Of a DNA stretch of 64,000 nucleotides, positions 1 to 64,000 are shown piece after piece; the stretch's first letter is position 1, and each line of letters starts with the position of its first letter. This stretch comes from Selenomonas ruminantium subsp. lactilytica TAM6421 (lineage in GTDB: Bacteria > Bacillota > Negativicutes > Selenomonadales > Selenomonadaceae): assembly GCF_000284095.1 (NCBI RefSeq), contig NC_017068.1, forward strand, positions 1,116,001 to 1,180,000, read 5' to 3'. Under the pieces are notes generated by a model that was not told the origin of the DNA, searched no databases, and was given only the letters and a program-made list of their open reading frames with translations. The translations under genes were made by a program, and so were the position numbers.

Positions 1-703
1 TCATGGCAAGCGCGCCATCGAAGACCATTTCGACAGTGCGCCGGCGCTGGAGATGGAACTGAAGAAGAAGGGCAAGGATGATCTTCTGCAGATGGTACTG
101 GAAACAGCGGATATCAACGTCCATTACATCCGCCAGCGCTATATGCGCGGCCTGGGCGATGCAATCCTCTGCGCCCGCTCCTTTATGGAGAACGAGCCGT
201 TCGCGGTGCTCTTGGGTGATGATGTGGTCTATAACCCGCAGAAGCCGGCGCTGGCACAGCTGATCGATATTTACGAGGCCACGGGTGGTTCGGTGCTGGG
301 CTGCCAGAATGTGCCGGAGGAAAAGGTGTCTGCCTATGGTATCGTAGCCGGCACTCAGACGGATAACAGCCGCCTGATGCGGGTATCCGACATGGTGGAA
401 AAACCGGCCCGGGAAGAGGCACCCAGCCGTATGGCCGTATTGGGGCGCTATATCATCAAGCCCCAGATCTTTGATATCCTGGCCGAAACGAAGCCGGGCA
501 AGGGTGGGGAAATCCAGCTGACGGATGCCTTGAAGGTGCTGGCCCGTCAGGATGCGGTCTATGCTTATGACTTTGAGGGCAAGCGCTATGATGTAGGCGA
601 TAAGCTGGGCTTCCTGAAGGCTACGGTGGAATTTGCCCTGCGCCGTGAAGATCTGGGCGGTGCTTTTAAGGATTATTTGACGGAACTTACCAAGAGTTTC
701 TGA
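1..703 (+). CDS. galU: UTP-glucose-1-phosphate uridylyltransferase, 3' part
   Basis: The reading frame is open from base 2 of the window, so the N-terminus lies upstream. The visible part starts with HGKRAIEDHFD, typical of bacterial GalU just after the nucleotide-binding N-terminal region. It continues with FAVLLGDDVVYN, the metal- and UDP-binding region, and GEIQLTDAL, which is characteristic of the family. The C-terminus has VGDKLGFLKATVEFALR. The enzyme makes UDP-glucose from UTP and glucose-1-phosphate in the cytoplasm, for glycan and LPS precursors. It stops at 701-703. RmlA-type nucleotidyltransferases are less likely given the GalU-type tail. Confidence 0.93.
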   Translation, partial: HGKRAIEDHFDSAPALEMELKKKGKDDLLQMVLETADINVHYIRQRYMRGLGDAILCARSFMENEPFAVLLGDDVVYNPQKPALAQLIDIYEATGGSVLGCQNVPEEKVSAYGIVAGTQTDNSRLMRVSDMVEKPAREEAPSRMAVLGRYIIKPQIFDILAETKPGKGGEIQLTDALKVLARQDAVYAYDFEGKRYDVGDKLGFLKATVEFALRREDLGGAFKDYLTELTKSF

Positions 704-738
704 GCTATTGAGAACCTGATGGATCTGAGGTGTGACAC

Positions 739-1965
739 TTGCAGAAAAAGAATAAAGCCAATCTGGCCTTAGGCATCAGTGCGGCGGGATTTCTGGGGAC
801 CTTGGGCCTGACAGGGACGTTCCCTGCGGCCATGGTACATCATGGTTTTTTGGCGGCGACGATTGGCGGTCTGGCAGATTGGTTTGCCGTGACCGCCATT
901 TTTCATAAGCCGCTGGGAATCTCTTACCGTACGGATATCCTGCGGCGCAATCGTGCCCGCATCATGGATGCGCTGGTGACTTTTGCCAGCGAAGACCTCC
1001 TGAGCACGGACAACATCATGAATGTGCTGGAAAAACAGAATACCGGTACCTTGCTGGCGGAATATTTCATCCACCGGGGAGGCCGGGAAAAGGTGCATGA
1101 AGTGGTGAATACCGTGCTGCTGAAAGCTGTGAATGGATTGGATTCCCAGCGTATTGCCCGGGAGCTGGCGCCAGCCATCAAAAAGGGAATCAGCAGCTTC
1201 CCGCTGGAAGATATCCTGCCGGAAGTCCTGCGCCTGCTGGCCATGAATAAGCACTGTGACAGATTGCTGAGCAGCATGCTGTTGGTGGGGGAGCAGATCA
1301 TCATGTCTCCTGCCCTGCAGGATGCCATTCTGGCTCATATCCGGGTGCTGCGGGAAAACTATGAGAAGGATTCGGCGGGACGGGCCTTGATCATTGCCTC
1401 CCTGGGGCTTAGTGATGAAAAGATCCTGGCGTTGCTGGTAGACCGCATGAAGGCCAAAATTGCGTTATGGCGCAGCGGCGAGGATCATGATATGCTCAAA
1501 TCTGGTCTGATGGCTATGCTGATCAGCCTGAGCCAGGATGAGCGGCTCAAGGATATCCTGCTTGATCGGAAGGAACAGCTGCTGGAACATATCGATCTGA
1601 CTGATTATCTGGCTGGTTGGATAGAAGCCAATCTCAAGGGAGATGATCCCTTCTGGCTGGAACAGGTCAGGGCTTACACCGATGCACGCATCGATGAATA
1701 CATCAAGTCGGCGGCCTGGCAGGCGAAGTTTGATCAGATGGTCAAGGATTTCCTGCGGGCAGAACTGGTCAAGCATCATGGGCTGATACCGGGAATCATC
1801 CGGGAGCGCCTTTATGAGTTTTCCGATGATGAATTGGTGGAATTCGTGGAAGACAAGGTGCAGGACGATTTGCAGATGATCCGCATCAACGGTTCTATTG
1901 TAGGTGCTTTGGCAGGTATGGGCTTGTATATCCTCATCGCCTTGGCAGAAAGGATGTGGGGCTGA
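739..1965 (+). CDS. DUF445 family membrane protein, first copy
   Basis: A 408-residue protein of the DUF445 (YjiN/YheB-like) family. An N-terminal hydrophobic segment (about residues 8-35) runs into GGLADWFAVTAIFHKPLG, the family signature. The last 25 residues form a second membrane segment preceded by IRINGSIVGALAGMGLYI. The long middle is helical and probably lies outside the membrane. The start is TTG at 739, chosen because GAGGTG at 727-732 sits 6 bases before it and no better ATG exists near the conserved start. Function is unknown for the family. It overlaps the next gene, a paralogue, by one base (TGATG), so the two are very likely co-translated. Confidence 0.85.
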   Translation: MQKKNKANLALGISAAGFLGTLGLTGTFPAAMVHHGFLAATIGGLADWFAVTAIFHKPLGISYRTDILRRNRARIMDALVTFASEDLLSTDNIMNVLEKQNTGTLLAEYFIHRGGREKVHEVVNTVLLKAVNGLDSQRIARELAPAIKKGISSFPLEDILPEVLRLLAMNKHCDRLLSSMLLVGEQIIMSPALQDAILAHIRVLRENYEKDSAGRALIIASLGLSDEKILALLVDRMKAKIALWRSGEDHDMLKSGLMAMLISLSQDERLKDILLDRKEQLLEHIDLTDYLAGWIEANLKGDDPFWLEQVRAYTDARIDEYIKSAAWQAKFDQMVKDFLRAELVKHHGLIPGIIRERLYEFSDDELVEFVEDKVQDDLQMIRINGSIVGALAGMGLYILIALAERMWG

Positions 1966-3266
1966 TGGATAAAGGCATGAACAAGGCGGATAAGACTTTG
2001 CTGCTGGTGCTTTGTTGCTTTTTGACAGCTCTGGTGCTGCATCTGCAATATCGGGACAGTGTGCTGGCAGAGGCCTTTCTCTTTGCCAGCGAAGCGGCGC
2101 TGGTCGGGGGTATTGCGGATTGGTTCGCCGTGACGGCCCTGTTCCGCAAGCCGTTGGGGTTTCCCTATCATACGGCTATCCTGCCACGGCGCCGGGATGC
2201 ATTCATCCAGGCCTCGGTGACCTTGGTGCAGAAGGAATTCTTCTCTAAGCGCAAGATTTTCCGGCATCTGGAACGATTGCATATCCTGCCCATGCTGATG
2301 GGCTGGCTGCGGGAACCGGCTACGGAAAACCGGCTGGTCATGCAGCTTGTGAATTACCTGCGGGATTTCCTGCTCAGTCAGGAAGCCAGCAAGCATTCGG
2401 CTGTGCTGGCCGCCAAGGGCAGGGAAGCGTTGCAGGCCATCGAGCCGGAGGACTTTTTTGCCCTCTGGGGCAGCTGGTTGCAGCAGACTGGCAAGGATAA
2501 GGCTTTTGTCAAGCGGCTGGCGCAGTATTGGCATAAGCAGGTGTCCACAGAGGACACCCGGCAGAATCTGCAGAAGCTGCTGGAGGATTATGAGGCCGAA
2601 AAGACCAATGATAATCCATGGGCCAAGCTGGCTTCCTTCGCTCTACAGGCGGTGGATCTCGTAAACTATGGGGAAGCGGCTGAACTCATGCAGAAGCAGA
2701 TCCTGGCCATGCTGGAGGAATTGGAGACAGAGAATTCGCCCTTGCAGCAATCTTTGCTGGCGCTTTTTTATGAAAAATCCGCTGAGCTCAATGATGAGCC
2801 GGAATTCCACCAGCTGGTACATGAACTGAAGGACAGCCTGCTCAGGGATCTGCCCTTGGAGCCGGCCTTGGAACAGATATTTGCCAATCTGCGGGAGCAC
2901 TTTTTGCAGGATAAGGCCATGGACGTGGATCCTCTGGCTGAACATATGCCGGCTTTGCGTTCCCGCCTGGAAGAGATCATCCATGCGGAATATCAAAAGA
3001 CCTTGCAGCTTATGGAAGAGGATGAAGAACTGCGCAGAACCGTGAGCTCCTTTCTTTTTGACGTCATTGCCCGTTCGGCGCTTCATGCCCAGCACCTGAT
3101 TGGCGTGATCGTGGAGAATGTGCTTTCCGGCCTGACGGATGAGCAGCTAAATCGGTTGGTCTATGACAAGGTGGAACCGGATCTGCTCTGGATTCGCATG
3201 AATGGTTCCATCGTTGGTGCCAGCATCGGTCTGGTATTGTTCCTTTTGCTGAAAATCGCTGGCTGA
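1965..3266 (+). CDS. DUF445 family membrane protein, second copy
   Basis: A 433-residue paralogue of the preceding gene, sharing the GGIADWFAVTALFRKPLG signature and the C-terminal IRMNGSIVGASIGLVLFLLL membrane segment. The frame is open from a GTG at 1956. ATG 1965 is preferred because AAAGGA (1949-1954) is 10 bases upstream of it but only one base from the GTG. The central region (about residues 150-380) is acidic, helical and quite different from copy one, so the two may form a heteromer; this is inference. No terminator is obvious after it, and the next gene has its own promoter-like region. Confidence 0.84.
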   Translation: MDKGMNKADKTLLLVLCCFLTALVLHLQYRDSVLAEAFLFASEAALVGGIADWFAVTALFRKPLGFPYHTAILPRRRDAFIQASVTLVQKEFFSKRKIFRHLERLHILPMLMGWLREPATENRLVMQLVNYLRDFLLSQEASKHSAVLAAKGREALQAIEPEDFFALWGSWLQQTGKDKAFVKRLAQYWHKQVSTEDTRQNLQKLLEDYEAEKTNDNPWAKLASFALQAVDLVNYGEAAELMQKQILAMLEELETENSPLQQSLLALFYEKSAELNDEPEFHQLVHELKDSLLRDLPLEPALEQIFANLREHFLQDKAMDVDPLAEHMPALRSRLEEIIHAEYQKTLQLMEEDEELRRTVSSFLFDVIARSALHAQHLIGVIVENVLSGLTDEQLNRLVYDKVEPDLLWIRMNGSIVGASIGLVLFLLLKIAG

Positions 3267-3323
3267 TAGCGGGGAAAATAATAGTAAAAACTGCTAAATA
3301 AAAAATATTTAAGTAAAAATAGC

Positions 3324-3363
3324 TAGCTTTTATAAACCACATAGACTATAATATACTTTGTGA
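3324..3363 (+). promoter_or_regulatory. probable promoter of the mmd cluster
   Basis: A perfect TATAAT at 3347-3352 lies 47 bases before the mmdA start. The -35 at 3324-3329 (TAGCTT) is weak, with a 17-base spacer. TTGTGA at 3358-3363 matches one half of a Rex operator, but the second half (TCACAA) is not present, so Rex control is not supported. A strong AGGAGG (3390-3395 region) precedes the mmdA ATG. Confidence 0.5.
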
Positions 3364-3399
3364 CACGGTAGTGAAAAAAACCGTCATAGGAGGTATACA

Positions 3400-4929
3400 A
3401 TGGCTACTGTTCAAGAGAAAATCGATTTAATGCATGCTAAGAAAGAACATATCATGCAGGGCGGCGGTGCGGCCCGCATTGAGAAGCAGCATGCCAAAGG
3501 TAAGCAGACGGCGCGTGAGCGTATCGCCAAGCTCTTCGATGAGGGCACCTTTGTGGAACTGGATATGTTCATGAAACATCGTTGCACTAACTTCGGCCAG
3601 GAAAAGAAGGAACTCCCGGGCGAAGGCGTAGTAACCGGTTACGGCACGGTTGACGGCCGTCTGGTTTATGCTTATGCTCAGGATTTCACGGTTGAGGGTG
3701 GTTCCCTGGGCGAAAAGCATGCCCATAAGATTTGGAAGGTAATGGATCTGGCCATGAAGATGGGTGCTCCTTGCATCGGCATCAACGATTCCGGCGGTGC
3801 CCGCATCCAGGAAGCGGTAGATGCCCTGTCTGGTTATGGCGGTATCTTCTTCCGCAACACGGCGGCTTCCGGCGTGATCCCGCAGATTTCCGTTATCATG
3901 GGCCCATGTGCAGGCGGTGCTGTATATAGCCCGGCAATTACGGACTTCATTTACATGGTCAAGAACACCAGCCAGATGTTTATCACCGGCCCGGCGGTTA
4001 TCAAATCCGTTACGGCTGAAGAAGTGACGGCCGAAGCTCTCGGCGGCGCTATGACGCATAACACCCGCAGTGGTGTGGCACATTTCGCTGCTGAGGACGA
4101 AGACGACTGCATCCAGCAGATCCGTTACCTGCTGTCCTTCCTGCCCTCCAATAACATGGAGGATGCACCGGTTATGGAAACTGGCGATGATCCGGACCGT
4201 CAGGATGAAAGCTTGAACACGGTTATCCCGGACAACCCGAATGCGCCGTACGATATGAAGGACGTCATTCGTTCTATCGTTGATAACGGTGAATTCTATG
4301 AAGTGCATGAGCACTTTGCTACGAACATCATCTGCTGCTTTGCCCGTTTCGATGGCCGCAGCGTTGGTATCATTGCCAACCAGCCCAGCGTGATGGCTGG
4401 CTGCCTCGATGTGGATGCATCGGATAAATCCGCACGTTTCATCCGCTTCTGCGATGCCTTCAACATTCCTTTGGTCAACCTCGTTGACGTACCGGGCTTC
4501 CTGCCGGGTGTCGATCAGGAATACAACGGCATTATCCGCCATGGTGCGAAGATGCTGTATGCATATAGTGAGGCAACGGTTCCCAAGGTTACGGTTATTA
4601 CTCGTAAGGCTTATGGCGGTTCCTATATCGCTATGTGCTGCCGTGAGCTCGGCGCTGACCAGGTTATGGCTTGGCCGACATCCGAAATCGCCGTTATGGG
4701 CCCGGCTGGTGCAGCCAACATCATCTTCCGCAAGGATCCGGACAAGGATGCCAAGACGGCAGAATATGTGGATAACTTCGCTACGCCGTACGTAGCTGCT
4801 GAACGCGGTTATGTGGATATGGTCATCGAGCCGAAGGAAACCCGTCCTTGCATCATTACGGCCCTGAATGCTCTTGCCAGCAAGCGCGAAGTTGGCCCGG
4901 CTAAGAAACATGGGTGCATTCCGCTCTAA
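3400..4929 (+). CDS. mmdA: methylmalonyl-CoA decarboxylase, carboxyltransferase (alpha) subunit
   Basis: A 509-residue protein of the acyl-CoA carboxyltransferase family (MmdA/PccB). The N-terminal half has GQGGGAARIEKQHAKGKQ-like and TARERI motifs, then GINDSGGARIQE and GPCAGGAVYSPA, the acyl-CoA-binding crotonase-like fold. The C-terminal half has VDVPGFLPGVDQEYNGIIRH and KAYGGSYIAM, the carboxybiotin side. It moves the carboxyl group of (S)-methylmalonyl-CoA to biotin. In Veillonella and Propionigenium this drives a Na+ pump. PccB would have the same domains; the neighbours (an mmdE-like gene and a separate biotin carrier, no biotin carboxylase) favour the decarboxylase. The start has an AGGAGG at ideal spacing. 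Confidence 0.9.
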   Translation: MATVQEKIDLMHAKKEHIMQGGGAARIEKQHAKGKQTARERIAKLFDEGTFVELDMFMKHRCTNFGQEKKELPGEGVVTGYGTVDGRLVYAYAQDFTVEGGSLGEKHAHKIWKVMDLAMKMGAPCIGINDSGGARIQEAVDALSGYGGIFFRNTAASGVIPQISVIMGPCAGGAVYSPAITDFIYMVKNTSQMFITGPAVIKSVTAEEVTAEALGGAMTHNTRSGVAHFAAEDEDDCIQQIRYLLSFLPSNNMEDAPVMETGDDPDRQDESLNTVIPDNPNAPYDMKDVIRSIVDNGEFYEVHEHFATNIICCFARFDGRSVGIIANQPSVMAGCLDVDASDKSARFIRFCDAFNIPLVNLVDVPGFLPGVDQEYNGIIRHGAKMLYAYSEATVPKVTVITRKAYGGSYIAMCCRELGADQVMAWPTSEIAVMGPAGAANIIFRKDPDKDAKTAEYVDNFATPYVAAERGYVDMVIEPKETRPCIITALNALASKREVGPAKKHGCIPL

Positions 4930-4956
4930 GCTGTATTTTTTCGGAGGTCTTTTACC

Positions 4957-5112
4957 ATGAAAACTGAAGCAAATGGCGCTTCGCCAGAAGTGGTGGCAGC
5001 TATTACCGCTGCTGTCCAGATGATGATGGGTAACAAGGTCATCGCTGTACGCATCAAACGCAGTGATGTTTGGGCGCTGTCCGCCCGCGGTGGTCTGGCT
5101 CGTCCGTTCTGA
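4957..5112 (+). CDS. mmdE: small subunit, MmdE/OadG C-terminus-like
   Basis: A 51-codon gene between mmdA and the biotin carrier. It begins MKTEANGASPEVVAAITAAV and ends SARGGLARPF. CGGAGG at 4942-4947 lies about 9 bases before the ATG. The sequence EVVAAITAAV followed by a basic, Trp-containing end resembles the C-terminal part of OadG/MmdD gamma/delta chains and the about 55-residue MmdE of Veillonella. It lacks the membrane helix expected of MmdD. In Veillonella the small chain stabilises the complex. Assignment rests on position, size and the short motif, so it is probable and not certain. Confidence 0.7.
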   Translation: MKTEANGASPEVVAAITAAVQMMMGNKVIAVRIKRSDVWALSARGGLARPF

Positions 5113-5152
5113 TGCTTGTTATCGCGACAAATCTACTATGGGGGAATAACGA

Positions 5153-5542
5153 ATGAAAAAGTTCAATATCACGGTTAATGGTACGGCTTATGAAGTCGAA
5201 GTCGAAGAAGTGAAATCTGCTGTTGCAGCTCCGAAGGCTGCTCCTGCTGCACCGAAAGCAGCACCGGCTCCCGCAGCTCCTGCTGCCCCGGCTGCTCCGA
5301 AGAAGGCTGCTGTAGCCGCTGGCGCTGGTGAGCATTCCATCGATGCTCCGATGCCGGGCAAGATCGTGAAGCTCGTAGCCAGCGAAGGCCAGGCTGTCAA
5401 GGCTGGCGAAACGCTGCTGATCCTCGAAGCCATGAAGATGCAGAACGAAATCGCAGCAGATGCTGACGGTGTAGTCAAGTCCTTCAACGTGGCTGCTGGC
5501 CAGAGCGTTAAGGCTCATGAATCCCTGGTTATCCTGGGCTGA
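5153..5542 (+). CDS. mmdC: biotin carboxyl carrier subunit of methylmalonyl-CoA decarboxylase
   Basis: A 129-residue biotin carrier. Residues 1-22 form a short N-terminal beta segment ([20 protein letters not shown]). Residues 23-60 are an Ala/Pro/Lys linker, flexible and repetitive, that lets the domain swing between active sites. Residues 62-129 are the biotinyl domain with EAMKM, whose lysine carries biotin. The start follows GGGGGAATAACG. The carrier shuttles carboxybiotin from MmdA to the membrane subunit MmdB, which is not in this window. The Ala-Pro linker is typical of OadA/MmdC/PccA-type carriers. Confidence 0.9.
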
Positions 5543-5574
5543 TTGATTTCCTTTGATATTTACCAGTGTTTCCA

Positions 5575-5603
5575 TTGCCATGTGCTTGATTTTGTGGTAA
5601 AAT
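5575..5603 (+). promoter_or_regulatory. promoter of the valS leader
   Basis: TTGCCA (5575-5580) and TAAAAT (5598-5603) are separated by 17 bases. Transcription would start near 5610, just before the T-box leader. No other good promoter is seen between mmdC and valS. Confidence 0.6.
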
Positions 5604-5609
5604 TAACGC

Positions 5610-5862
5610 CGTATCAAATGAATAGCAAGGCAATGAGAAAGAGGAGTAAGGTCTTAGCTGCGGCATAGAGAGAAAACGGTTGGTGTAAGTTTTCATGCAG
5701 CGGGCGTGAAGGTCGCTTTTGAGCTTCCGGGCTGAAGGCAGTAGGTTTGGACGTTCGCCGCGTTAAGGCTTTGAGCTGACCGGTCAGATTGACAGGTCAG
5801 GAACATTGGTGGTACCACGGAAGTATGCGCTTTCGTCCTTTGGGGCGAAGGCGCTTTTTTTT
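5610..5862 (+). promoter_or_regulatory. T-box leader controlling valS
   Basis: Classic T-box layout. Stem I material lies around 5630-5745 with a candidate specifier GTC (Val) at 5712-5714 inside GAAGGTCGC. The stem III hairpin (CTGACC...GGTCAG) is at 5776-5800. The T-box sequence GGTGGTACCACGG is at 5808-5820 and can pair with the acceptor end of uncharged tRNA. The competing terminator hairpin spans 5827-5854, with arms GCGCTTTCG and CGAAGGCGC, followed by eight T at 5855-5862. By family knowledge, uncharged tRNA-Val stabilises the antiterminator and allows valS transcription. The T-box sequence and terminator are certain by eye; the specifier is probable. Confidence 0.92.
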
Positions 5863-5874
5863 GTAAGGAACGAA

Positions 5875-6010
5875 GAAAAGAAATTAAAATGGATTGCGTA
5901 GGATGAATCTTCAATGTCAAGGCAGAGGAGTGAGGCGTAGCAAGGCTACGTTGAACGACGATAACGCAGACAGGGGAGATTCAGACAAGCAAGACGTTTA
6001 ATTTCTTTTC
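5875..6010 (+). other. structured element between the T-box terminator and valS
   Basis: A 136-base stretch closed by a perfect 14-base inverted repeat, 5875-5888 against 5997-6010. Nested inside are GAATCT (5905-5910) against AGATTC (5977-5982) and a hairpin CGTAG-CAAGG-CTACG (5936-5950). It lies in the valS 5' untranslated region, after the attenuator and 12 bases before the AAGGAGG of valS. It has no open frame of note. It may be an intergenic repeat insertion or a second leader structure. I do not recognise a known RNA family. Confidence 0.55.
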
Positions 6011-6034
6011 GAGAGTTCCGTAAGGAGGATTTAG

Positions 6035-8710
6035 ATGAGCGAAGTAATGGAACAGGAAAACAATATTCCGAAGGTTTATGACCCGCAGTCGTTTGAGAAG
6101 AAATGGTATAAGTTCTGGGAGGATAACAAACTTTTCCACGCAGAAGTGGACAAAAGCAAGAAGCCGTACAGCATGGTGATCCCGCCGCCAAACGTCACGG
6201 GCCAGCTGCATATGGGGCATGCCCTGGACAATACCCTGCAGGATATTCTGATCCGTTTCCGCCGCATGCAGGGATACAACGCCGTCTGGATTCCGGGCTG
6301 TGACCATGCCGGCATCGCCACCCAGGCAAAGGTTGAGGGCGCTCTGCGGGAAGAGGGAACCAACCGTTACGAACTGGGGCGCGAAAAGTTCCTGGAACGT
6401 GTCTGGGACTGGAAGGAACAGTACGGCAACCGCATCATGTCCCAGCTGCGCTCTTTGGGTTCCTCCTGTGACTGGGACCGTCAGCGCTTCACCATGGACG
6501 AAGGCTGCTCTGCCGCTGTCCGCGAAGTGTTCGTGAGCCTCTATGAAAAAGGTTTGATCTATCAGGGTACCCGCATCACCAACTGGTGCCCCAACTGCAA
6601 CACGGCCATTTCTGATATCGAAGTGGAGCATGAAAATGAAGCCGGCCATCTCTGGCATCTGCGCTATCAGGTAGAAGGTACGGATCAGTATGTGGAAATC
6701 GCCACCACCCGTCCGGAAACCATGTTCGGCGATACGGGCGTGGCTGTGCATCCCGAGGATGAACGCTATAAGGATATCGTGGGTAAGACCTTGATCCTGC
6801 CCATTGTGAACCGCCGCATCCCGCTGTTTGCCGATGAATATGTAGACAAGGAATTTGGTACTGGTGCCGTTAAGGTCACCCCGGCTCATGATCCCAATGA
6901 CTTTGAGATGGGGCTTCGCCACAATCTGGAACAGGTCAAGGTCATCGGCAACGACGGCCATATGCTGGAAGGTGCCGGCAAGTATGAAGGCATGGACCGC
7001 TATGAATGCCGCAAGGCCCTCGTCAAGGAACTCGAAGAACTCGGCGTGCTGGTTTCCGTGGAAGACCACGAACATGCTGTGGGCCATTGCTCCCGCTGCC
7101 ACAGCACGATTGAGCCGTTGGTTTCCAAGCAGTGGTTCGTCAAGATGGAGTCTTTGGCTAAGCCGGCTATGGAAGCTGTGCAGGATGGCCGCATCAAGTT
7201 CGTGCCGGAACGCTTCAGCAAGATTTACCTGCAGTGGCTCGAAAACATCCGCGACTGGTGCATTTCCCGCCAGCTCTGGTGGGGCCACCGCATTCCGGCC
7301 TGGTACTGCGATGACTGCGGCAAGACCAGCGTGTCCCGCACGGATCTGACGGAATGCCCGCATTGCCATAGCAAGCATATCCATCAGGACGAAGACGTGC
7401 TGGATACCTGGTTCAGCTCCGGCCTCTGGCCCTTTGAAACCATGGGCTGGCCGGAAGAGACGGAAGAGCTCAAGCACTTCTATCCCACGGCAACTCTGGT
7501 AACGGGCTACGACATCATCTTCTTCTGGGTAGCCCGCATGGTCATGATGGGGCTGGAATTCGGCAAGGACATTCCCTTCCAGCATGTATTCATCCACGGT
7601 CTCGTCCGCGACAGCCAGGGCCGCAAGATGAGTAAGTCCCTGGGCAACGGCATCGATCCGGTGGAAGTCATCGAAAAGTACGGCGCCGACACCCTGCGCT
7701 TCATGCTGATTACGGGCAACACTCCGGGCAACGACATGCGCTTCTATTGGGAACGCGTGGAATCTGCCCGTAACTTTGCCAACAAAATCTGGAACGCTTC
7801 CCGCTACATGCTCATGAACCTCGAAGGTTTTGATAAGAGCTTCAAGCCGGAAGAGGCTGATTATACCCTGGCTGACCGCTGGATTCTTTCCCGCTATGCC
7901 CGCACCGTGCGCGACGTGACGGAGAACCTCGACAAGTTCGAGCTGGGCGAAGCCGGCCGCATGATTTACGAATTCATCTGGAACGAGTTCTGCGACTGGT
8001 ACATCGAGCTCACCAAGTCCCGTCTCTACGACAAGGAAAATGTACGGGCACGTAATACGGCTCTCTACGTACTGAGCTATGTACTGGAAGGCACCCTGCG
8101 CCTGCTGCATCCCTTCATGCCCTTCCTCACGGAAGAGATCTGGCAGAAGGTTCCCCATGATGAAGCCCTCAAGAGCATCATGGAAACGGCATGGCCGGCT
8201 GGTGACGAAGGCTGCATCAGCGAGGACATCGAAGCCCAGATGACGGCTATCATGGAAACCATCAAGACTGTCCGCAATATGCGCGCGGAAGTTGGTGCTG
8301 CTCCGAGCAAGAAGAGCGAGCTTATCCTGAGCTTCACGGACGAATCCCTGCGCGCTGTGTTCACGGAAAACCAGAGCTATCTGGATAAATTGGCATCTTC
8401 TGATCCCATCACCATCCTGCCGGCTGGTGCCGCAAAACCAGAAAATGCCATGGCCGGTGTGGTCAGCGGCGTGGAAGTATTCCTGCCCCTCAAGGGCCTC
8501 ATCGATGTGGAGAAGGAAACCGCCCGCCTCACGAAGGAACTGGAGAAGCTGGACAAGGAAATCAGCCGTCTGGCCAAGAAATTGGGCAATGAAGGCTTCC
8601 TGGCCAAGGCTCCTGCCGATGTCGTAGCAGGTGAGAAGGAGAAACTGGCTGGTTACGAGGAAAAGAAAAAATCTGTGGAAAGCCGTATGCAGGACTTGGC
8701 TAAACTTTGA
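6035..8710 (+). CDS. valS: valyl-tRNA synthetase
   Basis: An 891-residue class Ia synthetase that charges tRNA-Val. The HIGH-type motif is [14 protein letters not shown] near residues 51-64, and KMSKS is at about 531-535 ([14 protein letters not shown]). The editing domain lies between them ([16 protein letters not shown] near residue 225). The C-terminal 65 residues form the coiled-coil arm typical of ValRS. AAGGAGG is 8 bases before ATG 6035. Expression is governed by the T-box upstream. folC follows directly, so folC and downstream genes may share T-box-regulated readthrough. Confidence 0.98.
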
Positions 8711-8724
8711 TAGGGGTGTCCTAT

Positions 8725-10038
8725 ATGAACTATGAGGAGTCTCTGGATTATCTGGAAAGCCTCAATACATTTGGCATTAGACTTGGCTTGGAACGCATTC
8801 AAAAATTACTGGCAAGATTGGAATTACCGCAGGAACGCTATCGCACCATCCATGTGACGGGAACCAATGGCAAAGGCTCTGTGTCCGCCATGCTGGCGGG
8901 CATCCTGCGCCATTCGGGCATCCGCACGGGATTTTACTCTTCGCCCCATCTCGTTTCCTATACGGAACGGATACGGGTGGACGGTCAGTCCATCAGTGAG
9001 CAGGAATTTGCGGACTGCCTGAGCTCCATCAAGGTCTATGTGGATCAGATGGTGGAGGAAGGCGAGGAATGTCCGACGCAGTTTGAAGTGCTCACGGCGT
9101 TGGCTTTCGTATACTTTGCCATCAAGCATGTGGAATATGCGGTGATTGAAGTAGGTCTGGGGGGGCTCCTGGACTCCACCAATGTCATCGTACCGGAAGT
9201 CTCCGTTATCACCAACGTGACCTTGGAACATGCTGACCGCTGTGGCGGCACCCTGGAAGGGGTGGCCCATCATAAGGCAGGCATCATCAAGGATGATGTG
9301 CCAGTGGTGACGGCCGCCCAAGGGGAAGCCTTGGAAATCATCCGGCAGACGGCGGAGGAGAAAAACGCCGACATCTTTGTGGCCGGTGAGGATTTCAGTG
9401 CGGAATTCATCAGCTGCGAAAGCAATTTCCAGCGGCTGGAGTTTTCCTCGGGGCTGTTGGGCGCGGTAAAAGTGCCTTTCACCCTGCATCTGATGGGCAA
9501 GCATCAGATTGAGAATGCGGCGGTGGCGGTGATGACGGCCCAGCTCATCCACAATCTGGACAGCCGCATCACCAACAAGACCATCGATGATGCCCTGAGT
9601 CTCGTGAGCTGGCCGGCCCGCTTTGAGCGGGTGGATATGGGCCGGCAGAAGATCATCATCGACGGTGCCCATAATCCGGCGGGCATGCAGGCCTTGCGGG
9701 AAAGCCTTGACCTGTATTATCCAGTGGATGAGCGTGTTTACCTGCTAGGCATCCTCAAGGACAAGGATATCGAACATATGCTTGGCACCCTGCTGCGTCC
9801 CAATGATACGGTGATTGTCACCGTACCTCATTCGGACCGGGCCAGTGATCCGCAGATCCTGACGGGGCAGGTGGCCAGATTTGTGCAGCATGTGGAAACC
9901 ATGGCCGATAATGGCGAAGCCCTGAATCGGGCTTTGGAGCTGGCCAATGGTGAAAAATTGCTGGTTATGGCAGGTTCCCTCTATCTGGTCGGCGGTCTCA
10001 GGCAGATGCTGCTGGATAAGAAGGGGGGAGAAGCATGA
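8725..10038 (+). CDS. folC: folylpolyglutamate synthase / dihydrofolate synthase
   Basis: A 438-residue Mur-ligase-family enzyme. The P-loop is VTGTNGKGSVSAML (about residue 45), with GLGGLLDSTNV and TNVTLEHADRCGGTLEGVA in the middle and IIDGAHNPAGM at the start of the C-terminal domain. It adds glutamate to folates, and often also makes dihydrofolate, in the cytoplasm. The frame opens with TTG at 8707 inside the valS end, but ATG 8725 has AGGGGTG 6 bases before it and fits the family N-terminus (MNYEESLDYLESL). It overlaps the next gene by four bases (ATGA). Confidence 0.95.
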   Translation: MNYEESLDYLESLNTFGIRLGLERIQKLLARLELPQERYRTIHVTGTNGKGSVSAMLAGILRHSGIRTGFYSSPHLVSYTERIRVDGQSISEQEFADCLSSIKVYVDQMVEEGEECPTQFEVLTALAFVYFAIKHVEYAVIEVGLGGLLDSTNVIVPEVSVITNVTLEHADRCGGTLEGVAHHKAGIIKDDVPVVTAAQGEALEIIRQTAEEKNADIFVAGEDFSAEFISCESNFQRLEFSSGLLGAVKVPFTLHLMGKHQIENAAVAVMTAQLIHNLDSRITNKTIDDALSLVSWPARFERVDMGRQKIIIDGAHNPAGMQALRESLDLYYPVDERVYLLGILKDKDIEHMLGTLLRPNDTVIVTVPHSDRASDPQILTGQVARFVQHVETMADNGEALNRALELANGEKLLVMAGSLYLVGGLRQMLLDKKGGEA

Positions 10039-11798
10039 GCGATAAGGAATCCCCGGAAATGAAGGCCGTCAATGCCAGACGGCGGGCGGCCAATAAGGAG
10101 AAATGGCGGGCAAGGTATGCCAAATGGTCCTGGCAGTTTGTGTTGGCCGAAGCCTTCCTGCTGGCGCTTTTGCCGCCAGCAGCTACGGTGGCCCTGATCT
10201 TTGCTGTAATCCTGACCATCCTGCGGTTCCGCGCGGATAAGGAATTCACCTTCCGTCAGCTGCCCTTTGATGTGCCATTGGGCTTGTTTGTCCTGCTGAG
10301 TGCCTTGTCCATTCTGGTATCGCCGGATCGAGCTTTCAGTTTCTACAACTGGTATAATCTGGTGGGTGTCTATGTGCTGACCTACTTTGTGGTGGGGCAG
10401 AATCTGCGTAGCCGCCAACAGGTGAAGGAATTGCTGGTGGTTATGGGCGCTGCAGCGGTGCTGGTCCTGCTCTATGGCTTCTATCAGTTCCTGTTTGGCA
10501 TCGATATCAGCGCCATGAAATGGGTGGATGGCGATGCTTTCCCGGAACTTCGAAAGCGCGTGTTCTCCACCTGGGAGAATCCCAATATCTTGGCGGGGTA
10601 TCTCGATATCATCATCTGCCTTGCCTTTGGCCTGTTTATCAAGGCGGGGACAAAGCAGAAACGCATTGTCCTCGGAGCGTTGCTGGCGGCCTCTGCCGCC
10701 TGTCTGGCCATGACCTATGCCCGTGGTGCCTGCCTGGTGATTGCCGCTATTTTTGTCGTTTACGGTATGTTAAAGGACTGGCGGGTATTGCTGGTCTGCG
10801 CTGTGGTGGGCATTGGCCTGCTTTTGGCTGATCCCGTGCTCTATGAGCGCCTGACCTCGGTCTTCACCAAGGTAGATACGTCCTCGGAGATGCGTCTGGC
10901 CTTCTGGGAAAGCACCATCGCCATGATTCAGGATCATCCGTTCCTGGGAATTGGCTGGGGAGCTTATTGGAAGGTGTATCCCGAATATGATTTCTATCTG
11001 CAGGGGGCGGATGTACTCATTGTGCATGCACATAATATGTATCTGAACTATGCGGCAGAAATCGGCATTCCGGGCATGCTCTCTTTCATGTGGCTGTTCT
11101 TTGGTTCCCTGTGGCTGGCCCTGCAGCAGAGATTTTTACCGGCAGAACCGGTGGTATCTGCGCCCACGCCCTTTGATTACAATGAGGAAGGGACCGTAGA
11201 TGCAGAGCTCAAGAAAATCAGTGACAGCGTGCAGCAGCCGGAAACTGCACCGCAGCCTTCCCTTTGGCAGGATTTCCTCCATTGGGAGGACTGGCGGCTT
11301 TTCAGCGGGGCTTCCTTAGGCCTCGGGCTGGCGCTGATCTCTGTGGCGCTCAATGGCATTACCGATGATCTGTTGTTCAATATTCCGTCCTCCATGTTCC
11401 TGTGGATGCTGATGGCCTTTATTGCCGCTTTGGCCGCCTTCAATCCGCCCAAGGATGAAGAGACTGAGGAAGTGCCCGAAGTCGTGGCGGAAGAGAAAGT
11501 TTCCGGTGAGGAAATCGCTGCAGAGCCGACTTTGGCTGAGAAGATGAAGGCTGATATGGAAGAAGAGCAGCAGGCAGCAGAGAACACTGAGGCAGAAGAA
11601 CCTGCGGAAGCGGGCGAAGCAGCTCAAGAAGTGGCTAAGGAAACGGAGCAGGAAGTCATGGAAGAAGCTGAGGCAGAAGTTGAAGCTGATACAGAAGCAA
11701 TAAACGACCAGGAAGAGAAAGCGAAAGACGATAACAAAGACGAAAAGGAGGCAGAGGTTCATGAAAAGTCAGGTGAACATATCAAAGGCGACCATTGA
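10035..11798 (+). CDS. O-antigen ligase-like membrane protein with acidic tail
   Basis: A 587-residue polytopic membrane protein. About ten hydrophobic segments lie between residues 35 and 480. The Wzy_C/WaaL-type region includes FSTWENPNILAGYLDI, MTYARGACLVI and FLGIGWGAYWKVYPEY followed by VHAHNMYLNYAAEIGIPG. Such proteins join or polymerise surface polysaccharide outside the inner membrane. Unusual are a cytoplasmic or periplasmic insert near residues 365-410 and a C-terminal tail of about 100 residues made almost only of E, A, K and D. The last 38 bases overlap rex. It might instead be a Wzy-type polymerase; the acceptor is not predictable. Confidence 0.8.
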   Translation: MSDKESPEMKAVNARRRAANKEKWRARYAKWSWQFVLAEAFLLALLPPAATVALIFAVILTILRFRADKEFTFRQLPFDVPLGLFVLLSALSILVSPDRAFSFYNWYNLVGVYVLTYFVVGQNLRSRQQVKELLVVMGAAAVLVLLYGFYQFLFGIDISAMKWVDGDAFPELRKRVFSTWENPNILAGYLDIIICLAFGLFIKAGTKQKRIVLGALLAASAACLAMTYARGACLVIAAIFVVYGMLKDWRVLLVCAVVGIGLLLADPVLYERLTSVFTKVDTSSEMRLAFWESTIAMIQDHPFLGIGWGAYWKVYPEYDFYLQGADVLIVHAHNMYLNYAAEIGIPGMLSFMWLFFGSLWLALQQRFLPAEPVVSAPTPFDYNEEGTVDAELKKISDSVQQPETAPQPSLWQDFLHWEDWRLFSGASLGLGLALISVALNGITDDLLFNIPSSMFLWMLMAFIAALAAFNPPKDEETEEVPEVVAEEKVSGEEIAAEPTLAEKMKADMEEEQQAAENTEAEEPAEAGEAAQEVAKETEQEVMEEAEAEVEADTEAINDQEEKAKDDNKDEKEAEVHEKSGEHIKGDH

Positions 11799-12390
11799 CC
11801 GGCTGCCCCTGTATTTCCGCACCTTGCGGTTGGCGCAGGACGAAGGCAAGGATATCATTTCTTCAGACGAACTGGGGCGTCGACTGGGAATTACCCCGGA
11901 ACAGATCCGCAAGGATCTGGCATCCTTTGGTCAGTTCGGCAAGAAGGGTGTTGGCTACTACGTCAACGAGCTCAAGCGCAATGTGGGCGATATCTTAGGG
12001 CTGGATAACCATTGGAATATCGCCATCATCGGCATTGGTCATCTGGGGGCGGCGCTGGCTAACTTCCATAATTTTGTCACTTTGGGTTTCAATTTGGTGG
12101 CGCTCTTTGATGAAGATCAGGAGGTTATCGGTACCACGGTGAATCATATCAAGGTGGAGGATGTGGCGAATCTGGAACAGATCGTGCAGGAGCGCCATAT
12201 CCATATCGGCATCATCGCCGTGCCTGCGGCCTTTGCCCAGGGCGTGGCTGATAAGCTGGTGGCCGCCGGTGTCAAGGGCATCTGGAACTTTGCTCCCATC
12301 AAGATGGAAGTGCCAAGCTCCATGCATATTGTCAACGAAGATCTGTCGGTAGGGCTTAGCAGTCTTTCCTATCATATCACGCGTAAATAA
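11761..12390 (+). CDS. rex: redox-sensing transcriptional repressor Rex
   Basis: A 209-residue repressor. The N-terminal winged helix (residues 1-80) contains SSDELGRRLGITPEQIRKDL and FGKKGVGYYV. The Rossmann domain has GIGHLGAAL at about residues 90-98 and binds NADH/NAD+. The C-terminal helix (DLSVGLSSLSYHI) is the domain-swap element. Rex senses the NADH/NAD+ ratio and represses fermentation and respiration genes, so it is fitting for an anaerobic fermenter. The start is ATG 11761, preceded by AGGAGGCAGAGG within the upstream coding tail. No complete Rex operator (TTGTGA-N6-TCACAA) was found in this window. Confidence 0.96.
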   Translation: MKSQVNISKATIDRLPLYFRTLRLAQDEGKDIISSDELGRRLGITPEQIRKDLASFGQFGKKGVGYYVNELKRNVGDILGLDNHWNIAIIGIGHLGAALANFHNFVTLGFNLVALFDEDQEVIGTTVNHIKVEDVANLEQIVQERHIHIGIIAVPAAFAQGVADKLVAAGVKGIWNFAPIKMEVPSSMHIVNEDLSVGLSSLSYHITRK

Positions 12391-12403
12391 ATCTTTTGTT
12401 CAG

Positions 12404-12433
12404 ACCGTCCTTCCTTTGGGGAGGGCGGTTTTG
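12404..12433 (+). terminator. terminator after rex
   Basis: GC-rich hairpin, ACCGTCCTTCC against GGAGGGCGGT, followed by TTTTGT. It ends the valS-folC-ligase-rex unit. Confidence 0.75.
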
Positions 12434-12459
12434 TCATGGGGAAACTTTGGCGGACGTCA

Positions 12460-12488
12460 TAGACAAAAAAAGATAATTTTGCTACAAT
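12460..12488 (+). promoter_or_regulatory. promoter of miaB
   Basis: TAGACA (12460-12465), a 17-base spacer and TACAAT (12483-12488) lie 44 bases before the miaB start. It is placed right after the rex terminator, so it opens the miaB-mutS-mutL unit. Confidence 0.7.
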
Positions 12489-12531
12489 GTTATATCGAGT
12501 TATATTTTACAAAAGGACTGAATAAGCAAGT

Positions 12532-13872
12532 ATGAAGATAATAGATGGCAAAGCACATCGCTATGTCAAATTTCTGGTTTACGGCTGTCAGATGAATGTG
12601 GCGGATGCCGAGCGCATGGCGGGGCAGCTGGCTGCCATCGGCTATGAGCGTACCGAGGACACGGATATTGCTGACCTGCTGATCATCAACACCTGTGCCG
12701 TGCGGGAGACCGCCGAAGACAAGGTCTATGGCAAGATCGGGGAGATCAAGAAGCTCAAGCGGGAAAATCCCCAGCTGATCTTTGGCATCACGGGCTGCAT
12801 GGCCCAGAAGGAAAGCGATAAGCTCATCAAGCGGGCACCCCATATCGACTTCGTATTGGGCACGGGCCAGGTGCATGAGCTCACCAAGGTGGTACAGGAA
12901 ATCCAGCAGGAGCGGGGCCATGTGGTCAACACCGCTTTGGACGCCAAAGTGGCGCCGGCTATCGCTGAAGGCAGCCCCATTGCCCGGGAAGGCAGCTTGT
13001 CGGCCTGGGTGCCCATTATGTATGGCTGCAATAATTTCTGCACCTACTGCATCGTGCCTTATGTAAGGGGCCGGGAGCGCAGCCGCCGTCCCGAAGATGT
13101 GGTTAAGGAAGTGGAGCAGGCCGTAGCCCAGGGCTATAAGGAAGTTACCCTTTTAGGTCAGAATGTTAACTCCTACGGCAAGGATCATAAGCTGGCCACC
13201 TTTGCCGAACTTCTCAAGATGGTGGACAAGGTGGAAGGTATCAAGCGGGTGCGCTTTATGACCTCCCATCCGAAAGACCTGAGCGACGAGGTCATCGACG
13301 CCATCGCCGAGGGCGAGCATCTCTGCGAGCATATCCATCTGCCCGTGCAGTATGGCAGCAACCACCTGTTGAAGGCCATGAACCGCGTCTATACGGTGGA
13401 AAGCTACCGGGAACTGGTGAAGAAGATCCGAGCAAAACTGCCCCATGCTTCTTTGACCACGGACTTGATCGTAGGCTTCCCAGGCGAGACGGAAGATGAT
13501 TTTGCCCAGATGCTGGACTTCTTGAAGGAAATCCGCTACGATTCGGCCTATACCTTTATCTATTCCAAGCGCTCCGGTACGCCGGCGGCTGAAATGGAGA
13601 ATCAGGTTGACGATGCTGTTAAGAAGGAGCGGCTCAACGCCCTGATGGCGGTGCAGAACCAAATCAGCCTGGAAATCAACCAGTCCCTGCAGGACAAGGT
13701 AATGGAAGTCATGGTGGAAGGCCCCAGCAAGAATGACGATAGCGTTTGGACGGGCCATACCTGCACGAATAAGATCGTGCTCTTCAATCATCAGGATGAG
13801 CAGCCCGGTGATTTCATTCAGGTAAAGATTACCCACCCGCAGACCTGGGTGTTAAAAGGAATTCGTGTATAA
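12532..13872 (+). CDS. miaB: tRNA-2-methylthio-N6-dimethylallyladenosine synthase
   Basis: A 446-residue radical-SAM methylthiotransferase. The N-terminal UPF0004 domain holds the three auxiliary-cluster cysteines (YGCQMN near 19, NTCAVRE near 54, GCMAQKE near 88). The radical-SAM cluster is CNNFCTYC near residue 166. A C-terminal TRAM domain ends at ITHPQTWVLKG. It adds the 2-methylthio group at A37 of tRNAs reading UNN codons. AAAAGGA is about 14 bases before the ATG, a longer gap than usual, but no better start exists. mutS follows 73 bases later, the common miaB-mutS order of Firmicutes. Confidence 0.96.
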   Translation: MKIIDGKAHRYVKFLVYGCQMNVADAERMAGQLAAIGYERTEDTDIADLLIINTCAVRETAEDKVYGKIGEIKKLKRENPQLIFGITGCMAQKESDKLIKRAPHIDFVLGTGQVHELTKVVQEIQQERGHVVNTALDAKVAPAIAEGSPIAREGSLSAWVPIMYGCNNFCTYCIVPYVRGRERSRRPEDVVKEVEQAVAQGYKEVTLLGQNVNSYGKDHKLATFAELLKMVDKVEGIKRVRFMTSHPKDLSDEVIDAIAEGEHLCEHIHLPVQYGSNHLLKAMNRVYTVESYRELVKKIRAKLPHASLTTDLIVGFPGETEDDFAQMLDFLKEIRYDSAYTFIYSKRSGTPAAEMENQVDDAVKKERLNALMAVQNQISLEINQSLQDKVMEVMVEGPSKNDDSVWTGHTCTNKIVLFNHQDEQPGDFIQVKITHPQTWVLKGIRV

Positions 13873-13882
13873 TCGTATGGAG

Positions 13883-13904
13883 AGCTCCCTCACCTGAGGG
13901 AGCT
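13883..13904 (+). terminator. hairpin between miaB and mutS
   Basis: A perfect 10-bp stem (AGCTCCCTCA against TGAGGGAGCT) with a 2-base loop. The following TCTGCCGTTTATTTT is only loosely T-rich, so it is at best a partial terminator. mutS has no clear separate promoter, suggesting some readthrough. Confidence 0.45.
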
Positions 13905-13945
13905 TCTGCCGTTTATTTTATAGATTTTATGGAGGTAACGCTTAC

Positions 13946-16537
13946 ATGGAACTTACGCCCATGATGCAGCAATATCTGGCCACCAAGGAACAGCATCCCG
14001 AGGCCATTCTATTTTTCCGTTTAGGCGATTTTTATGAGATGTTCTTTGATGACGCCCGCATTGTGTCCAAGGAGCTGAGCCTGACGCTTACAAGCCGCAG
14101 CGGCAATACGGATAAGGCGCCGATGTGCGGCGTGCCTTATCATGCCGCGGAAGGCTATATCAATAAATTGGTAAGCCGCGGTTATAAGGTGGCCATCGCT
14201 GAACAGATTGGCGATCCCAAGGCCAAGGGACTGACTAAGCGGGAGGTCATCAAGATCATCACGCCGGGCACGGTGCTGTCTGAGTCGGCTTTGAAGGATT
14301 CGGCCAATAACTATATTGCCCTGATTCATGAAAAAGACGAGCAGATTATCTTAGCTGGTGCTGATATCTCCACCGGCGAATGCTTCTATGGCATCTATGG
14401 CGGCGGCAGCCGGGAACAGATGCTCTATGATGAGCTCTACCGATTAGCCATGCCGGAACTGCTGGTGGTGGGCAAGCCTTCCTTTATGGATAACCTCAAG
14501 GAATTTACAGATCTGCGTCTGCCGACGGTTTCTTACACCATGATTGAGGAAATCTCCCCGGCGGTGGAGGACCGGATTATCGAGCATTTTGCCGCTGATG
14601 TGCGCCCTAGCGATGAGGGTGCCAAAGAAGCGGTGGCAACCCTGCTGGATTATCTGCACGCTACCGTCATGACGGATCTGACTCATCTTAACCAGCTGAG
14701 TTTCCTGGATGCGTCGGAAAATCTTGTCATTGATACTTATACTTTGCGCAATCTGGAAATCACCCGGAATCTGCGGGACGGGGGCAAGAAGGATACTCTG
14801 CTGGATGTATTGGACTTCACCAATACCGCCATGGGCAGCCGCCTGCTGAAAAAGTGGCTGGAATATCCGCTCTTGAATATCCTGCCCATCAATCAGCGCT
14901 TGGACGCGGTGGAGGAACTGACCAAGGACTTTGCCCTGCGGGGAGGCCTGCGGGAAGCTTGCAAGGATATCCATGACTTCGAGCGACTGCTGACCCGCAT
15001 TGAGGTGGGCACGGCCAACGCCCGGGACCTGATTGCTTTGAAGATCTCTCTGATGAGTTTGCCTGCCATCAAGGAAAAGATGGCCAATGTGCAATCCAAT
15101 GTATTGATGAACTGTCAGAACAATATCCATGTCTTTGACGATTTGGTGGATTTGCTGCAGCGTTCCATTGTGGACGAACCGGGGATTTCCCTGCGGGATG
15201 GCGGCATCATCAAGGACGGCTACAATGCGGATTTGGACGAATACCGCCGCATTGCCCACGACAGCAAATCCATGTTGCAGGAAATCGAGGAGCGGGAGAA
15301 GGAAGAGACAGGCATCCGCTCGCTGAAAATCGGCTATAACAAGGTCTTTGGCTACTATATCGAAGTGCGCCATAGCGGCGCCGATCTCGTGCCGGACAGA
15401 TACATCCGCAAGCAGACCTTGGCCAATGCCGAGCGCTATATCACCGAGGAGCTCAAGGAGTTTGAGACCAAGATTCTCGGTGCCCAGGAAAAGATTGTCA
15501 GCATTGAGTACAATCTCTTTACCGAGGTGCGGGAAGTCATCAAGAGCCGCCTGACGGAAATTCAGGGTACCGCCCATGAGATTGCCATCGTGGATGTGCT
15601 TACAAGCCTGGCGGAAGCTGCCGTATCCTATAACTATGTGCGGCCCCGCATGGTGAACAACGGCGAGATCGATATCAAGGATGGCCGTCATCCCTTGGTG
15701 GAACGCATATTGACCCGGGATTTATTCGTGCCCAATGACACGAAACTCAATCATAGCAACTGTGAAATCATGCTGATTACCGGCCCCAACATGGCAGGTA
15801 AGTCCACCTATATGCGGCAGACGGCTTTGCTGACGCTGATGGCCCAGATTGGCAGCTTTATTCCCGCCAGAGAAGCCGCCATTTCTCCAGTTGACCGCAT
15901 CTTTACCCGTATTGGCGCCAGCGATGACCTGGTCAGCGGCCAGAGTACCTTTATGGTGGAGATGAATGAGGTGGCTCAGATCCTCAAATACGCCACCAAG
16001 AACAGCCTCGTGATCCTCGACGAAATCGGCCGCGGTACCAGTACCTTTGACGGCATGAGCATTGCCCGGGCCGTGATTGAACATATCGAGCAGAAGGTCC
16101 ATGCCAAGACGCTCTTTGCGACACACTATCACGAACTCACGGATCTGGAAGACGATATCGTCAAGAACTACTGCGTGGCCGTAAAAGAGCGGGGCACCCA
16201 GGTGGCTTTTCTGCGGCGCATCGTGCCCGGGGCGGCGGATAAATCCTATGGTATCCATGTGGCGCGTTTGGCTGGTCTGCCCAAGACCGTGACCAAGCGG
16301 GCGGAGGATATTCTTGCCGAGTTGGAAGCGGACGCGGCAGTAACTGTGCCGGCAACAGAAAATATCAAAGCGGCAGAGAAACAGGCTGTGGCGGCCCCCA
16401 TGATGGGCTCGCTCTTTGCTAACAGCCTCAGCGATAAATTGTTGGCCCTGGATGTAATGACCATGACACCGTTGGAGGCCATGAACGAACTCTATAAACT
16501 GCAGGAGCAGGCGAAAAGGGAGGCTGGACAGGCATGA
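13946..16537 (+). CDS. mutS: DNA mismatch repair protein MutS
   Basis: An 863-residue mismatch-recognition ATPase. The N-terminal mismatch-binding domain has the Phe-X-Glu type motif in FRLGDFYEMF (residues 24-33). The ATPase has GPNMAGKSTYM near residue 612, DEIGRGTSTFDG near 692 and ATHYHELTDL. A C-terminal tail with an MMGSLF segment precedes the last helices and could be a beta-clamp-binding region (inference). The start follows ATGGAGGTAACGC with GGAGG at good spacing. It overlaps mutL by four bases (ATGA). Confidence 0.98.
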   Translation: MELTPMMQQYLATKEQHPEAILFFRLGDFYEMFFDDARIVSKELSLTLTSRSGNTDKAPMCGVPYHAAEGYINKLVSRGYKVAIAEQIGDPKAKGLTKREVIKIITPGTVLSESALKDSANNYIALIHEKDEQIILAGADISTGECFYGIYGGGSREQMLYDELYRLAMPELLVVGKPSFMDNLKEFTDLRLPTVSYTMIEEISPAVEDRIIEHFAADVRPSDEGAKEAVATLLDYLHATVMTDLTHLNQLSFLDASENLVIDTYTLRNLEITRNLRDGGKKDTLLDVLDFTNTAMGSRLLKKWLEYPLLNILPINQRLDAVEELTKDFALRGGLREACKDIHDFERLLTRIEVGTANARDLIALKISLMSLPAIKEKMANVQSNVLMNCQNNIHVFDDLVDLLQRSIVDEPGISLRDGGIIKDGYNADLDEYRRIAHDSKSMLQEIEEREKEETGIRSLKIGYNKVFGYYIEVRHSGADLVPDRYIRKQTLANAERYITEELKEFETKILGAQEKIVSIEYNLFTEVREVIKSRLTEIQGTAHEIAIVDVLTSLAEAAVSYNYVRPRMVNNGEIDIKDGRHPLVERILTRDLFVPNDTKLNHSNCEIMLITGPNMAGKSTYMRQTALLTLMAQIGSFIPAREAAISPVDRIFTRIGASDDLVSGQSTFMVEMNEVAQILKYATKNSLVILDEIGRGTSTFDGMSIARAVIEHIEQKVHAKTLFATHYHELTDLEDDIVKNYCVAVKERGTQVAFLRRIVPGAADKSYGIHVARLAGLPKTVTKRAEDILAELEADAAVTVPATENIKAAEKQAVAAPMMGSLFANSLSDKLLALDVMTMTPLEAMNELYKLQEQAKREAGQA

Positions 16538-18474
16538 CCAAGATTCATGTGCTTGACGATAACACCATCAACAAGATCGCCGCAGGCGAAGTGGTGGAGC
16601 GTCCGGCATCGGTGATAAAAGAACTCATAGAAAATGCCATGGATGCGGGGGCAACCCGCATCGAAGTGGAAATCATGGCAGGCGGTACATCCTTTATGCG
16701 GGTGACGGATAACGGCAAGGGCATGAGCAAGGAAGATGCTTCCGTGGCCATCCTGCGCCACGCCACCAGCAAGATTCAGGAGGTTTCAGACCTCAATAAC
16801 ATCTCCACCATGGGCTTCCGGGGCGAGGCGCTGCCCACCATAGCCTCCGTGTCCCGCTTCACCATGCTGACCCGGGAGCCGGGCAGTGATTTGGGCACAA
16901 AGGTGGAAATCAGCGGCGGCAAGGCGCCGGATATCATTGAAACGGGCTGCAATATCGGCACCAGCATCAAGGTGGAGGATCTGTTCTTCAACACCCCTGC
17001 CCGCAAGAAGTTCCTGAAGACAAATCATACCGAGGGCGGCAAGATCAACGATTTCATCATCAAGCTGGCCCTGTCCCGTCCTGATATTGCCTTTCAGTTT
17101 ATCAACAACAACAAGACCTCGGTGGTGACGCCGGGCAATGGCAATCTCTTTGATACGGTACAGGCCATTTATGGCGGGCAGGTGGCCGATTCCCTGCTGA
17201 CCTTGAAATTGGAAGATGAAGATCTGAAGATCTCCGGCTTTATCACCAAGCCCTCCATGCTCAAAAGTTCCCGCACCTGGCAGACTTTTATCGTCAATGG
17301 CCGCATCATTCAGAATCGGGCCATTGCCAAGGCTATCGACAACGCCTACCGCTCGTTGATTCCGAAAAGTGGTTTCCCCTTTACCGTGCTCAACATCGAA
17401 GTGCCCCAGCGCACCATTGATGTGAACGTGCATCCGCAGAAAAGCGAGATGAAGTTTGAGGACGAAAGCCGCATCTTCAAGGCTGTGTATAAGTCGGTGC
17501 TGGACGCCATCCGGCCCAGCACAGGGAACCTCACGGAAGTGGCGGCGGTGGTGGAAAAGCCCAAGGTGGAATACACCATGGAGCCCATGCAGTTTGTACC
17601 TGCCAGCTCGCCGGCACCGGCAGCGGCAGCACCTGCGCCTTCCAGCAGCAGGTCCCAGGGAAGTTATCAGCCCAAGACCATCTATGAAGCGGTCAGCCGT
17701 CCCGCTGTGAAACCGGCAGTCAGCTTTGCCGAAGCCCAGGCGGAACTGCAGAAGGAGCGGCAGATTCATTACAATCAGCCGGAACATGCAGAGCAGGTAG
17801 CGGACAGCCAGCCTGACCGCCAGATTGACCAGTCAAAACCTGACCTGTCGATTTCTGATCAATCAACTGTTGACACGTCAAATGCTGACTGGTCAGGCCG
17901 CATGATTCCCATCGGGCAGGTGGACTTGACCTATATCATCGCCCAGGATTTGAAGGGGCTCTATATCATCGACCAGCACGCCGCCCATGAGCGCATCCTG
18001 TTTGACAAGCTCTCGGCCATGGCCGATGGCATTCCCTCCCAGCAGCTTTTGGTGCATCAGCTTTTGACCTTTGACCGGAAGGAAGCGGCCATGGTGGAGG
18101 ATAACAAGGAATTATTTGCCCAGCTGGGCTTTCATATGGAAGCGGCGGGAGATTTGGACTATCGTCTGATGGAAGTGCCTGCCGATGTGCCCGTGGCGGA
18201 GGCGGAAGATATCATTCGGGAAATTCTGACGGATTTAGGCAATATGCATGAAACCACCGCCAAGGAGATCCGGCAGGCATGCCTGGCCACCACTGCCTGC
18301 CGGGCGGCAATCAAGGCTGGCGAGGAACTCAATATGCGGCAGATGGAAATCCTGCTGGATGAACTTTCCACCACGGCATTTCCCTATACCTGCCCCCATG
18401 GGAGGCCCACCATTTTGAAATTCAGCAGTGAAGATTTAGCCAAGATGTTCAAGCGGACAGGCTTTGGCTTTTGA
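16534..18474 (+). CDS. mutL: DNA mismatch repair endonuclease MutL
   Basis: A 646-residue protein. The N-terminal GHKL ATPase has ELIENAMDAGATRIEVE, DNGKGMSKED and GFRGEALPTIASVS. Residues about 340-460 are a long disordered linker. The C-terminal domain has DQHAAHERILFD near 479-490, the DQHA(X)2E(X)4E-type nickase motif with the last E replaced by D. It also has QACLATTACRAAIK and CPHGRPT near 619, the other metal-site motifs. These fit the nicking MutL of bacteria without MutH. The linker carries five 15-bp repeats (17826-17895), encoding successive xDxSx pentapeptides, annotated separately. The start overlaps the mutS stop. Confidence 0.97.
   Translation: MTKIHVLDDNTINKIAAGEVVERPASVIKELIENAMDAGATRIEVEIMAGGTSFMRVTDNGKGMSKEDASVAILRHATSKIQEVSDLNNISTMGFRGEALPTIASVSRFTMLTREPGSDLGTKVEISGGKAPDIIETGCNIGTSIKVEDLFFNTPARKKFLKTNHTEGGKINDFIIKLALSRPDIAFQFINNNKTSVVTPGNGNLFDTVQAIYGGQVADSLLTLKLEDEDLKISGFITKPSMLKSSRTWQTFIVNGRIIQNRAIAKAIDNAYRSLIPKSGFPFTVLNIEVPQRTIDVNVHPQKSEMKFEDESRIFKAVYKSVLDAIRPSTGNLTEVAAVVEKPKVEYTMEPMQFVPASSPAPAAAAPAPSSSRSQGSYQPKTIYEAVSRPAVKPAVSFAEAQAELQKERQIHYNQPEHAEQVADSQPDRQIDQSKPDLSISDQSTVDTSNADWSGRMIPIGQVDLTYIIAQDLKGLYIIDQHAAHERILFDKLSAMADGIPSQQLLVHQLLTFDRKEAAMVEDNKELFAQLGFHMEAAGDLDYRLMEVPADVPVAEAEDIIREILTDLGNMHETTAKEIRQACLATTACRAAIKAGEELNMRQMEILLDELSTTAFPYTCPHGRPTILKFSSEDLAKMFKRTGFGF
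17826..17895 (+). repeat. five palindromic repeats at exact 15-bp period inside mutL
   Basis: Ten-base palindromes or near-palindromes begin at 17826 (TGACCAGTCA), 17841 (TGACCTGTCG), 17856 (TGATCAATCA), 17871 (TGACACGTCA) and 17886 (TGACTGGTCA). All steps are exactly 15 bases. The reading frame turns them into pentapeptides of form x-D-x-S-x (IDQSK, PDLSI, SDQST, VDTSN, ADWSG) in the disordered linker. Three of the five fit TGACnnGTCA exactly. The same palindrome recurs elsewhere in the window. Confidence 0.85.
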
Positions 18475-18492
18475 GAAAGTGATGGATAGATA

Positions 18493-19290
18493 TTGAACGA
18501 AAACAAATTGCAGGCTATTGCCACTACAGGCCGCAAATGGAATCGGCCCAGCGAGAAACTGGCCCGGGAGATGGCAGCAAAATTGGGGATTCCTTATGCC
18601 GAGCGCGGGCGGGAGGCGATTCCCGACCTTTGCCAGAGCTATGATGCCAGATTTGCCCTGGTGGCGAAAAAGGGCCTTCTGACGCTGGTGACACCGGAAG
18701 CAGAACTCTTCTTCCATCCCAATATGGCCCATCTGCGGCTAAAGAACCTGCGCTTTGGCGATGGGGACCGCATGGCCGAGGCCATGGATCTGCAGCCCGG
18801 TATGGATGTGCTGGACTGCACTTTGGGCTTCGGCGCTGATGCCATTGTAGCCAGCTCCGTGGTAGGAGAGGGCGGCAGCGTTACAGGCCTCGAATCCCAG
18901 GCGCTGATTGAAGCGGTGGTGGGCTATGGCTTGGCCAATTACACCAACGACACCGATACAGTTATTGCCGCCATGCGCCGGGTAAAAACCCATTGCATTG
19001 ACGCCTACGAATACCTCAAGGCACAACCGGATAATTCCGTGGATGTCATCTACTTTGACCCCATGTTCCGCCATCCCTTTGCCGAGAGCAAGAACATTGC
19101 GCCCTTGCGTCCCGTGGCCAATAAGAACCCATTGGCATTGGAGACCATTGCTGAGGCCAGAAGGGTGGCACGTCACCGCATTGTCCTGAAGGAATCCAGC
19201 AAGAGCCGGGAATTTGCCCGGTTAGGCTTCACAGAACGGGCGGGCGGACGCTACAGTAAAGTCCAGTACGGTGTCATGCGTTTACGCTGA
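18493..19290 (+). CDS. class I SAM-dependent methyltransferase, RsmJ-like
   Basis: A 265-residue putative methyltransferase. The SAM-binding segment is VLDCTLGFGADAIV near residue 105, and the catalytic-type motif is DPMFRHPF near 189-196. This resembles the DPMFPHK of RsmJ, which methylates G1516 of 16S rRNA in enterobacteria. The N-terminal 60 residues (TTGRKWNRPSEKLAREMAAKLGIPY) differ from RsmJ and are typical of the Firmicutes relatives of unknown substrate. The start is TTG 18493; the nearby ATG at 18482 runs into a stop after four codons. It follows mutL by 18 bases, so probably the same operon. Confidence 0.75.
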   Translation: MNENKLQAIATTGRKWNRPSEKLAREMAAKLGIPYAERGREAIPDLCQSYDARFALVAKKGLLTLVTPEAELFFHPNMAHLRLKNLRFGDGDRMAEAMDLQPGMDVLDCTLGFGADAIVASSVVGEGGSVTGLESQALIEAVVGYGLANYTNDTDTVIAAMRRVKTHCIDAYEYLKAQPDNSVDVIYFDPMFRHPFAESKNIAPLRPVANKNPLALETIAEARRVARHRIVLKESSKSREFARLGFTERAGGRYSKVQYGVMRLR

Positions 19291-19297
19291 GGCAGAT

Positions 19298-19912
19298 AGA
19301 TAAATTGCAGTTTGTCGGTGCGAGCCTGAACGCTTTTGTTACAAAGCTGTGGGGCGGCGGTGGGAATACTTTTCCGCCGCTGCACTAAATGTCCCGCCAG
19401 CAGAAGTATGCATCTTCCAGTAACCTGCGCCGGGCAAGTCCGGCGGCGCGTCCATCAACGAAGCATCCAGCAAATGCTGTTTGCGGGCCAGCCTTCACTT
19501 CGTTCAGGCAGTCGTTCCGCCGGCGGAAAAGCATCCCCACCGCCACCCAGCGTTACGTTTGTCAATGCTGCTATGTTCCGGCTGGAGGATACAAGCACAT
19601 CGATGTTCTTGTTACGGGAGAACCGGGTTCGTGCCGATTGCCAAAATCGTGGCTGGGGCGAACGGGGGAGTGCTTTTTCTGTGGGAGCGACTGCCTGAGC
19701 GCCAGCGAAGGCCGGCCCGAGGCAGATAGTTACTAGAAAGCACGCTGAAAGACGCGCCGCCGGTCTTGCCCGGCGCCATCTGGCTAAACAGCTCTAAAAT
19801 TGCCGAGAGGGTCGTTTTAGCGGAAACAGAAAAAGTACTCCCCCGTGAACCCCTGACTGCGTATGAACGGGATACCTTCAGCACGAACGCACCGACAAAC
19901 TGCAATTTATCT
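19298..19912. repeat. 615-bp element made of two inverted, diverged copies of one repeat
   Basis: The ends are a perfect 25-bp inverted repeat, 19298-19322 against 19888-19912. Inside, 19427-19452 is the reverse complement of 19751-19776 with one mismatch. 19483-19518 matches the complement of 19684-19719 with a few mismatches. A further near-perfect pair, CGGGGGAGTGCTTTTTCTGT (about 19662-19681) and its complement (about 19821-19840), lies within the right half. Thus the two halves, about 290-300 bp each, are related copies head to head. The short open frames in it are GC-rich by-products with no family match. It sits 7 bases after the methyltransferase stop and just before a terminator. Confidence 0.8.
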
Positions 19913-19949
19913 AAAAATCCGTTGACGTTTTCTGTTAACGGATTTTTTT
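19913..19949 (+). terminator. terminator after the inverted-repeat element
   Basis: An 11-bp stem, AAAAATCCGTT (19913-19923) against AACGGATTTTT (19937-19947), with further T to 19949. It ends the miaB-mutS-mutL-methyltransferase unit, with the 615-bp element in its 3' untranslated region. Confidence 0.8.
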
Positions 19950-19983
19950 GCAATTAAAGGTAGTTTGTAGTACGTAATTAACC

Positions 19984-20031
19984 TTGCTTGAATTATGTGT
20001 TTGTGTTACACTTTGTGTAAATTATTTACAC
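19984..20031 (+). promoter_or_regulatory. dinB promoter with palindromic operator candidate
   Basis: TTGCTT (19984-19989), a 17-base spacer and TACACT (20007-20012) form a promoter. A perfect 17-base palindrome, GTGTAAAT-T-ATTTACAC, covers 20015-20031, exactly where transcription should begin. This is a usual place for a repressor site. It does not match the Bacillus LexA box (CGAAC-N4-GTTCG). In this lineage LexA specificity is not known to me, so a LexA-type or other repressor is inference. Confidence 0.6.
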
Positions 20032-20047
20032 GATAAGAGGGCGCTTT

Positions 20048-21253
20048 ATGAAGCGAGTCATCGTTCATGTGGATATGGATGCATTTTTTGCCTCTGTGGA
20101 AATCCGGGATAATCCAAAACTGAAGAACAAGCCGGTAGTCATCGGTGCGATGCCTCATGAGCGCGGTGTGGTTTCTACTTGCAATTATATCGCGCGGAAG
20201 TATGGCATTCATTCCGCCATGAATATTAAGGAAGCTTACCGGCTTTGCCCGCAGGCGGTATTTATGCATGGGGATTACGAGAAATATCGCAAGGTTTCAG
20301 CGCAGCTTCATCATATCTGGGAAACCTATGCGGATGTCACAGAGTATATTGCCTGCGACGAAGGCTATCTGGATGTTACCCGCTCGGTAAAGGAGTTTCG
20401 TAGTCCCGAAGAATTAGGGTTGCTGATAAAAGCCCGGGTAAAGGCCGAGACGGGGCTTACCTGTTCGGTGGGCATCGGCTATTCCAAGTCCGCAGCCAAA
20501 ACCGCCAGTGAAGAGAAGAAGCCGGATGGCTTTTTCATCATTCCGGACCGGGAGGCTTATTGTGAGCTTATCCATGACCGGGATATCCGGGTGATTTTTG
20601 GCATCGGCAAACGCACGGCAGAGAAACTGAATGGCTATGGCATTCATAAAGTCAGCGATATTATCGCCAGTCAGAAGCAGATTATGAGCCTGCTGGGGGA
20701 TAAACATGCACGCTTCATAATAAACTCTGCGCTGGGGCTTGATGATCGTCCGGTAATACACTATGATGCATCCGATGCCAAATCCCTGAGCCGGGAAATG
20801 ACCTTCCAGCACGATCAGCGGAATTTTACCTTCCTGCAGGATGTGCTCCTGCTTTTGGCCCGCAATGTGGATGAACGGCTCAAGAAGCGAGAACTTTACG
20901 GCCGGACGGTAACGCTGAAGATTACCTATGGCGATATGAAATCCATCACCCGTTCCCAGACTTGCGAAAGCACGAATGATGGATATGAGATATATAAGAT
21001 AGCGGTGGAACTCTTGCGGAAAGTAAAACGCCAGCCGGTGCGCCTGCTGGGGCTGGGGATGCAGAATCTCAGCAAGGACTATATACGGCAGCTGACCTTC
21101 GCCGACCTGCGGCAGGATAATACAGAGAGTGGCATGGAACAGGGCATAAGACAGCTGGAAAAACGATATGGCATGGACTTGTCTTTGGAAAAAATGCATT
21201 CATCGTTAGGCTATATCTATGAAGCAGTGGAAAAGATGGCAGCAGGAATTTGA
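20048..21253 (+). CDS. dinB: DNA polymerase IV
   Basis: A 401-residue Y-family translesion polymerase. The catalytic palm has VHVDMDAFFASVE at the N-terminus and CDEGYLDVT near residues 104-112, keeping the D-E pair of the usual SIDEAYLD although the flanking residues differ. A helix-hairpin-helix (IFGIGKRTAEKLNGYGI) is in the thumb, and the little finger includes SLSREMTFQHD. The C-terminus ends with no obvious beta-clamp QLxLF motif. The start follows AGAGGG. The upstream palindrome suggests damage-type or other repressor control. Confidence 0.95.
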   Translation: MKRVIVHVDMDAFFASVEIRDNPKLKNKPVVIGAMPHERGVVSTCNYIARKYGIHSAMNIKEAYRLCPQAVFMHGDYEKYRKVSAQLHHIWETYADVTEYIACDEGYLDVTRSVKEFRSPEELGLLIKARVKAETGLTCSVGIGYSKSAAKTASEEKKPDGFFIIPDREAYCELIHDRDIRVIFGIGKRTAEKLNGYGIHKVSDIIASQKQIMSLLGDKHARFIINSALGLDDRPVIHYDASDAKSLSREMTFQHDQRNFTFLQDVLLLLARNVDERLKKRELYGRTVTLKITYGDMKSITRSQTCESTNDGYEIYKIAVELLRKVKRQPVRLLGLGMQNLSKDYIRQLTFADLRQDNTESGMEQGIRQLEKRYGMDLSLEKMHSSLGYIYEAVEKMAAGI

Positions 21254-21307
21254 GACTGGAGGCAGAACTATTGAAGAGAAAATGGTTTTTGGTGAGGAGG
21301 TCGGATC

Positions 21308-22429
21308 ATGATTATCGGTGTATCCAAGGAAATCAAGAATAATGAGAATCGTGTAGGTTTGACGCCGGCAGGGGCAGAGGCTTTTGTCAAGGCGGGGCAT
21401 AGGGTACTGGTCGAGACGGGCAGCGGTCTGGGCAGTGGCTTTGCGGATGAAGACTACGCTGCCGTGGGGGCCGAACTTTTCCCAGATAAGAAGCAGCTCT
21501 TTGACGAGGCTGAGATGATTGTCAATGTGAAGGAACCGCTGCCATCTGAATATGATCTGTTCCATGAGGGACAACTGCTCTTTACCTATCTGCATCTGGC
21601 CGCTGAACCGGAACTGACGCAGGCGCTGCTGAAACATAAGGTCACCTCTGTTGCCTATGAAACCGTGGTAGGCAGGGATGGCCGGTCACTTCCCTTATTG
21701 GCTCCCATGAGTGAGATTGCCGGCCGCATGTCCGTACAGATTGGCGCACAGTTCCTCGAAAGCCGTTATGGCGGAGCGGGCGTCCTCCTGGGCGGTGTCA
21801 GCGGAGTGGCACCGGCGCAGGTGGTCATCATTGGTGGTGGTGTCGTGGGCGCCAATGCCGCCAAGATGGCCGCAGGTTTGGGTGCCAGAGTGACGGTTAT
21901 TGACCTTTCCATTGAGCGGCTGCGCTATCTGGATGATGTGTTCGGTGGGCGCATCGCTACGGTCAGCTCCAACAGCTTCAACATTGCCCAATGGGTGCGG
22001 GAAGCGGATCTCCTCATCGGTGCCGTGCTGGTACCCGGAGCCAAAACGCCCCAGCTGGTGACGGAAGCGATGGTCAAGACCATGAAGCCGGGCTCGGTCA
22101 TCGTGGATGTGGCCATTGACCAGGGCGGCAGCATCGCCACCTGTGACCATGTGACCACCCATGAGAATCCTACCTTTGTGAAACATGGCGTATTGCATTA
22201 CTCAGTGGCCAATATCCCCGGGGCCGTAGCTAGAACCTCTACATTGGCCCTTACCAACGCTACTTTGCCCTATGCCCTGAAACTGGCAGAAAAAGGCTGG
22301 CGCGAGGCTTGCAAGGCCGATGCAGGTCTTGCCCAAGGGCTTAATACCATAGAAGGCAGGCTGACCAATCTTCCTGTGTCCGAGGCGTTGGGCCTGGAGT
22401 ATGTGGATAAAGCAGAGTTTTTGAAATAG
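21308..22429 (+). CDS. ald: alanine dehydrogenase
   Basis: A 373-residue NAD-dependent enzyme converting alanine to pyruvate and ammonia, or the reverse. The N-terminus ([19 protein letters not shown]) is the AlaDH/PNT signature with the substrate-binding Arg. The Rossmann domain has [18 protein letters not shown] near residues 176-193. The C-terminal part keeps VDVAIDQGG and the [13 protein letters not shown] loop. GAGGAGG is about 8 bases before ATG 21308. It stands as a single gene between dinB and the aldolase. Confidence 0.96.
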
Positions 22430-22457
22430 CAGACGGAATATTATGAGGTGTTGTTTC

Positions 22458-23180
22458 ATGGGGACAGGAAAACAGTATCCTACGGATGCAGAAGCGAAGC
22501 GGCTGATCGTGGAAATCGGGCGGCGGATGTATCAGAAGAATTTCGTGGCGGCCAATGATGGGAATATCTCCTGCAAGGTGGATGCGGAAACGATTTGGAC
22601 AACGCCCACGGGCGTTTCCAAAGGCTTTATGGCGGAAGATGAGCTGGTGCGGATGCGCTTGGATGGAACGATTCTCGAACAGGGGGAACGGGCGCCTTCC
22701 AGTGAGGTGAAGATGCATCTACGCATTTATCAAGAACGGGAGGATGCAGCAGCGGTATGCCATGCCCATCCGCCGGTTTCGACGGCGTTCGCCATTGCGG
22801 GCATGGCGCTGAATCAGGCAATCTATCCGGAAGCCCTGGTCAATTTGGGCGTGGTTCCCTGCGTGCATTATGAGCCGCCGGGCTCTCAGGGGATTCCGGA
22901 CTCCATTGCGCCCTATGTCCGGGATTACAATGCCGTATTGCTGGCCAATCATGGTTCCGTTGCCTGGGGCACTTCTCTGATGGAGGCCTGGTACCGGCTG
23001 GAAGCCATGGAGCATTACGCTAAAATCATCATGTATACTCAGAATATCATCGGCAAGGCGAATGTGCTTTCCCATGAGCAGGTGGATGAAGTAATCTGCA
23101 TCCGGGAAAAGCTGGGCATCACCTCCGGTGGCGTGCCCGCCGGCGCCGATAAGCCCAGCAACTTGACGGATATGGTCTGA
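22458..23180 (+). CDS. class II aldolase, probable 5-deoxyribulose-1-P / methylthioribulose-1-P aldolase
   Basis: A 240-residue zinc-dependent class II aldolase/adducin protein. Metal ligands are visible in VCHAHPPVSTAFA (His pair) and LANHGSVAWG (third His), and the catalytic acid lies in EVKMHLRIYQERED. L-fuculose-1-phosphate aldolase is the generic name. It is followed 23 bases later by mtnA, however, and in the DHAP shunt MtnA plus such an aldolase (Ald2) turns methylthioribose- or 5-deoxyribose-1-phosphate into DHAP and an aldehyde. I favour that role by context. The frame starts at 22443, but ATG 22458 has TGAGGTG 7 bases before it. MtnB dehydratase is an alternative; no mtnC/D is nearby. 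Confidence 0.75.
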   Translation: MGTGKQYPTDAEAKRLIVEIGRRMYQKNFVAANDGNISCKVDAETIWTTPTGVSKGFMAEDELVRMRLDGTILEQGERAPSSEVKMHLRIYQEREDAAAVCHAHPPVSTAFAIAGMALNQAIYPEALVNLGVVPCVHYEPPGSQGIPDSIAPYVRDYNAVLLANHGSVAWGTSLMEAWYRLEAMEHYAKIIMYTQNIIGKANVLSHEQVDEVICIREKLGITSGGVPAGADKPSNLTDMV

Positions 23181-23203
23181 GGCTCATATAGGGAGGAATA
23201 GTC

Positions 23204-24295
23204 GTGGCTGAACAGGAAAAAAACATCATGCAATATGAAACGGTGGCTTTGGATGAGCAGGAAGGTGCCTTGCTGATCATCGACCAGACAAGATTGCCGG
23301 GAGAGGTAAAAATCCTGCACCTCAAGGAGCAGAAGGAAATCTGGCAGGCAATCTACCTGCTGCAGGTGCGCGGCGCACCAGCAATCGGCGTGGCTGCCGC
23401 CTTCGGCCTGTATCTGGCCGCCAAGGATATTCAGGCTGATACCTGGGAAGAATTTTATCCGGCGCTCCAACAGGCTAAGGATTATTTGAATTCATCCCGC
23501 CCCACTGCGGTAAATCTCTCCTGGGCCCTGAACCGGATGGCGAAGGTTGCGGAAGCAAACAAGGGAAAATCCATCCCGGATATCAAGGAGCTGCTGCGGC
23601 AGGAGGCTGTATCCATCAAGGCTGAGGATGTATGGATGTGCCGCCAGATCGGGGAATACGGCCTGACGCTGATCCAGGATGGCGCAGGCATCCTGACGCA
23701 TTGCAATGCGGGGCAGCTGGCAACCTCCAAGTATGGCACGGCCCTGGCACCCGTCCATTTGGGACGGGAACGCGGCATGAATTTCAGGGTGTTCTGCGAT
23801 GAGACGCGTCCGCTATTGCAGGGCGCACGGCTGTCTGCGTTTGAGCTCATGGCCGATGGTGTGGATACCACGGTGATTTGTGACAATATGGCCTCGCAAG
23901 TCATGAAGAATGGCTGGGTGGATGCGGTGTTTGTCGGTTGTGACCGGGTGGCGGCCAACGGCGATGCCTGCAACAAGATTGGGACTTCCGGTGTGGCAAT
24001 TTTAGCCAAGTATTATGGCATCCCCTTCTATGTGCTGGGACCGACTTCCACCATTGACATGAACATTGAAAAAGGGGCAGATATCGTGATTGAACAGCGT
24101 CCTCCTGAGGAAGTCACGGAAATGTGGTACCAGCAGCGCATGGCACCGTCGGGCGTCAAAGTCTATAATCCTGCTTTTGATGTGGTTGACCATGAATTGA
24201 TTGCCGGCATTGTCACGGAATACGGCATTGCCAGAGCGCCTTTTACGCAAAGCCTGCAGGAGATTTTCCGGAAAAAAGCACAGAATAACCAGTGA
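23204..24295 (+). CDS. mtnA: S-methyl-5-thioribose-1-phosphate isomerase
   Basis: A 363-residue isomerase of the eIF2B-like fold. Substrate loop RGAPAIGVAAAFG is near residues 52-64, the catalytic Cys is in HCNAGQLATSKYGTAL near 167 and the catalytic Asp is in GCDRVAANGDACNKIGT near 247. It converts methylthioribose-1-P (and often 5-deoxyribose-1-P) to the ribulose form, feeding the aldolase encoded just before it. The start is GTG 23204 with GGGAGG 8 bases upstream. The upstream kinase or phosphorylase steps (MtnN/MtnK or MtnP) are not in the window. Confidence 0.95.
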   Translation: MAEQEKNIMQYETVALDEQEGALLIIDQTRLPGEVKILHLKEQKEIWQAIYLLQVRGAPAIGVAAAFGLYLAAKDIQADTWEEFYPALQQAKDYLNSSRPTAVNLSWALNRMAKVAEANKGKSIPDIKELLRQEAVSIKAEDVWMCRQIGEYGLTLIQDGAGILTHCNAGQLATSKYGTALAPVHLGRERGMNFRVFCDETRPLLQGARLSAFELMADGVDTTVICDNMASQVMKNGWVDAVFVGCDRVAANGDACNKIGTSGVAILAKYYGIPFYVLGPTSTIDMNIEKGADIVIEQRPPEEVTEMWYQQRMAPSGVKVYNPAFDVVDHELIAGIVTEYGIARAPFTQSLQEIFRKKAQNNQ

Positions 24296-24322
24296 ATGTT
24301 CCTTCATCAGGGCGCGCAGAAT

Positions 24323-24351
24323 TTGACGGAAACAGGGAATCGTAGTATACT
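24323..24351 (+). promoter_or_regulatory. promoter of yebC-ruvC
   Basis: TTGACG (24323-24328), 17 bases, TATACT (24346-24351). It lies 68 bases before the yebC start and is one of the best promoter matches in the window. Confidence 0.75.
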
Positions 24352-24418
24352 GTTAGAGTTATTAATGAAAATTTCCTCAATATATTGAGGGTAAATAAGC
24401 AAAAGGAGCGAATTTTGC

Positions 24419-25150
24419 ATGTCAGGACATTCTAAATGGGCCAATATCAAACGTAAGAAGGGTGCCAACGACGCCATCCGTGGCCGTATCACCACGAAAA
24501 TCGGCCGTGAGATCACCATTGCCGTACGCATGGGCGGCGGCGATCCGACGGGTAATATGCGTCTGAAGCTGGCTCTTTCCAAGGCCAAGGCCAACAACAT
24601 TCCGAAGGACAACATCAACCGCGCCATCCAGAAGGGCCTCGGTGCTTCTGAGGGCAGCAACTACGAAGAACTCACTTACGAAGGTTACGGCCCGGCTGGT
24701 ACGGCTGTCATGCTGGATATCCTCACGGATAACCGCAACCGTACGGCTGCTGATGTGCGCCACCTGTTTTCCAAGTTCGGCGGCAACCTCGGTCAGGACG
24801 GCTGCGTAGGCTGGATGTTCAACAAGAAGGCCATCTTCGTGGTGGAAAAAGAAGTGTTCGACAACGAAGACGAACTCATGGAAATCGTGCTCGAAGCTGG
24901 CGCCGATGACATGAAGGACGAAGGCGATGTATTCGAAATCACTGCTGAGCCGGATGCTTTCGATGCGATCGAAGCTGCTCTGGCCGAGAAGGGTATCGAG
25001 ACTGCTTCCGCTGAAATCACCATGGTTCCGGAAAACACGGTAAAACTTTCCGGCGAAGATGCCGAAAAGATGCAGAAGCTGGAAGATGCGCTGGAAGACA
25101 ACGACGACGTCCAGAACGTATACAGCAACTACGAAACCGACGAAGACTAA
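24419..25150 (+). CDS. yebC: YebC/TACO1 family protein
   Basis: A 243-residue member of the YebC family, starting MSGHSKWANIKRKKGANDA as nearly all members do, with GRITTKIGREI following. The acidic C-terminal domain (about residues 130-243) is typical. Members have been described as transcription regulators and as translation factors that relieve stalling at proline stretches. Which applies here cannot be read from sequence. AAAAGGAG precedes the ATG. ruvC follows after a terminator-like hairpin, a common yebC-ruvC arrangement. Confidence 0.95.
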   Translation: MSGHSKWANIKRKKGANDAIRGRITTKIGREITIAVRMGGGDPTGNMRLKLALSKAKANNIPKDNINRAIQKGLGASEGSNYEELTYEGYGPAGTAVMLDILTDNRNRTAADVRHLFSKFGGNLGQDGCVGWMFNKKAIFVVEKEVFDNEDELMEIVLEAGADDMKDEGDVFEITAEPDAFDAIEAALAEKGIETASAEITMVPENTVKLSGEDAEKMQKLEDALEDNDDVQNVYSNYETDED

Positions 25151-25153
25151 AAA

Positions 25154-25186
25154 AAAAGCCTTCCCCAAGAGGGAAGGCTTTTTTAC
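25154..25186 (+). terminator. terminator between yebC and ruvC
   Basis: AAAAGCCTTCCC against GGGAAGGCTTTT with a short loop, followed by six T. ruvC starts 18 bases later and shows no strong promoter of its own, so it may depend on readthrough. Confidence 0.85.
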
Positions 25187-25203
25187 TATTAGAGAGGATT
25201 TTT

Positions 25204-25698
25204 ATGTTAGCACTAGGAATTGACCCTGGCACCGCCATCTGCGGCTTCGGCCTGGTGGAATCCCGTGGCAGCCGCTTGATTCCCATCAAGTATGGCTCGG
25301 TGTTCACCTCGCCCAAGATGCGCATGGAGGACCGGCTGGTCAAGATTTACGATGAACTGGATGCGTTGATGAAGGAGTACAAGCCCGATATCATGGGCAT
25401 TGAAAAACTCTTCTTCAACCGCAATGTCACCACGGCCATTCCCGTCGGACAGGCTCGCGGTGTCGTGCTGCTCGCAGCAGCCAAGAACAATATTCCCATC
25501 GTGGAGCGCACGCCGATGCAGATCAAGCAGGATGTTACGGGCTACGGCAAGGCCGACAAGAAGCAGGTCATCTACATGGTGACCAAGCTCCTGCACCTGC
25601 CCGAGCCGCCCAAGCCCGATGATACCGCCGATGCTTTGGCGGTGGCCATCTGTACGACTTATTGCATGGGCAATGCCGCTTTCCGCAACAGCCTTTGA
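25204..25698 (+). CDS. ruvC: Holliday junction resolvase RuvC
   Basis: A 164-residue RNase H-fold endonuclease. Acidic catalytic residues appear in LGIDPGTAICGFG (D7), GIEKLFFNRN (E about 66) and PDDTADALAVAIC (the C-terminal Asp pair). It cuts Holliday junctions with RuvAB, whose genes are not in the window. AGAGAGG is 6 bases before the ATG. It is convergent with the DUF441 gene, the stop codons being directly adjacent. Confidence 0.96.
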   Translation: MLALGIDPGTAICGFGLVESRGSRLIPIKYGSVFTSPKMRMEDRLVKIYDELDALMKEYKPDIMGIEKLFFNRNVTTAIPVGQARGVVLLAAAKNNIPIVERTPMQIKQDVTGYGKADKKQVIYMVTKLLHLPEPPKPDDTADALAVAICTTYCMGNAAFRNSL

Positions 25699-26154
25699 TC
25701 AGCTGAAGGACTTCATCAGCCAGAGAATGAAATAGGTCAGGCCGCCAGCGATTAGCGGGCCGACTGCTACACCATGGAATAAGAGCACGCCAGCCATCGT
25801 GCCGATAATCAGCGCCGGAATCACATCCGGCGTGTTCTTTAGGAGTTCCACCCCACCGCCGCCGGCAATAGCGGCCAGCAGACCGGCCACGATGGCGATG
25901 ATGCCGGCATGCGTGCGGAAGGCATCAAGCATGGTCTGGATGGTGATGGTGCCGTTGGCAATAGGCACGAGGATGGCGGCAGTCAAAATGATGATGCCCC
26001 AGTTCAAGCCTTGTGAACCCAGCGCATTCAGCGCCGAAGTCAGCCCCAGCACCTTCAATCCCAAAACGATTGCCGTGGCATAGACCACAGTCATATTATG
26101 GCCTACGTAACTGAGCAACAGTACGGCAAGCAAAGTGATATATTCGATATGCAA
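25699..26154 (-). CDS. DUF441 (YeaL-like) membrane protein
   Basis: A 151-residue protein with four hydrophobic segments and a conserved glycine-rich region (GLLAAIAGGGGVELL near 92-106, then IGTMAGVLLFHGVAVGPLIAGG near 118-139). This pattern defines DUF441. Function is unknown; it is an inner-membrane protein. The start is TTG at 26154 (complement), preceded by GAGGAG at good spacing, with no in-frame ATG nearby. It is convergent with ruvC. Confidence 0.85.
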   Translation of the reverse strand: MHIEYITLLAVLLLSYVGHNMTVVYATAIVLGLKVLGLTSALNALGSQGLNWGIIILTAAILVPIANGTITIQTMLDAFRTHAGIIAIVAGLLAAIAGGGGVELLKNTPDVIPALIIGTMAGVLLFHGVAVGPLIAGGLTYFILWLMKSFS

Positions 26155-26226
26155 AAGAATCAGCTCCTCTTATAATTTTACCCTATCATTATACACGAGA
26201 ATGCCCGCTTAAGGAAAGCAGGCAGC

Positions 26227-26259
26227 AAAAAAAGCCTTTCCGTCAGGGAGAGGCTTTTT
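26227..26259 (-). terminator. terminator of the permease gene
   Basis: On the minus strand, AAAAAGCCT... pairs with AGGCTTTTTTT after a CTGACG loop, with seven T. It serves the permease gene transcribed toward it and separates it from DUF441. Confidence 0.8.
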
Positions 26260-26270
26260 GGCGTGGCCGG

Positions 26271-27383
26271 TCACCTGGCAATATAGAGATAATAATAACC
26301 AAGCAGCAGGGCCAGTACGGCCAGATTGCTGCCAGTGAAGGTCAGCAGGTAATAACCGGGCATACTGAAGCGCGTCTGCAGATAGGCCTTGAAGGAGATC
26401 ACGCTGGCCATGGAGGCGATGATGGTGCCAAGGCCGCCGATATTCACACCCAAAAGCAGGGGCGTATAGGCATCGGTGTAGCTGGCCAAAAGCACCGTAG
26501 CAGGAACGTTGCTCAGCAGCTGACTTAGCAGCAGGGATACCCAGAACTCATGTCCTGCGAGCATTTTTGCTGGCCAGCTTTGGAAAAATTCAATATGGCT
26601 CAGATTGCCCACGCCGATGAAGAGCAGGGCAAAGAGCAGGAGTAGTTTATAATCCGCTTCCTTGAACAGGTGACGGTTCAGCAGGGCCAGTCCGGGCAGG
26701 ACAATGGCTGCCAGCACGGGAAAGCTCAGCAGATGCACCACATGGAGCAGACAGAGGCCGAAGAGCACGAGCAATGGCAGGATCTTTTTCCAGGGCAGAC
26801 CGGCGTCTTTGCGGGCAGGCAGCGGCACATCGACGTCCGGCAGCATAAAGGTGGCCAGATAGATGGCTGCGCCGCTCAGCAGCACAATGGGCGCCGTAAT
26901 GGCAAGGAATTCTGCCGGTTCCAAGCCATAATGGGAGTAGATAAAGAGATTTTGCGGATTGCCAATCGGCGTGAGCATGCTGCCAAGGTTGGCTGCAATG
27001 GTCTGCCAGCAGACTGTGGGCACGATGAGCCGGATGCGCCGGGCTTCGGTAAAGACCATGATGGCCAGCGGCACGAAGATGATCAAAGCCACATCGTTGG
27101 TGATCAGCATCGAACTGAAATAGCAGCTGAAGATAAAGAACCGCCCCAAAGGCCGCCCGGAGGCACTGCCTTTGAAGAGCTGCTGGAAGATCGCCGCAAA
27201 GAAACCGCTGAGCCGCAGGCCGGCCACGATGCACATCAGGAAAAGCAGCAGCCCGAGCAGGGGGATATTGATGCGCTGGCCGATTTCTGCCAGACTCGGC
27301 GGGGCAATAAAACTGGTCAATAAGGCAAAAACAAGCGCCACGGATAAATCCGGATTCTGGCGCAGTTTTTGGTAAATAAACAT
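26271..27383 (-). CDS. SLC13/ArsB-type anion permease
   Basis: A 370-residue membrane protein with about ten helices, of the citrate-transporter/ArsB superfamily. The family-type loop LTPIGNPQNLFIYSHYGL lies near residues 137-154, and LLSNVPATVLLA (near 297) is the matching motif of the second repeat. NDVALIIFVPLA is in the first half. The substrate (dicarboxylate, arsenite or other anion) cannot be told. The frame extends to 27440, but ATG 27383 has AGGGAG 8 bases upstream and starts MFIYQKLRQNPDLSVAL, like relatives. It is transcribed away from the Memo/AMMECR1 gene. Confidence 0.85.
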   Translation of the reverse strand: MFIYQKLRQNPDLSVALVFALLTSFIAPPSLAEIGQRINIPLLGLLLFLMCIVAGLRLSGFFAAIFQQLFKGSASGRPLGRFFIFSCYFSSMLITNDVALIIFVPLAIMVFTEARRIRLIVPTVCWQTIAANLGSMLTPIGNPQNLFIYSHYGLEPAEFLAITAPIVLLSGAAIYLATFMLPDVDVPLPARKDAGLPWKKILPLLVLFGLCLLHVVHLLSFPVLAAIVLPGLALLNRHLFKEADYKLLLLFALLFIGVGNLSHIEFFQSWPAKMLAGHEFWVSLLLSQLLSNVPATVLLASYTDAYTPLLLGVNIGGLGTIIASMASVISFKAYLQTRFSMPGYYLLTFTGSNLAVLALLLGYYYLYIAR

Positions 27384-27432
27384 AGGAAGGCTCCCTTCAT
27401 CCGTAATCAAAAACAAAGTATAACATAATTCA

Positions 27433-27461
27433 TTGCGCAATGACAGGGTGAATGATAGAAT
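27433..27461 (+). promoter_or_regulatory. promoter of the Memo-AMMECR1-amrS genes
   Basis: TTGCGC (27433-27438), 17 bases, TAGAAT (27456-27461), 53 bases before the first start codon. Confidence 0.55.
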
Positions 27462-27514
27462 TTACTTGATGGATAGTGTATTTCCCTATGTTTATGAAAA
27501 ACGAGGTGTAGGCT

Positions 27515-28900
27515 ATGGCATTGTCAGGAACTTGTGTAGTACCGCACCCGCCGCTCATCATACCTGAGATTGGGCGCGGTGAAGAGCAGGGGATTCAGGC
27601 GACGATTGACGCTTATCAGGAGGCGGCGGCCTGGGCGGTGGCGAAAGAACCCGAAACCATTGTGATTACCAGCCCTCATGCGAAAATGTATGCCGATTAT
27701 CTGCAGATTTCCTCAGGCCCCGGGGCGCAGGGGAGTTTTGCGGCCTTTGGTCATCCGGAGCTGAGTTTTCGGGCGGCTTATGATATGGATTTCGTCCAGC
27801 ATTTGGCAAAAATGGCAGATAAAATCAAATTGCCTGCGGGCACTCTGGGCAAACAGGACGGCGGCCTTGACCACGGCACGATGATTCCCTTGTATTTCCT
27901 GCAAAAGGCGGGCTTTACAGGTAAAATCGTCCGCATTGGCCTGTCGGGATTGTCCCGGGACAACCATTACGCATTGGGGGTGCTGATTGCTCAGACGGCG
28001 CGCGACCTTGACCGGCGTGTCGTGCTCGTGGCCAGTGGCGACCTGTCCCATAAGCTCAAGGCCGATGGCCCTTATGGTTTTGATCCTGCCGGACCGGTCT
28101 TCGATGAACGCATGGGTGCGTGCTTCAGGACAGGGGATTTCCTGCAGCTTTTGACCACACCGGCAGAACTGGCGGATTCGGCGGCAGAGTGCGGCCTGCG
28201 CTCCTTCTGGATCATGGCCGGTGCTTTGGACCGGCATCAGGTGGAGGCAAAGCTTCTGGCACAGGAAGGGCCTTTCGGCGTGGGCTATGCCGTGGCGACC
28301 TTTGACCTATCAAATCATGACGAACAGCGCAATATCGGAGAACAGGCGGCAGAGTTGCATAGGGCAGAGATGGAGAAGCGGCGTGAGCGCGAGGATGCGT
28401 ATCTGGCTTTGGCCCGTTATTCGTTGGAATACTATGTGCGAAACGGCAAACGCGCGCCGCTGCCGGATGAGCTGCCTGCAGAATTGACCGGTCAAAAAGC
28501 CGGTGCCTTTGTCAGCCTCAAGAAAGATGGCCAGCTGCGCGGCTGCATCGGCACAATCCTGCCGACGCGGAACAATTTGGCCGAGGAAATCCTTTATAAT
28601 GCCGTGTCGGCCGGGACGGGAGATCCCCGTTTTTCGCCGGTGACCGAGGCGGAATTAGGAGATCTGGTCTATGATGTGGATGTGCTGTCTGTGCCGGAGC
28701 CGATTGCCAGTGAGGCAGAACTCGATGTCAAACGCTATGGCGTGATTGTCGAGGCTGGGAACAGGCGAGGGCTGCTGTTGCCGGATTTAAATGGTGTGGA
28801 TACGGTGGCACAGCAGGTGGATATCGCCCGGCGCAAGGGCAATATCGGCCCACAGGAGGCCGTGAAGCTTTGGCGCTTTACGGTGACGAGACATGAGTAA
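27515..28900 (+). CDS. AmmeMemoRadiSam protein: LigB/Memo-like domain fused to AMMECR1
   Basis: A 461-residue two-domain protein. Residues 1 to about 265 are a class III extradiol-dioxygenase/Memo-like domain with VPHPPLIIPEIG at the start, TSPHAKMYADY, LDHGTMIPLYFL and VASGDLSHKL, whose His residues form the metal site. Residues about 285-461 are AMMECR1, with GAFVSLKKDGQLRGCIGT near 330. The system occurs widely but its biochemical role is not established; the three parts usually travel together. Here two are fused and the third (amrS) overlaps by 8 bases. The start follows AACGAGGTGTAGGCT. Confidence 0.9.
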   Translation: MALSGTCVVPHPPLIIPEIGRGEEQGIQATIDAYQEAAAWAVAKEPETIVITSPHAKMYADYLQISSGPGAQGSFAAFGHPELSFRAAYDMDFVQHLAKMADKIKLPAGTLGKQDGGLDHGTMIPLYFLQKAGFTGKIVRIGLSGLSRDNHYALGVLIAQTARDLDRRVVLVASGDLSHKLKADGPYGFDPAGPVFDERMGACFRTGDFLQLLTTPAELADSAAECGLRSFWIMAGALDRHQVEAKLLAQEGPFGVGYAVATFDLSNHDEQRNIGEQAAELHRAEMEKRREREDAYLALARYSLEYYVRNGKRAPLPDELPAELTGQKAGAFVSLKKDGQLRGCIGTILPTRNNLAEEILYNAVSAGTGDPRFSPVTEAELGDLVYDVDVLSVPEPIASEAELDVKRYGVIVEAGNRRGLLLPDLNGVDTVAQQVDIARRKGNIGPQEAVKLWRFTVTRHE

Positions 28901-29726
28901 GGTAGAATGCAGCTTGTGCCCGCACCATTGCCAGCTGGGCGAGGGGCAATTGGGCTTTTGCCGTACGCGGCGCAATCAGGAGGGCAGGATACAGAGCCTG
29001 AACTATGGTCAGGTCACGTCTCTGGCCCTTGATCCCATCGAAAAAAAGCCCCTGTATCATTTTCATCCGGGCAGCGCCATCCTGTCGCTGGGGTCCTTTG
29101 GCTGCAACATGGCCTGCTGCTTCTGTCAGAACTATACGATTTCTCAAGGCGGAGCCGAGGAAGTGCGCGGACAGCTCAGCCCGGAACAATTGGTGGAGCT
29201 CGCGCAGGAAACAACCATGAAACACGGCAGTATCGGTGTGGCCTTTACCTATAATGAGCCGCTTTTAAGCTATGAATATCTGCTGGATGTGGCGCCCCGC
29301 TTGCAGCAGGCAGGCCAAAAAGTGGTGCTGGTGACTAACGGCCAGATTGAGGCCGAACCCTTGCAGGCCTTGCTCCCCTATGTGGATGCCATGAATATCG
29401 ACCTCAAGACGTTTGCGGCTGAAGCCTATGAACGCTTGGGCGGCAGTCTGGCTGCGGCAAAACGTACCATCGAGATGGCCGTCCATGCCGGCGTGCATGT
29501 GGAAGTGACGACTTTGGTGGTGCCGGGAATAAGTGACGATAGCGCAGAATTCAGGGCGGAGGTGGATTGGCTGGCCGCAATTCGTGCAGATATCCCCCTG
29601 CATCTGTCACGTTACTTTCCCCGTTACCACTATGATGAACCGGCAACTTCGCTGGAAAAACTTTACGAGTTTCAGAATATCGCACAAGAGAAGCTGACCT
29701 ATGTACATTTAGGAAATGTACGTTAG
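28893..29726 (+). CDS. amrS: AmmeMemoRadiSam radical-SAM enzyme
   Basis: A 277-residue radical-SAM protein. It starts MSKVECSLCPHHCQLGEGQLG, with an N-terminal cysteine group (C7, C10, C14) and a fourth Cys in GFCRTR. The radical-SAM cluster is CNMACCFC (C-x3-C-x2-C) near residues 70-77. VAFTYNEPLLSYEYLL follows, as in pyruvate-formate-lyase-activating-type enzymes. The family subunit partners the Memo and AMMECR1 domains encoded just before. Its substrate is unknown. The start lies within the previous gene, so translation is probably coupled. Confidence 0.9.
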   Translation: MSKVECSLCPHHCQLGEGQLGFCRTRRNQEGRIQSLNYGQVTSLALDPIEKKPLYHFHPGSAILSLGSFGCNMACCFCQNYTISQGGAEEVRGQLSPEQLVELAQETTMKHGSIGVAFTYNEPLLSYEYLLDVAPRLQQAGQKVVLVTNGQIEAEPLQALLPYVDAMNIDLKTFAAEAYERLGGSLAAAKRTIEMAVHAGVHVEVTTLVVPGISDDSAEFRAEVDWLAAIRADIPLHLSRYFPRYHYDEPATSLEKLYEFQNIAQEKLTYVHLGNVR

Positions 29727-29754
29727 ATATGCATTATATTTTAGGAGGAAAAAA

Positions 29755-30144
29755 ATGGAAAATACGACGAGAGCAGAACAGGCCGTGGAATACAAGCGTA
29801 AATGCAACTGTGCTCAGGCAGTATTGCTGGCCTTTGCTCCTGAACTGGGCAAGAGCAAGGAAGAACTTATGGCTGTAAGCTCCGGCTTCGGCAGCGGCAT
29901 GGGCGGCATGGAAGGCACCTGCGGTGCATTCTGTGGAGCTGTCATGGCGCTGGGTATGCTCAATAAATCCGACAAACCCAGCAAGATGATTGCCAAAGAT
30001 ATGATGCAGGAATTCAAAGAAATGTCCGGCGCCACCATCTGCGGCGACCTCAAAGGCATCAAGACGGGCAAGATGCTCTGCTCCTGCGACGATTGCGTAA
30101 GACATGGCGTTGAGGTGCTGGAAAAGCGTTTGGCAGAATTATAA
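29755..30144 (+). CDS. C_GCAxxG_C_C family protein
   Basis: A 129-residue cysteine-rich protein: KCNCAQAVLLAF near residue 17, GTCGAFCGAVMALG near 61, TICGDL near 96 and CSCDDCV near 109. This spacing defines the C_GCAxxG_C_C family, thought to bind metal or take part in redox chemistry. ATG 29755 is chosen over the upstream in-frame start because AGGAGG is 6 bases before it. It follows amrS by 28 bases and may be in the same transcript, ended by the strong hairpin at 30163. Confidence 0.88.
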   Translation: MENTTRAEQAVEYKRKCNCAQAVLLAFAPELGKSKEELMAVSSGFGSGMGGMEGTCGAFCGAVMALGMLNKSDKPSKMIAKDMMQEFKEMSGATICGDLKGIKTGKMLCSCDDCVRHGVEVLEKRLAEL

Positions 30145-30162
30145 GCTTTTTTGACGTTTGGA

Positions 30163-30200
30163 GCCGTTGACTGGTCAAATTGACCGGTCAACGGCTTTTT
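30163..30200 (+). terminator. terminator built from two TGAC-GGTCA palindromes
   Basis: The hairpin arms at 30163-30178 and 30180-30195 are nearly perfect and include TGACTGGTCA (30168) and TGACCGGTCA (30181), 13 bases apart. Five T follow at 30196-30200. It ends the AmmeMemo unit. Confidence 0.85.
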
Positions 30201-30283
30201 AACGTAGTATTTTATGCGAATAACGGCAAATGAGAACCTGATTTAGCCATAAAACTCTAAAATGGAAGCAGGGAGTGATGGTC

Positions 30284-30886
30284 ATGTCATTTGAGCAGGA
30301 ACTGACATTACAATACTACAATGACAATGCGCAAAAATTCGCGGAGAATACGCAGCAGGTGGATTTTCACCACATACAACAGGCGTTTCTGAGCTATATT
30401 CCGGCGGGCGGTCATATCTTGGATTTTGGCTGCGGTGCCGGGCGGGACAGCCGTTATTTCCTGTCCTGTGGTTATCCGGTGACGGCCTTGGATGGAGCAG
30501 AGCAGTTAGCAATGCTGGCGGAAACCTATATTGGGCAAGAGGTCGTACGGCAGTCTTTTCTGGATTTTGCGGAAATCAATGCGTATGCCGGCATATGGGC
30601 GTGTGCATCTTTGCTGCATCTGCCATGGAACGATTTGCAGCTGGTCTTGGAAAAGCTGGCCCTTAGCCTGCATCGGGGCGGGATTTTCTATGCCTCATTC
30701 AAATATGGGGATTTTGCTGGTATGCGCAATGGCCGTTATTTCACGGATATGACAGAAGAACGCTGGCAGGATTTAGTTCAAGACATGACCATATGGAAAA
30801 CAATCAAGATGTGGGTAACGGCAGATGTACGGGAAGGGCGGTCGGCGGAAAAATGGCTGAATATATTGTGCAAAAAGCATCCATGA
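30284..30886 (+). CDS. class I SAM-dependent methyltransferase
   Basis: A 200-residue methyltransferase. It has an N-terminal YYNDNAQKFAENTQQVDF, typical of methyltransferase_11/25-type small-molecule enzymes. Motif I is ILDFGCGAGRDSRYFLSCGY near residues 45-64, and ALDGAEQLAMLA follows. The GIWACASLLHLP region acts as motif IV. The substrate is unknown; tellurite-resistance TehB and biotin-type methylases look similar. Three starts are possible (GTG 30275, ATG 30278, ATG 30284). GGGAG at 30271-30275 gives the best spacing to 30284. It overlaps the PLD gene by four bases (ATGA). Confidence 0.8.
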   Translation: MSFEQELTLQYYNDNAQKFAENTQQVDFHHIQQAFLSYIPAGGHILDFGCGAGRDSRYFLSCGYPVTALDGAEQLAMLAETYIGQEVVRQSFLDFAEINAYAGIWACASLLHLPWNDLQLVLEKLALSLHRGGIFYASFKYGDFAGMRNGRYFTDMTEERWQDLVQDMTIWKTIKMWVTADVREGRSAEKWLNILCKKHP

Positions 30887-31461
30887 CGACAACGGAAACC
30901 TCCACGGCCGTATTTACCGGCGAGTGCGGGCGGCAGCTTCTTCCGGCTTTAGAACGATTCATGGCTGAGGCTGAGCGCATCGATATCATGGTAGCTTATA
31001 CGAGGGAATCCGGCGTGCGGCTGCTATTGCCTGCTTTGCTGGCAGCCGCGCAGAGAGGCGCTGCTATAACCTTGCTTACGGGGACGGATTTCAACCTTAC
31101 AGAGCCACAGGCACTGTATCTATTGCGCAGCTATTTAGGGGATAAGGCAGAACTGCGCTTGTATAAAGGTGAAGGAAAAAGCTTTCATCCCAAGGCATAT
31201 TTCATCCATTTGCGTACGCATAGCTGCCTGTTTATCGGATCGTCCAATCTTTCTGCCAGTGCCTTAGGTGAGGCGGTGGAATGGAATTATCGGTTGGACA
31301 GCCGGGAAAAGCCGCAGGAGTATGGCGAGTTTTATCAGACGTTTCAAGACATTTGTCACAGGAATTCAGTGTTGGCCGATGATGATGTACTGCGACAGTA
31401 TGCCAGAACTTGGCGGAAACCACAGCCTGAGAAATGCCTTGGCCACTCCCAAGGAAATTGA
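30883..31461 (+). CDS. truncated PLD-domain protein (N-terminal part of a DUF3427-type helicase)
   Basis: A 192-residue frame. Residues about 12-170 are a phospholipase-D-like domain with one HKD-type motif (SFHPKAYFIH ... FIGSSNLSASAL, near 103-135). It matches the N-terminal domain of DEAD/DEAH helicases with a DUF3427 tail, but no helicase follows. The last codons after WRKPQPE run out of frame over sequence that in another frame encodes an HD-hydrolase end. The start ATG 30883 overlaps the previous stop. It may still make a single-HKD protein, or be a deletion remnant. It does not lie in the defence operon and is not a convincing DrmC/DpdK. Confidence 0.65.
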   Translation: MTTTETSTAVFTGECGRQLLPALERFMAEAERIDIMVAYTRESGVRLLLPALLAAAQRGAAITLLTGTDFNLTEPQALYLLRSYLGDKAELRLYKGEGKSFHPKAYFIHLRTHSCLFIGSSNLSASALGEAVEWNYRLDSREKPQEYGEFYQTFQDICHRNSVLADDDVLRQYARTWRKPQPEKCLGHSQGN

Positions 31462-31648
31462 TTGCATTTGCTCGGCTATATACCATCATGATGATAAGCT
31501 GCTGAAAGATGAGCCATGGGATGAAGTGCTGAAGGATGCTGATGTCATGCATCACACATTCAATGATCTGACCAAGCCGGTCAAAGACAAGGAACAAGCA
31601 CGCTATCGGGCACTAAGACAGGAATTTGGGCTGCCCGTACAGGATTAA
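31433..31648 (+). pseudogene. C-terminal remnant of an HD-domain hydrolase
   Basis: In the frame one base off the PLD gene, about 72 codons read NALATPKEIDCICSAIYHHD, then DEVLKDADVMHHTFNDLTKP and RALRQEFGLPVQD, an HD-superfamily phosphohydrolase C-terminal half with H-H-D and D-A-D-type motifs. There is no N-terminal part: upstream the DNA encodes the PLD domain in another frame. A deletion joining two genes explains this. The remnant ends with TAA at 31646-31648 directly before the YqfO-like frame, in the same frame. Confidence 0.7.
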
Positions 31649-31654
31649 CAAATC

Positions 31655-31996
31655 ATAAACGTATCCAAGTTAAAGCTGGAGATTTTCATACCGGAAACAC
31701 ATCTTGCTAACTTACGGCAGGCTTTGCAGTCAGTCGGGGCTGGAAAAATCGGAAACTATGACAGTTGTCTGGCGTATAGTCGTGTGACGGGAACCTGGCG
31801 GCCTTTGCAGGGAAGTCATCCATATATTGGAACCTGTAATGAAATTAGCGAAGCTCCAGAAATAAAAGTAGAGGTCAACATCCAAGAGGAGGCTCTGCAG
31901 GGGACATTAAAAGCAATTCGTGAGGTTCATCCTTACGAAGAGCCGGTAATCAATGTAATCCCACTGTATCCGGATAAGGTGGTTGAAAATTCATGA
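31655..31996 (+). CDS. YqfO/NIF3-insert-like small protein without a canonical start codon
   Basis: About 110 codons encoding KLKLEIFIPETHLANLRQAL, then GAGKIGNYDSCLAYSRVTGT, GSHPYIGTCNEI and AIREVHPYEEPVINVIPL. This is the CutA-like domain found alone or inside NIF3/YqfO proteins; the PYIG and HPYEEP motifs are diagnostic. The conserved N-terminus has no ATG, GTG or TTG before it and after the TAA at 31646. ATA 31655 is the only near start; TTG 31724 would cut off 20 conserved residues. Either a rare start is used or the start was lost. It overlaps thpR by four bases. Confidence 0.6.
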   Translation: MNVSKLKLEIFIPETHLANLRQALQSVGAGKIGNYDSCLAYSRVTGTWRPLQGSHPYIGTCNEISEAPEIKVEVNIQEEALQGTLKAIREVHPYEEPVINVIPLYPDKVVENS

Positions 31997-32496
31997 GACT
32001 TTTTATAAGCATTCAGTTTCCAGCCCCTATGATAAAGGCTCTGGAGGCTTTTCAGTCACGATTAAAAGCTTCCAGCGTGGAAGGCTATTTTGCTGTATGG
32101 GAAAATTTGCATTTAACGCTGGCCTTTATTGGAGATTACGGGGCGCCAGATGCGGTCATGGACGTTATTGAATCGGTCCCGTTTGAGCCTATGACCATGA
32201 AACTCCATGGTATGGGAAATTTTGGAGAGTTATATTGGGCCGGGATAGAACAAAACGCTGGTCTTGAAAATTATGTCAAGAGATTGCGCAGGGCTCTGGT
32301 TGAGCACAAAATCCCCTATGACCGCAAACGGTTTTATCCGCATATTACAGTGGTTCGCAAGGCAATCTTTCATGGCAGGACTATCTTGCCTGAGGTTGAG
32401 CCACCGCAGGGGGAAATGGTTATAGAACATATTTCCCTAATGCGGTCAGAACGCGGCAAGCATGGCATGATTTATACGGAGATTGGCAGAACTTAG
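31993..32496 (+). CDS. thpR: RNA 2',3'-cyclic phosphodiesterase
   Basis: A 167-residue 2H-phosphoesterase. The two catalytic H-x-T motifs are HLTLAFIG (near residue 38) and HITVVRKA (near 117). The N-terminus MRLFISIQFP is typical. It opens 2',3'-cyclic phosphates to 2'-phosphates and can join tRNA halves in vitro. The start overlaps the end of the YqfO-like gene (ATGA), so translation may be coupled to it. Confidence 0.93.
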   Translation: MRLFISIQFPAPMIKALEAFQSRLKASSVEGYFAVWENLHLTLAFIGDYGAPDAVMDVIESVPFEPMTMKLHGMGNFGELYWAGIEQNAGLENYVKRLRRALVEHKIPYDRKRFYPHITVVRKAIFHGRTILPEVEPPQGEMVIEHISLMRSERGKHGMIYTEIGRT

Positions 32497-32514
32497 AGAT
32501 AACAGGAGGGCAAC

Positions 32515-32934
32515 ATGTTACACGCTGAATTTTTAGAGCACTTGATTGAGGATGAGGAAAAAATCCGTCAGGAAGTGTTTGTATCTGAGCAGGGCTTTGA
32601 AAATGAATTTGATGATATCGACAATATTGCAACGCATATGACGCTCTATAACGATGCCGATGCAGTCGGCTGCTGTAGGTTCTTCCCGGGAGAAGAAAAA
32701 GGTGAATATATTATTGGTCGCATGGCTGTGCGAAAAGCCTCTCGGGGGCAGTCTATGGGACGGCGAATTCTGGAAATGGCCATCCAGCACCTTAAGGATA
32801 CGGGAGCATCTAAAATATCGCTATCGGCGCAGGTTCAAGCGAAAGGCTTTTATGAGGCTTTAGGATTCCAGGCCAAAGGGAATGTATATATGGACGAGCA
32901 TTGCCCGCACATACATATGGAGAAACTACTTTGA
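32515..32934 (+). CDS. GNAT family N-acetyltransferase
   Basis: A 139-residue acetyltransferase of the ElaA/YjcF type: IRQEVFVSEQGFENEFDDID near residues 17-36, then RMAVRKASRGQSMGRRILEMA near 67-87 with the acetyl-CoA loop R-x-x-G-x-G/A, and FYEALGFQAKG near 112. It starts after ACAGGAGGGCAAC. The substrate is unknown. This is the last gene with core-like composition before the AT-rich island. Confidence 0.88.
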   Translation: MLHAEFLEHLIEDEEKIRQEVFVSEQGFENEFDDIDNIATHMTLYNDADAVGCCRFFPGEEKGEYIIGRMAVRKASRGQSMGRRILEMAIQHLKDTGASKISLSAQVQAKGFYEALGFQAKGNVYMDEHCPHIHMEKLL

Positions 32935-33609
32935 GTCACTTGAAGTGTGGGGCCTGAGGAGATGTAGAGTTATCCATATGCCACAAATGGAATCAAGACG
33001 TAATCCTAAATCGATAAGGATGTTAATAATTAACATCTGAAATAGTTTGTAATGGTATGTAATGTCTTTGCGCCCGTATTTTCCGATGACACCTAAACAC
33101 ATGCTCACAATAAAGACAAGTATTATCCGATTGACGAGGCAATTGACAATGTTCCCCTATAATGACGTTTACTGTCTGTTATAGGGGCAATTACTTGCAC
33201 GCCTAAAAGGCCGGGAACTATGTTTGTCCCGGCGTTTCCTTATGTTGCTCGGCGTTGTTAAGAAAAGAGGAATAGGCCGCCTTTTTTGGGGCTGTATCCC
33301 ACAATGTAACAAGATCAAACCTGCGCCATGTCCCGTAAGTTACGGTTATTACCATCAGGGTATCAGCAAACTGATCGTATCCATTTATGATATACCAGTG
33401 CCAGACATTGCTAATTAGTTCAGGGATTATCCGGATATTTGCAAAGACGGAGTGCCCTAAAATTCTTAAGTTGGCTTCAAGCCGTGCCCACAGTATACAG
33501 TAAAATGGCTAAAAAACTAGAAAAGTCTAAATATCAGACTTTTAAAATAATAATATATAACAAATATTATAGCTAAATGCTAAATATGGGGAATATATAT
33601 ATATTCTCA
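32935..33609. other. gene-free stretch at the left edge of the defence island
   Basis: About 675 bases with no convincing gene. Two hairpins stand out: CCCCTATAA (33154-33162) against TTATAGGGG (33179-33187), and GCCGGGA (33210-33216) against TCCCGGC (33227-33233). Short open frames on both strands match nothing I recognise; one minus-strand frame near 32926-33170 is hydrophobic and may be a decayed membrane protein. Composition becomes clearly AT-rich after about 33480. This is where foreign DNA probably joined, but no attachment repeat was identified. Confidence 0.4.
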
Positions 33610-33638
33610 TTGACTATACTGGCAAACAACAGTATAAT
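33610..33638 (+). promoter_or_regulatory. strong promoter at the start of the defence island
   Basis: TTGACT (33610-33615), 17 bases, TATAAT (33633-33638), in AT-rich DNA 38 bases before the small gene at 33676. It is the only near-consensus promoter I see before the helicase operon. Confidence 0.75.
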
Positions 33639-33675
33639 TTAATTATCAAATAACTGTGTAGATGAGGTGCGGATG

Positions 33676-33957
33676 ATGGGAAAGAAAGAAAGTAAAAGAG
33701 ACAGATTCATTCGTTTAGCCGATGCCAGAACCAATAAGATAATCAATATGATCAACTTGTTGGGGAATTTGTCAAACACCAGTTCCTATGAATATACAAG
33801 TGAGGATGTAGAGCGCATATATAATACAATTTTGATAGAACTAGAAAAATCAAAGAATAGGTTTCGTATATCGGTAAAACCAAGTACATTCTCTTTATTA
33901 GCGAACGAGAATCAGAAGGTCAATCAGCTGAACATGTCAATACGAGAAGCTGATTGA
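33676..33957 (+). CDS. small helical protein ahead of the defence operon
   Basis: About 93 residues: MGKKESKRDRFIRLADARTN, then KIINMINLLGNLSNTSSYEY, TSEDVERIYNTILIELEKSK and NRF. It is charged, helical and soluble, with no membrane segment. Proteins with this RDRFIRLAEARTNK/YEYT pattern occur in Firmicutes accessory regions, to my recollection, but have no assigned function. GAGGTG (33664-33669) lies 6 bases before ATG 33676; starts at 33667 (GTG) and 33673 are also in frame. A hairpin (AAAACAG/CTGTTTT, about 33958-33977) follows. It may be an accessory or regulatory protein of the locus; this is inference. Confidence 0.65.
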   Translation: MGKKESKRDRFIRLADARTNKIINMINLLGNLSNTSSYEYTSEDVERIYNTILIELEKSKNRFRISVKPSTFSLLANENQKVNQLNMSIREAD

Positions 33958-34225
33958 AAAACAGAAAAAGCTGTTTTCTTATGAGGACGCCCCGGTAGTG
34001 CATGATATGGGAAGGTGAAATGTTACTTCTGTGCATGAAGGTAATAGCGATTTAACGGGAAGAGCAAATGTAAAAGTGGTAGACCTTGATGTATTTCCAG
34101 TCGGAGAACAGCATATCTTCCTTATAGCTGTTAAGTCAGATATGCTGATATGTTGATACATTGAGGATATGATTTTAATGAAAGTAGATTCATAGGGATG
34201 AGTCTTTGGGCGGAGGGCACTTAGT
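33958..34225 (+). other. gap with a gene remnant before the SNF2 helicase
   Basis: The first 20 bases form the hairpin AAAACAG-AAAAAG-CTGTTTT, a possible weak terminator for the small gene. From about 34021 to 34158 one plus-strand frame encodes 45 residues (VTSVHEGNSDLTGRANVKVV ... FPVGEQHIFLIAVKSDMLIC) without a normal start; it looks like the end of a decayed gene. The final bases contain GGCGGAGGGC, the ribosome binding site of the next gene. No promoter as good as the one at 33610 was seen. Confidence 0.4.
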
Positions 34226-37200
34226 ATGGAGAGATTAAGTGTAGGGATGTATGTTAGAGTTCCATATGATAGAGAGCATGCGGAAGATCCACGATTTTTC
34301 CTTCTTGGTCAGATTGCATCTATGGAAGTTGCCGGTGGACTTCTTACTGTTATTTTGCATGACCCTTTCAAGTATGCCAGATATTTCCCTGATATACCTG
34401 CAAAGTTAAGGGTAACGGTAGATTGTGTTATCCAATGTGGTGCCTGTCGGGGAGCAAGGGCTATATACAATAATCAGCTAGTTCGAGTTCTAAGCTATCA
34501 GTATGATAAAGAAAAAAGAGTTATGACATATTTCCTTGATCGGGAAGAGGATCATGCTGTGATATCAGCTTCAGAGACAAAAATACAGTTGCCGTTTGTT
34601 GCTTCGGAAATATCTCCGCTGATTCAGATGTTGCAAGGTGAATGGCAGAACCCGCGTTGGTATGTGGGAAGAACCATTGTGAGACGTGCAATCAGTTTAT
34701 TGAATGGCTCATTGAACGGATTTGGCAGATTGGCAGGCTGTAAGATCGATATTCTGCCTCACCAGATGTTGACTATTAGACGCTGTATGTTGCACGATCC
34801 TTGCCGAATATTGCTCGCTGATGAAGTTGGTATGGGCAAGACCATTGAGGCGTTGGGAGTATTGCGCTTGTTTGTGGATGCGCACCCGCACTGTCGTATT
34901 TTACTGTTGGTGCCAGAACACCTATGTGCACAGTGGCGGCTGGAGATGCTTTTCAAATTTGATCTAAGTGAAAGTAGTCAAAAATATCATTTGGTACTGA
35001 TGCCTAGTGAAAAGGTTGGCGAATGTCTTCAGGAAAAATGGGATTTTTTGGTCGCCGATGAGGTCCATCATGCTTTGCAGGACAGCCATATGTACAAAAC
35101 TCTACAGGCACTTAGTCATAGGGTCGATAATGTTCTTTTATTAAGTGCTACACCGATTCAAGCACGTGCTAAGGAGTATTTAAGGCTCTTGTGCCTTTTG
35201 GAACCTGAAGAATATGCTGCGATTCCGGAAAATGAGTTTGATAATAGAGTAACTAGACAAGCTCGTATAGAAAGGGCTGCTTTTAATGTTGGTCGTTCAT
35301 TAAAAAGTGTGCAAAACGCAGTACAGGAAGCGGATGCTCCTTGGAGTGATGAAGATGTGGCAGATGAAGCGGATGTATTGTTGAACCGCTTGCACAAGTT
35401 GCAGGGTGAATTGCCAGAAGATGAATATATAGCAGGTCAAATAAGTACGTGGCAGGAATTATTAGAGAAATTGCCGGAAAAAGGGTCGCCAGAGAATAGT
35501 GTTGACCCCTTGGGCTTAAGTAATTTGGCACAAATGCTAGGCTATATATCTGATCACTATCAATTGGATGCCCATATTATTCGTAATCGCCGCGCTATGA
35601 AAGGTGGGAAAGAGGCAAAACGTAAATTAATTCCTCTGCCGTATGATTGTGATACAAAAAATCCTTATGAGCGAGAAATATTTCAGGCTGTAGCTGAATG
35701 TTTGGAAAAATTAGTTTCGAACAACAATCCTGCCAAGTTAGTCGAGTTTGGGATACCGTTAGTGTCAGCTTGCTTCAGTTCGGCGTTTGCCCTGGATGCA
35801 TTTATTACTAAAAAAGTTTTTCCTATTGAGTGCGGATCGTCAAAGGAGTTACGGACACGAGCAAGACAGTGGTTGCAATATGAACAGCTTGTCTGTGATG
35901 ATATTGTCAAAGCAATGGATGATGAGGAGAATGGTCCAGCATCTAGAATTTGTGTTGTGCTGAAGTGTCTGGATAAGGCTGTTGGCAGACATAAAGTTGT
36001 GCTCTTCACAGAGTTCGAAGCGACCTGGGAAGCTTACCGGCATTGTTTGGAGGTATTTTTTGGTGAGGAGTGTGTGGCATTATATAGTGCCGACAGTCCG
36101 GCAGAAGAGCGTGAGCGTAATGTCTTCCGTTTTCAGAGTGACGAGTTCTGCCAGTTTTTGCTAGCAGATTCTTCAGGCGGCGAAGGACATAATTTTCAGA
36201 TGGCTGATTATGCCGTACATTTGGATTTGCCATACGATGCTGCAGTCATAGAGCAACGTATTGGTCGTCTGGATCGTCTTGGCAGACAAAGCGAAGAGCC
36301 GATTATTTCTATTGTGCCGTATGCAACTAGGACGATAGAAGAAGATTTGTTCCATATTTTCCAGGAGGGGCTTCATGTTTTCGAGAAGCCGCTGAGCGGT
36401 ATGGAAATCATTATGGGTGAATTGCGCGAGATGTTGACAAGTGCTTGGGAAAGCGATCCGGAGAGAGGATTGCGGGATATTTTACCTCAAGTCAAAGAAA
36501 AAGCCAGAAATCTAGCTAAGGCATTGCAAGAGGAACGGAACTATGATTTGAATAAATTTCTTTTTAATGGGCTGGATAGACAGGTCAGACGCTTGGTAAA
36601 TGAATATAGCCGCCAAGGTGGGAAACTGTTTGCAGATGCGATGGGCAGTTGGGCTGCTATGGCAGGCTTCCGTACAGAGCATCAACAAGGTGAATTGCTC
36701 CGATTTAGACCAGAAAACTTTTCGTCCAAGTCGGCATGGCAGACTATGCTTTTACCACCGGAATGGGGAGAATACTACCAGGATGAGCGGGCTCAGGCCT
36801 TGTTTAAGATACAAACTGCCGTTATGAGCAAGCCTGTGAGTGCGATGCGCATGCGTAGTGAACGGCCTGCTCTGGTAGGGACTTTTGACCGTAACTTGGC
36901 TCTGCAAATGGATTCTGTGCATTTCTTTGCTCCAGGAGACCCCGTATTTGATTGTATCACGGTTAATGCCTTGGATTCTTATCGTGGGCGCTGTTCTGCA
37001 TTTCGCTTGAAAGGTGAGGAAGACTGGCAGGGATTGGTTTTTTCCTATGCATTGAGACCGCATTATGAAGTGCTTTATGAACAGGGGCTGCCGGATACAC
37101 TCTGTCGTCCTTATGTACCTTTCTTGTGTTGTGAGATAAAGACGGTTTTTTGGCCATTGCCTGGCTTTCCAGAAGCTAGTCCAAATGTGCAAGCAACTTT

Positions 37201-37570
37201 CAGACATTGTTTGCAGCCTGAAGTTATGCTTGATGATAATAACTTGCTAGTGCATCTTGGCAGGAGGGATAAGGTCAAGGCAATTCCTGAGGCTGCTGCT
37301 AGGCATTTCACTAATGCACAATGGATGCAGCAGCATTTTCCTGCAGCAACATGGGTGCAGCAGGTTGCGTCGGAGGCACATAAAAAAGCTAACCGTGATT
37401 TGAGGAATAAATCACGTATTGATGAGGCAGTAGAGAAGGTCAGAGAAGAAGGGCAAGGGTATGGTAATCACACGGCGGAGGAATGTACTCAAGCGCTGAT
37501 ACAAGCACTGAAAGAGTCGAATGCGCAACTGGATTCATTAGTCTATGTTTGGATGGAGACTGAAAAATGA
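34226..37570 (+). CDS. dpdE: SNF2-type helicase, DpdE-like, first gene of the defence operon
   Basis: A 1114-residue SF2 ATPase. The N-terminal 180 residues form a beta-rich domain specific to this type (VGMYVRVPYDREHAEDPRFF). Helicase motifs follow: ADEVGMGKTIEA near 198, VADEVHHAL near 277, LLSATPIQ near 306, SSGGEGHNFQ near 649 and QRIGRLDRLGR near 677. About 400 residues follow without known domain. Size and order (with the next four genes) fit DpdE of the 7-deazaguanine DNA (Dpd) systems; DISARM DrmD is also SNF2-type and is the alternative. It starts after GGAGGG and overlaps the next gene by four bases. Codon use is more AT-rich than in the flanking core genes. Confidence 0.75.
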   Translation: MERLSVGMYVRVPYDREHAEDPRFFLLGQIASMEVAGGLLTVILHDPFKYARYFPDIPAKLRVTVDCVIQCGACRGARAIYNNQLVRVLSYQYDKEKRVMTYFLDREEDHAVISASETKIQLPFVASEISPLIQMLQGEWQNPRWYVGRTIVRRAISLLNGSLNGFGRLAGCKIDILPHQMLTIRRCMLHDPCRILLADEVGMGKTIEALGVLRLFVDAHPHCRILLLVPEHLCAQWRLEMLFKFDLSESSQKYHLVLMPSEKVGECLQEKWDFLVADEVHHALQDSHMYKTLQALSHRVDNVLLLSATPIQARAKEYLRLLCLLEPEEYAAIPENEFDNRVTRQARIERAAFNVGRSLKSVQNAVQEADAPWSDEDVADEADVLLNRLHKLQGELPEDEYIAGQISTWQELLEKLPEKGSPENSVDPLGLSNLAQMLGYISDHYQLDAHIIRNRRAMKGGKEAKRKLIPLPYDCDTKNPYEREIFQAVAECLEKLVSNNNPAKLVEFGIPLVSACFSSAFALDAFITKKVFPIECGSSKELRTRARQWLQYEQLVCDDIVKAMDDEENGPASRICVVLKCLDKAVGRHKVVLFTEFEATWEAYRHCLEVFFGEECVALYSADSPAEERERNVFRFQSDEFCQFLLADSSGGEGHNFQMADYAVHLDLPYDAAVIEQRIGRLDRLGRQSEEPIISIVPYATRTIEEDLFHIFQEGLHVFEKPLSGMEIIMGELREMLTSAWESDPERGLRDILPQVKEKARNLAKALQEERNYDLNKFLFNGLDRQVRRLVNEYSRQGGKLFADAMGSWAAMAGFRTEHQQGELLRFRPENFSSKSAWQTMLLPPEWGEYYQDERAQALFKIQTAVMSKPVSAMRMRSERPALVGTFDRNLALQMDSVHFFAPGDPVFDCITVNALDSYRGRCSAFRLKGEEDWQGLVFSYALRPHYEVLYEQGLPDTLCRPYVPFLCCEIKTVFWPLPGFPEASPNVQATFRHCLQPEVMLDDNNLLVHLGRRDKVKAIPEAAARHFTNAQWMQQHFPAATWVQQVASEAHKKANRDLRNKSRIDEAVEKVREEGQGYGNHTAEECTQALIQALKESNAQLDSLVYVWMETEK

Positions 37571-40059
37571 GCTTTCTAGAATATTTGCATTCAAGACAGG
37601 ATTTTTATAGAAACAAAAATGATCGTTATGGTGAGGCCGTTTGTGAACGCTTGATGGCTCGTTTCCCAGTTGACAATTGTTCACCCACGGCAGATTTTTA
37701 TGCTTCTTTTAGAAGTTTTCTTGGTTATGAACAACAACCAGCTGTCTTGCCGGAAAAGTGGGTTAGTGAGGAGGTTTGTCATCGTTTTGGTTTAGTCAGT
37801 TATGGTAAAGATGGCTGGGGAATTTCTAACCAATATAAGGATGAACGGCTCAATGCTGCTTTTGTCGATTGCGTCTTTCAGCACCTAAAAGCTTCAGCTG
37901 AAGATAACCAGGAATTTTGCTTGCTTACATCACCTGATATTCGTTATTTGACAGGTTATAAAGCTTACAATGGCTTATCACAGCAGCTGGCTATGGAAGC
38001 GGCACTTACTATGCAGGAGGGGGATACGGGCTTATTTTGCTTACCAACAGGTTCTGGTAAAAGTCTTATTACGCAGGCTATTGCGTATCAGAAACCTGGT
38101 CTGACTATTGCTGTAGTACCAACAGTCTCACTAGCTTTGGATCAGGTACGTTCTGCTTATAGCGCGTTGCAGGCGGCTGGAGAGGATGAGATTCTTTGTT
38201 ATTATTCGGATATGCCTGACGAGGAGTTCTCTAGGCTTTATGGGAGTCTAATGGAACAGCGTGCTCGTTTGATTTTCCTTTCGCCTGAATCGATGTTAGG
38301 AAGTTTTTATCAGGATATAAGAAACGCAGCTGAAGATGGATATTTACAGAATATTGTAGTGGATGAGGCGCATATGCTCTTGGAGTGGGGCGCATCTTTT
38401 CGCCCAGATTACCAACTCTTAAAGACTAATCAAAAAGCACTGCGTGAAATATCCTCTAGCCTAAGAACATACCTGTTATCAGCTACCTTTGATCATGAAG
38501 AGACTGATTTATTACGTGATATGTTTGCACCAGATGGTGAACACTGGCTGGAGGTGCGTTGTGATGCCTTGCGTGCTGAACCACTTTTTAACGTAATCCG
38601 CTGTGAGGATGGGGAAGATAAGAAGAAGTCAGTGCAAAGGTTGTGTGATTTACTGCCACGTCCGTTAATCGTCTATGTACGGCGTCCGTGTGAGGCAGAA
38701 TGTTTGGCTGAGAGCCTTCGTGAAAATGGCTATCGGTATGTGCGTACGTTCACGGGTGATACAACGGGGAAGGAACGATCATCGATTATTAATGATTGGC
38801 AGGAAAATCGATTGGATTTTCTGGTGGCTACATCAGCTTTTGGCATGGGAGTAGATAAGAATGATATACGTACCGTACTTCATGCCTATGTGCCGGAAAG
38901 TCCTAACGCCTACTATCAGGAAGTTGGTCGTGGTGGTCGGGATGGAAATTATTGCTTGGCGGTAATGTGTGTAAATCTTGGTAACGATGAGGATAATGAT
39001 CTTACTGGTAAAGATGGCGCGGCCGGTTTCGCTGAAGGGAAGGCCATAACGGTAGAACATTTATGTGGTCGGTGGCTGACAATGTTTGGCAAGGCGAAAA
39101 AGGGCGAAACTGAGGGCGATGTCATTTATGGGCTCAATACATTACTTGTGCCAGCTTACGCTCAGAATAAAACAACAAATGATTTACATGTACAATGGAA
39201 TATTCGCACATTGTTGCTTTTGGAACGTCAGCGTTTGCTTAGAATAGAGCATGTGGAACCGTTGGATGTTCATCGCTTTTCTTTGGTCAGGAGAACTGCT
39301 TATCGTATTTGGGTACGAATCTTGGATTCATGCCTGCTTAATTTACAGGTGACCACGGCTGAATTGGAAAATATACGTGAGCAAGAAGTTCTATATCATA
39401 AGAACAAGTACCAGAAAATGGCAACAACATTAGCAAGGATTGGTAAACGCTGTTGGTCTGATTTGTTTACTGCTACTTATGATATGGCTGATGCTTGTTG
39501 TACAGGATGTGATAAGCATCGGCAGGTGCGAAAATATTATCCTAATCAGGGGCTACCCTTACGTCAGAACGTACTGGCACAGAGAGAATACTTACCAAAA
39601 GATACTGTTGCTAACTTGTTGCAAGGGCAACGTGAAGCACTTATTACTGCGCCAAAGCATTATTGGGAGACAGCTGCTCGCTTAGCTAAAAATTGCAGAG
39701 CGTTAGTGTTGATGGACGATTTCCGTACATCATTAGGAGATCTATTGTCAGATACGCTTTGGCCTTTAATGAAAGCTAATAATCATCTATTTATTTTAGA
39801 TAGGAATGAACTGCGTCTCCTAGCAGAAGGGGGGCTGGACTGTAGTGGTTATTTGTCCGGATGTTTCTTGATATTGTATAATAACACGGCAGAAAATCTA
39901 CCACAGGCATTGCTTATGACTCGTAATCTTTTGCAACGCGTACCGGGGTGGCGGGCATTACATTTACTTTATGCTGATTGTCTAGTTCCTGGAACCGGGC
40001 GTCGCTTGACAGAACACATTACAGGCCCTGTTTATGATGAGAAGGCTTTGCCTATATGA
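37567..40059 (+). CDS. dpdF: RecQ-like DEAD/DEAH helicase, DpdF-like
   Basis: An 830-residue SF2 helicase. The N-terminal 130 residues are unassigned. Motif I is LPTGSGKSLIT near 159, motif II VVDEAHMLLEWG near 264 and motif III LLSATFDHEE near 304. The second RecA domain has SAFGMGVDKNDIRTVLH near 422 and motif VI QEVGRGGRDGNY near 451, as in RecQ. A late Cys group, ACCTGCDKH near 644, may bind zinc. It resembles DpdF of Dpd islands. Translation is coupled to the SNF2 gene (ATGA overlap). It presumably unwinds or translocates on invading DNA; this role is inference. Confidence 0.75.
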   Translation: MSFLEYLHSRQDFYRNKNDRYGEAVCERLMARFPVDNCSPTADFYASFRSFLGYEQQPAVLPEKWVSEEVCHRFGLVSYGKDGWGISNQYKDERLNAAFVDCVFQHLKASAEDNQEFCLLTSPDIRYLTGYKAYNGLSQQLAMEAALTMQEGDTGLFCLPTGSGKSLITQAIAYQKPGLTIAVVPTVSLALDQVRSAYSALQAAGEDEILCYYSDMPDEEFSRLYGSLMEQRARLIFLSPESMLGSFYQDIRNAAEDGYLQNIVVDEAHMLLEWGASFRPDYQLLKTNQKALREISSSLRTYLLSATFDHEETDLLRDMFAPDGEHWLEVRCDALRAEPLFNVIRCEDGEDKKKSVQRLCDLLPRPLIVYVRRPCEAECLAESLRENGYRYVRTFTGDTTGKERSSIINDWQENRLDFLVATSAFGMGVDKNDIRTVLHAYVPESPNAYYQEVGRGGRDGNYCLAVMCVNLGNDEDNDLTGKDGAAGFAEGKAITVEHLCGRWLTMFGKAKKGETEGDVIYGLNTLLVPAYAQNKTTNDLHVQWNIRTLLLLERQRLLRIEHVEPLDVHRFSLVRRTAYRIWVRILDSCLLNLQVTTAELENIREQEVLYHKNKYQKMATTLARIGKRCWSDLFTATYDMADACCTGCDKHRQVRKYYPNQGLPLRQNVLAQREYLPKDTVANLLQGQREALITAPKHYWETAARLAKNCRALVLMDDFRTSLGDLLSDTLWPLMKANNHLFILDRNELRLLAEGGLDCSGYLSGCFLILYNNTAENLPQALLMTRNLLQRVPGWRALHLLYADCLVPGTGRRLTEHITGPVYDEKALPI

Positions 40060-40071
40060 AAGGAGCATACT

Positions 40072-40890
40072 ATGTTCAAGAATGCTATTAGTGCTTATGC
40101 TACGCCTGTTCGTGTTTATGAGCTCTGTCGTCTGGCTGAGAAGGGAAATTGTACAAGAGATGAAGCTAAGAAAAAGTTTTGTCCTCTACCAACGGATGGA
40201 GATATGCTTGCCCCAGTCATTAGAGTAGCTATTGAGCTAGAGCTTTTAGAAGATAATCGTAACGAAATAGTGTTGACAGATACTGCTCGCTCCGGGCTGG
40301 CATTAACTTCTATGAAGAAATTTCGATGTTGGTGTAATGCCAGAGCTTTGCGTGAGAGTGAAGACCTATTCGGCCGGATTTCTGCGGTTATGTTAAGAAT
40401 TTATGATAGCCATGAAACCAGAGAAATGGTAGGAGAAAATTTTACCACTTCGCAAAGATTTCGTAATTACTTGGCTAATCATGTCAATATGGAACACATT
40501 CCTGACAATATGCGTGGATGGCGTTTCTGGGCTTCATTTTTGGGCTTAGGCTTGGTGCATGAAGCAGAAAATGGATTTAGCTTTTTGCCAAATATGTATG
40601 TTTTCTTATCTGATGCTATCCAAAATGCTAAGCTGGATGCAGGAGATTATACAATGACAGAGTTTCTGGATATACTGCAGCCTTTTCTTACGGTAGCTTT
40701 GCCTATAGAAGGTGAAGGACGTAAATTTTGTTTGGGAATGGCCAATGGTTTGCGCAGCTTACATGATAGAGGGAAGATTGTTGGGCGTCATATGCCAGAC
40801 GCCAAAGAGTATTGGGAATTGCCTGAGATGACCGGTCATACTATGCCATCGACTATTAGCCACATTAGCTTGCCAGGAGGTGTCGCATGA
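40072..40890 (+). CDS. dpdG: DpdG-like protein of unknown function
   Basis: A 272-residue soluble protein. The N-terminal 90 residues (PVRVYELCRLAEKGNCTRDE ... IRVAIELELLEDNRNEIVLT) look like a winged helix. A second helical part has FWASFLGLGLVHEAENGFSFLPN near 160. I know no enzymatic motif in it. It is named from position and length: Dpd islands carry a protein of this size between DpdF and the ATPase DpdH. AAAGGAGCATACT precedes the ATG, and it overlaps the next gene by four bases. It could be a DNA-binding or adaptor subunit (inference). Confidence 0.6.
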   Translation: MFKNAISAYATPVRVYELCRLAEKGNCTRDEAKKKFCPLPTDGDMLAPVIRVAIELELLEDNRNEIVLTDTARSGLALTSMKKFRCWCNARALRESEDLFGRISAVMLRIYDSHETREMVGENFTTSQRFRNYLANHVNMEHIPDNMRGWRFWASFLGLGLVHEAENGFSFLPNMYVFLSDAIQNAKLDAGDYTMTEFLDILQPFLTVALPIEGEGRKFCLGMANGLRSLHDRGKIVGRHMPDAKEYWELPEMTGHTMPSTISHISLPGGVA

Positions 40891-43800
40891 ATAAGGAAAT
40901 AATATCAGGGCGTCTACCCGAGGTTATCAAGGTAGATACTACTTCCAGTTCCAAGGCTGACTTCTTGGCTACACATGTCCCATTCCGCCATATCAAAATT
41001 AAACACGGTGGCGGACTTAGTCAGGATTTTGAGACTATCTCGGAGGATGAGATTTGGCAGCAATATGTCCGTGAGCCTGGCGAGCGTCATCAGTTCATCG
41101 TTGTGCAAGGAGCTAATGGCGCAGGTAAGTCACATCTGATTCGTTGGTTATACACTAAGTTTCAAGCACAGCCACGAGAAAATGAAGCTGTTATATTTAT
41201 TCGTCGTAGTGATAATAGCCTTAAGGGGGCTATCCGCCAGTTGTTGGATAGGCAGGAAACACGTGACTTGCCACATCGTGATGCGTATGAGCGTTTGGCA
41301 GCAGCAGGCACGGACATAAATCCGCAGGAATTAAAAATTCGATTATATCATGCCATGTTAGCAAAAGTACAGACTGATATTGTTAGTGGCCTGACAGATA
41401 AGCTCAAACGTATTCAGAAGAAACATTTGCTTAGTTTGCTTTCAGATCAAGTGTTCTTCGATCAATATCTTTTGCAACCGATGGACGTGAATACGCCAGT
41501 AGAGCGTATTTACAGGCGTGTAGCAACGGATGGAAAACTTAAAGGATTTAATGAGGAACCAGCCCGATTCAAGGCAGGGGATTTTCAAATTACAGATGAA
41601 TTTTTAGAACGACTAGATAGCGCAGGCTCAGATCAGAAAGCTATTGATTATGCTTACGATCTACATGATGAGCAGGATTTGCCTGTTAAAACCGCCGACT
41701 ATCTGAATCAGTTTATTGAATCGGTTATTCAGGAAGCAGCGGGGGTTCATCCTGGCGACTTTGAAAGTATCTTTGCAGAGATACGGCATGAACTTTTCCG
41801 GCATGGGAAAAATCTAACTCTATTGATTGAGGATATTACTGCTTTCACAGGCGTTAATGAATCACTATTGAATGTTTTGATAAATGAACATACAGGTACA
41901 GCGAATTTGTCAGGGCAAGAGCTTTGTCGTCTTTCTTCCTTGGTAGGCACAACAACGGAGTTTTATGGAGAATTTCGTGATAACTTTAGGAACCGTGTGA
42001 CTGAGGAGATTTACATTGAGGATACAGCACTTACAGTCGGGCAAGATAATACATTGGTTGAGTTGGCAGCTCGTTATTTGAATGCTATGAGCTTACCAGC
42101 GAATGTTCTTGATGCTTGGGCAGAGAGCGGAGCAGAAGATGGACAATTACCTCTTCATAAGCGTACAGAAACGAATTATTGGCCGACATATACTTTGTCA
42201 AATGGGGTGGCACTTTCACTTTATCCTTTTACAGTGCAAGCCTTAAAGCATTTAGTTGCTGGGATGCCGGAAGGGCAGAGGACTCCACGCTATTTTCTTA
42301 CGGATATCTTGCGTACAACAGTACAGTGTGTATTGCAAGGTGAATCAAAGGCTTTTCCACCTGTATATACTGGCACAGCACCCAATTTGCAGTGGCGCAG
42401 TGCTAAGGAACGCATACATATTATTCAACAATGCGAAGAGGGAGAACAGGATCGGCTGAATCGATTTATATGTATTTGGGGCGACGGCACAGCAAGTCAG
42501 ACAGAAAGCCATGGAGTTGCCATCTTGGCTGGCATCCCCATGCCTATTTATCAGGAATTGGGATTTCCAGTACTACGCGGCCTGGAAGATGTTACGACTA
42601 TCGATACTACAATTGATACAAATCCACCTGAAACTTTGCTAGAGTTACAACAAGAGGTGGATAAGAATACCCTTTTAGCTAATAGTAAAACGCCTGATGA
42701 GATCGCATATGAGAATTATGAGAAGCAGCGTCTTAATTTGGAACAATGGCTTAGTGGTGGACAGTTGAGCGATGATCGAAACCTTATTCGTAACGATTTG
42801 AGTGACTTTCTGTGTAGTACAATTAATTGGCAGGAGGAAGGGGTTTCATTCGATAATCTCAATAAGATTGTTGGTGAAAAGTCTGGTGCTCCGAATCAGT
42901 TAATTTATATTGAACGTTGCAGTCGGGGGAAGGGCTTCTATGAATTGCCTGCTAAACTGCCTACTTACCAAATAATAAACTGTTTGTTGCAATGGCGTTA
43001 TCTAGGACGACGTTCTTGGTCATTTGAAGGGGCCGAGGAATCCTTTTATGCAGCTAGTATGTGGCTTTATACTATCAAGGCTGGGGTAGTGCAGGCAGTA
43101 AAAAATAGTTCACCACAAATTGGAGGCGTGAATGCTTATGCGGCTTGTGCGATTAGCGTAGCCGTTTGTTGCCGCATGTTGGCTGGTGGTGATGCTAATC
43201 CTGAAACTTTGGCAGAGCATCTTTGGGCGGATAATATTGTGTTACCACAATCTGGCAGCGGGCATTGTCGTGCGTGGCAGGGATTGCTCTCGTATTTGAA
43301 GCGCCCCGAGACAGAAGATGCTTTGAAAATCGCACATGATTACTTCAATATTGTGCAGAGCCGTAAGCCATCCACTAAGACTTTCTTGAACTTAGACGCA
43401 TTACAGAAATGTTTGGATTACTTGGCACCGCATGGCTATTTATTAGAGGAAGCTGGACAACTGGCCAAGGAAGAAGTCATTGGGGCCCGTAGAAAACCGA
43501 TGGTTCCTGCTGCTCATCTGGCTGAAACGCTACCAAAAGTAATTAGGGAAGAGCAAAATTTCCTGCGGGAAAAACTCAGTCCTGTTTTTGAGGCATTTGA
43601 TTTGAACGAGGCGGATTTAGAGTATTTCGAGGCAGGGGTATTGGAAGACTTTTCTATTCGCTTGGATGAATGTAATCAGGCCTTGATTCAGGCGAATAAA
43701 CAGAACTGCTTCTCTAAGATCACCAAAGAAAAGCGAAAAAAAGTGAAAGAAAATGCTGAGAGCATAACTTCAGCCCTGCGTCAGGTGGTAAAAGCTATTG

Positions 43801-44048
43801 CGGAGGCACCACTGCAAGAGAGCTTGCCGCAGTTGGCAAGAGCACCATTGGCAGATGTGCAACCATTAATAGAACTGGTCGACCTTGTTAAGGATGGTCT
43901 AAAAAGAGCGGCTGCAGCTATGCCTGGTGAGCCACCAGCACCGGTAGGGTATGTGAGTCCATTGCTTAAGGATAAGGAAAAAGTGTTGAAGGAGGTAGAG
44001 GACGCTTTGACGGATATTGACGCGCTGGAGGAGGCATTGACGCTATGA
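40887..44048 (+). CDS. dpdH: large P-loop ATPase, DpdH-like
   Basis: A 1053-residue ATPase. Walker A is QGANGAGKSHLIRWLY near residues 73-88, and a likely Walker B is LTLLIEDITAFTG near 309-321. There is no helicase signature. The rest is long and mostly helical, ending in a charged coiled-coil-like part (about 930-1053). The arrangement recalls STAND/AAA-type or BREX-like large ATPases, but position and size fit DpdH. It overlaps both neighbours by four bases. It may be the sensor or motor that licenses the helicases; that is inference. Confidence 0.65.
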   Translation: MNKEIISGRLPEVIKVDTTSSSKADFLATHVPFRHIKIKHGGGLSQDFETISEDEIWQQYVREPGERHQFIVVQGANGAGKSHLIRWLYTKFQAQPRENEAVIFIRRSDNSLKGAIRQLLDRQETRDLPHRDAYERLAAAGTDINPQELKIRLYHAMLAKVQTDIVSGLTDKLKRIQKKHLLSLLSDQVFFDQYLLQPMDVNTPVERIYRRVATDGKLKGFNEEPARFKAGDFQITDEFLERLDSAGSDQKAIDYAYDLHDEQDLPVKTADYLNQFIESVIQEAAGVHPGDFESIFAEIRHELFRHGKNLTLLIEDITAFTGVNESLLNVLINEHTGTANLSGQELCRLSSLVGTTTEFYGEFRDNFRNRVTEEIYIEDTALTVGQDNTLVELAARYLNAMSLPANVLDAWAESGAEDGQLPLHKRTETNYWPTYTLSNGVALSLYPFTVQALKHLVAGMPEGQRTPRYFLTDILRTTVQCVLQGESKAFPPVYTGTAPNLQWRSAKERIHIIQQCEEGEQDRLNRFICIWGDGTASQTESHGVAILAGIPMPIYQELGFPVLRGLEDVTTIDTTIDTNPPETLLELQQEVDKNTLLANSKTPDEIAYENYEKQRLNLEQWLSGGQLSDDRNLIRNDLSDFLCSTINWQEEGVSFDNLNKIVGEKSGAPNQLIYIERCSRGKGFYELPAKLPTYQIINCLLQWRYLGRRSWSFEGAEESFYAASMWLYTIKAGVVQAVKNSSPQIGGVNAYAACAISVAVCCRMLAGGDANPETLAEHLWADNIVLPQSGSGHCRAWQGLLSYLKRPETEDALKIAHDYFNIVQSRKPSTKTFLNLDALQKCLDYLAPHGYLLEEAGQLAKEEVIGARRKPMVPAAHLAETLPKVIREEQNFLREKLSPVFEAFDLNEADLEYFEAGVLEDFSIRLDECNQALIQANKQNCFSKITKEKRKKVKENAESITSALRQVVKAIAEAPLQESLPQLARAPLADVQPLIELVDLVKDGLKRAAAAMPGEPPAPVGYVSPLLKDKEKVLKEVEDALTDIDALEEALTL

Positions 44049-44719
44049 TTACGGAGGCTTTGCAGAAGACGGCTGAACTGGCTGGGCGTTGGGCAGAAGC
44101 AGATGCAGACAAGGACAAACTAGAGGATCGGAAAAGGCGTGAGCAGTTTGTAGCAGCTGGCTTTGAATGCATTTTGCAGCAAATACGCATTTTGCGCCTG
44201 CGTCAGAAATTACTACCTTTGCATTTGGAATGTCTTGATGCGCAATTATTACAGGACGTACGCGAAGTGTTGAAGGTTGGGAAGGTGGCCTATCAGAGAC
44301 AACAAGTCGGAGCAAAAAACACTTTGGGAACTGACTTAAAGAGATTCAACAAAAAATTCTCTGAAGAAATTAAGCATCATGCAGAGTGGTTCAGTCAAGA
44401 TTCTAAGGTTATAGAAACACAGCAAGCATTGGAGGTAACGAACAATCTTTGCCCAGGGGCGGTGCCTTCAAAGCTCCGATCGCGACTCATATTTGCCAGA
44501 CGTGAAAACGCTACGTTAAATGAATTACAAGATAATCTAGAGGCTCAAAAAGAAGCGGAATTGTGTTTGAAGAACTCACCTTTGGAAGCGTGGCAACGTC
44601 AGCTCTTGCAACGTATTACTGTGGGTCAGGCTACGCTTCTTAATATAACGCCGGAAGAACTGTCCTGGCTGCAAAGTAGCGATTTTGCGAAACGCGTTAA
44701 GCTACGCTACGAGTTTTAG
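44045..44719 (+). CDS. dpdI: DpdI-like helical protein
   Basis: A 224-residue, strongly helical and charged protein (AELAGRWAEADADKDKLEDR, AYQRQQVGAKNTLGTDLKRF, then long Glu/Lys/Gln helices), probably a coiled coil. No catalytic motif is visible. Its place between the large ATPase and the helicase fits DpdI. Translation is coupled to the ATPase gene by an ATGA overlap, which suggests a partner subunit. The assignment is from context rather than sequence recognition. Confidence 0.55.
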   Translation: MITEALQKTAELAGRWAEADADKDKLEDRKRREQFVAAGFECILQQIRILRLRQKLLPLHLECLDAQLLQDVREVLKVGKVAYQRQQVGAKNTLGTDLKRFNKKFSEEIKHHAEWFSQDSKVIETQQALEVTNNLCPGAVPSKLRSRLIFARRENATLNELQDNLEAQKEAELCLKNSPLEAWQRQLLQRITVGQATLLNITPEELSWLQSSDFAKRVKLRYEF

Positions 44720-44742
44720 GTTGTATATGGAGGGAAAACTGC

Positions 44743-47700
44743 ATGTCAGAGCAACCAAGAGAACAATATTTAGATTTGGTACGGCGCGAGTTGCTGGGAC
44801 CCGGGGCGGAACCGTCTTTGTTGGACGCAGAGACAGATGTTGCACATGAGCGATTGGCGGCTAATCCAAACAGGCTTTATTTGTTAGGAATTCTATATCC
44901 GCAAGATGCTAGGAAAAATACGGATGCCCCAGTGAAGAACGGCAGTAGAGAAGATGCCGAAAATTACATGGTAGATGATGTAGACGCTGAACGGGATCTT
45001 ACTGATGTTAGTGAGGATGCTCTGCTTGAAGTTACAACTGTTTCAAAGAATAGCGGTAGTGATGATGAAACAGATGATGAAACAGATGATGGGCTAGATG
45101 AAGCATTTACTATGACTGCACAATTTTTACCCGCTTCTATGGGGTTGCTTTGTCTGACAGAAGGCAGCCCGGATGGGGCACAAGTAAATATTTCTTTCGG
45201 TACATATCGTCGTGCCAAGGAAGAACTAGGAGAGTTCTGGGTTCCTTATCAGAAGCCGACAGGATTTGATATACCGGGAGAGTATGAGCCATTTTTGCAT
45301 TATGACAAGATTAAGGAGCGCTTGTACTTAGTCCAGGAGTTTTCTAAAGGTCTAAATAGAGATTTCCGTAATCAACATAAGAATCCAAAACCGGAACTAC
45401 GGGAATTTATGTGGAAAGTCAGTCGTTTAGCTATTTTTTCACGTGAAGGTCGTGTACGTATACCGAATGATTTTAGGCTGCGCCTTAATTTCGATGGGCA
45501 GGGACATTTTGAAGAAGATTTACATGGTGAGGGCGGTAAAGCCAGACTGATAGCTCGAAAACGGGAGATTACAGCAGGTCGTTTTTCCTTGACTCTTATG
45601 TTGGTGAATCTTTGTCATGATGAAAAGGGGCAGGCCGAAAACTGCCTTTACCAGGCTGAAATAAAAATGGAAGCCAGCGAAGAGGATGGCTTTCATTTTA
45701 CTGACACACGTTTTTCTGAGCCAGATTTGAGCGATACGGAAGAAGATAGTTTACGTCTGCTCTATCATGGCAAGCAAAACTATGCTACGGGGCTTGGTAC
45801 TGCAGCTGCTTGGAAAATGGATGATGAAGGATATGGCTATGTCCGCACTGATTTTTTCCCTATAGCGGAGACGCCACAGATGGATTGGGGCAGTGAGGAA
45901 CGCTCTATGAAGGACCTTTCAAGTTTATCGTCCATCTCACGCGAGAAAAAACTTGAAAGTCTGCAGAAGCTCGTATCTGCCTATGAAAGATGGATAAGTA
46001 GTCTGGAGAACAAGGCAGAGCAGTTTACAGATATACGTTTTAAGCAAGCTGCTGCTAGAAATATAGGGCTATGCCGCAAGGCGGCTCAACGTATGGCGTC
46101 AGGAATAGAAGTTTTGCGGGAAAATGATCTAGCCTTTGAGGCTTTTGAGCTTGCCAATCGTGCCATGTTTATGCAGCGTGTCCAGTTACGTATGCAAGGA
46201 GATCGTACTTGCCAAACACTAGAAGAACGTTGGCCAAGTGATAAAAAGACAGCAGCGTGGCTTCAAAATGTCGATTATGAAGCAGAGCCTGATGAGAAGG
46301 ATGGATGGCGTGCTTATTGGCGCCCCTTCCAGATTGCGTTTATTCTTATGGTTATACCTGATGCTGTTGATGATCATGCACTTGGAAGAGAGTTTGCAGA
46401 CCTTATCTGGTTCCCCACTGGTGGTGGTAAGACAGAAGCTTATTTAGGTCTTACAGCGTTTACTATCTGCTATAGACGCCTAGCACATACGGAGGCGCAG
46501 AGTGGCGGTACGACTATAATTATGCGTTATACGTTGCGACTCTTGACAGCACAGCAGTTCAATCGAGCCTCTACGCTTATTTGTGCTTTGGAGTTAATGC
46601 GTCGTGAAGGCATAGCAAAACTTGGTAATGAGTCTATTACAATAGGTTTATGGGTTGGACAAGCTACGCCTAAGAAATGCATCAAGGGTTCGTGGGAAGA
46701 TCCCAGTGCGGATATGCTTTTGAAAAAAATTAAAGATTATAGCGTGAATGTTGGTAATATCGAGGAACGTAAGGAACGGTATAATCGCTTCCAGGTCTTG
46801 AAATGTCCATGGTGTGGTACCAAGTTAGAGCGCGGTGTCGTGAGTAGTCATGGATCAAAAAAATTGGAAGGGGTCTGGGGCTATGGTTTAGACCAGGAAA
46901 ACCATTTCCATTTCTTTTGTCCGCAAAGAAAATGTCCATTTAATGATGAGTATTTCTTGCCTATTCAGGTCATAGACGAAGAAATATACAGAAATCCGCC
47001 AACACTGTTGTTTGCTACGGTTGATAAATTTGCTCAGATGCCATGGCAGAGTGATAAGGTGGGTAAGATCTTCGGTGCTGATAAGAAAGAACGTCGTGCT
47101 CCGGAACTCATTATCCAAGACGAGCTCCACCTTATTTCAGGTGCATTGGGAACAATGGTCGGACTTTACGAAGTGGCTTTGGATGCAGCTTGCCAGCATA
47201 AAGGTATCAAACCAAAGATAATTGCTTCTACGGCCACTATTCGGCGTGCTACAGAGCAATGCGCAGCACTCTATGAGCGTCAGGCTTTTCAGTTCCCCCC
47301 ACCGGGCCTTGAGTCTGGTGACTCTTTCTTTGCTAGGGAAAAGGTGGTAAGTAAGAAAAATCCAGGGCGTAAATATGTCGGCTTAATGCCTTCTGGAAAG
47401 ACCAAGACTGTATCCGAAATACGTGTATTGGCCGTTCTTTTAGAAATGGTCAAGGCTATGCCGGGCTTAAGCGATGAGGAGATGGATAAGCTTTGGACAT
47501 TAACAGCATATTTTAACAGTTTGCGTGAACTCGGTAGAGCAGATACGCTGGTGATGGATGAAGTGCGTGATGCTATGCACCGTATTTCTTTCCGTTTGGA
47601 TATACCATGTCGTAGTGTATATGGTGCAAAGGAATTAACAAGTCGCGTGACAGCTATTGAACTGAATCAGACGTTGGATGCTCTGGAACACTTAACTTAT

Positions 47701-48534
47701 TCCCAGGTTAATAGGGAACAAAAACGTTATGCTGTCAATGTACTTTTGGCTACTAATATGATTTCTGTGGGGCTTGATGTAGCTAGATTGAACTTAATGT
47801 TGGTGGTAGGTCAGCCTAAGTTGACAAGTGAATATATCCAATCTACTAGCCGTATCGGTAGACAGAGTCCCGGCGTTGCGTTAGTATTATATCGTCCGAC
47901 AAATAGCCGTGATCGTTCATATTATGAGCATTTTCAGTATTTCCACCAGACATTCTATAGCCAGGTAGAACCTAGTGTAGTAACACCGTTCTCTCGGCCG
48001 GCGTTATCTAGAGGGCTTCATGCTGTGTTAGTGTCTATGATGAGGTTGGGGAAACATACATATGAAATTTTTGCTAAGGATGATTCTGCAATAAAGTTTG
48101 ATCTTCAGAATGAGGCCATAAGGGAACAGGCCGAATGGAGTAAGAATTTCTTGGTGCGTCGTCAGCGTCGTGCCTATGAGCTAGCTCCAGGCCTTATGTC
48201 TGCTGAGGAGATGGATACTGATCTACAAGATTTGGAACAATTGATTGATGGCTTTTTCCAAGCGTGGGACGAAGAAGCAACTTATGCTAGTAAGGACGCG
48301 GTAAAGCTTTGTTTCGGGCACAGTTTCCTTTTCCGTTGGCCATCAGATGGCGAACGGATTTTACTGGCTACGCGTCAAAGGGTTCTTACACTGGCAGAAA
48401 TGAATCAAGAAAAGAGTGAACAAGCAGGACCAGCGATAGAAACCATGTCTTCCCTACGTAGTGTAGATGATGAATTGAAAGGTTCGCTGATTACTTTCCA
48501 AGAAAGGGTTGAAGGCGAGGGGACAAAATCATGA
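44743..48534 (+). CDS. drmA: DISARM helicase DrmA (DpdJ-type position)
   Basis: A 1263-residue SF2 helicase. The N-terminus (YLDLVRRELLGPGAEP ... RLYLLGILYPQ) is typical of DrmA, followed by an acidic stretch (about 70-125). Walker A is LIWFPTGGGKTEAYLGL near 553. Zinc-type cysteines are CPWCG near 688 and CPQRKC near 726. The DExH motif is IIQDELHLISGALG near 790, then ASTATIRRA near 826, and motif VI is STSRIGRQSPGVALVL near 1034. In DISARM, DrmA works with DrmB on incoming DNA. In Dpd islands the gene after DpdI is the helicase DpdJ, which could be the same family. It starts after GGAGGG and overlaps drmB by four bases. Confidence 0.82.
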   Translation: MSEQPREQYLDLVRRELLGPGAEPSLLDAETDVAHERLAANPNRLYLLGILYPQDARKNTDAPVKNGSREDAENYMVDDVDAERDLTDVSEDALLEVTTVSKNSGSDDETDDETDDGLDEAFTMTAQFLPASMGLLCLTEGSPDGAQVNISFGTYRRAKEELGEFWVPYQKPTGFDIPGEYEPFLHYDKIKERLYLVQEFSKGLNRDFRNQHKNPKPELREFMWKVSRLAIFSREGRVRIPNDFRLRLNFDGQGHFEEDLHGEGGKARLIARKREITAGRFSLTLMLVNLCHDEKGQAENCLYQAEIKMEASEEDGFHFTDTRFSEPDLSDTEEDSLRLLYHGKQNYATGLGTAAAWKMDDEGYGYVRTDFFPIAETPQMDWGSEERSMKDLSSLSSISREKKLESLQKLVSAYERWISSLENKAEQFTDIRFKQAAARNIGLCRKAAQRMASGIEVLRENDLAFEAFELANRAMFMQRVQLRMQGDRTCQTLEERWPSDKKTAAWLQNVDYEAEPDEKDGWRAYWRPFQIAFILMVIPDAVDDHALGREFADLIWFPTGGGKTEAYLGLTAFTICYRRLAHTEAQSGGTTIIMRYTLRLLTAQQFNRASTLICALELMRREGIAKLGNESITIGLWVGQATPKKCIKGSWEDPSADMLLKKIKDYSVNVGNIEERKERYNRFQVLKCPWCGTKLERGVVSSHGSKKLEGVWGYGLDQENHFHFFCPQRKCPFNDEYFLPIQVIDEEIYRNPPTLLFATVDKFAQMPWQSDKVGKIFGADKKERRAPELIIQDELHLISGALGTMVGLYEVALDAACQHKGIKPKIIASTATIRRATEQCAALYERQAFQFPPPGLESGDSFFAREKVVSKKNPGRKYVGLMPSGKTKTVSEIRVLAVLLEMVKAMPGLSDEEMDKLWTLTAYFNSLRELGRADTLVMDEVRDAMHRISFRLDIPCRSVYGAKELTSRVTAIELNQTLDALEHLTYSQVNREQKRYAVNVLLATNMISVGLDVARLNLMLVVGQPKLTSEYIQSTSRIGRQSPGVALVLYRPTNSRDRSYYEHFQYFHQTFYSQVEPSVVTPFSRPALSRGLHAVLVSMMRLGKHTYEIFAKDDSAIKFDLQNEAIREQAEWSKNFLVRRQRRAYELAPGLMSAEEMDTDLQDLEQLIDGFFQAWDEEATYASKDAVKLCFGHSFLFRWPSDGERILLATRQRVLTLAEMNQEKSEQAGPAIETMSSLRSVDDELKGSLITFQERVEGEGTKS

Positions 48535-50633
48535 ATAAGTTTAAATTTGATACGCTGCATTTGCCATCCTCCCATAAGGTCAGGTTGGCACAGGCTATTT
48601 TACAGTATGCTCCTGGTGCTATGGTAGATTTTTCGGATAGAACTTTATTGACTGCAGCACCATATACATGGCATAGCAGTATCGGAACAGACGAGAATAT
48701 ACGCCCTATCAGTGACCCTCGTTTTGCCCGTGCATTACATGTAGATGGTTTTGAGGCACCAACGCAAATCAATTATGTGCAATTTCCAGAATGGTATTTT
48801 TGCCCTGTTTGCCGCCGTTTTCAACCACTTACATCTTGGCAGGCTGAGGCCGAACGTAAGGCTAAAGGTGGAGATAATCCATACAGACAAATGCGTAACA
48901 GGGCAGCCATCAAACGAAGCTGGCAGCAAGATAATCAGGAACGTAAAGCATTTCTGCCACGTTGTAGTAACCATGACTGCCATAATAGCGAGCTTATTCC
49001 GGCTCGCATTGTGGTAGCTTGTAAACACGGACATTTGGATGATTTTCCCTGGGTCAAATGGGTGCACTACCGTAACATTGGGGGCGCTAAGGAGCCATGT
49101 TGCGAGTCGCCGGTATTGCTCTTTGAATCCGGTGGTGGTACAGAGACAGGTGAAGATATACGCATTACTTGTACTAAGTGTCATGCGGTCGCCACACTGA
49201 AAGGCGTTTTTACTGCTGATGCTTTTCAGAAGGTAAACGAAGATTTGGGCCGTGAGATATTCTACTGCAGCGGACGTTTGCCGGATTTTGGTAGTCATTC
49301 AGAATGTAATCAGATGCCGAGAGCGTTATTGCGCGGCGCGACGTCTGTGCATTTCCCTATGGTGCGTAGTTCTATGGTTATTCCGTCACAAATTAGTAGT
49401 CCGGAAATTGATATTGATGATCTTGCATACCGTTGGGAGGAATATCAAGCTCTATGTAATGAACAATATGGCAAGCCGGGAGATGAATTTACTCGCGTAG
49501 ATTCAGGTCCTTTATCAGATTATGAGAGATTCGGTAGTTTACATTTACAACAGGTCGAATTATTGGATCAGGTACGAATTGTAAGGGCTTTTTTAGGATA
49601 TTCCCGGTTACGGCCTGCGGCTCGTCGTGATGATGAAGGCTTTATCCATGCCCGTTTACCACAGGATAAAGCATACCCGGCCTATGAAGGATTTGGTGAA
49701 GGCATCTTTCTGCGCTTTGATGAGGAGGCTATCAAAGAATGGCTGGAATTAACACCGAGGGCGGCTAAACGTGCTTGGCTAGTGGAACAAAATAGACAGA
49801 AAGGTTTTTTGGCTGGCGAAAGCCATGCTCCGATTACACCTAAGTTCTTGCTTTTGCATACACTGGCACATCTACTTATTAAAGAGCTTAGCTTTGAGTG
49901 TGGTTACAACATAGCTGGACTAAATGAACGTATTTATTGCGCTGATCGTGAAGTGAATAATACTGACTTCGATATGGCGGGGATCTTCATATACGCAGCC
50001 GGTGGTGATGCAGAAGGTACTTTAGGTGGACTAATAAGGCAAGGACGTGCTGATACCTTACCTCAGATTTTCCAACGTGCATTAGCAAAAGCACGCTCAT
50101 GCTCCAATGATCCGATGTGTAGTGGAAGCCATGGTCAGGGGCAGGATGGACAGAATCTAGCCTCATGCTATGCTTGTGCCTTGTTACCAGAAACAAGTTG
50201 TGAGGAATTTAATTTGTTTCTTGATCGTGGAGTTGTTGTAGGCACGTTTGATGAGCCGGATATTGGTTTTTACAGTAATGTAGCAGCTACAAGAGCTCAA
50301 CACGCTCGTAGTAATATGGCAAAGGAACAAGTTACTGAGTGTGTGAATGTCGAGGAAAAGTCTGCTACAAAAGGCTGGGAGGCTAAGCGCGAGGAACTAC
50401 TGGAAGATGAAGCTATAGAGGCCTCGAAGCTTATGGAAAATGCAGGAGTTCCCGTACCAGATATAATTGGTGCTGAGTTACTTAATGGTCGTTGCAATGT
50501 AGAGATGATTTGGCAGAAACAGAAAATAGTGTATTTGACCTCAGAGCAAATGGATCAGGCACCGGAGCTGCTTAAGGAAGGCTGGCAGATTCTTGATTTA
50601 AGACAGCCAGTGGATGCAGGCATATTTGAGTAA
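48531..50633 (+). CDS. drmB: DISARM protein DrmB (DUF1998)
   Basis: A 700-residue zinc-rich protein. Cysteine motifs are CPVCRR near 91, PRCSNHDCHN near 145, CKHGHLDDFPW near 165 and CTKCHA near 215. The DUF1998 core has LLLHTLAHLLIKELSFECGY near 441-460, GIFIYAAGGDAEGTLGGL near 484, and a Cys cluster CSNDPMCSG ... SCYACALLPETSC near 524-560. The last 100 residues are charged and helical. DUF1998 proteins pair with a helicase; here drmA overlaps it by four bases. No nuclease motif is seen. It is the last of seven coupled genes; the next starts 33 bases on. Confidence 0.85.
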   Translation: MNKFKFDTLHLPSSHKVRLAQAILQYAPGAMVDFSDRTLLTAAPYTWHSSIGTDENIRPISDPRFARALHVDGFEAPTQINYVQFPEWYFCPVCRRFQPLTSWQAEAERKAKGGDNPYRQMRNRAAIKRSWQQDNQERKAFLPRCSNHDCHNSELIPARIVVACKHGHLDDFPWVKWVHYRNIGGAKEPCCESPVLLFESGGGTETGEDIRITCTKCHAVATLKGVFTADAFQKVNEDLGREIFYCSGRLPDFGSHSECNQMPRALLRGATSVHFPMVRSSMVIPSQISSPEIDIDDLAYRWEEYQALCNEQYGKPGDEFTRVDSGPLSDYERFGSLHLQQVELLDQVRIVRAFLGYSRLRPAARRDDEGFIHARLPQDKAYPAYEGFGEGIFLRFDEEAIKEWLELTPRAAKRAWLVEQNRQKGFLAGESHAPITPKFLLLHTLAHLLIKELSFECGYNIAGLNERIYCADREVNNTDFDMAGIFIYAAGGDAEGTLGGLIRQGRADTLPQIFQRALAKARSCSNDPMCSGSHGQGQDGQNLASCYACALLPETSCEEFNLFLDRGVVVGTFDEPDIGFYSNVAATRAQHARSNMAKEQVTECVNVEEKSATKGWEAKREELLEDEAIEASKLMENAGVPVPDIIGAELLNGRCNVEMIWQKQKIVYLTSEQMDQAPELLKEGWQILDLRQPVDAGIFE

Positions 50634-50666
50634 TAAGAGCATGCACATGGAAGGAAGTGCTGAGGA

Positions 50667-52805
50667 ATGTTTTACGGTCACCCCAATATTGTATATCCGC
50701 TCAGGGTAGATAAATTGTTGGAAGATTTGCCATCTCAGAAAATGCAAAAGAAGTTTTGGGAGACAATGGAGCAGTTTACGAAGCAACCAGGCGACCATGG
50801 CTTGAATTTTGAGGCACTGCATGGGCAAAATCTGTTCTCCATTAGGATTCAAGGCAAATATAGAGTTATTTTGTACCGAGACCCAAAGGATAACAATACC
50901 TATATGCCGGTCTATGCCGGCAATCATGATGAATCCTATGCTTGGTCTACATTCCATTGTGTTGTAGACCCGAAAACTAGTGCTATCGTCTATCATGTGG
51001 TCAAAAAAGAGAATGAAGCAACTTTGCCACAGCCTTCGGGCAATGATATATTCTGTAACGTCAAAGACGAGGATATGCATGTTCTGGGCGTCCCGGACTA
51101 TGTAATTTCTGAGGTCAGGAAATTTACGCGACTGGAAGATTTCTATGGTATGAAGAATGAAATTTCCGAGGCTTTGTATGACATCCTAGACTTTCTGTTG
51201 GAAGGTTGCACTGTGGATGAAGTCAAGGATATGCTGGGAATTACGGACTGCGCTGCTGATAAGGATACTACTATTTTACAGGCTGCTCAGACGGCCGCTA
51301 ATCAACAGCATTATAAGGTCGTTACCAATAATGCTGAATTGCATGAAGCTATGGAAGCCTCATTGGAAAAATGGCGAGTCTTTCTGCACCCGACTCAACG
51401 CAAAGCTGTGGAACGTAATTATAATGGTTCGGCCCGTGTAGTAGGCGTAGCTGGTACGGGCAAGACTGTTGTGGCTATGCACAGAGCTAAATTCTTGGCT
51501 ACACAGATGCAGAAGGGTGAGAAATTACTTTTTACAACTTATACCAAAAATCTGGCCATTGATATCGAGAATAATCTGAGAAAAATTTGCTCAGAGGAGG
51601 AGATGTCGCACATCGAGGTCAAAAATCTAGATGGTTGGGCCGCTAGTTATCTTGGTAAGCGCAAAATCATGATGCATGTTTCTGGGCAGGAACATCTCGA
51701 TAAGGTGTGGCGCAAAGCGATAGATAAGGTTCTCAGGCGTGGCGAGAACGTGCCTTTTCCTGAGCCAGAATTCTATCGAGAGGAATGGCGCCAGGTCGTG
51801 ATGGCCCTGAAGGCTACATCTCCTGATGAGGCAAGAAAGGAATATGTCCTGAGGGCTAAGAGAGATGGGCGCAAATATCGTCTAGATAGGAAAAAGCGTC
51901 TCGAAGTCTGGGCAGTTATGGATGAATACAGACAAATGACGCGCAAAGAGAAAATGTTCGATTATGATGCTATTCGCTATGAATGCCGCAGATATGTTAG
52001 TGAAGAAGAACAACCGCTGTATAAACATATTATCGTGGACGAAGGACAGGACTTCAGCATGTGCGGCTACAGGCTCCTACGAACCCTGGCTGGAAAAGAG
52101 CACCCTAATGACATCTTCATTGTTGGTGATGCTCATCAGCGCATCTATGATAATCGACCTATTCTTTCTCATTGCGGTATCTATATAAAAGGGAATAGCA
52201 CAATCCTGCGGGTAAATTACCGTACGACGGAGGAAATCCATACGCGAGCTCTGGGACTGTTGCATGGATTCAGCTTTGACGAGATGGATAACAATGCTGA
52301 ATTGAGCAGCGAACTGCTGGATGAACGTACGGCATCTCTGACACATGGCAATCAACCGGTGTTGCGCAAATGTAACGACATTGAGCAGGAGCATGGTTTC
52401 ATCATCAAAGAAGTAGGCAGACTGACCAGTGGAATTGTAGATAGTAAAGATATTTGCGTCGTGGCGCGAGGCAAGGATCAACTGCGAAAGCTCAAGAGAA
52501 GTTTGCAGAAGGCAGCTGTATCATGTTATGAATTGGATGCTAATGGTGACGATGGTGACGGCAGAAAACAGTCAGGCATAAGGCTGGCGACTATGCACCG
52601 CGTAAAGGGCCTGGAATTCGAATATATGTTCTTAATAGATCTAAATCATGGCTTGGTTCCGTTGGCAAAACGCTTAAAAGACGCGGAGAATGAGCAGGAA
52701 GCGCTGAAAGCGGAAAAGTGTTTGCTATATGTGGCTATGACCAGAGCACGGAAAGGTGTGTATCTGCTCAGTTCTGATGTGCCGTCGCCTTTTATTGTTG
52801 AGTGA
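50667..52805 (+). CDS. UvrD-family helicase with N-terminal RelE-like domain
   Basis: A 712-residue SF1 helicase. Residues about 20-95 (FWETMEQFTKQPGDHGLNFE ... NLFSIRIQGKYRVILYRD) have the RelE/YoeB-superfamily pattern of an mRNA-interferase fold. Helicase motifs: VVGVAGTGKTVVAMH near 259, HIIVDEGQDFS near 455, IVGDAHQRIYD near 488, LRVNYRTTEEI near 512, LATMHRVKGLEFEYMFLID near 635-653 and YVAMTRARKGVYLLSS near 688. No nuclease domain follows. It comes 33 bases after drmB in the same direction and has similar AT-rich codon use, so it probably belongs to the defence unit. A bidirectional hairpin follows. Confidence 0.82.
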   Translation: MFYGHPNIVYPLRVDKLLEDLPSQKMQKKFWETMEQFTKQPGDHGLNFEALHGQNLFSIRIQGKYRVILYRDPKDNNTYMPVYAGNHDESYAWSTFHCVVDPKTSAIVYHVVKKENEATLPQPSGNDIFCNVKDEDMHVLGVPDYVISEVRKFTRLEDFYGMKNEISEALYDILDFLLEGCTVDEVKDMLGITDCAADKDTTILQAAQTAANQQHYKVVTNNAELHEAMEASLEKWRVFLHPTQRKAVERNYNGSARVVGVAGTGKTVVAMHRAKFLATQMQKGEKLLFTTYTKNLAIDIENNLRKICSEEEMSHIEVKNLDGWAASYLGKRKIMMHVSGQEHLDKVWRKAIDKVLRRGENVPFPEPEFYREEWRQVVMALKATSPDEARKEYVLRAKRDGRKYRLDRKKRLEVWAVMDEYRQMTRKEKMFDYDAIRYECRRYVSEEEQPLYKHIIVDEGQDFSMCGYRLLRTLAGKEHPNDIFIVGDAHQRIYDNRPILSHCGIYIKGNSTILRVNYRTTEEIHTRALGLLHGFSFDEMDNNAELSSELLDERTASLTHGNQPVLRKCNDIEQEHGFIIKEVGRLTSGIVDSKDICVVARGKDQLRKLKRSLQKAAVSCYELDANGDDGDGRKQSGIRLATMHRVKGLEFEYMFLIDLNHGLVPLAKRLKDAENEQEALKAEKCLLYVAMTRARKGVYLLSSDVPSPFIVE

Positions 52806-52913
52806 GTTGTACGCGTCTTAAGCCTATTATAGCAGTTTGAATCGTATTTCCCTCGTAGGCGCTTTTTGTGTAGATAATTGCTTGATACTTAGAATCTTCA
52901 ATTACCATCAAAA

Positions 52914-52952
52914 AAGAAGGTGCTAAATACTTTGCATTTGTAGCACCTTCTT
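52914..52952. terminator. terminator at the end of the defence operon
   Basis: A perfect 12-bp stem, AAGAAGGTGCTA (52914-52925) against TAGCACCTTCTT (52941-52952), with A-rich DNA before and TTTT-type bases after, so it can work in both directions. It lies 109 bases after the helicase stop and 29 bases before the IS element. Confidence 0.8.
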
Positions 52953-53013
52953 TTCAACATCTGGTCCTATGTCAAGATTTAGTACAACATAAAATGAGAA
53001 ATTTTAATTATTT

Positions 53014-53950
53014 TCAACTTACCAATCGTGATTCTCTAGCAACGCTCGCCTTGTAAAGTTTTTCGAAGTCATCTGGCGAAAGATATCCACAATGGCTGTA
53101 AATCCGCTTTGTGTTGTAAAATGCTTCAATATACTCAAAAATTAGGCCGTGAGCATGATTAAAATCCCGGATTCTAAAGCGGTTCAGCCATTCACGCTTT
53201 ATCAATGCGTGAAATGACTCGATACAGGCATTATCCCATGGATAAGCTTTCTTGGAATAGCTCCGCTGCATTCGTGCGGTGGCCTTCTTATATTCTTTAG
53301 CTACGTATTGGCTGCCTCGGTCTGAGTGGATAATCAGTGGTAAATCGAGGTTGCGGCGTAATTTCGCTTTTTGAATTGTTTCCGTTACGCAGCTTACTTC
53401 TAAGCTGTCAGAAAGCGTCCATGCGATGATTTTGCGAGAGTACAAGTCCATAATGCTGGTCAAGTATACAAATCCGTCAATTGTCCATACATAAGTGATG
53501 TCTGAACACCAAACCGCATTAGGCCGTTCCAGATTAAATTGTTCATCCAAGATGTTCTGCAGACTGTCACTGAAGTCTGGATCAACGGTAGTTGGAACCC
53601 AGGGCTTAACCTATTGAGCACGAAGCCCCATCTGGCGCATATACTGACCTACAGTCCTTTCAGAGATGATTTCTCCGGCTTTACGCAGTTCTGATGTGAT
53701 TTTAGATGCACCATAATTTTGATGAGACTCATCGTAGATTCGCTGGATTTGTTCTTTTACTTCCTGTCGCCTTATTGATGTGTCTGATGGCAGACGATGG
53801 CGCCAAGCGTTATAGCCCGAGCGTGAAACGCCAAGTTTTCGCAGCATTCCGGAGACGGAAATAGGGCGTCCTTCTTCTTTTGCAATTTCCGCCTGTTCAG
53901 AGACCTGAAGATAAATGGCCTCTGTTATTTTCCCAGAATGCTGATGGCTT
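53014..53950 (-). pseudogene. IS3-family transposase orfB with an in-frame amber codon
   Basis: The DDE integrase-type transposase. Reading on the minus strand from the frameshift region: QAEIAKEEGRPISVSGMLRK, GVSRSGYNAWRHR, then SEMRTVGQYMRQMGLRAQ-type sequence, a TAG at 53611-53613, and VKPWVPTTVDPDF in the same frame. Relatives have AQW at this point, so TGG has become TAG. Beyond it the catalytic domain is complete: WCSDITYVW (first Asp), IHSDRGSQY (second Asp) and YPWDNACIESFHALIKRE (Glu). Only this one lesion is visible. Confidence 0.85.
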
Positions 53951-54209
53951 TTTTTAACACGTCAAGTGCGTCTTTCGTATCGCGCAATTCACGGCGTAAT
54001 CTGGCAATTTCTTTCTGTTCATCGGATTCGTAGTTGCCGGAACCTCTTACAACGATATCGCCGGAGTCACGAAGTTCTTTGCGCCACTTGGTCAAAGTGC
54101 TGTAACCGATGCCAAGGTTATTGGCACAGCCACGCAAGCCAAGCTCCTTATGATCTTCGTAATATTGAATTGCGTCAAGTTTAAACTGTTTGTCATGTTG
54201 TTTAGCCAT
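53925..54209 (-). CDS. IS3-family transposase orfA (helix-turn-helix)
   Basis: A 94-residue protein starting MAKQHDKQFKLDAIQYYEDH, with LGLRGCANNLGIGYSTLTKWRKEL (helix-turn-helix, residues about 23-46) and a C-terminal leucine-zipper-like helix (EIARLRRELRDTKDALDVLKKA). The frame extends to 54254, but ATG 54209 has AGGAGG 8 bases before it. It binds IS ends and, through -1 frameshifting at A7G, would be fused to OrfB. Confidence 0.9.
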   Translation of the reverse strand: MAKQHDKQFKLDAIQYYEDHKELGLRGCANNLGIGYSTLTKWRKELRDSGDIVVRGSGNYESDEQKEIARLRRELRDTKDALDVLKKAISILGK

Positions 54210-54323
54210 TCTGAAATCCTCCTCAAGATAGGTACATATATTGTACCATGTCATGAACTTATTTAGGATTTCTCATTTTGACTTGTACTATTTATATTCT
54301 AACTCCACCTGTCACTTAAAAGG

Positions 54324-54354
54324 GGGCTGATCAGTCATTTTGACTGGTCAGCCC
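54324..54354. terminator. hairpin with two TGAC-type palindromes
   Basis: A stem GGGCTGATCAGTCA (54324-54337) against TGACTGGTCAGCCC (54341-54354) with a 3-base loop. The two 10-base palindromes start 13 bases apart, as at 30168/30181. The following TTTGCTGTT is only weakly T-rich; on the minus strand CCTTTT follows. It may be a terminator or a protein-binding site. Confidence 0.5.
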
Positions 54355-54532
54355 TTTGCTGTTCGTGATATACTATATGTAAAGCTTTTTGTGCGATATA
54401 AAGATATGATTGTGAGACTAACTTACACTACAGTTGTTGACCGGTCAATGGTTATCTGTCGAGTTACAGATTGAAAAGAGTTGGCCATGACAGATACAAC
54501 GCTATAGAAAATTGAAGAAGCATGAGGATTTG

Positions 54533-54754
54533 ATGATTATGAATCAGGAAAGCATGGAATTTGTAGTCTACATGATTCACGCTTGTGCCAACAAGTGGAA
54601 CATGTCTCCTAAGCAGGTATACCATAAATTGCAGGAGACTGGCTGTATTGATGAATACTTAGTACCTAATTATGATATTCTCCACACGCAAGGGAGCGGC
54701 TATTTGGTAGATGACATTAGAGAATACTTACGGATTAGAGGTGTGGTGGTATGA
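54533..54754 (+). CDS. DUF3791 family small protein
   Basis: A 73-residue protein: MESMEFVVYMIHACANKWNM, then SPKQVYHKLQETGCIDEYLV, PNYDILHTQGSGYLVDDIRE and YLRIRGVVV. This is the DUF3791 pattern. Such proteins are regularly encoded just before a DUF3990 gene, as here (ATGA overlap). Starts at 54533 and 54539 are both possible; GAGGAT (54524-54529) is near. It may be an antitoxin or chaperone for the following protein (inference). It stands downstream of the IS and of a single TGACCGGTCA at 54438-54447. Confidence 0.75.
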   Translation: MIMNQESMEFVVYMIHACANKWNMSPKQVYHKLQETGCIDEYLVPNYDILHTQGSGYLVDDIREYLRIRGVVV

Positions 54755-55230
54755 TGGTCTATCACGGCTCGACAGAGATAATCAAAAAGCCGGATGTCTT
54801 GCATTCGTATCGGCTTCTTGATTTCGGCCAGGGGTTTTATGTGACTACAGTTAAGGAACAGGCTATGCGATGGGCAAGGCGTAAGGCTGGCTTGCAAAAG
54901 GATAAGTCCGGTATTGTGAATTGTTATCAGATGACTGAAGACACTGACGACTTGCGTCATAAGACTTTTTCAGAGGACTTGATAGAGTGGATTGATTTTG
55001 TCTGCAAGTGCAGGGATGGGAATATGGGTTATAAGGAGTATGACTTGATTTCTGGCAAGGTGGCAAATGACAAGGTGTTTCGGGTGGTAGACTTGTACCG
55101 TACAGGAATTTGGGATAAGGATAGAGCGTTGAAGGAAATCAAAGCCTATCCCAATTATGACCAGATAGCATTTATAACACAGAAAGCCATCGATAAGTTA
55201 CTGATATACGATTCTTACATTGAGGTGTGA
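54751..55230 (+). CDS. DUF3990 protein, putative ADP-ribosyltransferase
   Basis: A 159-residue protein. It begins MVYHGSTEIIKKPDV, with the YHGS motif (candidate NAD-binding His), then LLDFGQGFYVTTVKEQAMRW near 25-44 and YDQIAFITQKAIDKLLIYDS near 136-155. YDLISGKVANDKVF is near 96. The H...Y...Q spacing and the HGS/FGxGFYxT motifs fit the ADP-ribosyltransferase-like fold proposed for DUF3990. The target is unknown. It overlaps the DUF3791 gene by four bases and is 3 bases from the next gene; the three look like one translated cassette, with a toxin-like role as inference. Confidence 0.72.
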   Translation: MMVYHGSTEIIKKPDVLHSYRLLDFGQGFYVTTVKEQAMRWARRKAGLQKDKSGIVNCYQMTEDTDDLRHKTFSEDLIEWIDFVCKCRDGNMGYKEYDLISGKVANDKVFRVVDLYRTGIWDKDRALKEIKAYPNYDQIAFITQKAIDKLLIYDSYIEV

Positions 55231-55233
55231 GCC

Positions 55234-55464
55234 ATGGATGAGAATGTTTTGGAACAGGTCTATCAGGAAAAATTGGAAGAACGCATCATTGCGCAAATAG
55301 CCAAGGAGAAAGCGATTCCTTTGGAAAAAGCCATGCGCATATACTATAGCAGTGAACTAGCGGATAAGATTCATCAGGGTATGGAAGGGGTTCAGTATTT
55401 GGATTATAAAGTATTGGTGCAGGTGTTGAACGAAACAGAACCTGAAAAGATGTGTTCTGACTAA
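55234..55464 (+). CDS. small third protein of the DUF3990 cassette
   Basis: A 76-residue soluble protein: LEQVYQEKLEERIIAQIAKE near 5-24, PLEKAMRIYYSSELADKIHQ near 29-48, then GVQYLDYKVLVQVLNE. The EKAM-IYY-SELADKI-QYLDYKVL pattern occurs beside DUF3791/DUF3990 genes, to my recollection, and may be a second DUF3791-type partner. It begins 3 bases after the DUF3990 stop. Function unknown; antitoxin is a guess from context. Confidence 0.65.
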   Translation: MDENVLEQVYQEKLEERIIAQIAKEKAIPLEKAMRIYYSSELADKIHQGMEGVQYLDYKVLVQVLNETEPEKMCSD

Positions 55465-55484
55465 GTGATGGATTCGGAGGTAAG

Positions 55485-55976
55485 ATGGCAATAATTGATT
55501 TTGCCAAGGCGCGGGAGGCGCGGTTGGCGAAGGCTGCGAGGACGAAGGCAGAACCTTATGCGCGGTATACGGCGATGCTGGAGGCGTTGGACAAGGAAGA
55601 TTTGACCGCAATGGAGAGTATTGCGCAGGTCCATGCCTTGCAGATGGCTTATAGGATCGTGGAGCACAGTCCGTATTGGGGGACGAAGCAGGGGGATTTT
55701 TTCCTGCAGACCTGGTCGGCATTGGAAGCGGTGGTGCCTGTGGTCGGTGATCTGATCATCGCCAACAGCTTCGTTGACAGTTCGGTTCGCTTGCGCGGGC
55801 AAAGGTATACGTCCAATGAGGTTGGGCTATGGGCGGCGCGGCGGATGATCTTGGATTATCTGCTGATTCTGATTGATGACAACAGCCGGCCAGATGATTG
55901 GCTGGATATCCGCGATAAGCAGCCCTTGCAAAATGTGTTTGCGCATTTGGGTTATAATATTGACCGGTCAAATTGA
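55485..55976 (+). CDS. hypothetical helical protein
   Basis: A 163-residue protein, not recognised. The N-terminal 40 residues are basic and alanine-rich (FAKAREARLAKAARTKAEPY). The rest is helical with some hydrophobic stretches (ALEAVVPVVGDLIIANSFVD) but no clear membrane helix. GGAGG precedes ATG 55485, and its composition is GC-rich like core genes, unlike the island. The last codons and the stop lie inside a pair of TGACnnGTCA palindromes (55961 and 55974). Confidence 0.6.
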   Translation: MAIIDFAKAREARLAKAARTKAEPYARYTAMLEALDKEDLTAMESIAQVHALQMAYRIVEHSPYWGTKQGDFFLQTWSALEAVVPVVGDLIIANSFVDSSVRLRGQRYTSNEVGLWAARRMILDYLLILIDDNSRPDDWLDIRDKQPLQNVFAHLGYNIDRSN

Positions 55977-55983
55977 CACGTCA

Positions 55984-56019
55984 AAAAGTGGTGGAGTCAC
56001 GATGGGCTCCACCACTTTT
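55984..56019. terminator. bidirectional terminator
   Basis: A perfect 13-bp stem, AAAAGTGGTGGAG (55984-55996) against CTCCACCACTTTT (56007-56019). It separates the plus-strand hypothetical gene from the convergent secreted-protein gene. Confidence 0.85.
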
Positions 56020-56042
56020 GTATGCAATTGACTATAAGCGCA

Positions 56043-56921
56043 TTATCCTTGCGGGGATTTCACGAACTCCAGAAGGTGCCCGCTGTTTTCTTTCTGGTCC
56101 TGCCAGGTCAGGGTGCCATTGCGGAGGACGAAAACGCTGGAACCATCGTCGTAGACCTTTTTATCTGTGCCGGTGCCTTTTTCCGTATAGGTGTAATCTA
56201 TGCGGGTGCCGTCGTGGTTGCTGAAGAGTATGGCGCTGAAGTTGTCGTAGGTGCAGTGGTAAGTCCAGCGGCTGCCATCGGCGGCGCTGCTGGCCCATTG
56301 GATTTCCACGAGGTAGCCGGAACGTTCCCGGCTGATCACTGCCGTACAGCGGCTGCAGCTCCAGATGCCCAGGTAATCATCTGCCTTTATGCCTGCGCTG
56401 GTGGTGTCATAGCCATTTTCCGCATAGCGCGTGAAATGGATGGCCCCGTCATGTCCGGAACGAAGGTCTGTCTGTGTGGCGGTGTTTTCGTCTTTGGGGA
56501 ATGCTGCCCATAGTTCATTGGCACTGTTGAAAGCAGAGTACCAGGGAGAAGCGGTGTCCTTATCCTCAAGGACGATGCCGCCGCTTTCATGAAAAGAGTA
56601 CCAAAGGGATTTTGAGCCGTCCGGATGTTTTTCGCTGGTCACCTTGACTTTTCCGAAGGCTTTGCCATCTGGGGAAATCAATTCATAGGTGCCATCGGCA
56701 TAGATGGTCAGAGTTCTGGCGTTGGGGGCATCTGCTTCGTGCCAGATGCCGGCAATGGGCTGGATGCTGCCTTTCTTGACTGGTTTCAAGTTCTGGGCTT
56801 TTGGCATTTTGCTGTCAGCTGCCATAACTGGTTCTGCTTCGACAATTCCGCCGAAAAGACAGGCTGCCAGGCCTAATGCCAGCGCGGGACGAAATGGTTT
56901 CCATAAGGGGTTGCTGTTCAT
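56043..56921 (-). CDS. secreted protein, paralogue 1
   Basis: A 292-residue exported protein of no family I know. The signal peptide is MNSNPLWKPFRPALALGLAA followed by CLFGGIVEAEPVMAADS, with cleavage probably after AxA near residue 36. The mature part has KGSIQPIAGIWHEADAPNAR, SLWYSFHESGGIVLEDKD, WAAFPKDENTATQTDLRSGHDG and a C-x2-C in YLGIWSCSRCTAV. It is beta-rich by appearance. ATG 56921 follows GGGAGGT. A clear paralogue lies at 60871-61740. The organism appears to have an outer membrane, so it may act in the periplasm (inference). Confidence 0.75.
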   Translation of the reverse strand: MNSNPLWKPFRPALALGLAACLFGGIVEAEPVMAADSKMPKAQNLKPVKKGSIQPIAGIWHEADAPNARTLTIYADGTYELISPDGKAFGKVKVTSEKHPDGSKSLWYSFHESGGIVLEDKDTASPWYSAFNSANELWAAFPKDENTATQTDLRSGHDGAIHFTRYAENGYDTTSAGIKADDYLGIWSCSRCTAVISRERSGYLVEIQWASSAADGSRWTYHCTYDNFSAILFSNHDGTRIDYTYTEKGTGTDKKVYDDGSSVFVLRNGTLTWQDQKENSGHLLEFVKSPQG

Positions 56922-56945
56922 GATTTGGTTCACCTCCCAATTTCT

Positions 56946-56973
56946 ATTATACAGGATTCTTGATAAAAGACAA
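56946..56973 (-). promoter_or_regulatory. promoter of secreted paralogue 1
   Basis: On the minus strand, TTGTCT (56973-56968), a 16-base spacer and TATAAT (56951-56946), 25 bases before the ATG. The paralogue at 61740 has the same TATAAT at the same distance, with a weaker -35. Confidence 0.65.
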
Positions 56974-57010
56974 ACTATTTAGAATCTTATAGATACGTAT
57001 TTTATAGAAT

Positions 57011-57054
57011 AACGCCGCCAGCTTTGCATCTATGGCAGAACAGCTGGCGGCGTT
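57011..57054 (-). terminator. terminator of the LUD-domain gene
   Basis: A 13-bp GC-rich stem, AACGCCGCCAGCT (57011-57023) against AGCTGGCGGCGTT (57042-57054), directly after the stop codon of the LUD gene on the minus strand. Confidence 0.75.
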
Positions 57055-57057
57055 TAT

Positions 57058-57687
57058 TTAGAAGCCTAAGTTATCGTTAACCAGGATTACCTGAATGCGG
57101 CCCTTGTGCAGGGAGTAGCGGGTAATCAGGAACTGGCAGCAGATGGTGTCGGGACTCTTGCAGTCGAAGCAGGCACCGGTTTTGGCGCAGGGGGTGCTCA
57201 GGCCGAAGCGCTGGGCATTGATGGGAGCGGCCACGTTGCGGGCCCGCTTCATAGCGCCGTCCAGATCGTCGCAGACCTTGTTGAGCCCCACGATGAAGAG
57301 CACTTTTTTCGGCCCTTGCGCGATGGCGGATACGCGGTTGGCATTGCCGTCGATGTTGACTAGTATGCCGTCCTGCGTCATGGCGTTGGTGCTGGAGAGG
57401 AATACATCAGCATCATAGGCCATCAGCATGGCTTTGCGTTTGTCTTCCACTTTGTCGCGGTCGATGAAGTTGTAGTCCTCCGTGGTTAGGGCTTCCGTCA
57501 GGCCAATTTCGTGGACGCTCATGGCGCCGCCCATGGTAACGGTGCTGCCTTTGGGGATGAGTTCCAGAGCCAGCTTCAGGGCTTCTTTCTTGTCCTTGGC
57601 ATAAAAGCCTTCCATATTGCGAGATTGCAGGCCTTTGATTACTGTCTGGGCCAGCAGTTCATTGCGCTTGCGGATGTTTTCGTTCAT
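57058..57687 (-). CDS. LUD-domain protein (YkgG/LutC-like)
   Basis: A 209-residue protein of the LUD family (DUF162). It has NMEGFYAKDKKEALKLALEL near 24-43, PKGSTVTMGGAMSVHEIGLTEAL near 45-67, MLMAYDADVFLSSTNAMTQDG near 87-107 and ACFDCKSPDTICCQF with several Cys near 173-187. LutC-type proteins take part in lactate oxidation, but single LUD proteins with this Cys-rich end occur alone and their role is open. AGGAGG precedes ATG 57687. No lutA or lutB is nearby. Confidence 0.85.
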   Translation of the reverse strand: MNENIRKRNELLAQTVIKGLQSRNMEGFYAKDKKEALKLALELIPKGSTVTMGGAMSVHEIGLTEALTTEDYNFIDRDKVEDKRKAMLMAYDADVFLSSTNAMTQDGILVNIDGNANRVSAIAQGPKKVLFIVGLNKVCDDLDGAMKRARNVAAPINAQRFGLSTPCAKTGACFDCKSPDTICCQFLITRYSLHKGRIQVILVNDNLGF

Positions 57688-57713
57688 TTAGCTTTCCTCC
57701 TATTAATAAACAC

Positions 57714-58082
57714 ATGCATTTTAATTTCGCCATATTCTATGGCATTTCCTGCTTTTGGCAAGGAAATACGTTGGATTTATTGACAGGTCAGGGGATTTAC
57801 TATAGCATGAAATTCGATTCCTGGGTGTCCATTGCCTATGCAGGTGTTCTTTCTACGGGCGTGGCCTTTACCTTGCAGATCGTGGGACAAAAATACGCCG
57901 CTCCCAGTGAAGCGGCGGTAATCATGAGTTTTGAAGCGGTGTTCGGCGCTTTGGCCAGCTTCGTGGTCCTGGGCGAACAGATGAGCACGGCCCAGCTCTG
58001 TGGCTGCCTGCTGATGTTTGCCGGAGTAATTGTCAGTCAGCTGCGCACGATCATGCAAAAGAAACATGCTCCCGCTAAATAA
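57714..58082 (+). pseudogene. 3' remnant of an EamA-family transporter gene
   Basis: About 100 codons match the last four helices of a drug/metabolite transporter: WVSIAYAGVLSTGVAFTLQI, VGQKYAAPSEAAVIMSFEAVFG and GEQMSTAQLCGCLLMFAGVIVSQL. Intact members have about 300 residues. Upstream of about 57780 the frame no longer looks like the family and runs into the LUD gene start region. TGACAGGTCA at 57781-57790 marks the point where similarity begins. There is no suitable start, so it is probably dead. Confidence 0.7.
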
Positions 58083-58178
58083 GAACTGGTTCTTTTGCCA
58101 GAGCTTTGCTGCATCTAATCTGTTTCTAACCTGGCTGTGCGATAATCGATGCAGGAATAATAGTGAGGTGAGAAATCC

Positions 58179-59900
58179 ATGGGCAAGAAATCCATCATGA
58201 ATTTTCGCTATCTGCGGGAAAATTACCGGGAAATCCTGCGGGAATATGGCAGGACCTTGGGCGAGCGTTTCCCGGAGGCGGCAGTGCTCAATCTGCTGAT
58301 ACTGATCTATCAGGGCGGGATGCTCTGGGCTTATAAGGTGGAAGAGTTTGAGGAAGACTGGCTGATTTGGACGGCGCGGCTGTCGGTGCTGCTGCTGGTG
58401 GCCGTGGCGGCGGAACTATGGCGTGAACGCAGGCCGGAGTGGTCTCCCGGGCGGTATCGCTGGAAAATTGCCTGCCTGCTTGCGGTCTGGCTTATCGTGT
58501 ATGAAGCGGGCCGGAACTTTTTTCAGGGCTTTGAGGAGGCCATGTTTTATCTGGCAACCCCGCTTGTCTGGTCCTGTCTGATTTTCTATCTGCTGCTGCC
58601 GCAGGCAAAGGAGCGGCAGAGCCAGCAGCTGCGCAGCTGTGTCAGCGCGCTGGTCAGCGCCGGGGGAATTGGCATGCTGCTGTCCCTGTTGGTGGGTATC
58701 TGCCTGGCGGCAGTGCAGGTACTGTTGGTGGAAGTTCCCACGGAAGTCGACATCTTCCTGCTGGGCGTCGTGCCTTTTGCTTGTGCGGTCAGTATTGCCC
58801 TGTGTCTGCTGCCCAGGGCTGAGGTTGCCACGGAGCCGGCCGAGCCAATCCTTAATCGGATTGTCATGGGGCTGGTCCTGCCCTGCTATGTATTTTTGCT
58901 GGTCATCCTTTATCTCTATATTGGCAAGATCATTTGGCAGCAGTCCATGCCGGTGGGCGAAATGAACTGGTATGCCTCGCTGGCCTTGCTGGGTTATGGC
59001 TTTTTCTATTTTTTCTGGAACGACATGCCTAAGAACTGGTTTGACCGGTTCATGAAGTGGGGGCTTGTCTGGTTCCTGCCCATCCTGCTGGTTCAGCTGT
59101 ATGGCGTGTGGATTCGCTATGCGGCCTATGGGCTGACGACGCTGCGCTATCTGTCCATGCTCTGCACGGGCTTCGGCGTACTGTTTCTGGCCTTTCGCTT
59201 CCTGCGGCAGGGCATCCGGCAGCTGTTTCTGGTGGCTGCCGTGCTGGTGGCTGTGTTTTCCTTGTCGCCGCTCAATGTGATGCGGGTGCCCCTGCATGAA
59301 CAGCAGGCTCGCCTGATTGACTTGCTGGTACAGGAGGGCTTGTATGCAGAGGGCAGGATTACGATGAGCCATCCGGTTTCCCCAGAACGGGCACAGGCGG
59401 TAAAAAGCTGTGTGGACTATATCTGCAGTTCAGGGGCGGATGAGCGGGAAGATTTCTGCCGTCAGGTCAAGGAAATTGAATGGAAGCAATACCTGCCGAA
59501 GGAAACGGTCACGAAGAAAAGCTCGGGCATGGAACTGCCGCCCAAGGAAAAGGAAGACCGTGTGAGTTTCTTTCCCAGCCGGAAGGGGATTCCTCTGGCG
59601 GGGTACCAGTGGGCTTATCCCGTGAATATCAAGAAAGCGGTAGTGGTTATTCCGCTGGAAGAGGGTGAGCGGCGCGAGGTCGACCTCACGGATTATGCGG
59701 CCCGGTTGGTGGCTGCCCAGAGTGACGTTCCGTGGCAGGCAGGCAAATTCAAGAACTGCCGGGAAAAGCGCGTCATCCTCGATGAAGGCTATGTGCTGGA
59801 TGACCGTTCCCTGCTGTATTTTAGTGAGCTGACGGTTATCTTGGGCGAAGATGGCCAAATGAAGCGTATCAACGGGCGCGGCTATCTGCTCTTGAAGTGA
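58179..59900 (+). CDS. DUF4153 family membrane protein
   Basis: A 573-residue protein. About eleven hydrophobic segments lie between residues 40 and 370, then a soluble C-terminal part of about 200 residues (MSHPVSPERAQAVKSCVDYI and onward) with a DLTDYAARLVA region. The order fits DUF4153, a family of unknown function in Firmicutes and Bacteroidetes. GAGGTGA is 8 bases before ATG 58179. It shares the intergenic region with the EamA remnant and stands alone. Confidence 0.8.
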   Translation: MGKKSIMNFRYLRENYREILREYGRTLGERFPEAAVLNLLILIYQGGMLWAYKVEEFEEDWLIWTARLSVLLLVAVAAELWRERRPEWSPGRYRWKIACLLAVWLIVYEAGRNFFQGFEEAMFYLATPLVWSCLIFYLLLPQAKERQSQQLRSCVSALVSAGGIGMLLSLLVGICLAAVQVLLVEVPTEVDIFLLGVVPFACAVSIALCLLPRAEVATEPAEPILNRIVMGLVLPCYVFLLVILYLYIGKIIWQQSMPVGEMNWYASLALLGYGFFYFFWNDMPKNWFDRFMKWGLVWFLPILLVQLYGVWIRYAAYGLTTLRYLSMLCTGFGVLFLAFRFLRQGIRQLFLVAAVLVAVFSLSPLNVMRVPLHEQQARLIDLLVQEGLYAEGRITMSHPVSPERAQAVKSCVDYICSSGADEREDFCRQVKEIEWKQYLPKETVTKKSSGMELPPKEKEDRVSFFPSRKGIPLAGYQWAYPVNIKKAVVVIPLEEGERREVDLTDYAARLVAAQSDVPWQAGKFKNCREKRVILDEGYVLDDRSLLYFSELTVILGEDGQMKRINGRGYLLLK

Positions 59901-59913
59901 ATAAGGGCAAAAA

Positions 59914-59939
59914 AAGCCTTCCTCTCCAGGGGAAGGCTT
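59914..59939 (-). terminator. terminator of the deacetylase gene
   Basis: Stem AAGCCTTCC against GGAAGGCTT with an 8-base loop; on the minus strand seven T follow. In the plus direction it may also slow readthrough from the DUF4153 gene. Confidence 0.8.
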
Positions 59940-59957
59940 AGACTACAAACAGTTTGC

Positions 59958-60803
59958 TTAATTTTTCATCCAGCCAAAGCTTTCGAAGATGGGCTGGTAG
60001 CGTATGCGTTCGATGAAATCCTTGTTCGTGTCTTCGGTGTGAAAGATGGGAACGCGTTCCAAGGCGAAGATGTTGCTGGCTTTGTCCACGTTGCCGTATT
60101 TGATGGTGAAGGCGGCTTTGTAGCCAGCCTCTTTGACCATCTGGGCGATATGGAGGTTATAGGTGCCGGTGGGGTAGGCCACGTAGTTTACTGCGTGGCC
60201 CAGCTCGGTTTCGGCTTTTTTCTTGGAGTCCACGAGTTCGGAGCGCAGCTCGTCATCGGTGAGGTCGGTCATCGATTTGTGGTTGACCGTGTGGGATTCG
60301 ATGTTGATGCCGTTCTTATTCATCTCCCGCGCCTGATCCCAGCTTAGGTAGCCTTTTTTGTGGCGGTCGAGGAAACCGGTCACCACGAAGATGGTGGCTT
60401 TGAAATCGTATTTTTTGAGGATGGGGTAGGCATTGGTGTAATTGTCCTCATAACCATCGTCAAAGGTAATCAGCACGGGATTTTCCGGCAGCTGGCCATT
60501 GCCAGCCAGGGCTTCGTAGAGTTCATCGGGATTGATGGTATGGTAGCCGTTGTCATGGAGGTATTTCATCTGATTGTCAAAATCCTCCGGCCGTACGGAC
60601 AAAGAGATAAAGGTGTGGTCAATCTTGTGGTAGTTCAGCACCAGCACTTTCGTGCCGCTCTCGCTGTCCGCTACCATGGTCGCCTGCAAGGGCTTGGGCT
60701 GTTTTCCTAAAATGATAACGCCGGCAACTGCTGCAATGATGCAAAGCAGGGCAGCTATTTTCCAGATTCTTTTCTTGCGCAAGTTCATAGCTCCTTGTAT
60801 CAT
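59958..60803 (-). CDS. polysaccharide deacetylase (NodB family), membrane-anchored
   Basis: A 281-residue protein. Residues about 8-30 form an N-terminal membrane anchor (IWKIAALLCIIAAVAGVIIL). The NodB domain follows: VLVLNYHKIDH near 50, ITFDDGYEDNY near 112 (motif 1, catalytic Asp), IESHTVNHKSM near 171 (motif 2, the H-x3-H zinc ligands) and YPTGTYN near 205 (motif 3). It would remove acetyl groups from a surface or periplasmic glycan, such as poly-GlcNAc or peptidoglycan. Starts at 60803 and 60788 are possible; AAGGAG is too close to the second. Next upstream on this strand is secreted paralogue 2. Confidence 0.88.
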   Translation of the reverse strand: MIQGAMNLRKKRIWKIAALLCIIAAVAGVIILGKQPKPLQATMVADSESGTKVLVLNYHKIDHTFISLSVRPEDFDNQMKYLHDNGYHTINPDELYEALAGNGQLPENPVLITFDDGYEDNYTNAYPILKKYDFKATIFVVTGFLDRHKKGYLSWDQAREMNKNGINIESHTVNHKSMTDLTDDELRSELVDSKKKAETELGHAVNYVAYPTGTYNLHIAQMVKEAGYKAAFTIKYGNVDKASNIFALERVPIFHTEDTNKDFIERIRYQPIFESFGWMKN

Positions 60804-60870
60804 ATACTACCCTACAATTCTACAACGAAACGGGGCGCGATACAATACAGGGATTTATAATTTATTGAGG

Positions 60871-61740
60871 CTATTTCATGAATTCCATGAGTTCCCCGCT
60901 GTTTTCCTTCTTGTCCTGCCAGGTCAGGACGCCTTCGCGGAGGACAAAGGTGCCGGAGCCATCGTTGTAGATTTCCTTGTTCGTGTTCTTGCCATCTTCC
61001 GTATAGGCGTAATCCGTGCGTGTCCCGTTGTCATCGCTGAAGAGTAGCGCGCCGAAATTATCATAGGTGCAGTGATAAGTCCAGCGTTTGCCCTCGGCAG
61101 CACTGCTGGCCCATTGGATTTCGACGAGATACCCGCCAGAGGCTTCCCGGCTGACTACTGCAGTGCAGCGGCCACAGCCCCAGACGCCCAGATAATCATC
61201 GGCCTGCACGCCTTCGCTGGTTGCCTCATAATTGTTTTCGGCATAGCGTACGAAATGGATGGCACCGTCATGTCCGGAACGCAGGTCCGTCTGTGTCGCC
61301 GCTTTCTCGTCTTTCGGGAAAGCCGCCCATAATTCATTGGCGCTCTTGAACGCAGAATACCAGGGCGAAGATGAGTCCTTATCCTCAAGGACTACGCCAC
61401 CTTCTTCAAAGAAAGAATACCAAAGGGATTTTGAACCATCCGGATGCTTTTCCGTGGTTACCCGGACTTTGCCAAAGGCCTTGCTGTCCGGAGCAACTAG
61501 CGTATAAGCACCATCCGCATAGATGGTCAAAGTTCGGGGCGCAGATACACCCGCCTCCCGCCAGATACCGGCAATGGGCTGGAGGCTGTTTTTCTTGACT
61601 GCCTTGGAAGCCTGAGCCTTGACCGCATGGCTATCCGCGGCCAGAACAGGTTCTGTTGCGGCAACACCGCCGACAAGACAGGCCGACAACCCTAACGCCA
61701 GCACCGGACGAAACGTTTTCCACAGAGTTTTGCTGCTCAT
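60871..61740 (-). CDS. secreted protein, paralogue 2
   Basis: A 289-residue paralogue of the protein at 56043-56921. The signal peptide is MSSKTLWKTFRPVLALGLSA followed by CLVGGVAATEPVLAADS. Shared segments include NSLQPIAGIWREAG, SLWYSFFEEGGVVLEDKD, ELWAAFPKDEKAATQTDLRSGHDG and YLGVWGCGRCTAVV, with the same C-x2-C. ATG 61740 follows GGGAGGTGA, and a TATAAT lies upstream. It is 67 bases from the deacetylase gene downstream and may be co-transcribed with it, suggesting action on the same glycan (inference). Confidence 0.75.
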   Translation of the reverse strand: MSSKTLWKTFRPVLALGLSACLVGGVAATEPVLAADSHAVKAQASKAVKKNSLQPIAGIWREAGVSAPRTLTIYADGAYTLVAPDSKAFGKVRVTTEKHPDGSKSLWYSFFEEGGVVLEDKDSSSPWYSAFKSANELWAAFPKDEKAATQTDLRSGHDGAIHFVRYAENNYEATSEGVQADDYLGVWGCGRCTAVVSREASGGYLVEIQWASSAAEGKRWTYHCTYDNFGALLFSDDNGTRTDYAYTEDGKNTNKEIYNDGSGTFVLREGVLTWQDKKENSGELMEFMK

Positions 61741-61824
61741 GATACGGATCACCTCCCTGCTTCTATTATACAAGATGTCAAAAAGGCGGTAAAGCAGGAT
61801 GTGTGCTTTACCGCCTTGGTTTAT

Positions 61825-62169
61825 TCAGTTTTTCATCCAGCCAAAGCTTTCGAAGATGGGCTGGTATCGTATGCGTTCGATGAAATCCTTGTTGGTTTCC
61901 TCGGTATGGAAGATCGGCACTCGCTCCAGCGCGAAGATGTTGCTGGCTTTGTCCACATTGCCGTATTTGATGGTAAAGGCGGCTTTGTAGCCAGCTTCTT
62001 TGATCATCTGGGCGATGGGGAGGTTGTAGGTACCGGTGGGATAGGCCACATAATTCACTTCATGGCCCAGTTCGCTGTCTGCCACCATGGTAGCTTGCAG
62101 CGGCTTGGGCTGCTGGCTGAAGATGATCATACCGGCTATGGCGGCCATGAATACAATTGCTAAATCCAT
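61825..62169 (-). pseudogene. second deacetylase copy lacking the catalytic core
   Basis: A 114-residue frame nearly identical to the deacetylase at both ends: QPKPLQATMVADSE near 20-33 at the front and LGHEVNYVAYPTGTYN plus KAAFTIKYGNVDKASNIFAL and the FGWMKN end. About 150 residues between ADSE and ELGH, holding TFDDG and HTVNH, are gone in frame. The joint lies at GACAGCGA-ACTGGGCC and fits a deletion at a short CGA microhomology. The N-terminal anchor also differs. It could still make a small anchored protein, but not a deacetylase. Confidence 0.85.
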
Positions 62170-62298
62170 GCTGTTAGAAAAAAATGGCCGATTTTTTCTG
62201 TCGGGCCGCTGGGAGGCTGATTGACCGCACCGGTTTATCGCAATATACTAGGAGCAGATGATTTTGGTTGGTTTTAGTGCAGGGAACGGAGGTAAATC

Positions 62299-63267
62299 AT
62301 GCAGGAAATACCTTTTTCGGAAATCGAGGGCGTTCAGGTGGGCAATGCTCAGAATGATACGGCCAAGACCGGTGTTACGGTGCTTTTCTTTCCCGCGGGA
62401 GCAAAAACTGGTGTGGATATCAGTGGTGGCGGTCCGGCATCAAGAGAAACACCGGTTTTAGATCCCACGCGGGAGGATTTGGGCATTCATGCCATTGTCA
62501 TGGCCGGTGGCAGTGCTTATGGACTGGCGGCGGCAGATGGCGTCATGCGCTGCCTGGAGGAAAATGGCATTGGCTTTGATACAGGCTTTGCACGGGTTCC
62601 GCTGGTCGTGCAGTCGGATATCTATGATTTGTCCTATGGCAGTGCATCGGTTCGCCCGGATAGCGATATGGGCTATGCTGCCTGCCAGAATGCGCTCCGT
62701 CAAAACAGCCCCCTAAGTGGTTCGGTCGGTGCGGGAACAGGCGCAACGGTAGGCAAGTTTTGTGGCATGAAGCAGTCGCAAAAAAGCGGGATTGGCTATT
62801 ATGCCGTTCAGGTCGGAGATTTGAAGATGGGGGCCGTGGTCGTGGTAAATGCACTGGGAGATGTCTATGCCCGGGGAAAGAAGATTGCCGGTCTTACCAA
62901 TGCGCAGCGTACAGATTTCCTGGATAGCGTACAGGAGCTTTATCGCCTGGCAGCACCCAAGGATTTACTGTCGCGCACGAATACAACCATCGGGGCCGTG
63001 GTTACTAACGGTGCTTTTGATAAAGCCCAGCTTACCCGTATTGCCCAGCAGACGAGAAATGCCTACGCACGTTCCATCAAGCCCGTAGGGACGCTGGCCG
63101 ATGGCGATACCATCTATGCTTCCGCCTGCGGCAAATTGATGCAGGCCGATGTGAATATGGCAGGAACTTTGGCCGCAGAAGTTATGGAACGAGCGATAGA
63201 GAATGCCGTATTGTCGGCAAAAATGGCCGATGCGGAATATTTGGCAAATTGTTTGACTTATCAATGA
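62299..63267 (+). CDS. P1 (S58) family peptidase, DmpA-like
   Basis: A 322-residue member of the DmpA/BapA aminopeptidase family: DISGGGPASRETPVLDP near 33-49, GGSAYGLAAADGVMRCLEE near 71-89, GSVGAGTGATVGKFCG near 141-156 and TTIGAVVTNGAFDKAQ near 229-244. Family enzymes cleave themselves before the nucleophile in the T/S-x-x-G/A segment to give alpha and beta chains and then release N-terminal residues from peptides or beta-peptides. No signal peptide is present. GGAGG precedes ATG 62299. It is divergent from the truncated deacetylase. Confidence 0.9.
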   Translation: MQEIPFSEIEGVQVGNAQNDTAKTGVTVLFFPAGAKTGVDISGGGPASRETPVLDPTREDLGIHAIVMAGGSAYGLAAADGVMRCLEENGIGFDTGFARVPLVVQSDIYDLSYGSASVRPDSDMGYAACQNALRQNSPLSGSVGAGTGATVGKFCGMKQSQKSGIGYYAVQVGDLKMGAVVVVNALGDVYARGKKIAGLTNAQRTDFLDSVQELYRLAAPKDLLSRTNTTIGAVVTNGAFDKAQLTRIAQQTRNAYARSIKPVGTLADGDTIYASACGKLMQADVNMAGTLAAEVMERAIENAVLSAKMADAEYLANCLTYQ

Positions 63268-63350
63268 AACGAATAGAGGGGAAAAAATATCCTTTGTAGA
63301 ATAGCCTATCATAGCAAATGTTTAGGCAGTTAGCGAAAGGATGGATACTG

Positions 63351-64000
63351 ATGAAATATGGCAAGGTGGCAGCGACGGCAGTTTTGGCAGCATGTGTTGG
63401 GTTGGGCGTATGGGGAAACTGTGTAGCGGCGGATAGTGGGGAAAAGGTACAGCAGATGCAAAAACAGACGGATTGTGCTTATGAAAGTGCAGGCTATCGT
63501 CTGCGTATCCCTAAAGCCTATGACAACTTGCTGCTGACGGAAACAAAATTCAAAGATGGCGGCAGACTCTTTTCTGTATCGGAAAAAGCTTCTGTGGAAG
63601 CGGCGAAAAAAGAATATGCAGAATATTCCGGGGCCGGCTGGATTTTTGGCATAAGCAGGGTGGATGAGGCAGAACTTCGGCAGATGCTTTGCGAAGATAT
63701 GTCCGGTAGGACGCTTTTTGCGCGGGATGATAAGGGCGGCTATTACATATTTGAGCATCCTACGGATGTGCGTTATATGCGGGAGTCTCCAGAGGCTATG
63801 CAGCGGGATCAGGAAGAGTGGAGCCGTTTGTGTTCCTGGGCGTGGTCGTCCGTGCAGGAAAATTTCATTGCAGACAATCCCACGCTGATGCCGATGCAGG
63901 CGGATAACAGCAATATCGGCATCTATCTGGCCAATATCAGCTATCGGCCAGAGATGAAGTGTTCTTTGAGCAGGAAAGGGAAGACTGCATATTCGGTAGA
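63351..64000 (+). CDS. secreted protein, 5' part, cut by the window end
   Basis: At least 216 residues. The signal peptide is MKYGKVAATAVLAACVGLGVWGNCVAADS, with a hydrophobic core and likely cleavage after CVAA. The mature part (SAGYRLRIPKAYDNLLLTET, AKKEYAEYSGAGWIFGISRV, RTLFARDDKGGYYIFEHPTD) matches no family I recognise. GAAAGGA is about 11 bases before the ATG. The frame is still open at 64000, so the C-terminus is missing. Confidence 0.75.
   Translation, partial: MKYGKVAATAVLAACVGLGVWGNCVAADSGEKVQQMQKQTDCAYESAGYRLRIPKAYDNLLLTETKFKDGGRLFSVSEKASVEAAKKEYAEYSGAGWIFGISRVDEAELRQMLCEDMSGRTLFARDDKGGYYIFEHPTDVRYMRESPEAMQRDQEEWSRLCSWAWSSVQENFIADNPTLMPMQADNSNIGIYLANISYRPEMKCSLSRKGKTAYSV

What the first reader, a model, noticed from the sequence alone, without database searches (positions are those of the whole stretch)
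34226..52805. Composite Dpd/DISARM-like defence operon with no modification module
Seven genes joined by ATGA overlaps or gaps under 30 bases, plus an eighth after 33 bases: SNF2 helicase, RecQ-like helicase, 272-aa protein, 1053-aa P-loop ATPase, 224-aa helical protein, DrmA helicase, DrmB DUF1998 protein and a RelE-UvrD helicase. The first five match Dpd proteins E-F-G-H-I in order and size; the next two are the DISARM core A-B. Known Dpd systems need DpdA and deazaguanine synthesis genes to mark self DNA, and DISARM carries methylases. None is present here, nor an intact PLD nuclease (DrmC/DpdK). A defence system with four helicases and one large ATPase, and no visible self-mark, would need another way to tell foreign DNA. 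I consider this the candidate novel system.
Basis: partly seen in the sequence, partly recalled or inferred. Interest (0 to 1): 0.9.

Follow-up and report, generated by a model that had tools for sequence, protein, structure and literature searches.

The report
Hybrid Dpd-DISARM defence cassette without mark
This is an intact mobile set of eight bacterial defence genes that combines parts of three known anti-phage systems but carries none of the DNA-marking genes those systems normally use to recognise their own DNA; relatives carry the same core with a sulfur-based DNA mark, so how self is told from foreign can be tested by comparison.

Summary
Window 34226-52805 holds eight co-directional intact genes: DpdE, F, G, H, I, then DISARM DrmA-DrmB where classical loci have DpdJ, then an ArmD-like (ARMADA II) UvrD helicase. 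G and I, invisible to curated models, are DpdG and DpdI by profile comparison. The unit with a 96-aa leader ORF (33458-52827) is 86-96% identical in another genus, where a mutL-like protein is 70% identical: it moved as one cassette. Of 380 genomes of the window's class, four have the core with DrmAB (one a partial contig) and three have EFGHI with Dnd sulfur-marking genes. DpdA: 0/4 DrmAB genomes, 3/3 controls. DndC over cut-off: 0/4, against 6/6 sulfur-type genomes. In the two methylase families searched, the window's genome has four Type I HsdM and one Type IIG enzyme, none DISARM-type. In the DpdH tree the window's clade nests inside the sulfur-type group, and the DrmAB pairing needs at least two changes. 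Best reading: a composite system whose DrmAB gates on DNA structure rather than a covalent mark. A borrowed host mark is not excluded, and three of four DrmAB-type loci (not the window's) carry a broken gene. New variant of a known kind.

The parts
33458..52827 (+). whole transferred cassette
   Evidence: DNA shared with G654 in three blocks at 86, 94 and 96% while the adjoining flanks do not align
33610..33638 (+). promoter-like site TTGACT-17-TATAAT before the 96-aa ORF; no terminator-like site found in 33300-34500
   Evidence: consensus scan only; 7 promoter-like sites found against 5.0 expected in the stretch
33667..33957 (+). 96-aa leader ORF, function unknown
   Evidence: 88% identical in G654, dN/dS 0.19; no Pfam or PADLOC hit; weak relatives in 13 plasmid records
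34226..37570 (+). DpdE-like SNF2/RapA helicase
   Evidence: NCBIfam DpdE 3.7e-97; motifs GMGKT, DEVH, QRIGR
37567..40059 (+). DpdF-like RecQ-type helicase
   Evidence: NCBIfam DpdF 2.5e-146
40072..40890 (+). DpdG; N-terminal winged helix predicted
   Evidence: hhalign 99.7%; AlphaFold pLDDT 83.7; MarR Z 8.5 over residues 11-89
40887..44048 (+). DpdH, P-loop ATPase
   Evidence: NCBIfam DpdH 1.8e-87; GANGAGKSHLIRW and LLIEDIT in the alignment
44045..44719 (+). DpdI, helical
   Evidence: hhalign 98.2%; low-confidence all-helical model
44743..48534 (+). DrmA (YprA-family helicase; best NCBI model is the short form)
   Evidence: NCBIfam DrmAS 1.6e-266; solved DrmA 7s9v_A 6.9e-142
44941..45132 (+). 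acidic segment of DrmA (residues 67-130) at the position of the DISARM trigger loop
   Evidence: residues 67-166 align with 174-271 of 7s9v_A, weakly (11.4 bits, i-Evalue 0.39); loop is 176-232 in the Serratia protein
45190..48690 (+). tract spanning most of DrmA, 0.2-0.6% divergent from G654 against 2.6-8% elsewhere in 37190-52689
48531..50633 (+). DrmB (DUF1998/MZB)
   Evidence: NCBIfam DrmB 1.3e-106, over cut-off; solved DrmB 7s9v_B 3.6e-126 with the alignment profile
50247..50630 (+). C-terminal extension of DrmB (about residues 573-700), shared with G654 and G643, absent from L015 (G609), L166 and L167
   Evidence: alignment; no Pfam match
50667..52805 (+). ArmD-like helicase: N-terminal RelE-superfamily-like part and UvrD core
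   Evidence: 37% identity over 96% of length to plasmid helicases and 33% to the last gene of an ARMADA-II-like locus; UvrD Pfam; Gp49/HigB only sub-threshold, E 0.025 and 0.16

Best explanation
An intact, mobile, composite anti-invader system built on the Dpd restriction core. Shown by sequence: DpdE-I are joined to DrmA-DrmB, which occupy the DpdJ slot, and to an ArmD-like helicase; the unit that moved between genera contains no recognised DNA-marking gene. Inferred: E, F and the H ATPase with adaptors G and I form a DNA-engaging motor complex; DrmAB, held off by its trigger-loop-like segment, loads on DNA with a 5' single-stranded end (entering or replicating invader DNA) and drives unwinding; the ArmD-like protein processes or signals. 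Self DNA is spared mainly because intact duplex does not open the gate, so no covalent mark is needed. No nuclease is recognisable, so the effect would come from unwinding or replication block, from the RelE-like part, or from a host nuclease.
For: Homology and order. Transfer of the unit without a mark gene: 86-96% DNA identity to G654; the nine ORF products 87.5-98.8% identical against 69.5% for a mutL-like protein. Purifying selection: dN/dS 0.10-0.19 for eight of nine ORFs; 0.34 for DrmA, which has very few changes. Recurrence: four genomes, one of them seen only from DpdG to DrmB; at least two changes on the DpdH tree (AU p 6e-6 against one clade). DpdA 0/4, controls 3/3; one strong Tgt each in 10/10; DndC over cut-off 0/4 against 6/6; no C5 methylase in G000 or G654; no match to the methyltransferase of a drmD-drmA-drmB locus in G000, G643, G654. 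DISARM DrmAB binds ssDNA and 5' overhangs but not duplex (PMC9142583, passages). Deleting any of the four ARMADA II genes, armD included, abolished protection (PMC12458937).
Against: No phage or DNA-binding data exist for this cassette. The genome holds four Type I HsdM and one Type IIG methylase, so DrmAB could read a host mark; PMC9142583 reports methylation repression of DISARM. Methylase families PF01555, PF02086 and PF07669 were not searched. G643 has a C5 methylase 2.3 kb upstream of its DpdE, beside a MutH-type protein, and G609 has C5 methylases and weak hits to the DISARM methylase. Three of four DrmAB-type loci carry a broken gene. The trigger-loop correspondence rests on an 11.4-bit alignment. 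No nuclease was found.
Confidence: 0.55

Rival explanations
1. The cassette relies on a mark borrowed from the host: DrmAB (or the EFGHI core) is inhibited by methylation from a resident Type I, Type IIG or other restriction-modification system.
For: All ten genomes searched hold N6-methylase genes; in the window's genome one hsdM lies about 14 kb downstream of the cassette; G643 has a nearby C5 methylase; DISARM is repressed by methylation.
Against: The three locus-free same-genus genomes also have N6 methylases, so there is no specific co-occurrence; in G654 the PF02384 hits lie on contigs other than the cassette's, in a draft assembly; Type I marks are sparse and site-specific (general knowledge); C5 methylases are absent from G000 and G654.
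Confidence: 0.22
2. A decaying or partial system: the marking module and nuclease were lost, and the remaining genes are inert or tolerated because they are broken.
For: DpdE interrupted by a 181-bp insert with inverted terminal repeats in G654, DpdE frame-broken in G643, DpdH frame-broken in G609, whose stretch after DrmB shows a transposase-like ORF (named from its sequence) and no UvrD gene.
Against: All eight ORFs are intact in the window; dN/dS 0.10-0.19 for most; the pairing needs at least two changes on the tree; the unit moved between genera. Some breaks may be errors in draft or metagenome assemblies.
Confidence: 0.1
3. Two neighbouring systems that merely abut: a mark-less Dpd fragment and a minimal DISARM-like DrmAB, working separately.
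For: DrmAB pairs without an annotated DNA methylase in the stretch fetched (about 9 kb each side; L180 cut at the record's start; the plasmid gene tables are incomplete) occur elsewhere: 3 of 8 plasmid loci examined, L177, L178, L180.
Against: 23-bp gap I-DrmA and 4-bp overlap DrmA-DrmB; the same order E-F-G-H-I-DrmA-DrmB in the divergent G643, whose DpdH matches the window's at 29%; at least two changes on the tree.
Confidence: 0.08
4. The unit makes its own still unrecognised mark through the 96-aa ORF, DpdG, DpdI or the DrmB extension.
For: These four have no assigned enzymatic function.
Against: G is predicted to carry a winged helix and I to be helical, at low confidence; homologues of both occur in loci that have dedicated marking genes; the 96-aa ORF was not found by tblastn in G643 or G609 (G609's contig ends before that region).
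Confidence: 0.05

Closest known systems
Dpd (7-deazapurine in DNA) system
   Same: DpdE, F, G, H, I in the same order and similar sizes; a YprA-family helicase follows I
   Different: no DpdA, DpdB, Que genes, DpdK or DpdD in the window; DrmA-DrmB in the DpdJ slot; E, F and H score below NCBI's cut-offs
DISARM
   Same: DrmA-DrmB core, homologous to the solved complex 7s9v
   Different: no methyltransferase or DrmC in the unit; five Dpd genes instead
ARMADA type II (PMC12458937)
   Same: last gene is ArmD-like
   Different: no PglX-like methylase, no single-chain YprA helicase; a DpdE-like protein is the SNF2 helicase
BRIGADE (PMC12458937)
   Same: a hybrid between Dpd and another YprA lineage
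   Different: BRIGADE is described only from halophilic archaea, with a deazaguanine cluster and an ARMADA-like helicase; neither is seen here
EFGHI + Dnd loci found here (G629, G534, G528, Moorella stamsii L017)
   Same: closest DpdH relatives outside the DrmAB type; same EFGHI order
   Different: carry Dnd phosphorothioation genes, a UvrD-type helicase (NERD-UvrD where tested, G534) and a large protein with a sub-threshold AddB match; no DrmAB in the stretches held

Membership tests
Dpd | DpdA transglycosylase for DNA | tested here: not met
   profile A6: 0 of 4 DrmAB-type genomes, 3 of 3 controls
Dpd | preQ0 genes (QueC/D/E) beside the locus | tested here: not met
   no hit among the window's ORFs of 80 aa or more; host tRNA-queuosine genes elsewhere were not searched
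Dpd | DpdE-F-G-H-I core | tested here: met
   (E, F, H under NCBI's equivalog cut-offs)
Dpd | DpdJ, DpdK, DpdD | tested here: not met
   DrmA, a distant relative of DpdJ, stands with DrmB in the DpdJ slot
DISARM | DrmA and DrmB | tested here: met
   (DrmA 887.5 bits, just under NCBI's cut-off of 950; DrmB over its own)
DISARM | own methyltransferase (DrmMI or DrmMII) | tested here: not met
   none among the eight proteins; no C5 methylase in G000; its PF02384 methylases are HsdM or Type IIG; no match to the methyltransferase of a drmD-drmA-drmB locus in G000. Other methylase families not searched genome-wide
DISARM | DrmC PLD nuclease | tested here: not met
   no PLD Pfam hit in the eight proteins; reported dispensable in DISARM
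ARMADA II | RelE-GajB-like ArmD | tested here: met
   33% identity over 98-99% of length to the last gene of an ARMADA-II-like locus; the RelE part has only sub-threshold Pfam support
ARMADA II | PglX-like methylase and fused YprA-nuclease | tested here: not met
   no methylase among the eight proteins; YprA module split into DrmA and DrmB
Dnd/PT systems | DndC sulfurtransferase | tested here: not met
   0 of 4 DrmAB-type genomes over cut-off (G609 one weak hit, 32 bits), 6 of 6 PT-type
any anti-phage system | shown protection against phage | not testable with these tools

The most novel reading that the evidence does not exclude
The Dpd E-I core is a mark-agnostic restriction engine: nature runs it with deazaguanine, with phosphorothioate, and here with no mark at all, because a DrmAB gate that reads DNA structure replaces the marking module. 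The window's cassette would be the first mark-free member of this engine, evolved from a phosphorothioate-marked ancestor.
Probability: 0.42. Interest if true: 0.8.

Novelty: new variant of a known kind. Interest (0 to 1): 0.6.

Why it matters
How large helicase-based systems (DISARM, Dpd, Druantia, ARMADA) tell self from foreign DNA is an open question. Here one core occurs in three natural versions: with deazaguanine genes, with phosphorothioation genes, and with DrmAB and no recognised mark. Relatives differ in the swapped module (besides sequence divergence), so 'is the mark needed?' becomes a comparison that can be run. The EFGHI-Dnd pairing also looks unreported as far as searched: no held paper has both DndC and DpdH, and a term search of the phosphorothioate survey PMC10853773 finds no 'Dpd' in its main text.

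Tried and rejected
DpdH in viral contigs: nothing confirmed. Phage records: one, with an alphaproteobacterial-type locus. Plasmids: DpdF in 10 records at E<=1e-40 and DrmA in 85; none of the 10 is among the 40 DrmA rows listed (45 rows unseen), and in the 7 of 10 neighbourhoods fetched no ORF has DrmA as best match. PDB sequence searches with the H, G and I profiles found no convincing relative; Foldseek with the DpdG model gave nothing at E<=0.001; the second look gave mostly winged-helix matches for residues 8-90. The AlphaFold model of DpdI is poor (pLDDT 61) and was not searched. I considered the DrmB extension as a degenerate Vsr-like nuclease from its look alone; no Pfam match, so not claimed. 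I considered the PLD-domain ORF at 30793-31461 as the nuclease; it lies outside the unit shared with G654, so rejected as a member. One mutL-like gene (named from its sequence) was the only yardstick of host divergence. The careful 30-row DpdH tree did not finish (quick tree used); the one-clade test for DpdF did not finish. Rows dropped: G671 (E 4e-5, no EFGHI context); G357, G052 and G1047 (short weak hits). Paper searches that gave nothing on this pairing.
Full report
WHAT IS THERE. Eight co-directional ORFs run from 34226 to 52805 with gaps of -4, +12, -4, -4, +23, -4 and +33 bp. Curated models name E (DpdE), F (DpdF), H (DpdH), DrmA and DrmB with E-values from 1.8e-87 to 1.6e-266; only DrmB passes NCBI's cut-off. 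G and I match no model at E<=0.01. Profile-profile comparison of eight G proteins from window-like loci with eleven from classical loci gives 99.7% probability, and six I proteins against ten give 98.2%; so they are DpdG and DpdI. AlphaFold gives G an N-terminal winged helix and I a low-confidence helical model. The last protein is 37% identical over 96% of its length to plasmid helicases, and 33% to the last gene of a Haematobacter locus whose order (helicase, N-6 methylase, hypothetical, 2.1-kaa helicase, UvrD) resembles that described for ARMADA II (PMC12458937: I saw the outline, the text up to the start of the Methods, and the legends). Its RelE label rests on that paper's description of ArmD and on sub-threshold Gp49/HigB matches.

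THE HOST. The close relatives L014 and L015 are titled Selenomonas sp. and Selenomonadaceae bacterium; they are G654 and G609, which are 'same family' as the window (contig lengths agree). So the host is a member of the Selenomonadaceae, class Negativicutes.

THE UNIT. Window 33458-52827 aligns with G654, a genome of another genus of the family, in three blocks at 86, 94 and 96% DNA identity, while the adjoining flanks do not align. A mutL-like protein elsewhere in the two stretches (named from its sequence) is 69.5% identical with dS 1.5, against dS of 0.13-0.28 for eight cassette ORFs and 0.016 for DrmA. So the unit, with its 96-aa leader ORF, was exchanged recently between lineages, and it contains no recognised marking gene. 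In G654 an integrase-like ORF (named from its sequence; no family search run) starts about 0.33 kb after the last gene. A promoter-like site precedes the 96-aa ORF and no terminator-like site was found in 33300-34500 (consensus matches only). dN/dS is 0.10-0.19 for eight of nine ORFs.

DRMA. DrmA and DrmB are homologues of the solved DISARM complex. Residues 67-166, whose first part is acidic, align weakly (11.4 bits) with residues 174-271 of the solved DrmA, which include the trigger loop 176-232. A 3.5-kb tract covering most of DrmA is 0.2-0.6% divergent from G654 while the rest of 37190-52689 is 2.6-8%: DrmA has been exchanged or homogenised separately.

RELATIVES. A scan of 380 genomes of the class with the window's DpdH gave 8 with a match; one (G671) was weak and without EFGHI context. 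Four have the core with DrmA+DrmB: the window, G654, G643 and G609 (contig seen only from part of DpdG to DrmB). G643 is divergent (DpdH 29%) and ends with a NERD-UvrD protein; its DrmA, DrmB, DpdH and DpdF match the same NCBI models. Three others (G629, G534, G528) have EFGHI preceded by a UvrD-type gene and a large protein (a 362-aa ORF in G528), followed by Dnd genes. Tested identities: DndC, D, E and A on G629 (A under its cut-off) and DndB on G534; NERD-UvrD and a sub-threshold AddB match on G534. In G528 I saw only DndC- and DndD-like ORFs. Moorella stamsii (L017) has the same layout by its sequences. DndC reached its cut-off in 6 of 6 such genomes (G629, G534, G528, G764 = L017, G765 = L016, G766 = L018) and in 0 of 4 DrmAB-type genomes; G609 had one weak hit. 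DndC adjoins EFGHI in G629, G534, G528 and G764, lies on the same contig but upstream in G766, and is on another contig than L016's match could show in G765. Of the 80 loci kept from 196 relatives in the GTDB scan, 2 carry DrmA (L014, L015), 42 DpdJ, 16 the alphaproteobacterial helicase, and 20 show none in the stretch held; that scan used one peptide pattern, so it misses divergent members. Rarity: of 398 phylum genomes only the window's own has a solid DpdH; two further draws of 398 gave only their centre genomes (the draws overlap).

HISTORY. In the DpdH tree the window, G654 and G609 form a clade (100) beside G534, L016, G629 and G528 and inside the Dnd-type group, while G643 falls outside; holding the four DrmAB rows together is rejected (p-AU 6e-6), with long branches in play and a quick tree. 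The DpdF tree (without G609) gives the same picture; its test did not finish. So the tree needs at least two changes, most simply two joinings of EFGHI with DrmAB, and the window's branch probably descends from Dnd-marked ancestors. Direction is inference: the counts cannot tell gain from loss.

MARKS. DpdA profile: 0 of 4 DrmAB-type genomes, 3 of 3 controls. TGT family: one strong match in each of 10 genomes; true DpdA proteins score only 31-37 bits against that family, which is why the DpdA profile was used. C5 methylases: none in G000 or G654, four matches in G609, one in G643, 2.3 kb upstream of its DpdE and beside a MutH-type protein. N6 methylases (PF02384): in all 10 genomes searched, locus-free ones included; the five in G000 are four Type I HsdM and one Type IIG by PADLOC. 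The methyltransferase of a drmD-drmA-drmB plasmid locus found nothing in G000, G643 or G654 and weak partial hits in G609. PF01555, PF02086 and PF07669 were not searched. A borrowed host mark therefore remains open.

MECHANISM. Shown: parts, order, motifs, selection, exchange as a unit, absence of the named marking genes. From the literature: DISARM DrmAB binds ssDNA and 5' overhangs, not duplex; its PLD nuclease is dispensable; methylation represses it (PMC9142583, passages only); all four ARMADA II genes are required and cells stay intact (PMC12458937). Inferred: DrmAB replaces DpdJ and also supplies a structure-based gate, so the marking module could be dropped; EFGHI acts as motor and sensor. 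No recognisable nuclease is present, which is unexplained.

AGAINST. Three of four DrmAB-type loci have a broken gene: DpdE in G654 (a 181-bp insert with inverted terminal repeats), DpdE in G643, DpdH in G609, whose contig also shows no UvrD gene after DrmB. G528, a Dnd-type locus, has a split DpdH too. This may reflect assembly error, decay, or the cost of a system without a mark. The 96-aa ORF was found only in the window and G654 among the loci held.

KNOWN OR NEW. Bell et al. [quoted passage not shown] I found no description of EFGHI with DrmAB or with Dnd in the search listings, in passages of PMC12839542, PMC11888242 and PMC10925250, or in term searches of PMC10853773; most subscription papers are not held. 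I file it as a new variant of a known kind, a member of neither Dpd nor DISARM, since a defining feature of each was tested and not met.

Noticed in passing
window 45190-48690: Most of DrmA is 0.2-0.6% divergent from G654 while the rest of the compared cassette is 2.6-8% divergent: recent exchange or homogenisation of DrmA alone.
   Followed up: partly
G629, G534, G528 (L109-L114), L017: EFGHI joined to Dnd phosphorothioation genes, with a UvrD-type gene and a large weakly AddB-like protein and no YprA helicase in the stretch held: apparently an undescribed phosphorothioate-linked restriction module.
   Followed up: partly
L009, L023-L030 and similar alphaproteobacterial loci: F-G-H-I without a DpdE hit, with a 2.1-kaa helicase-like protein and a partner on the opposite strand; several of these loci also show DpdA, two DpdB and Que genes.
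   Followed up: no
L006 (Paenibacillus plasmid pART37): Dpd-like locus with two DpdJ genes, DpdK, a divergent TGT and a UvrD helicase.
   Followed up: no
G654, DpdE gene (L014 6123-6303): 181-bp insert bounded by 11-bp inverted repeats, MITE-like, breaks DpdE.
   Followed up: partly
window 30275-31648: Small SAM methyltransferase, single-PLD-domain ORF and a possibly frame-broken neighbour upstream of the cassette; not shared with G654.
   Followed up: partly
window 53014-54254: Transposase pieces (rve domain plus small ORFs that look IS3-like, by recall) shortly after the cassette.
   Followed up: no
window 54751-55230: DUF3990 protein with a weak ADP-ribosyltransferase-like match.
   Followed up: no
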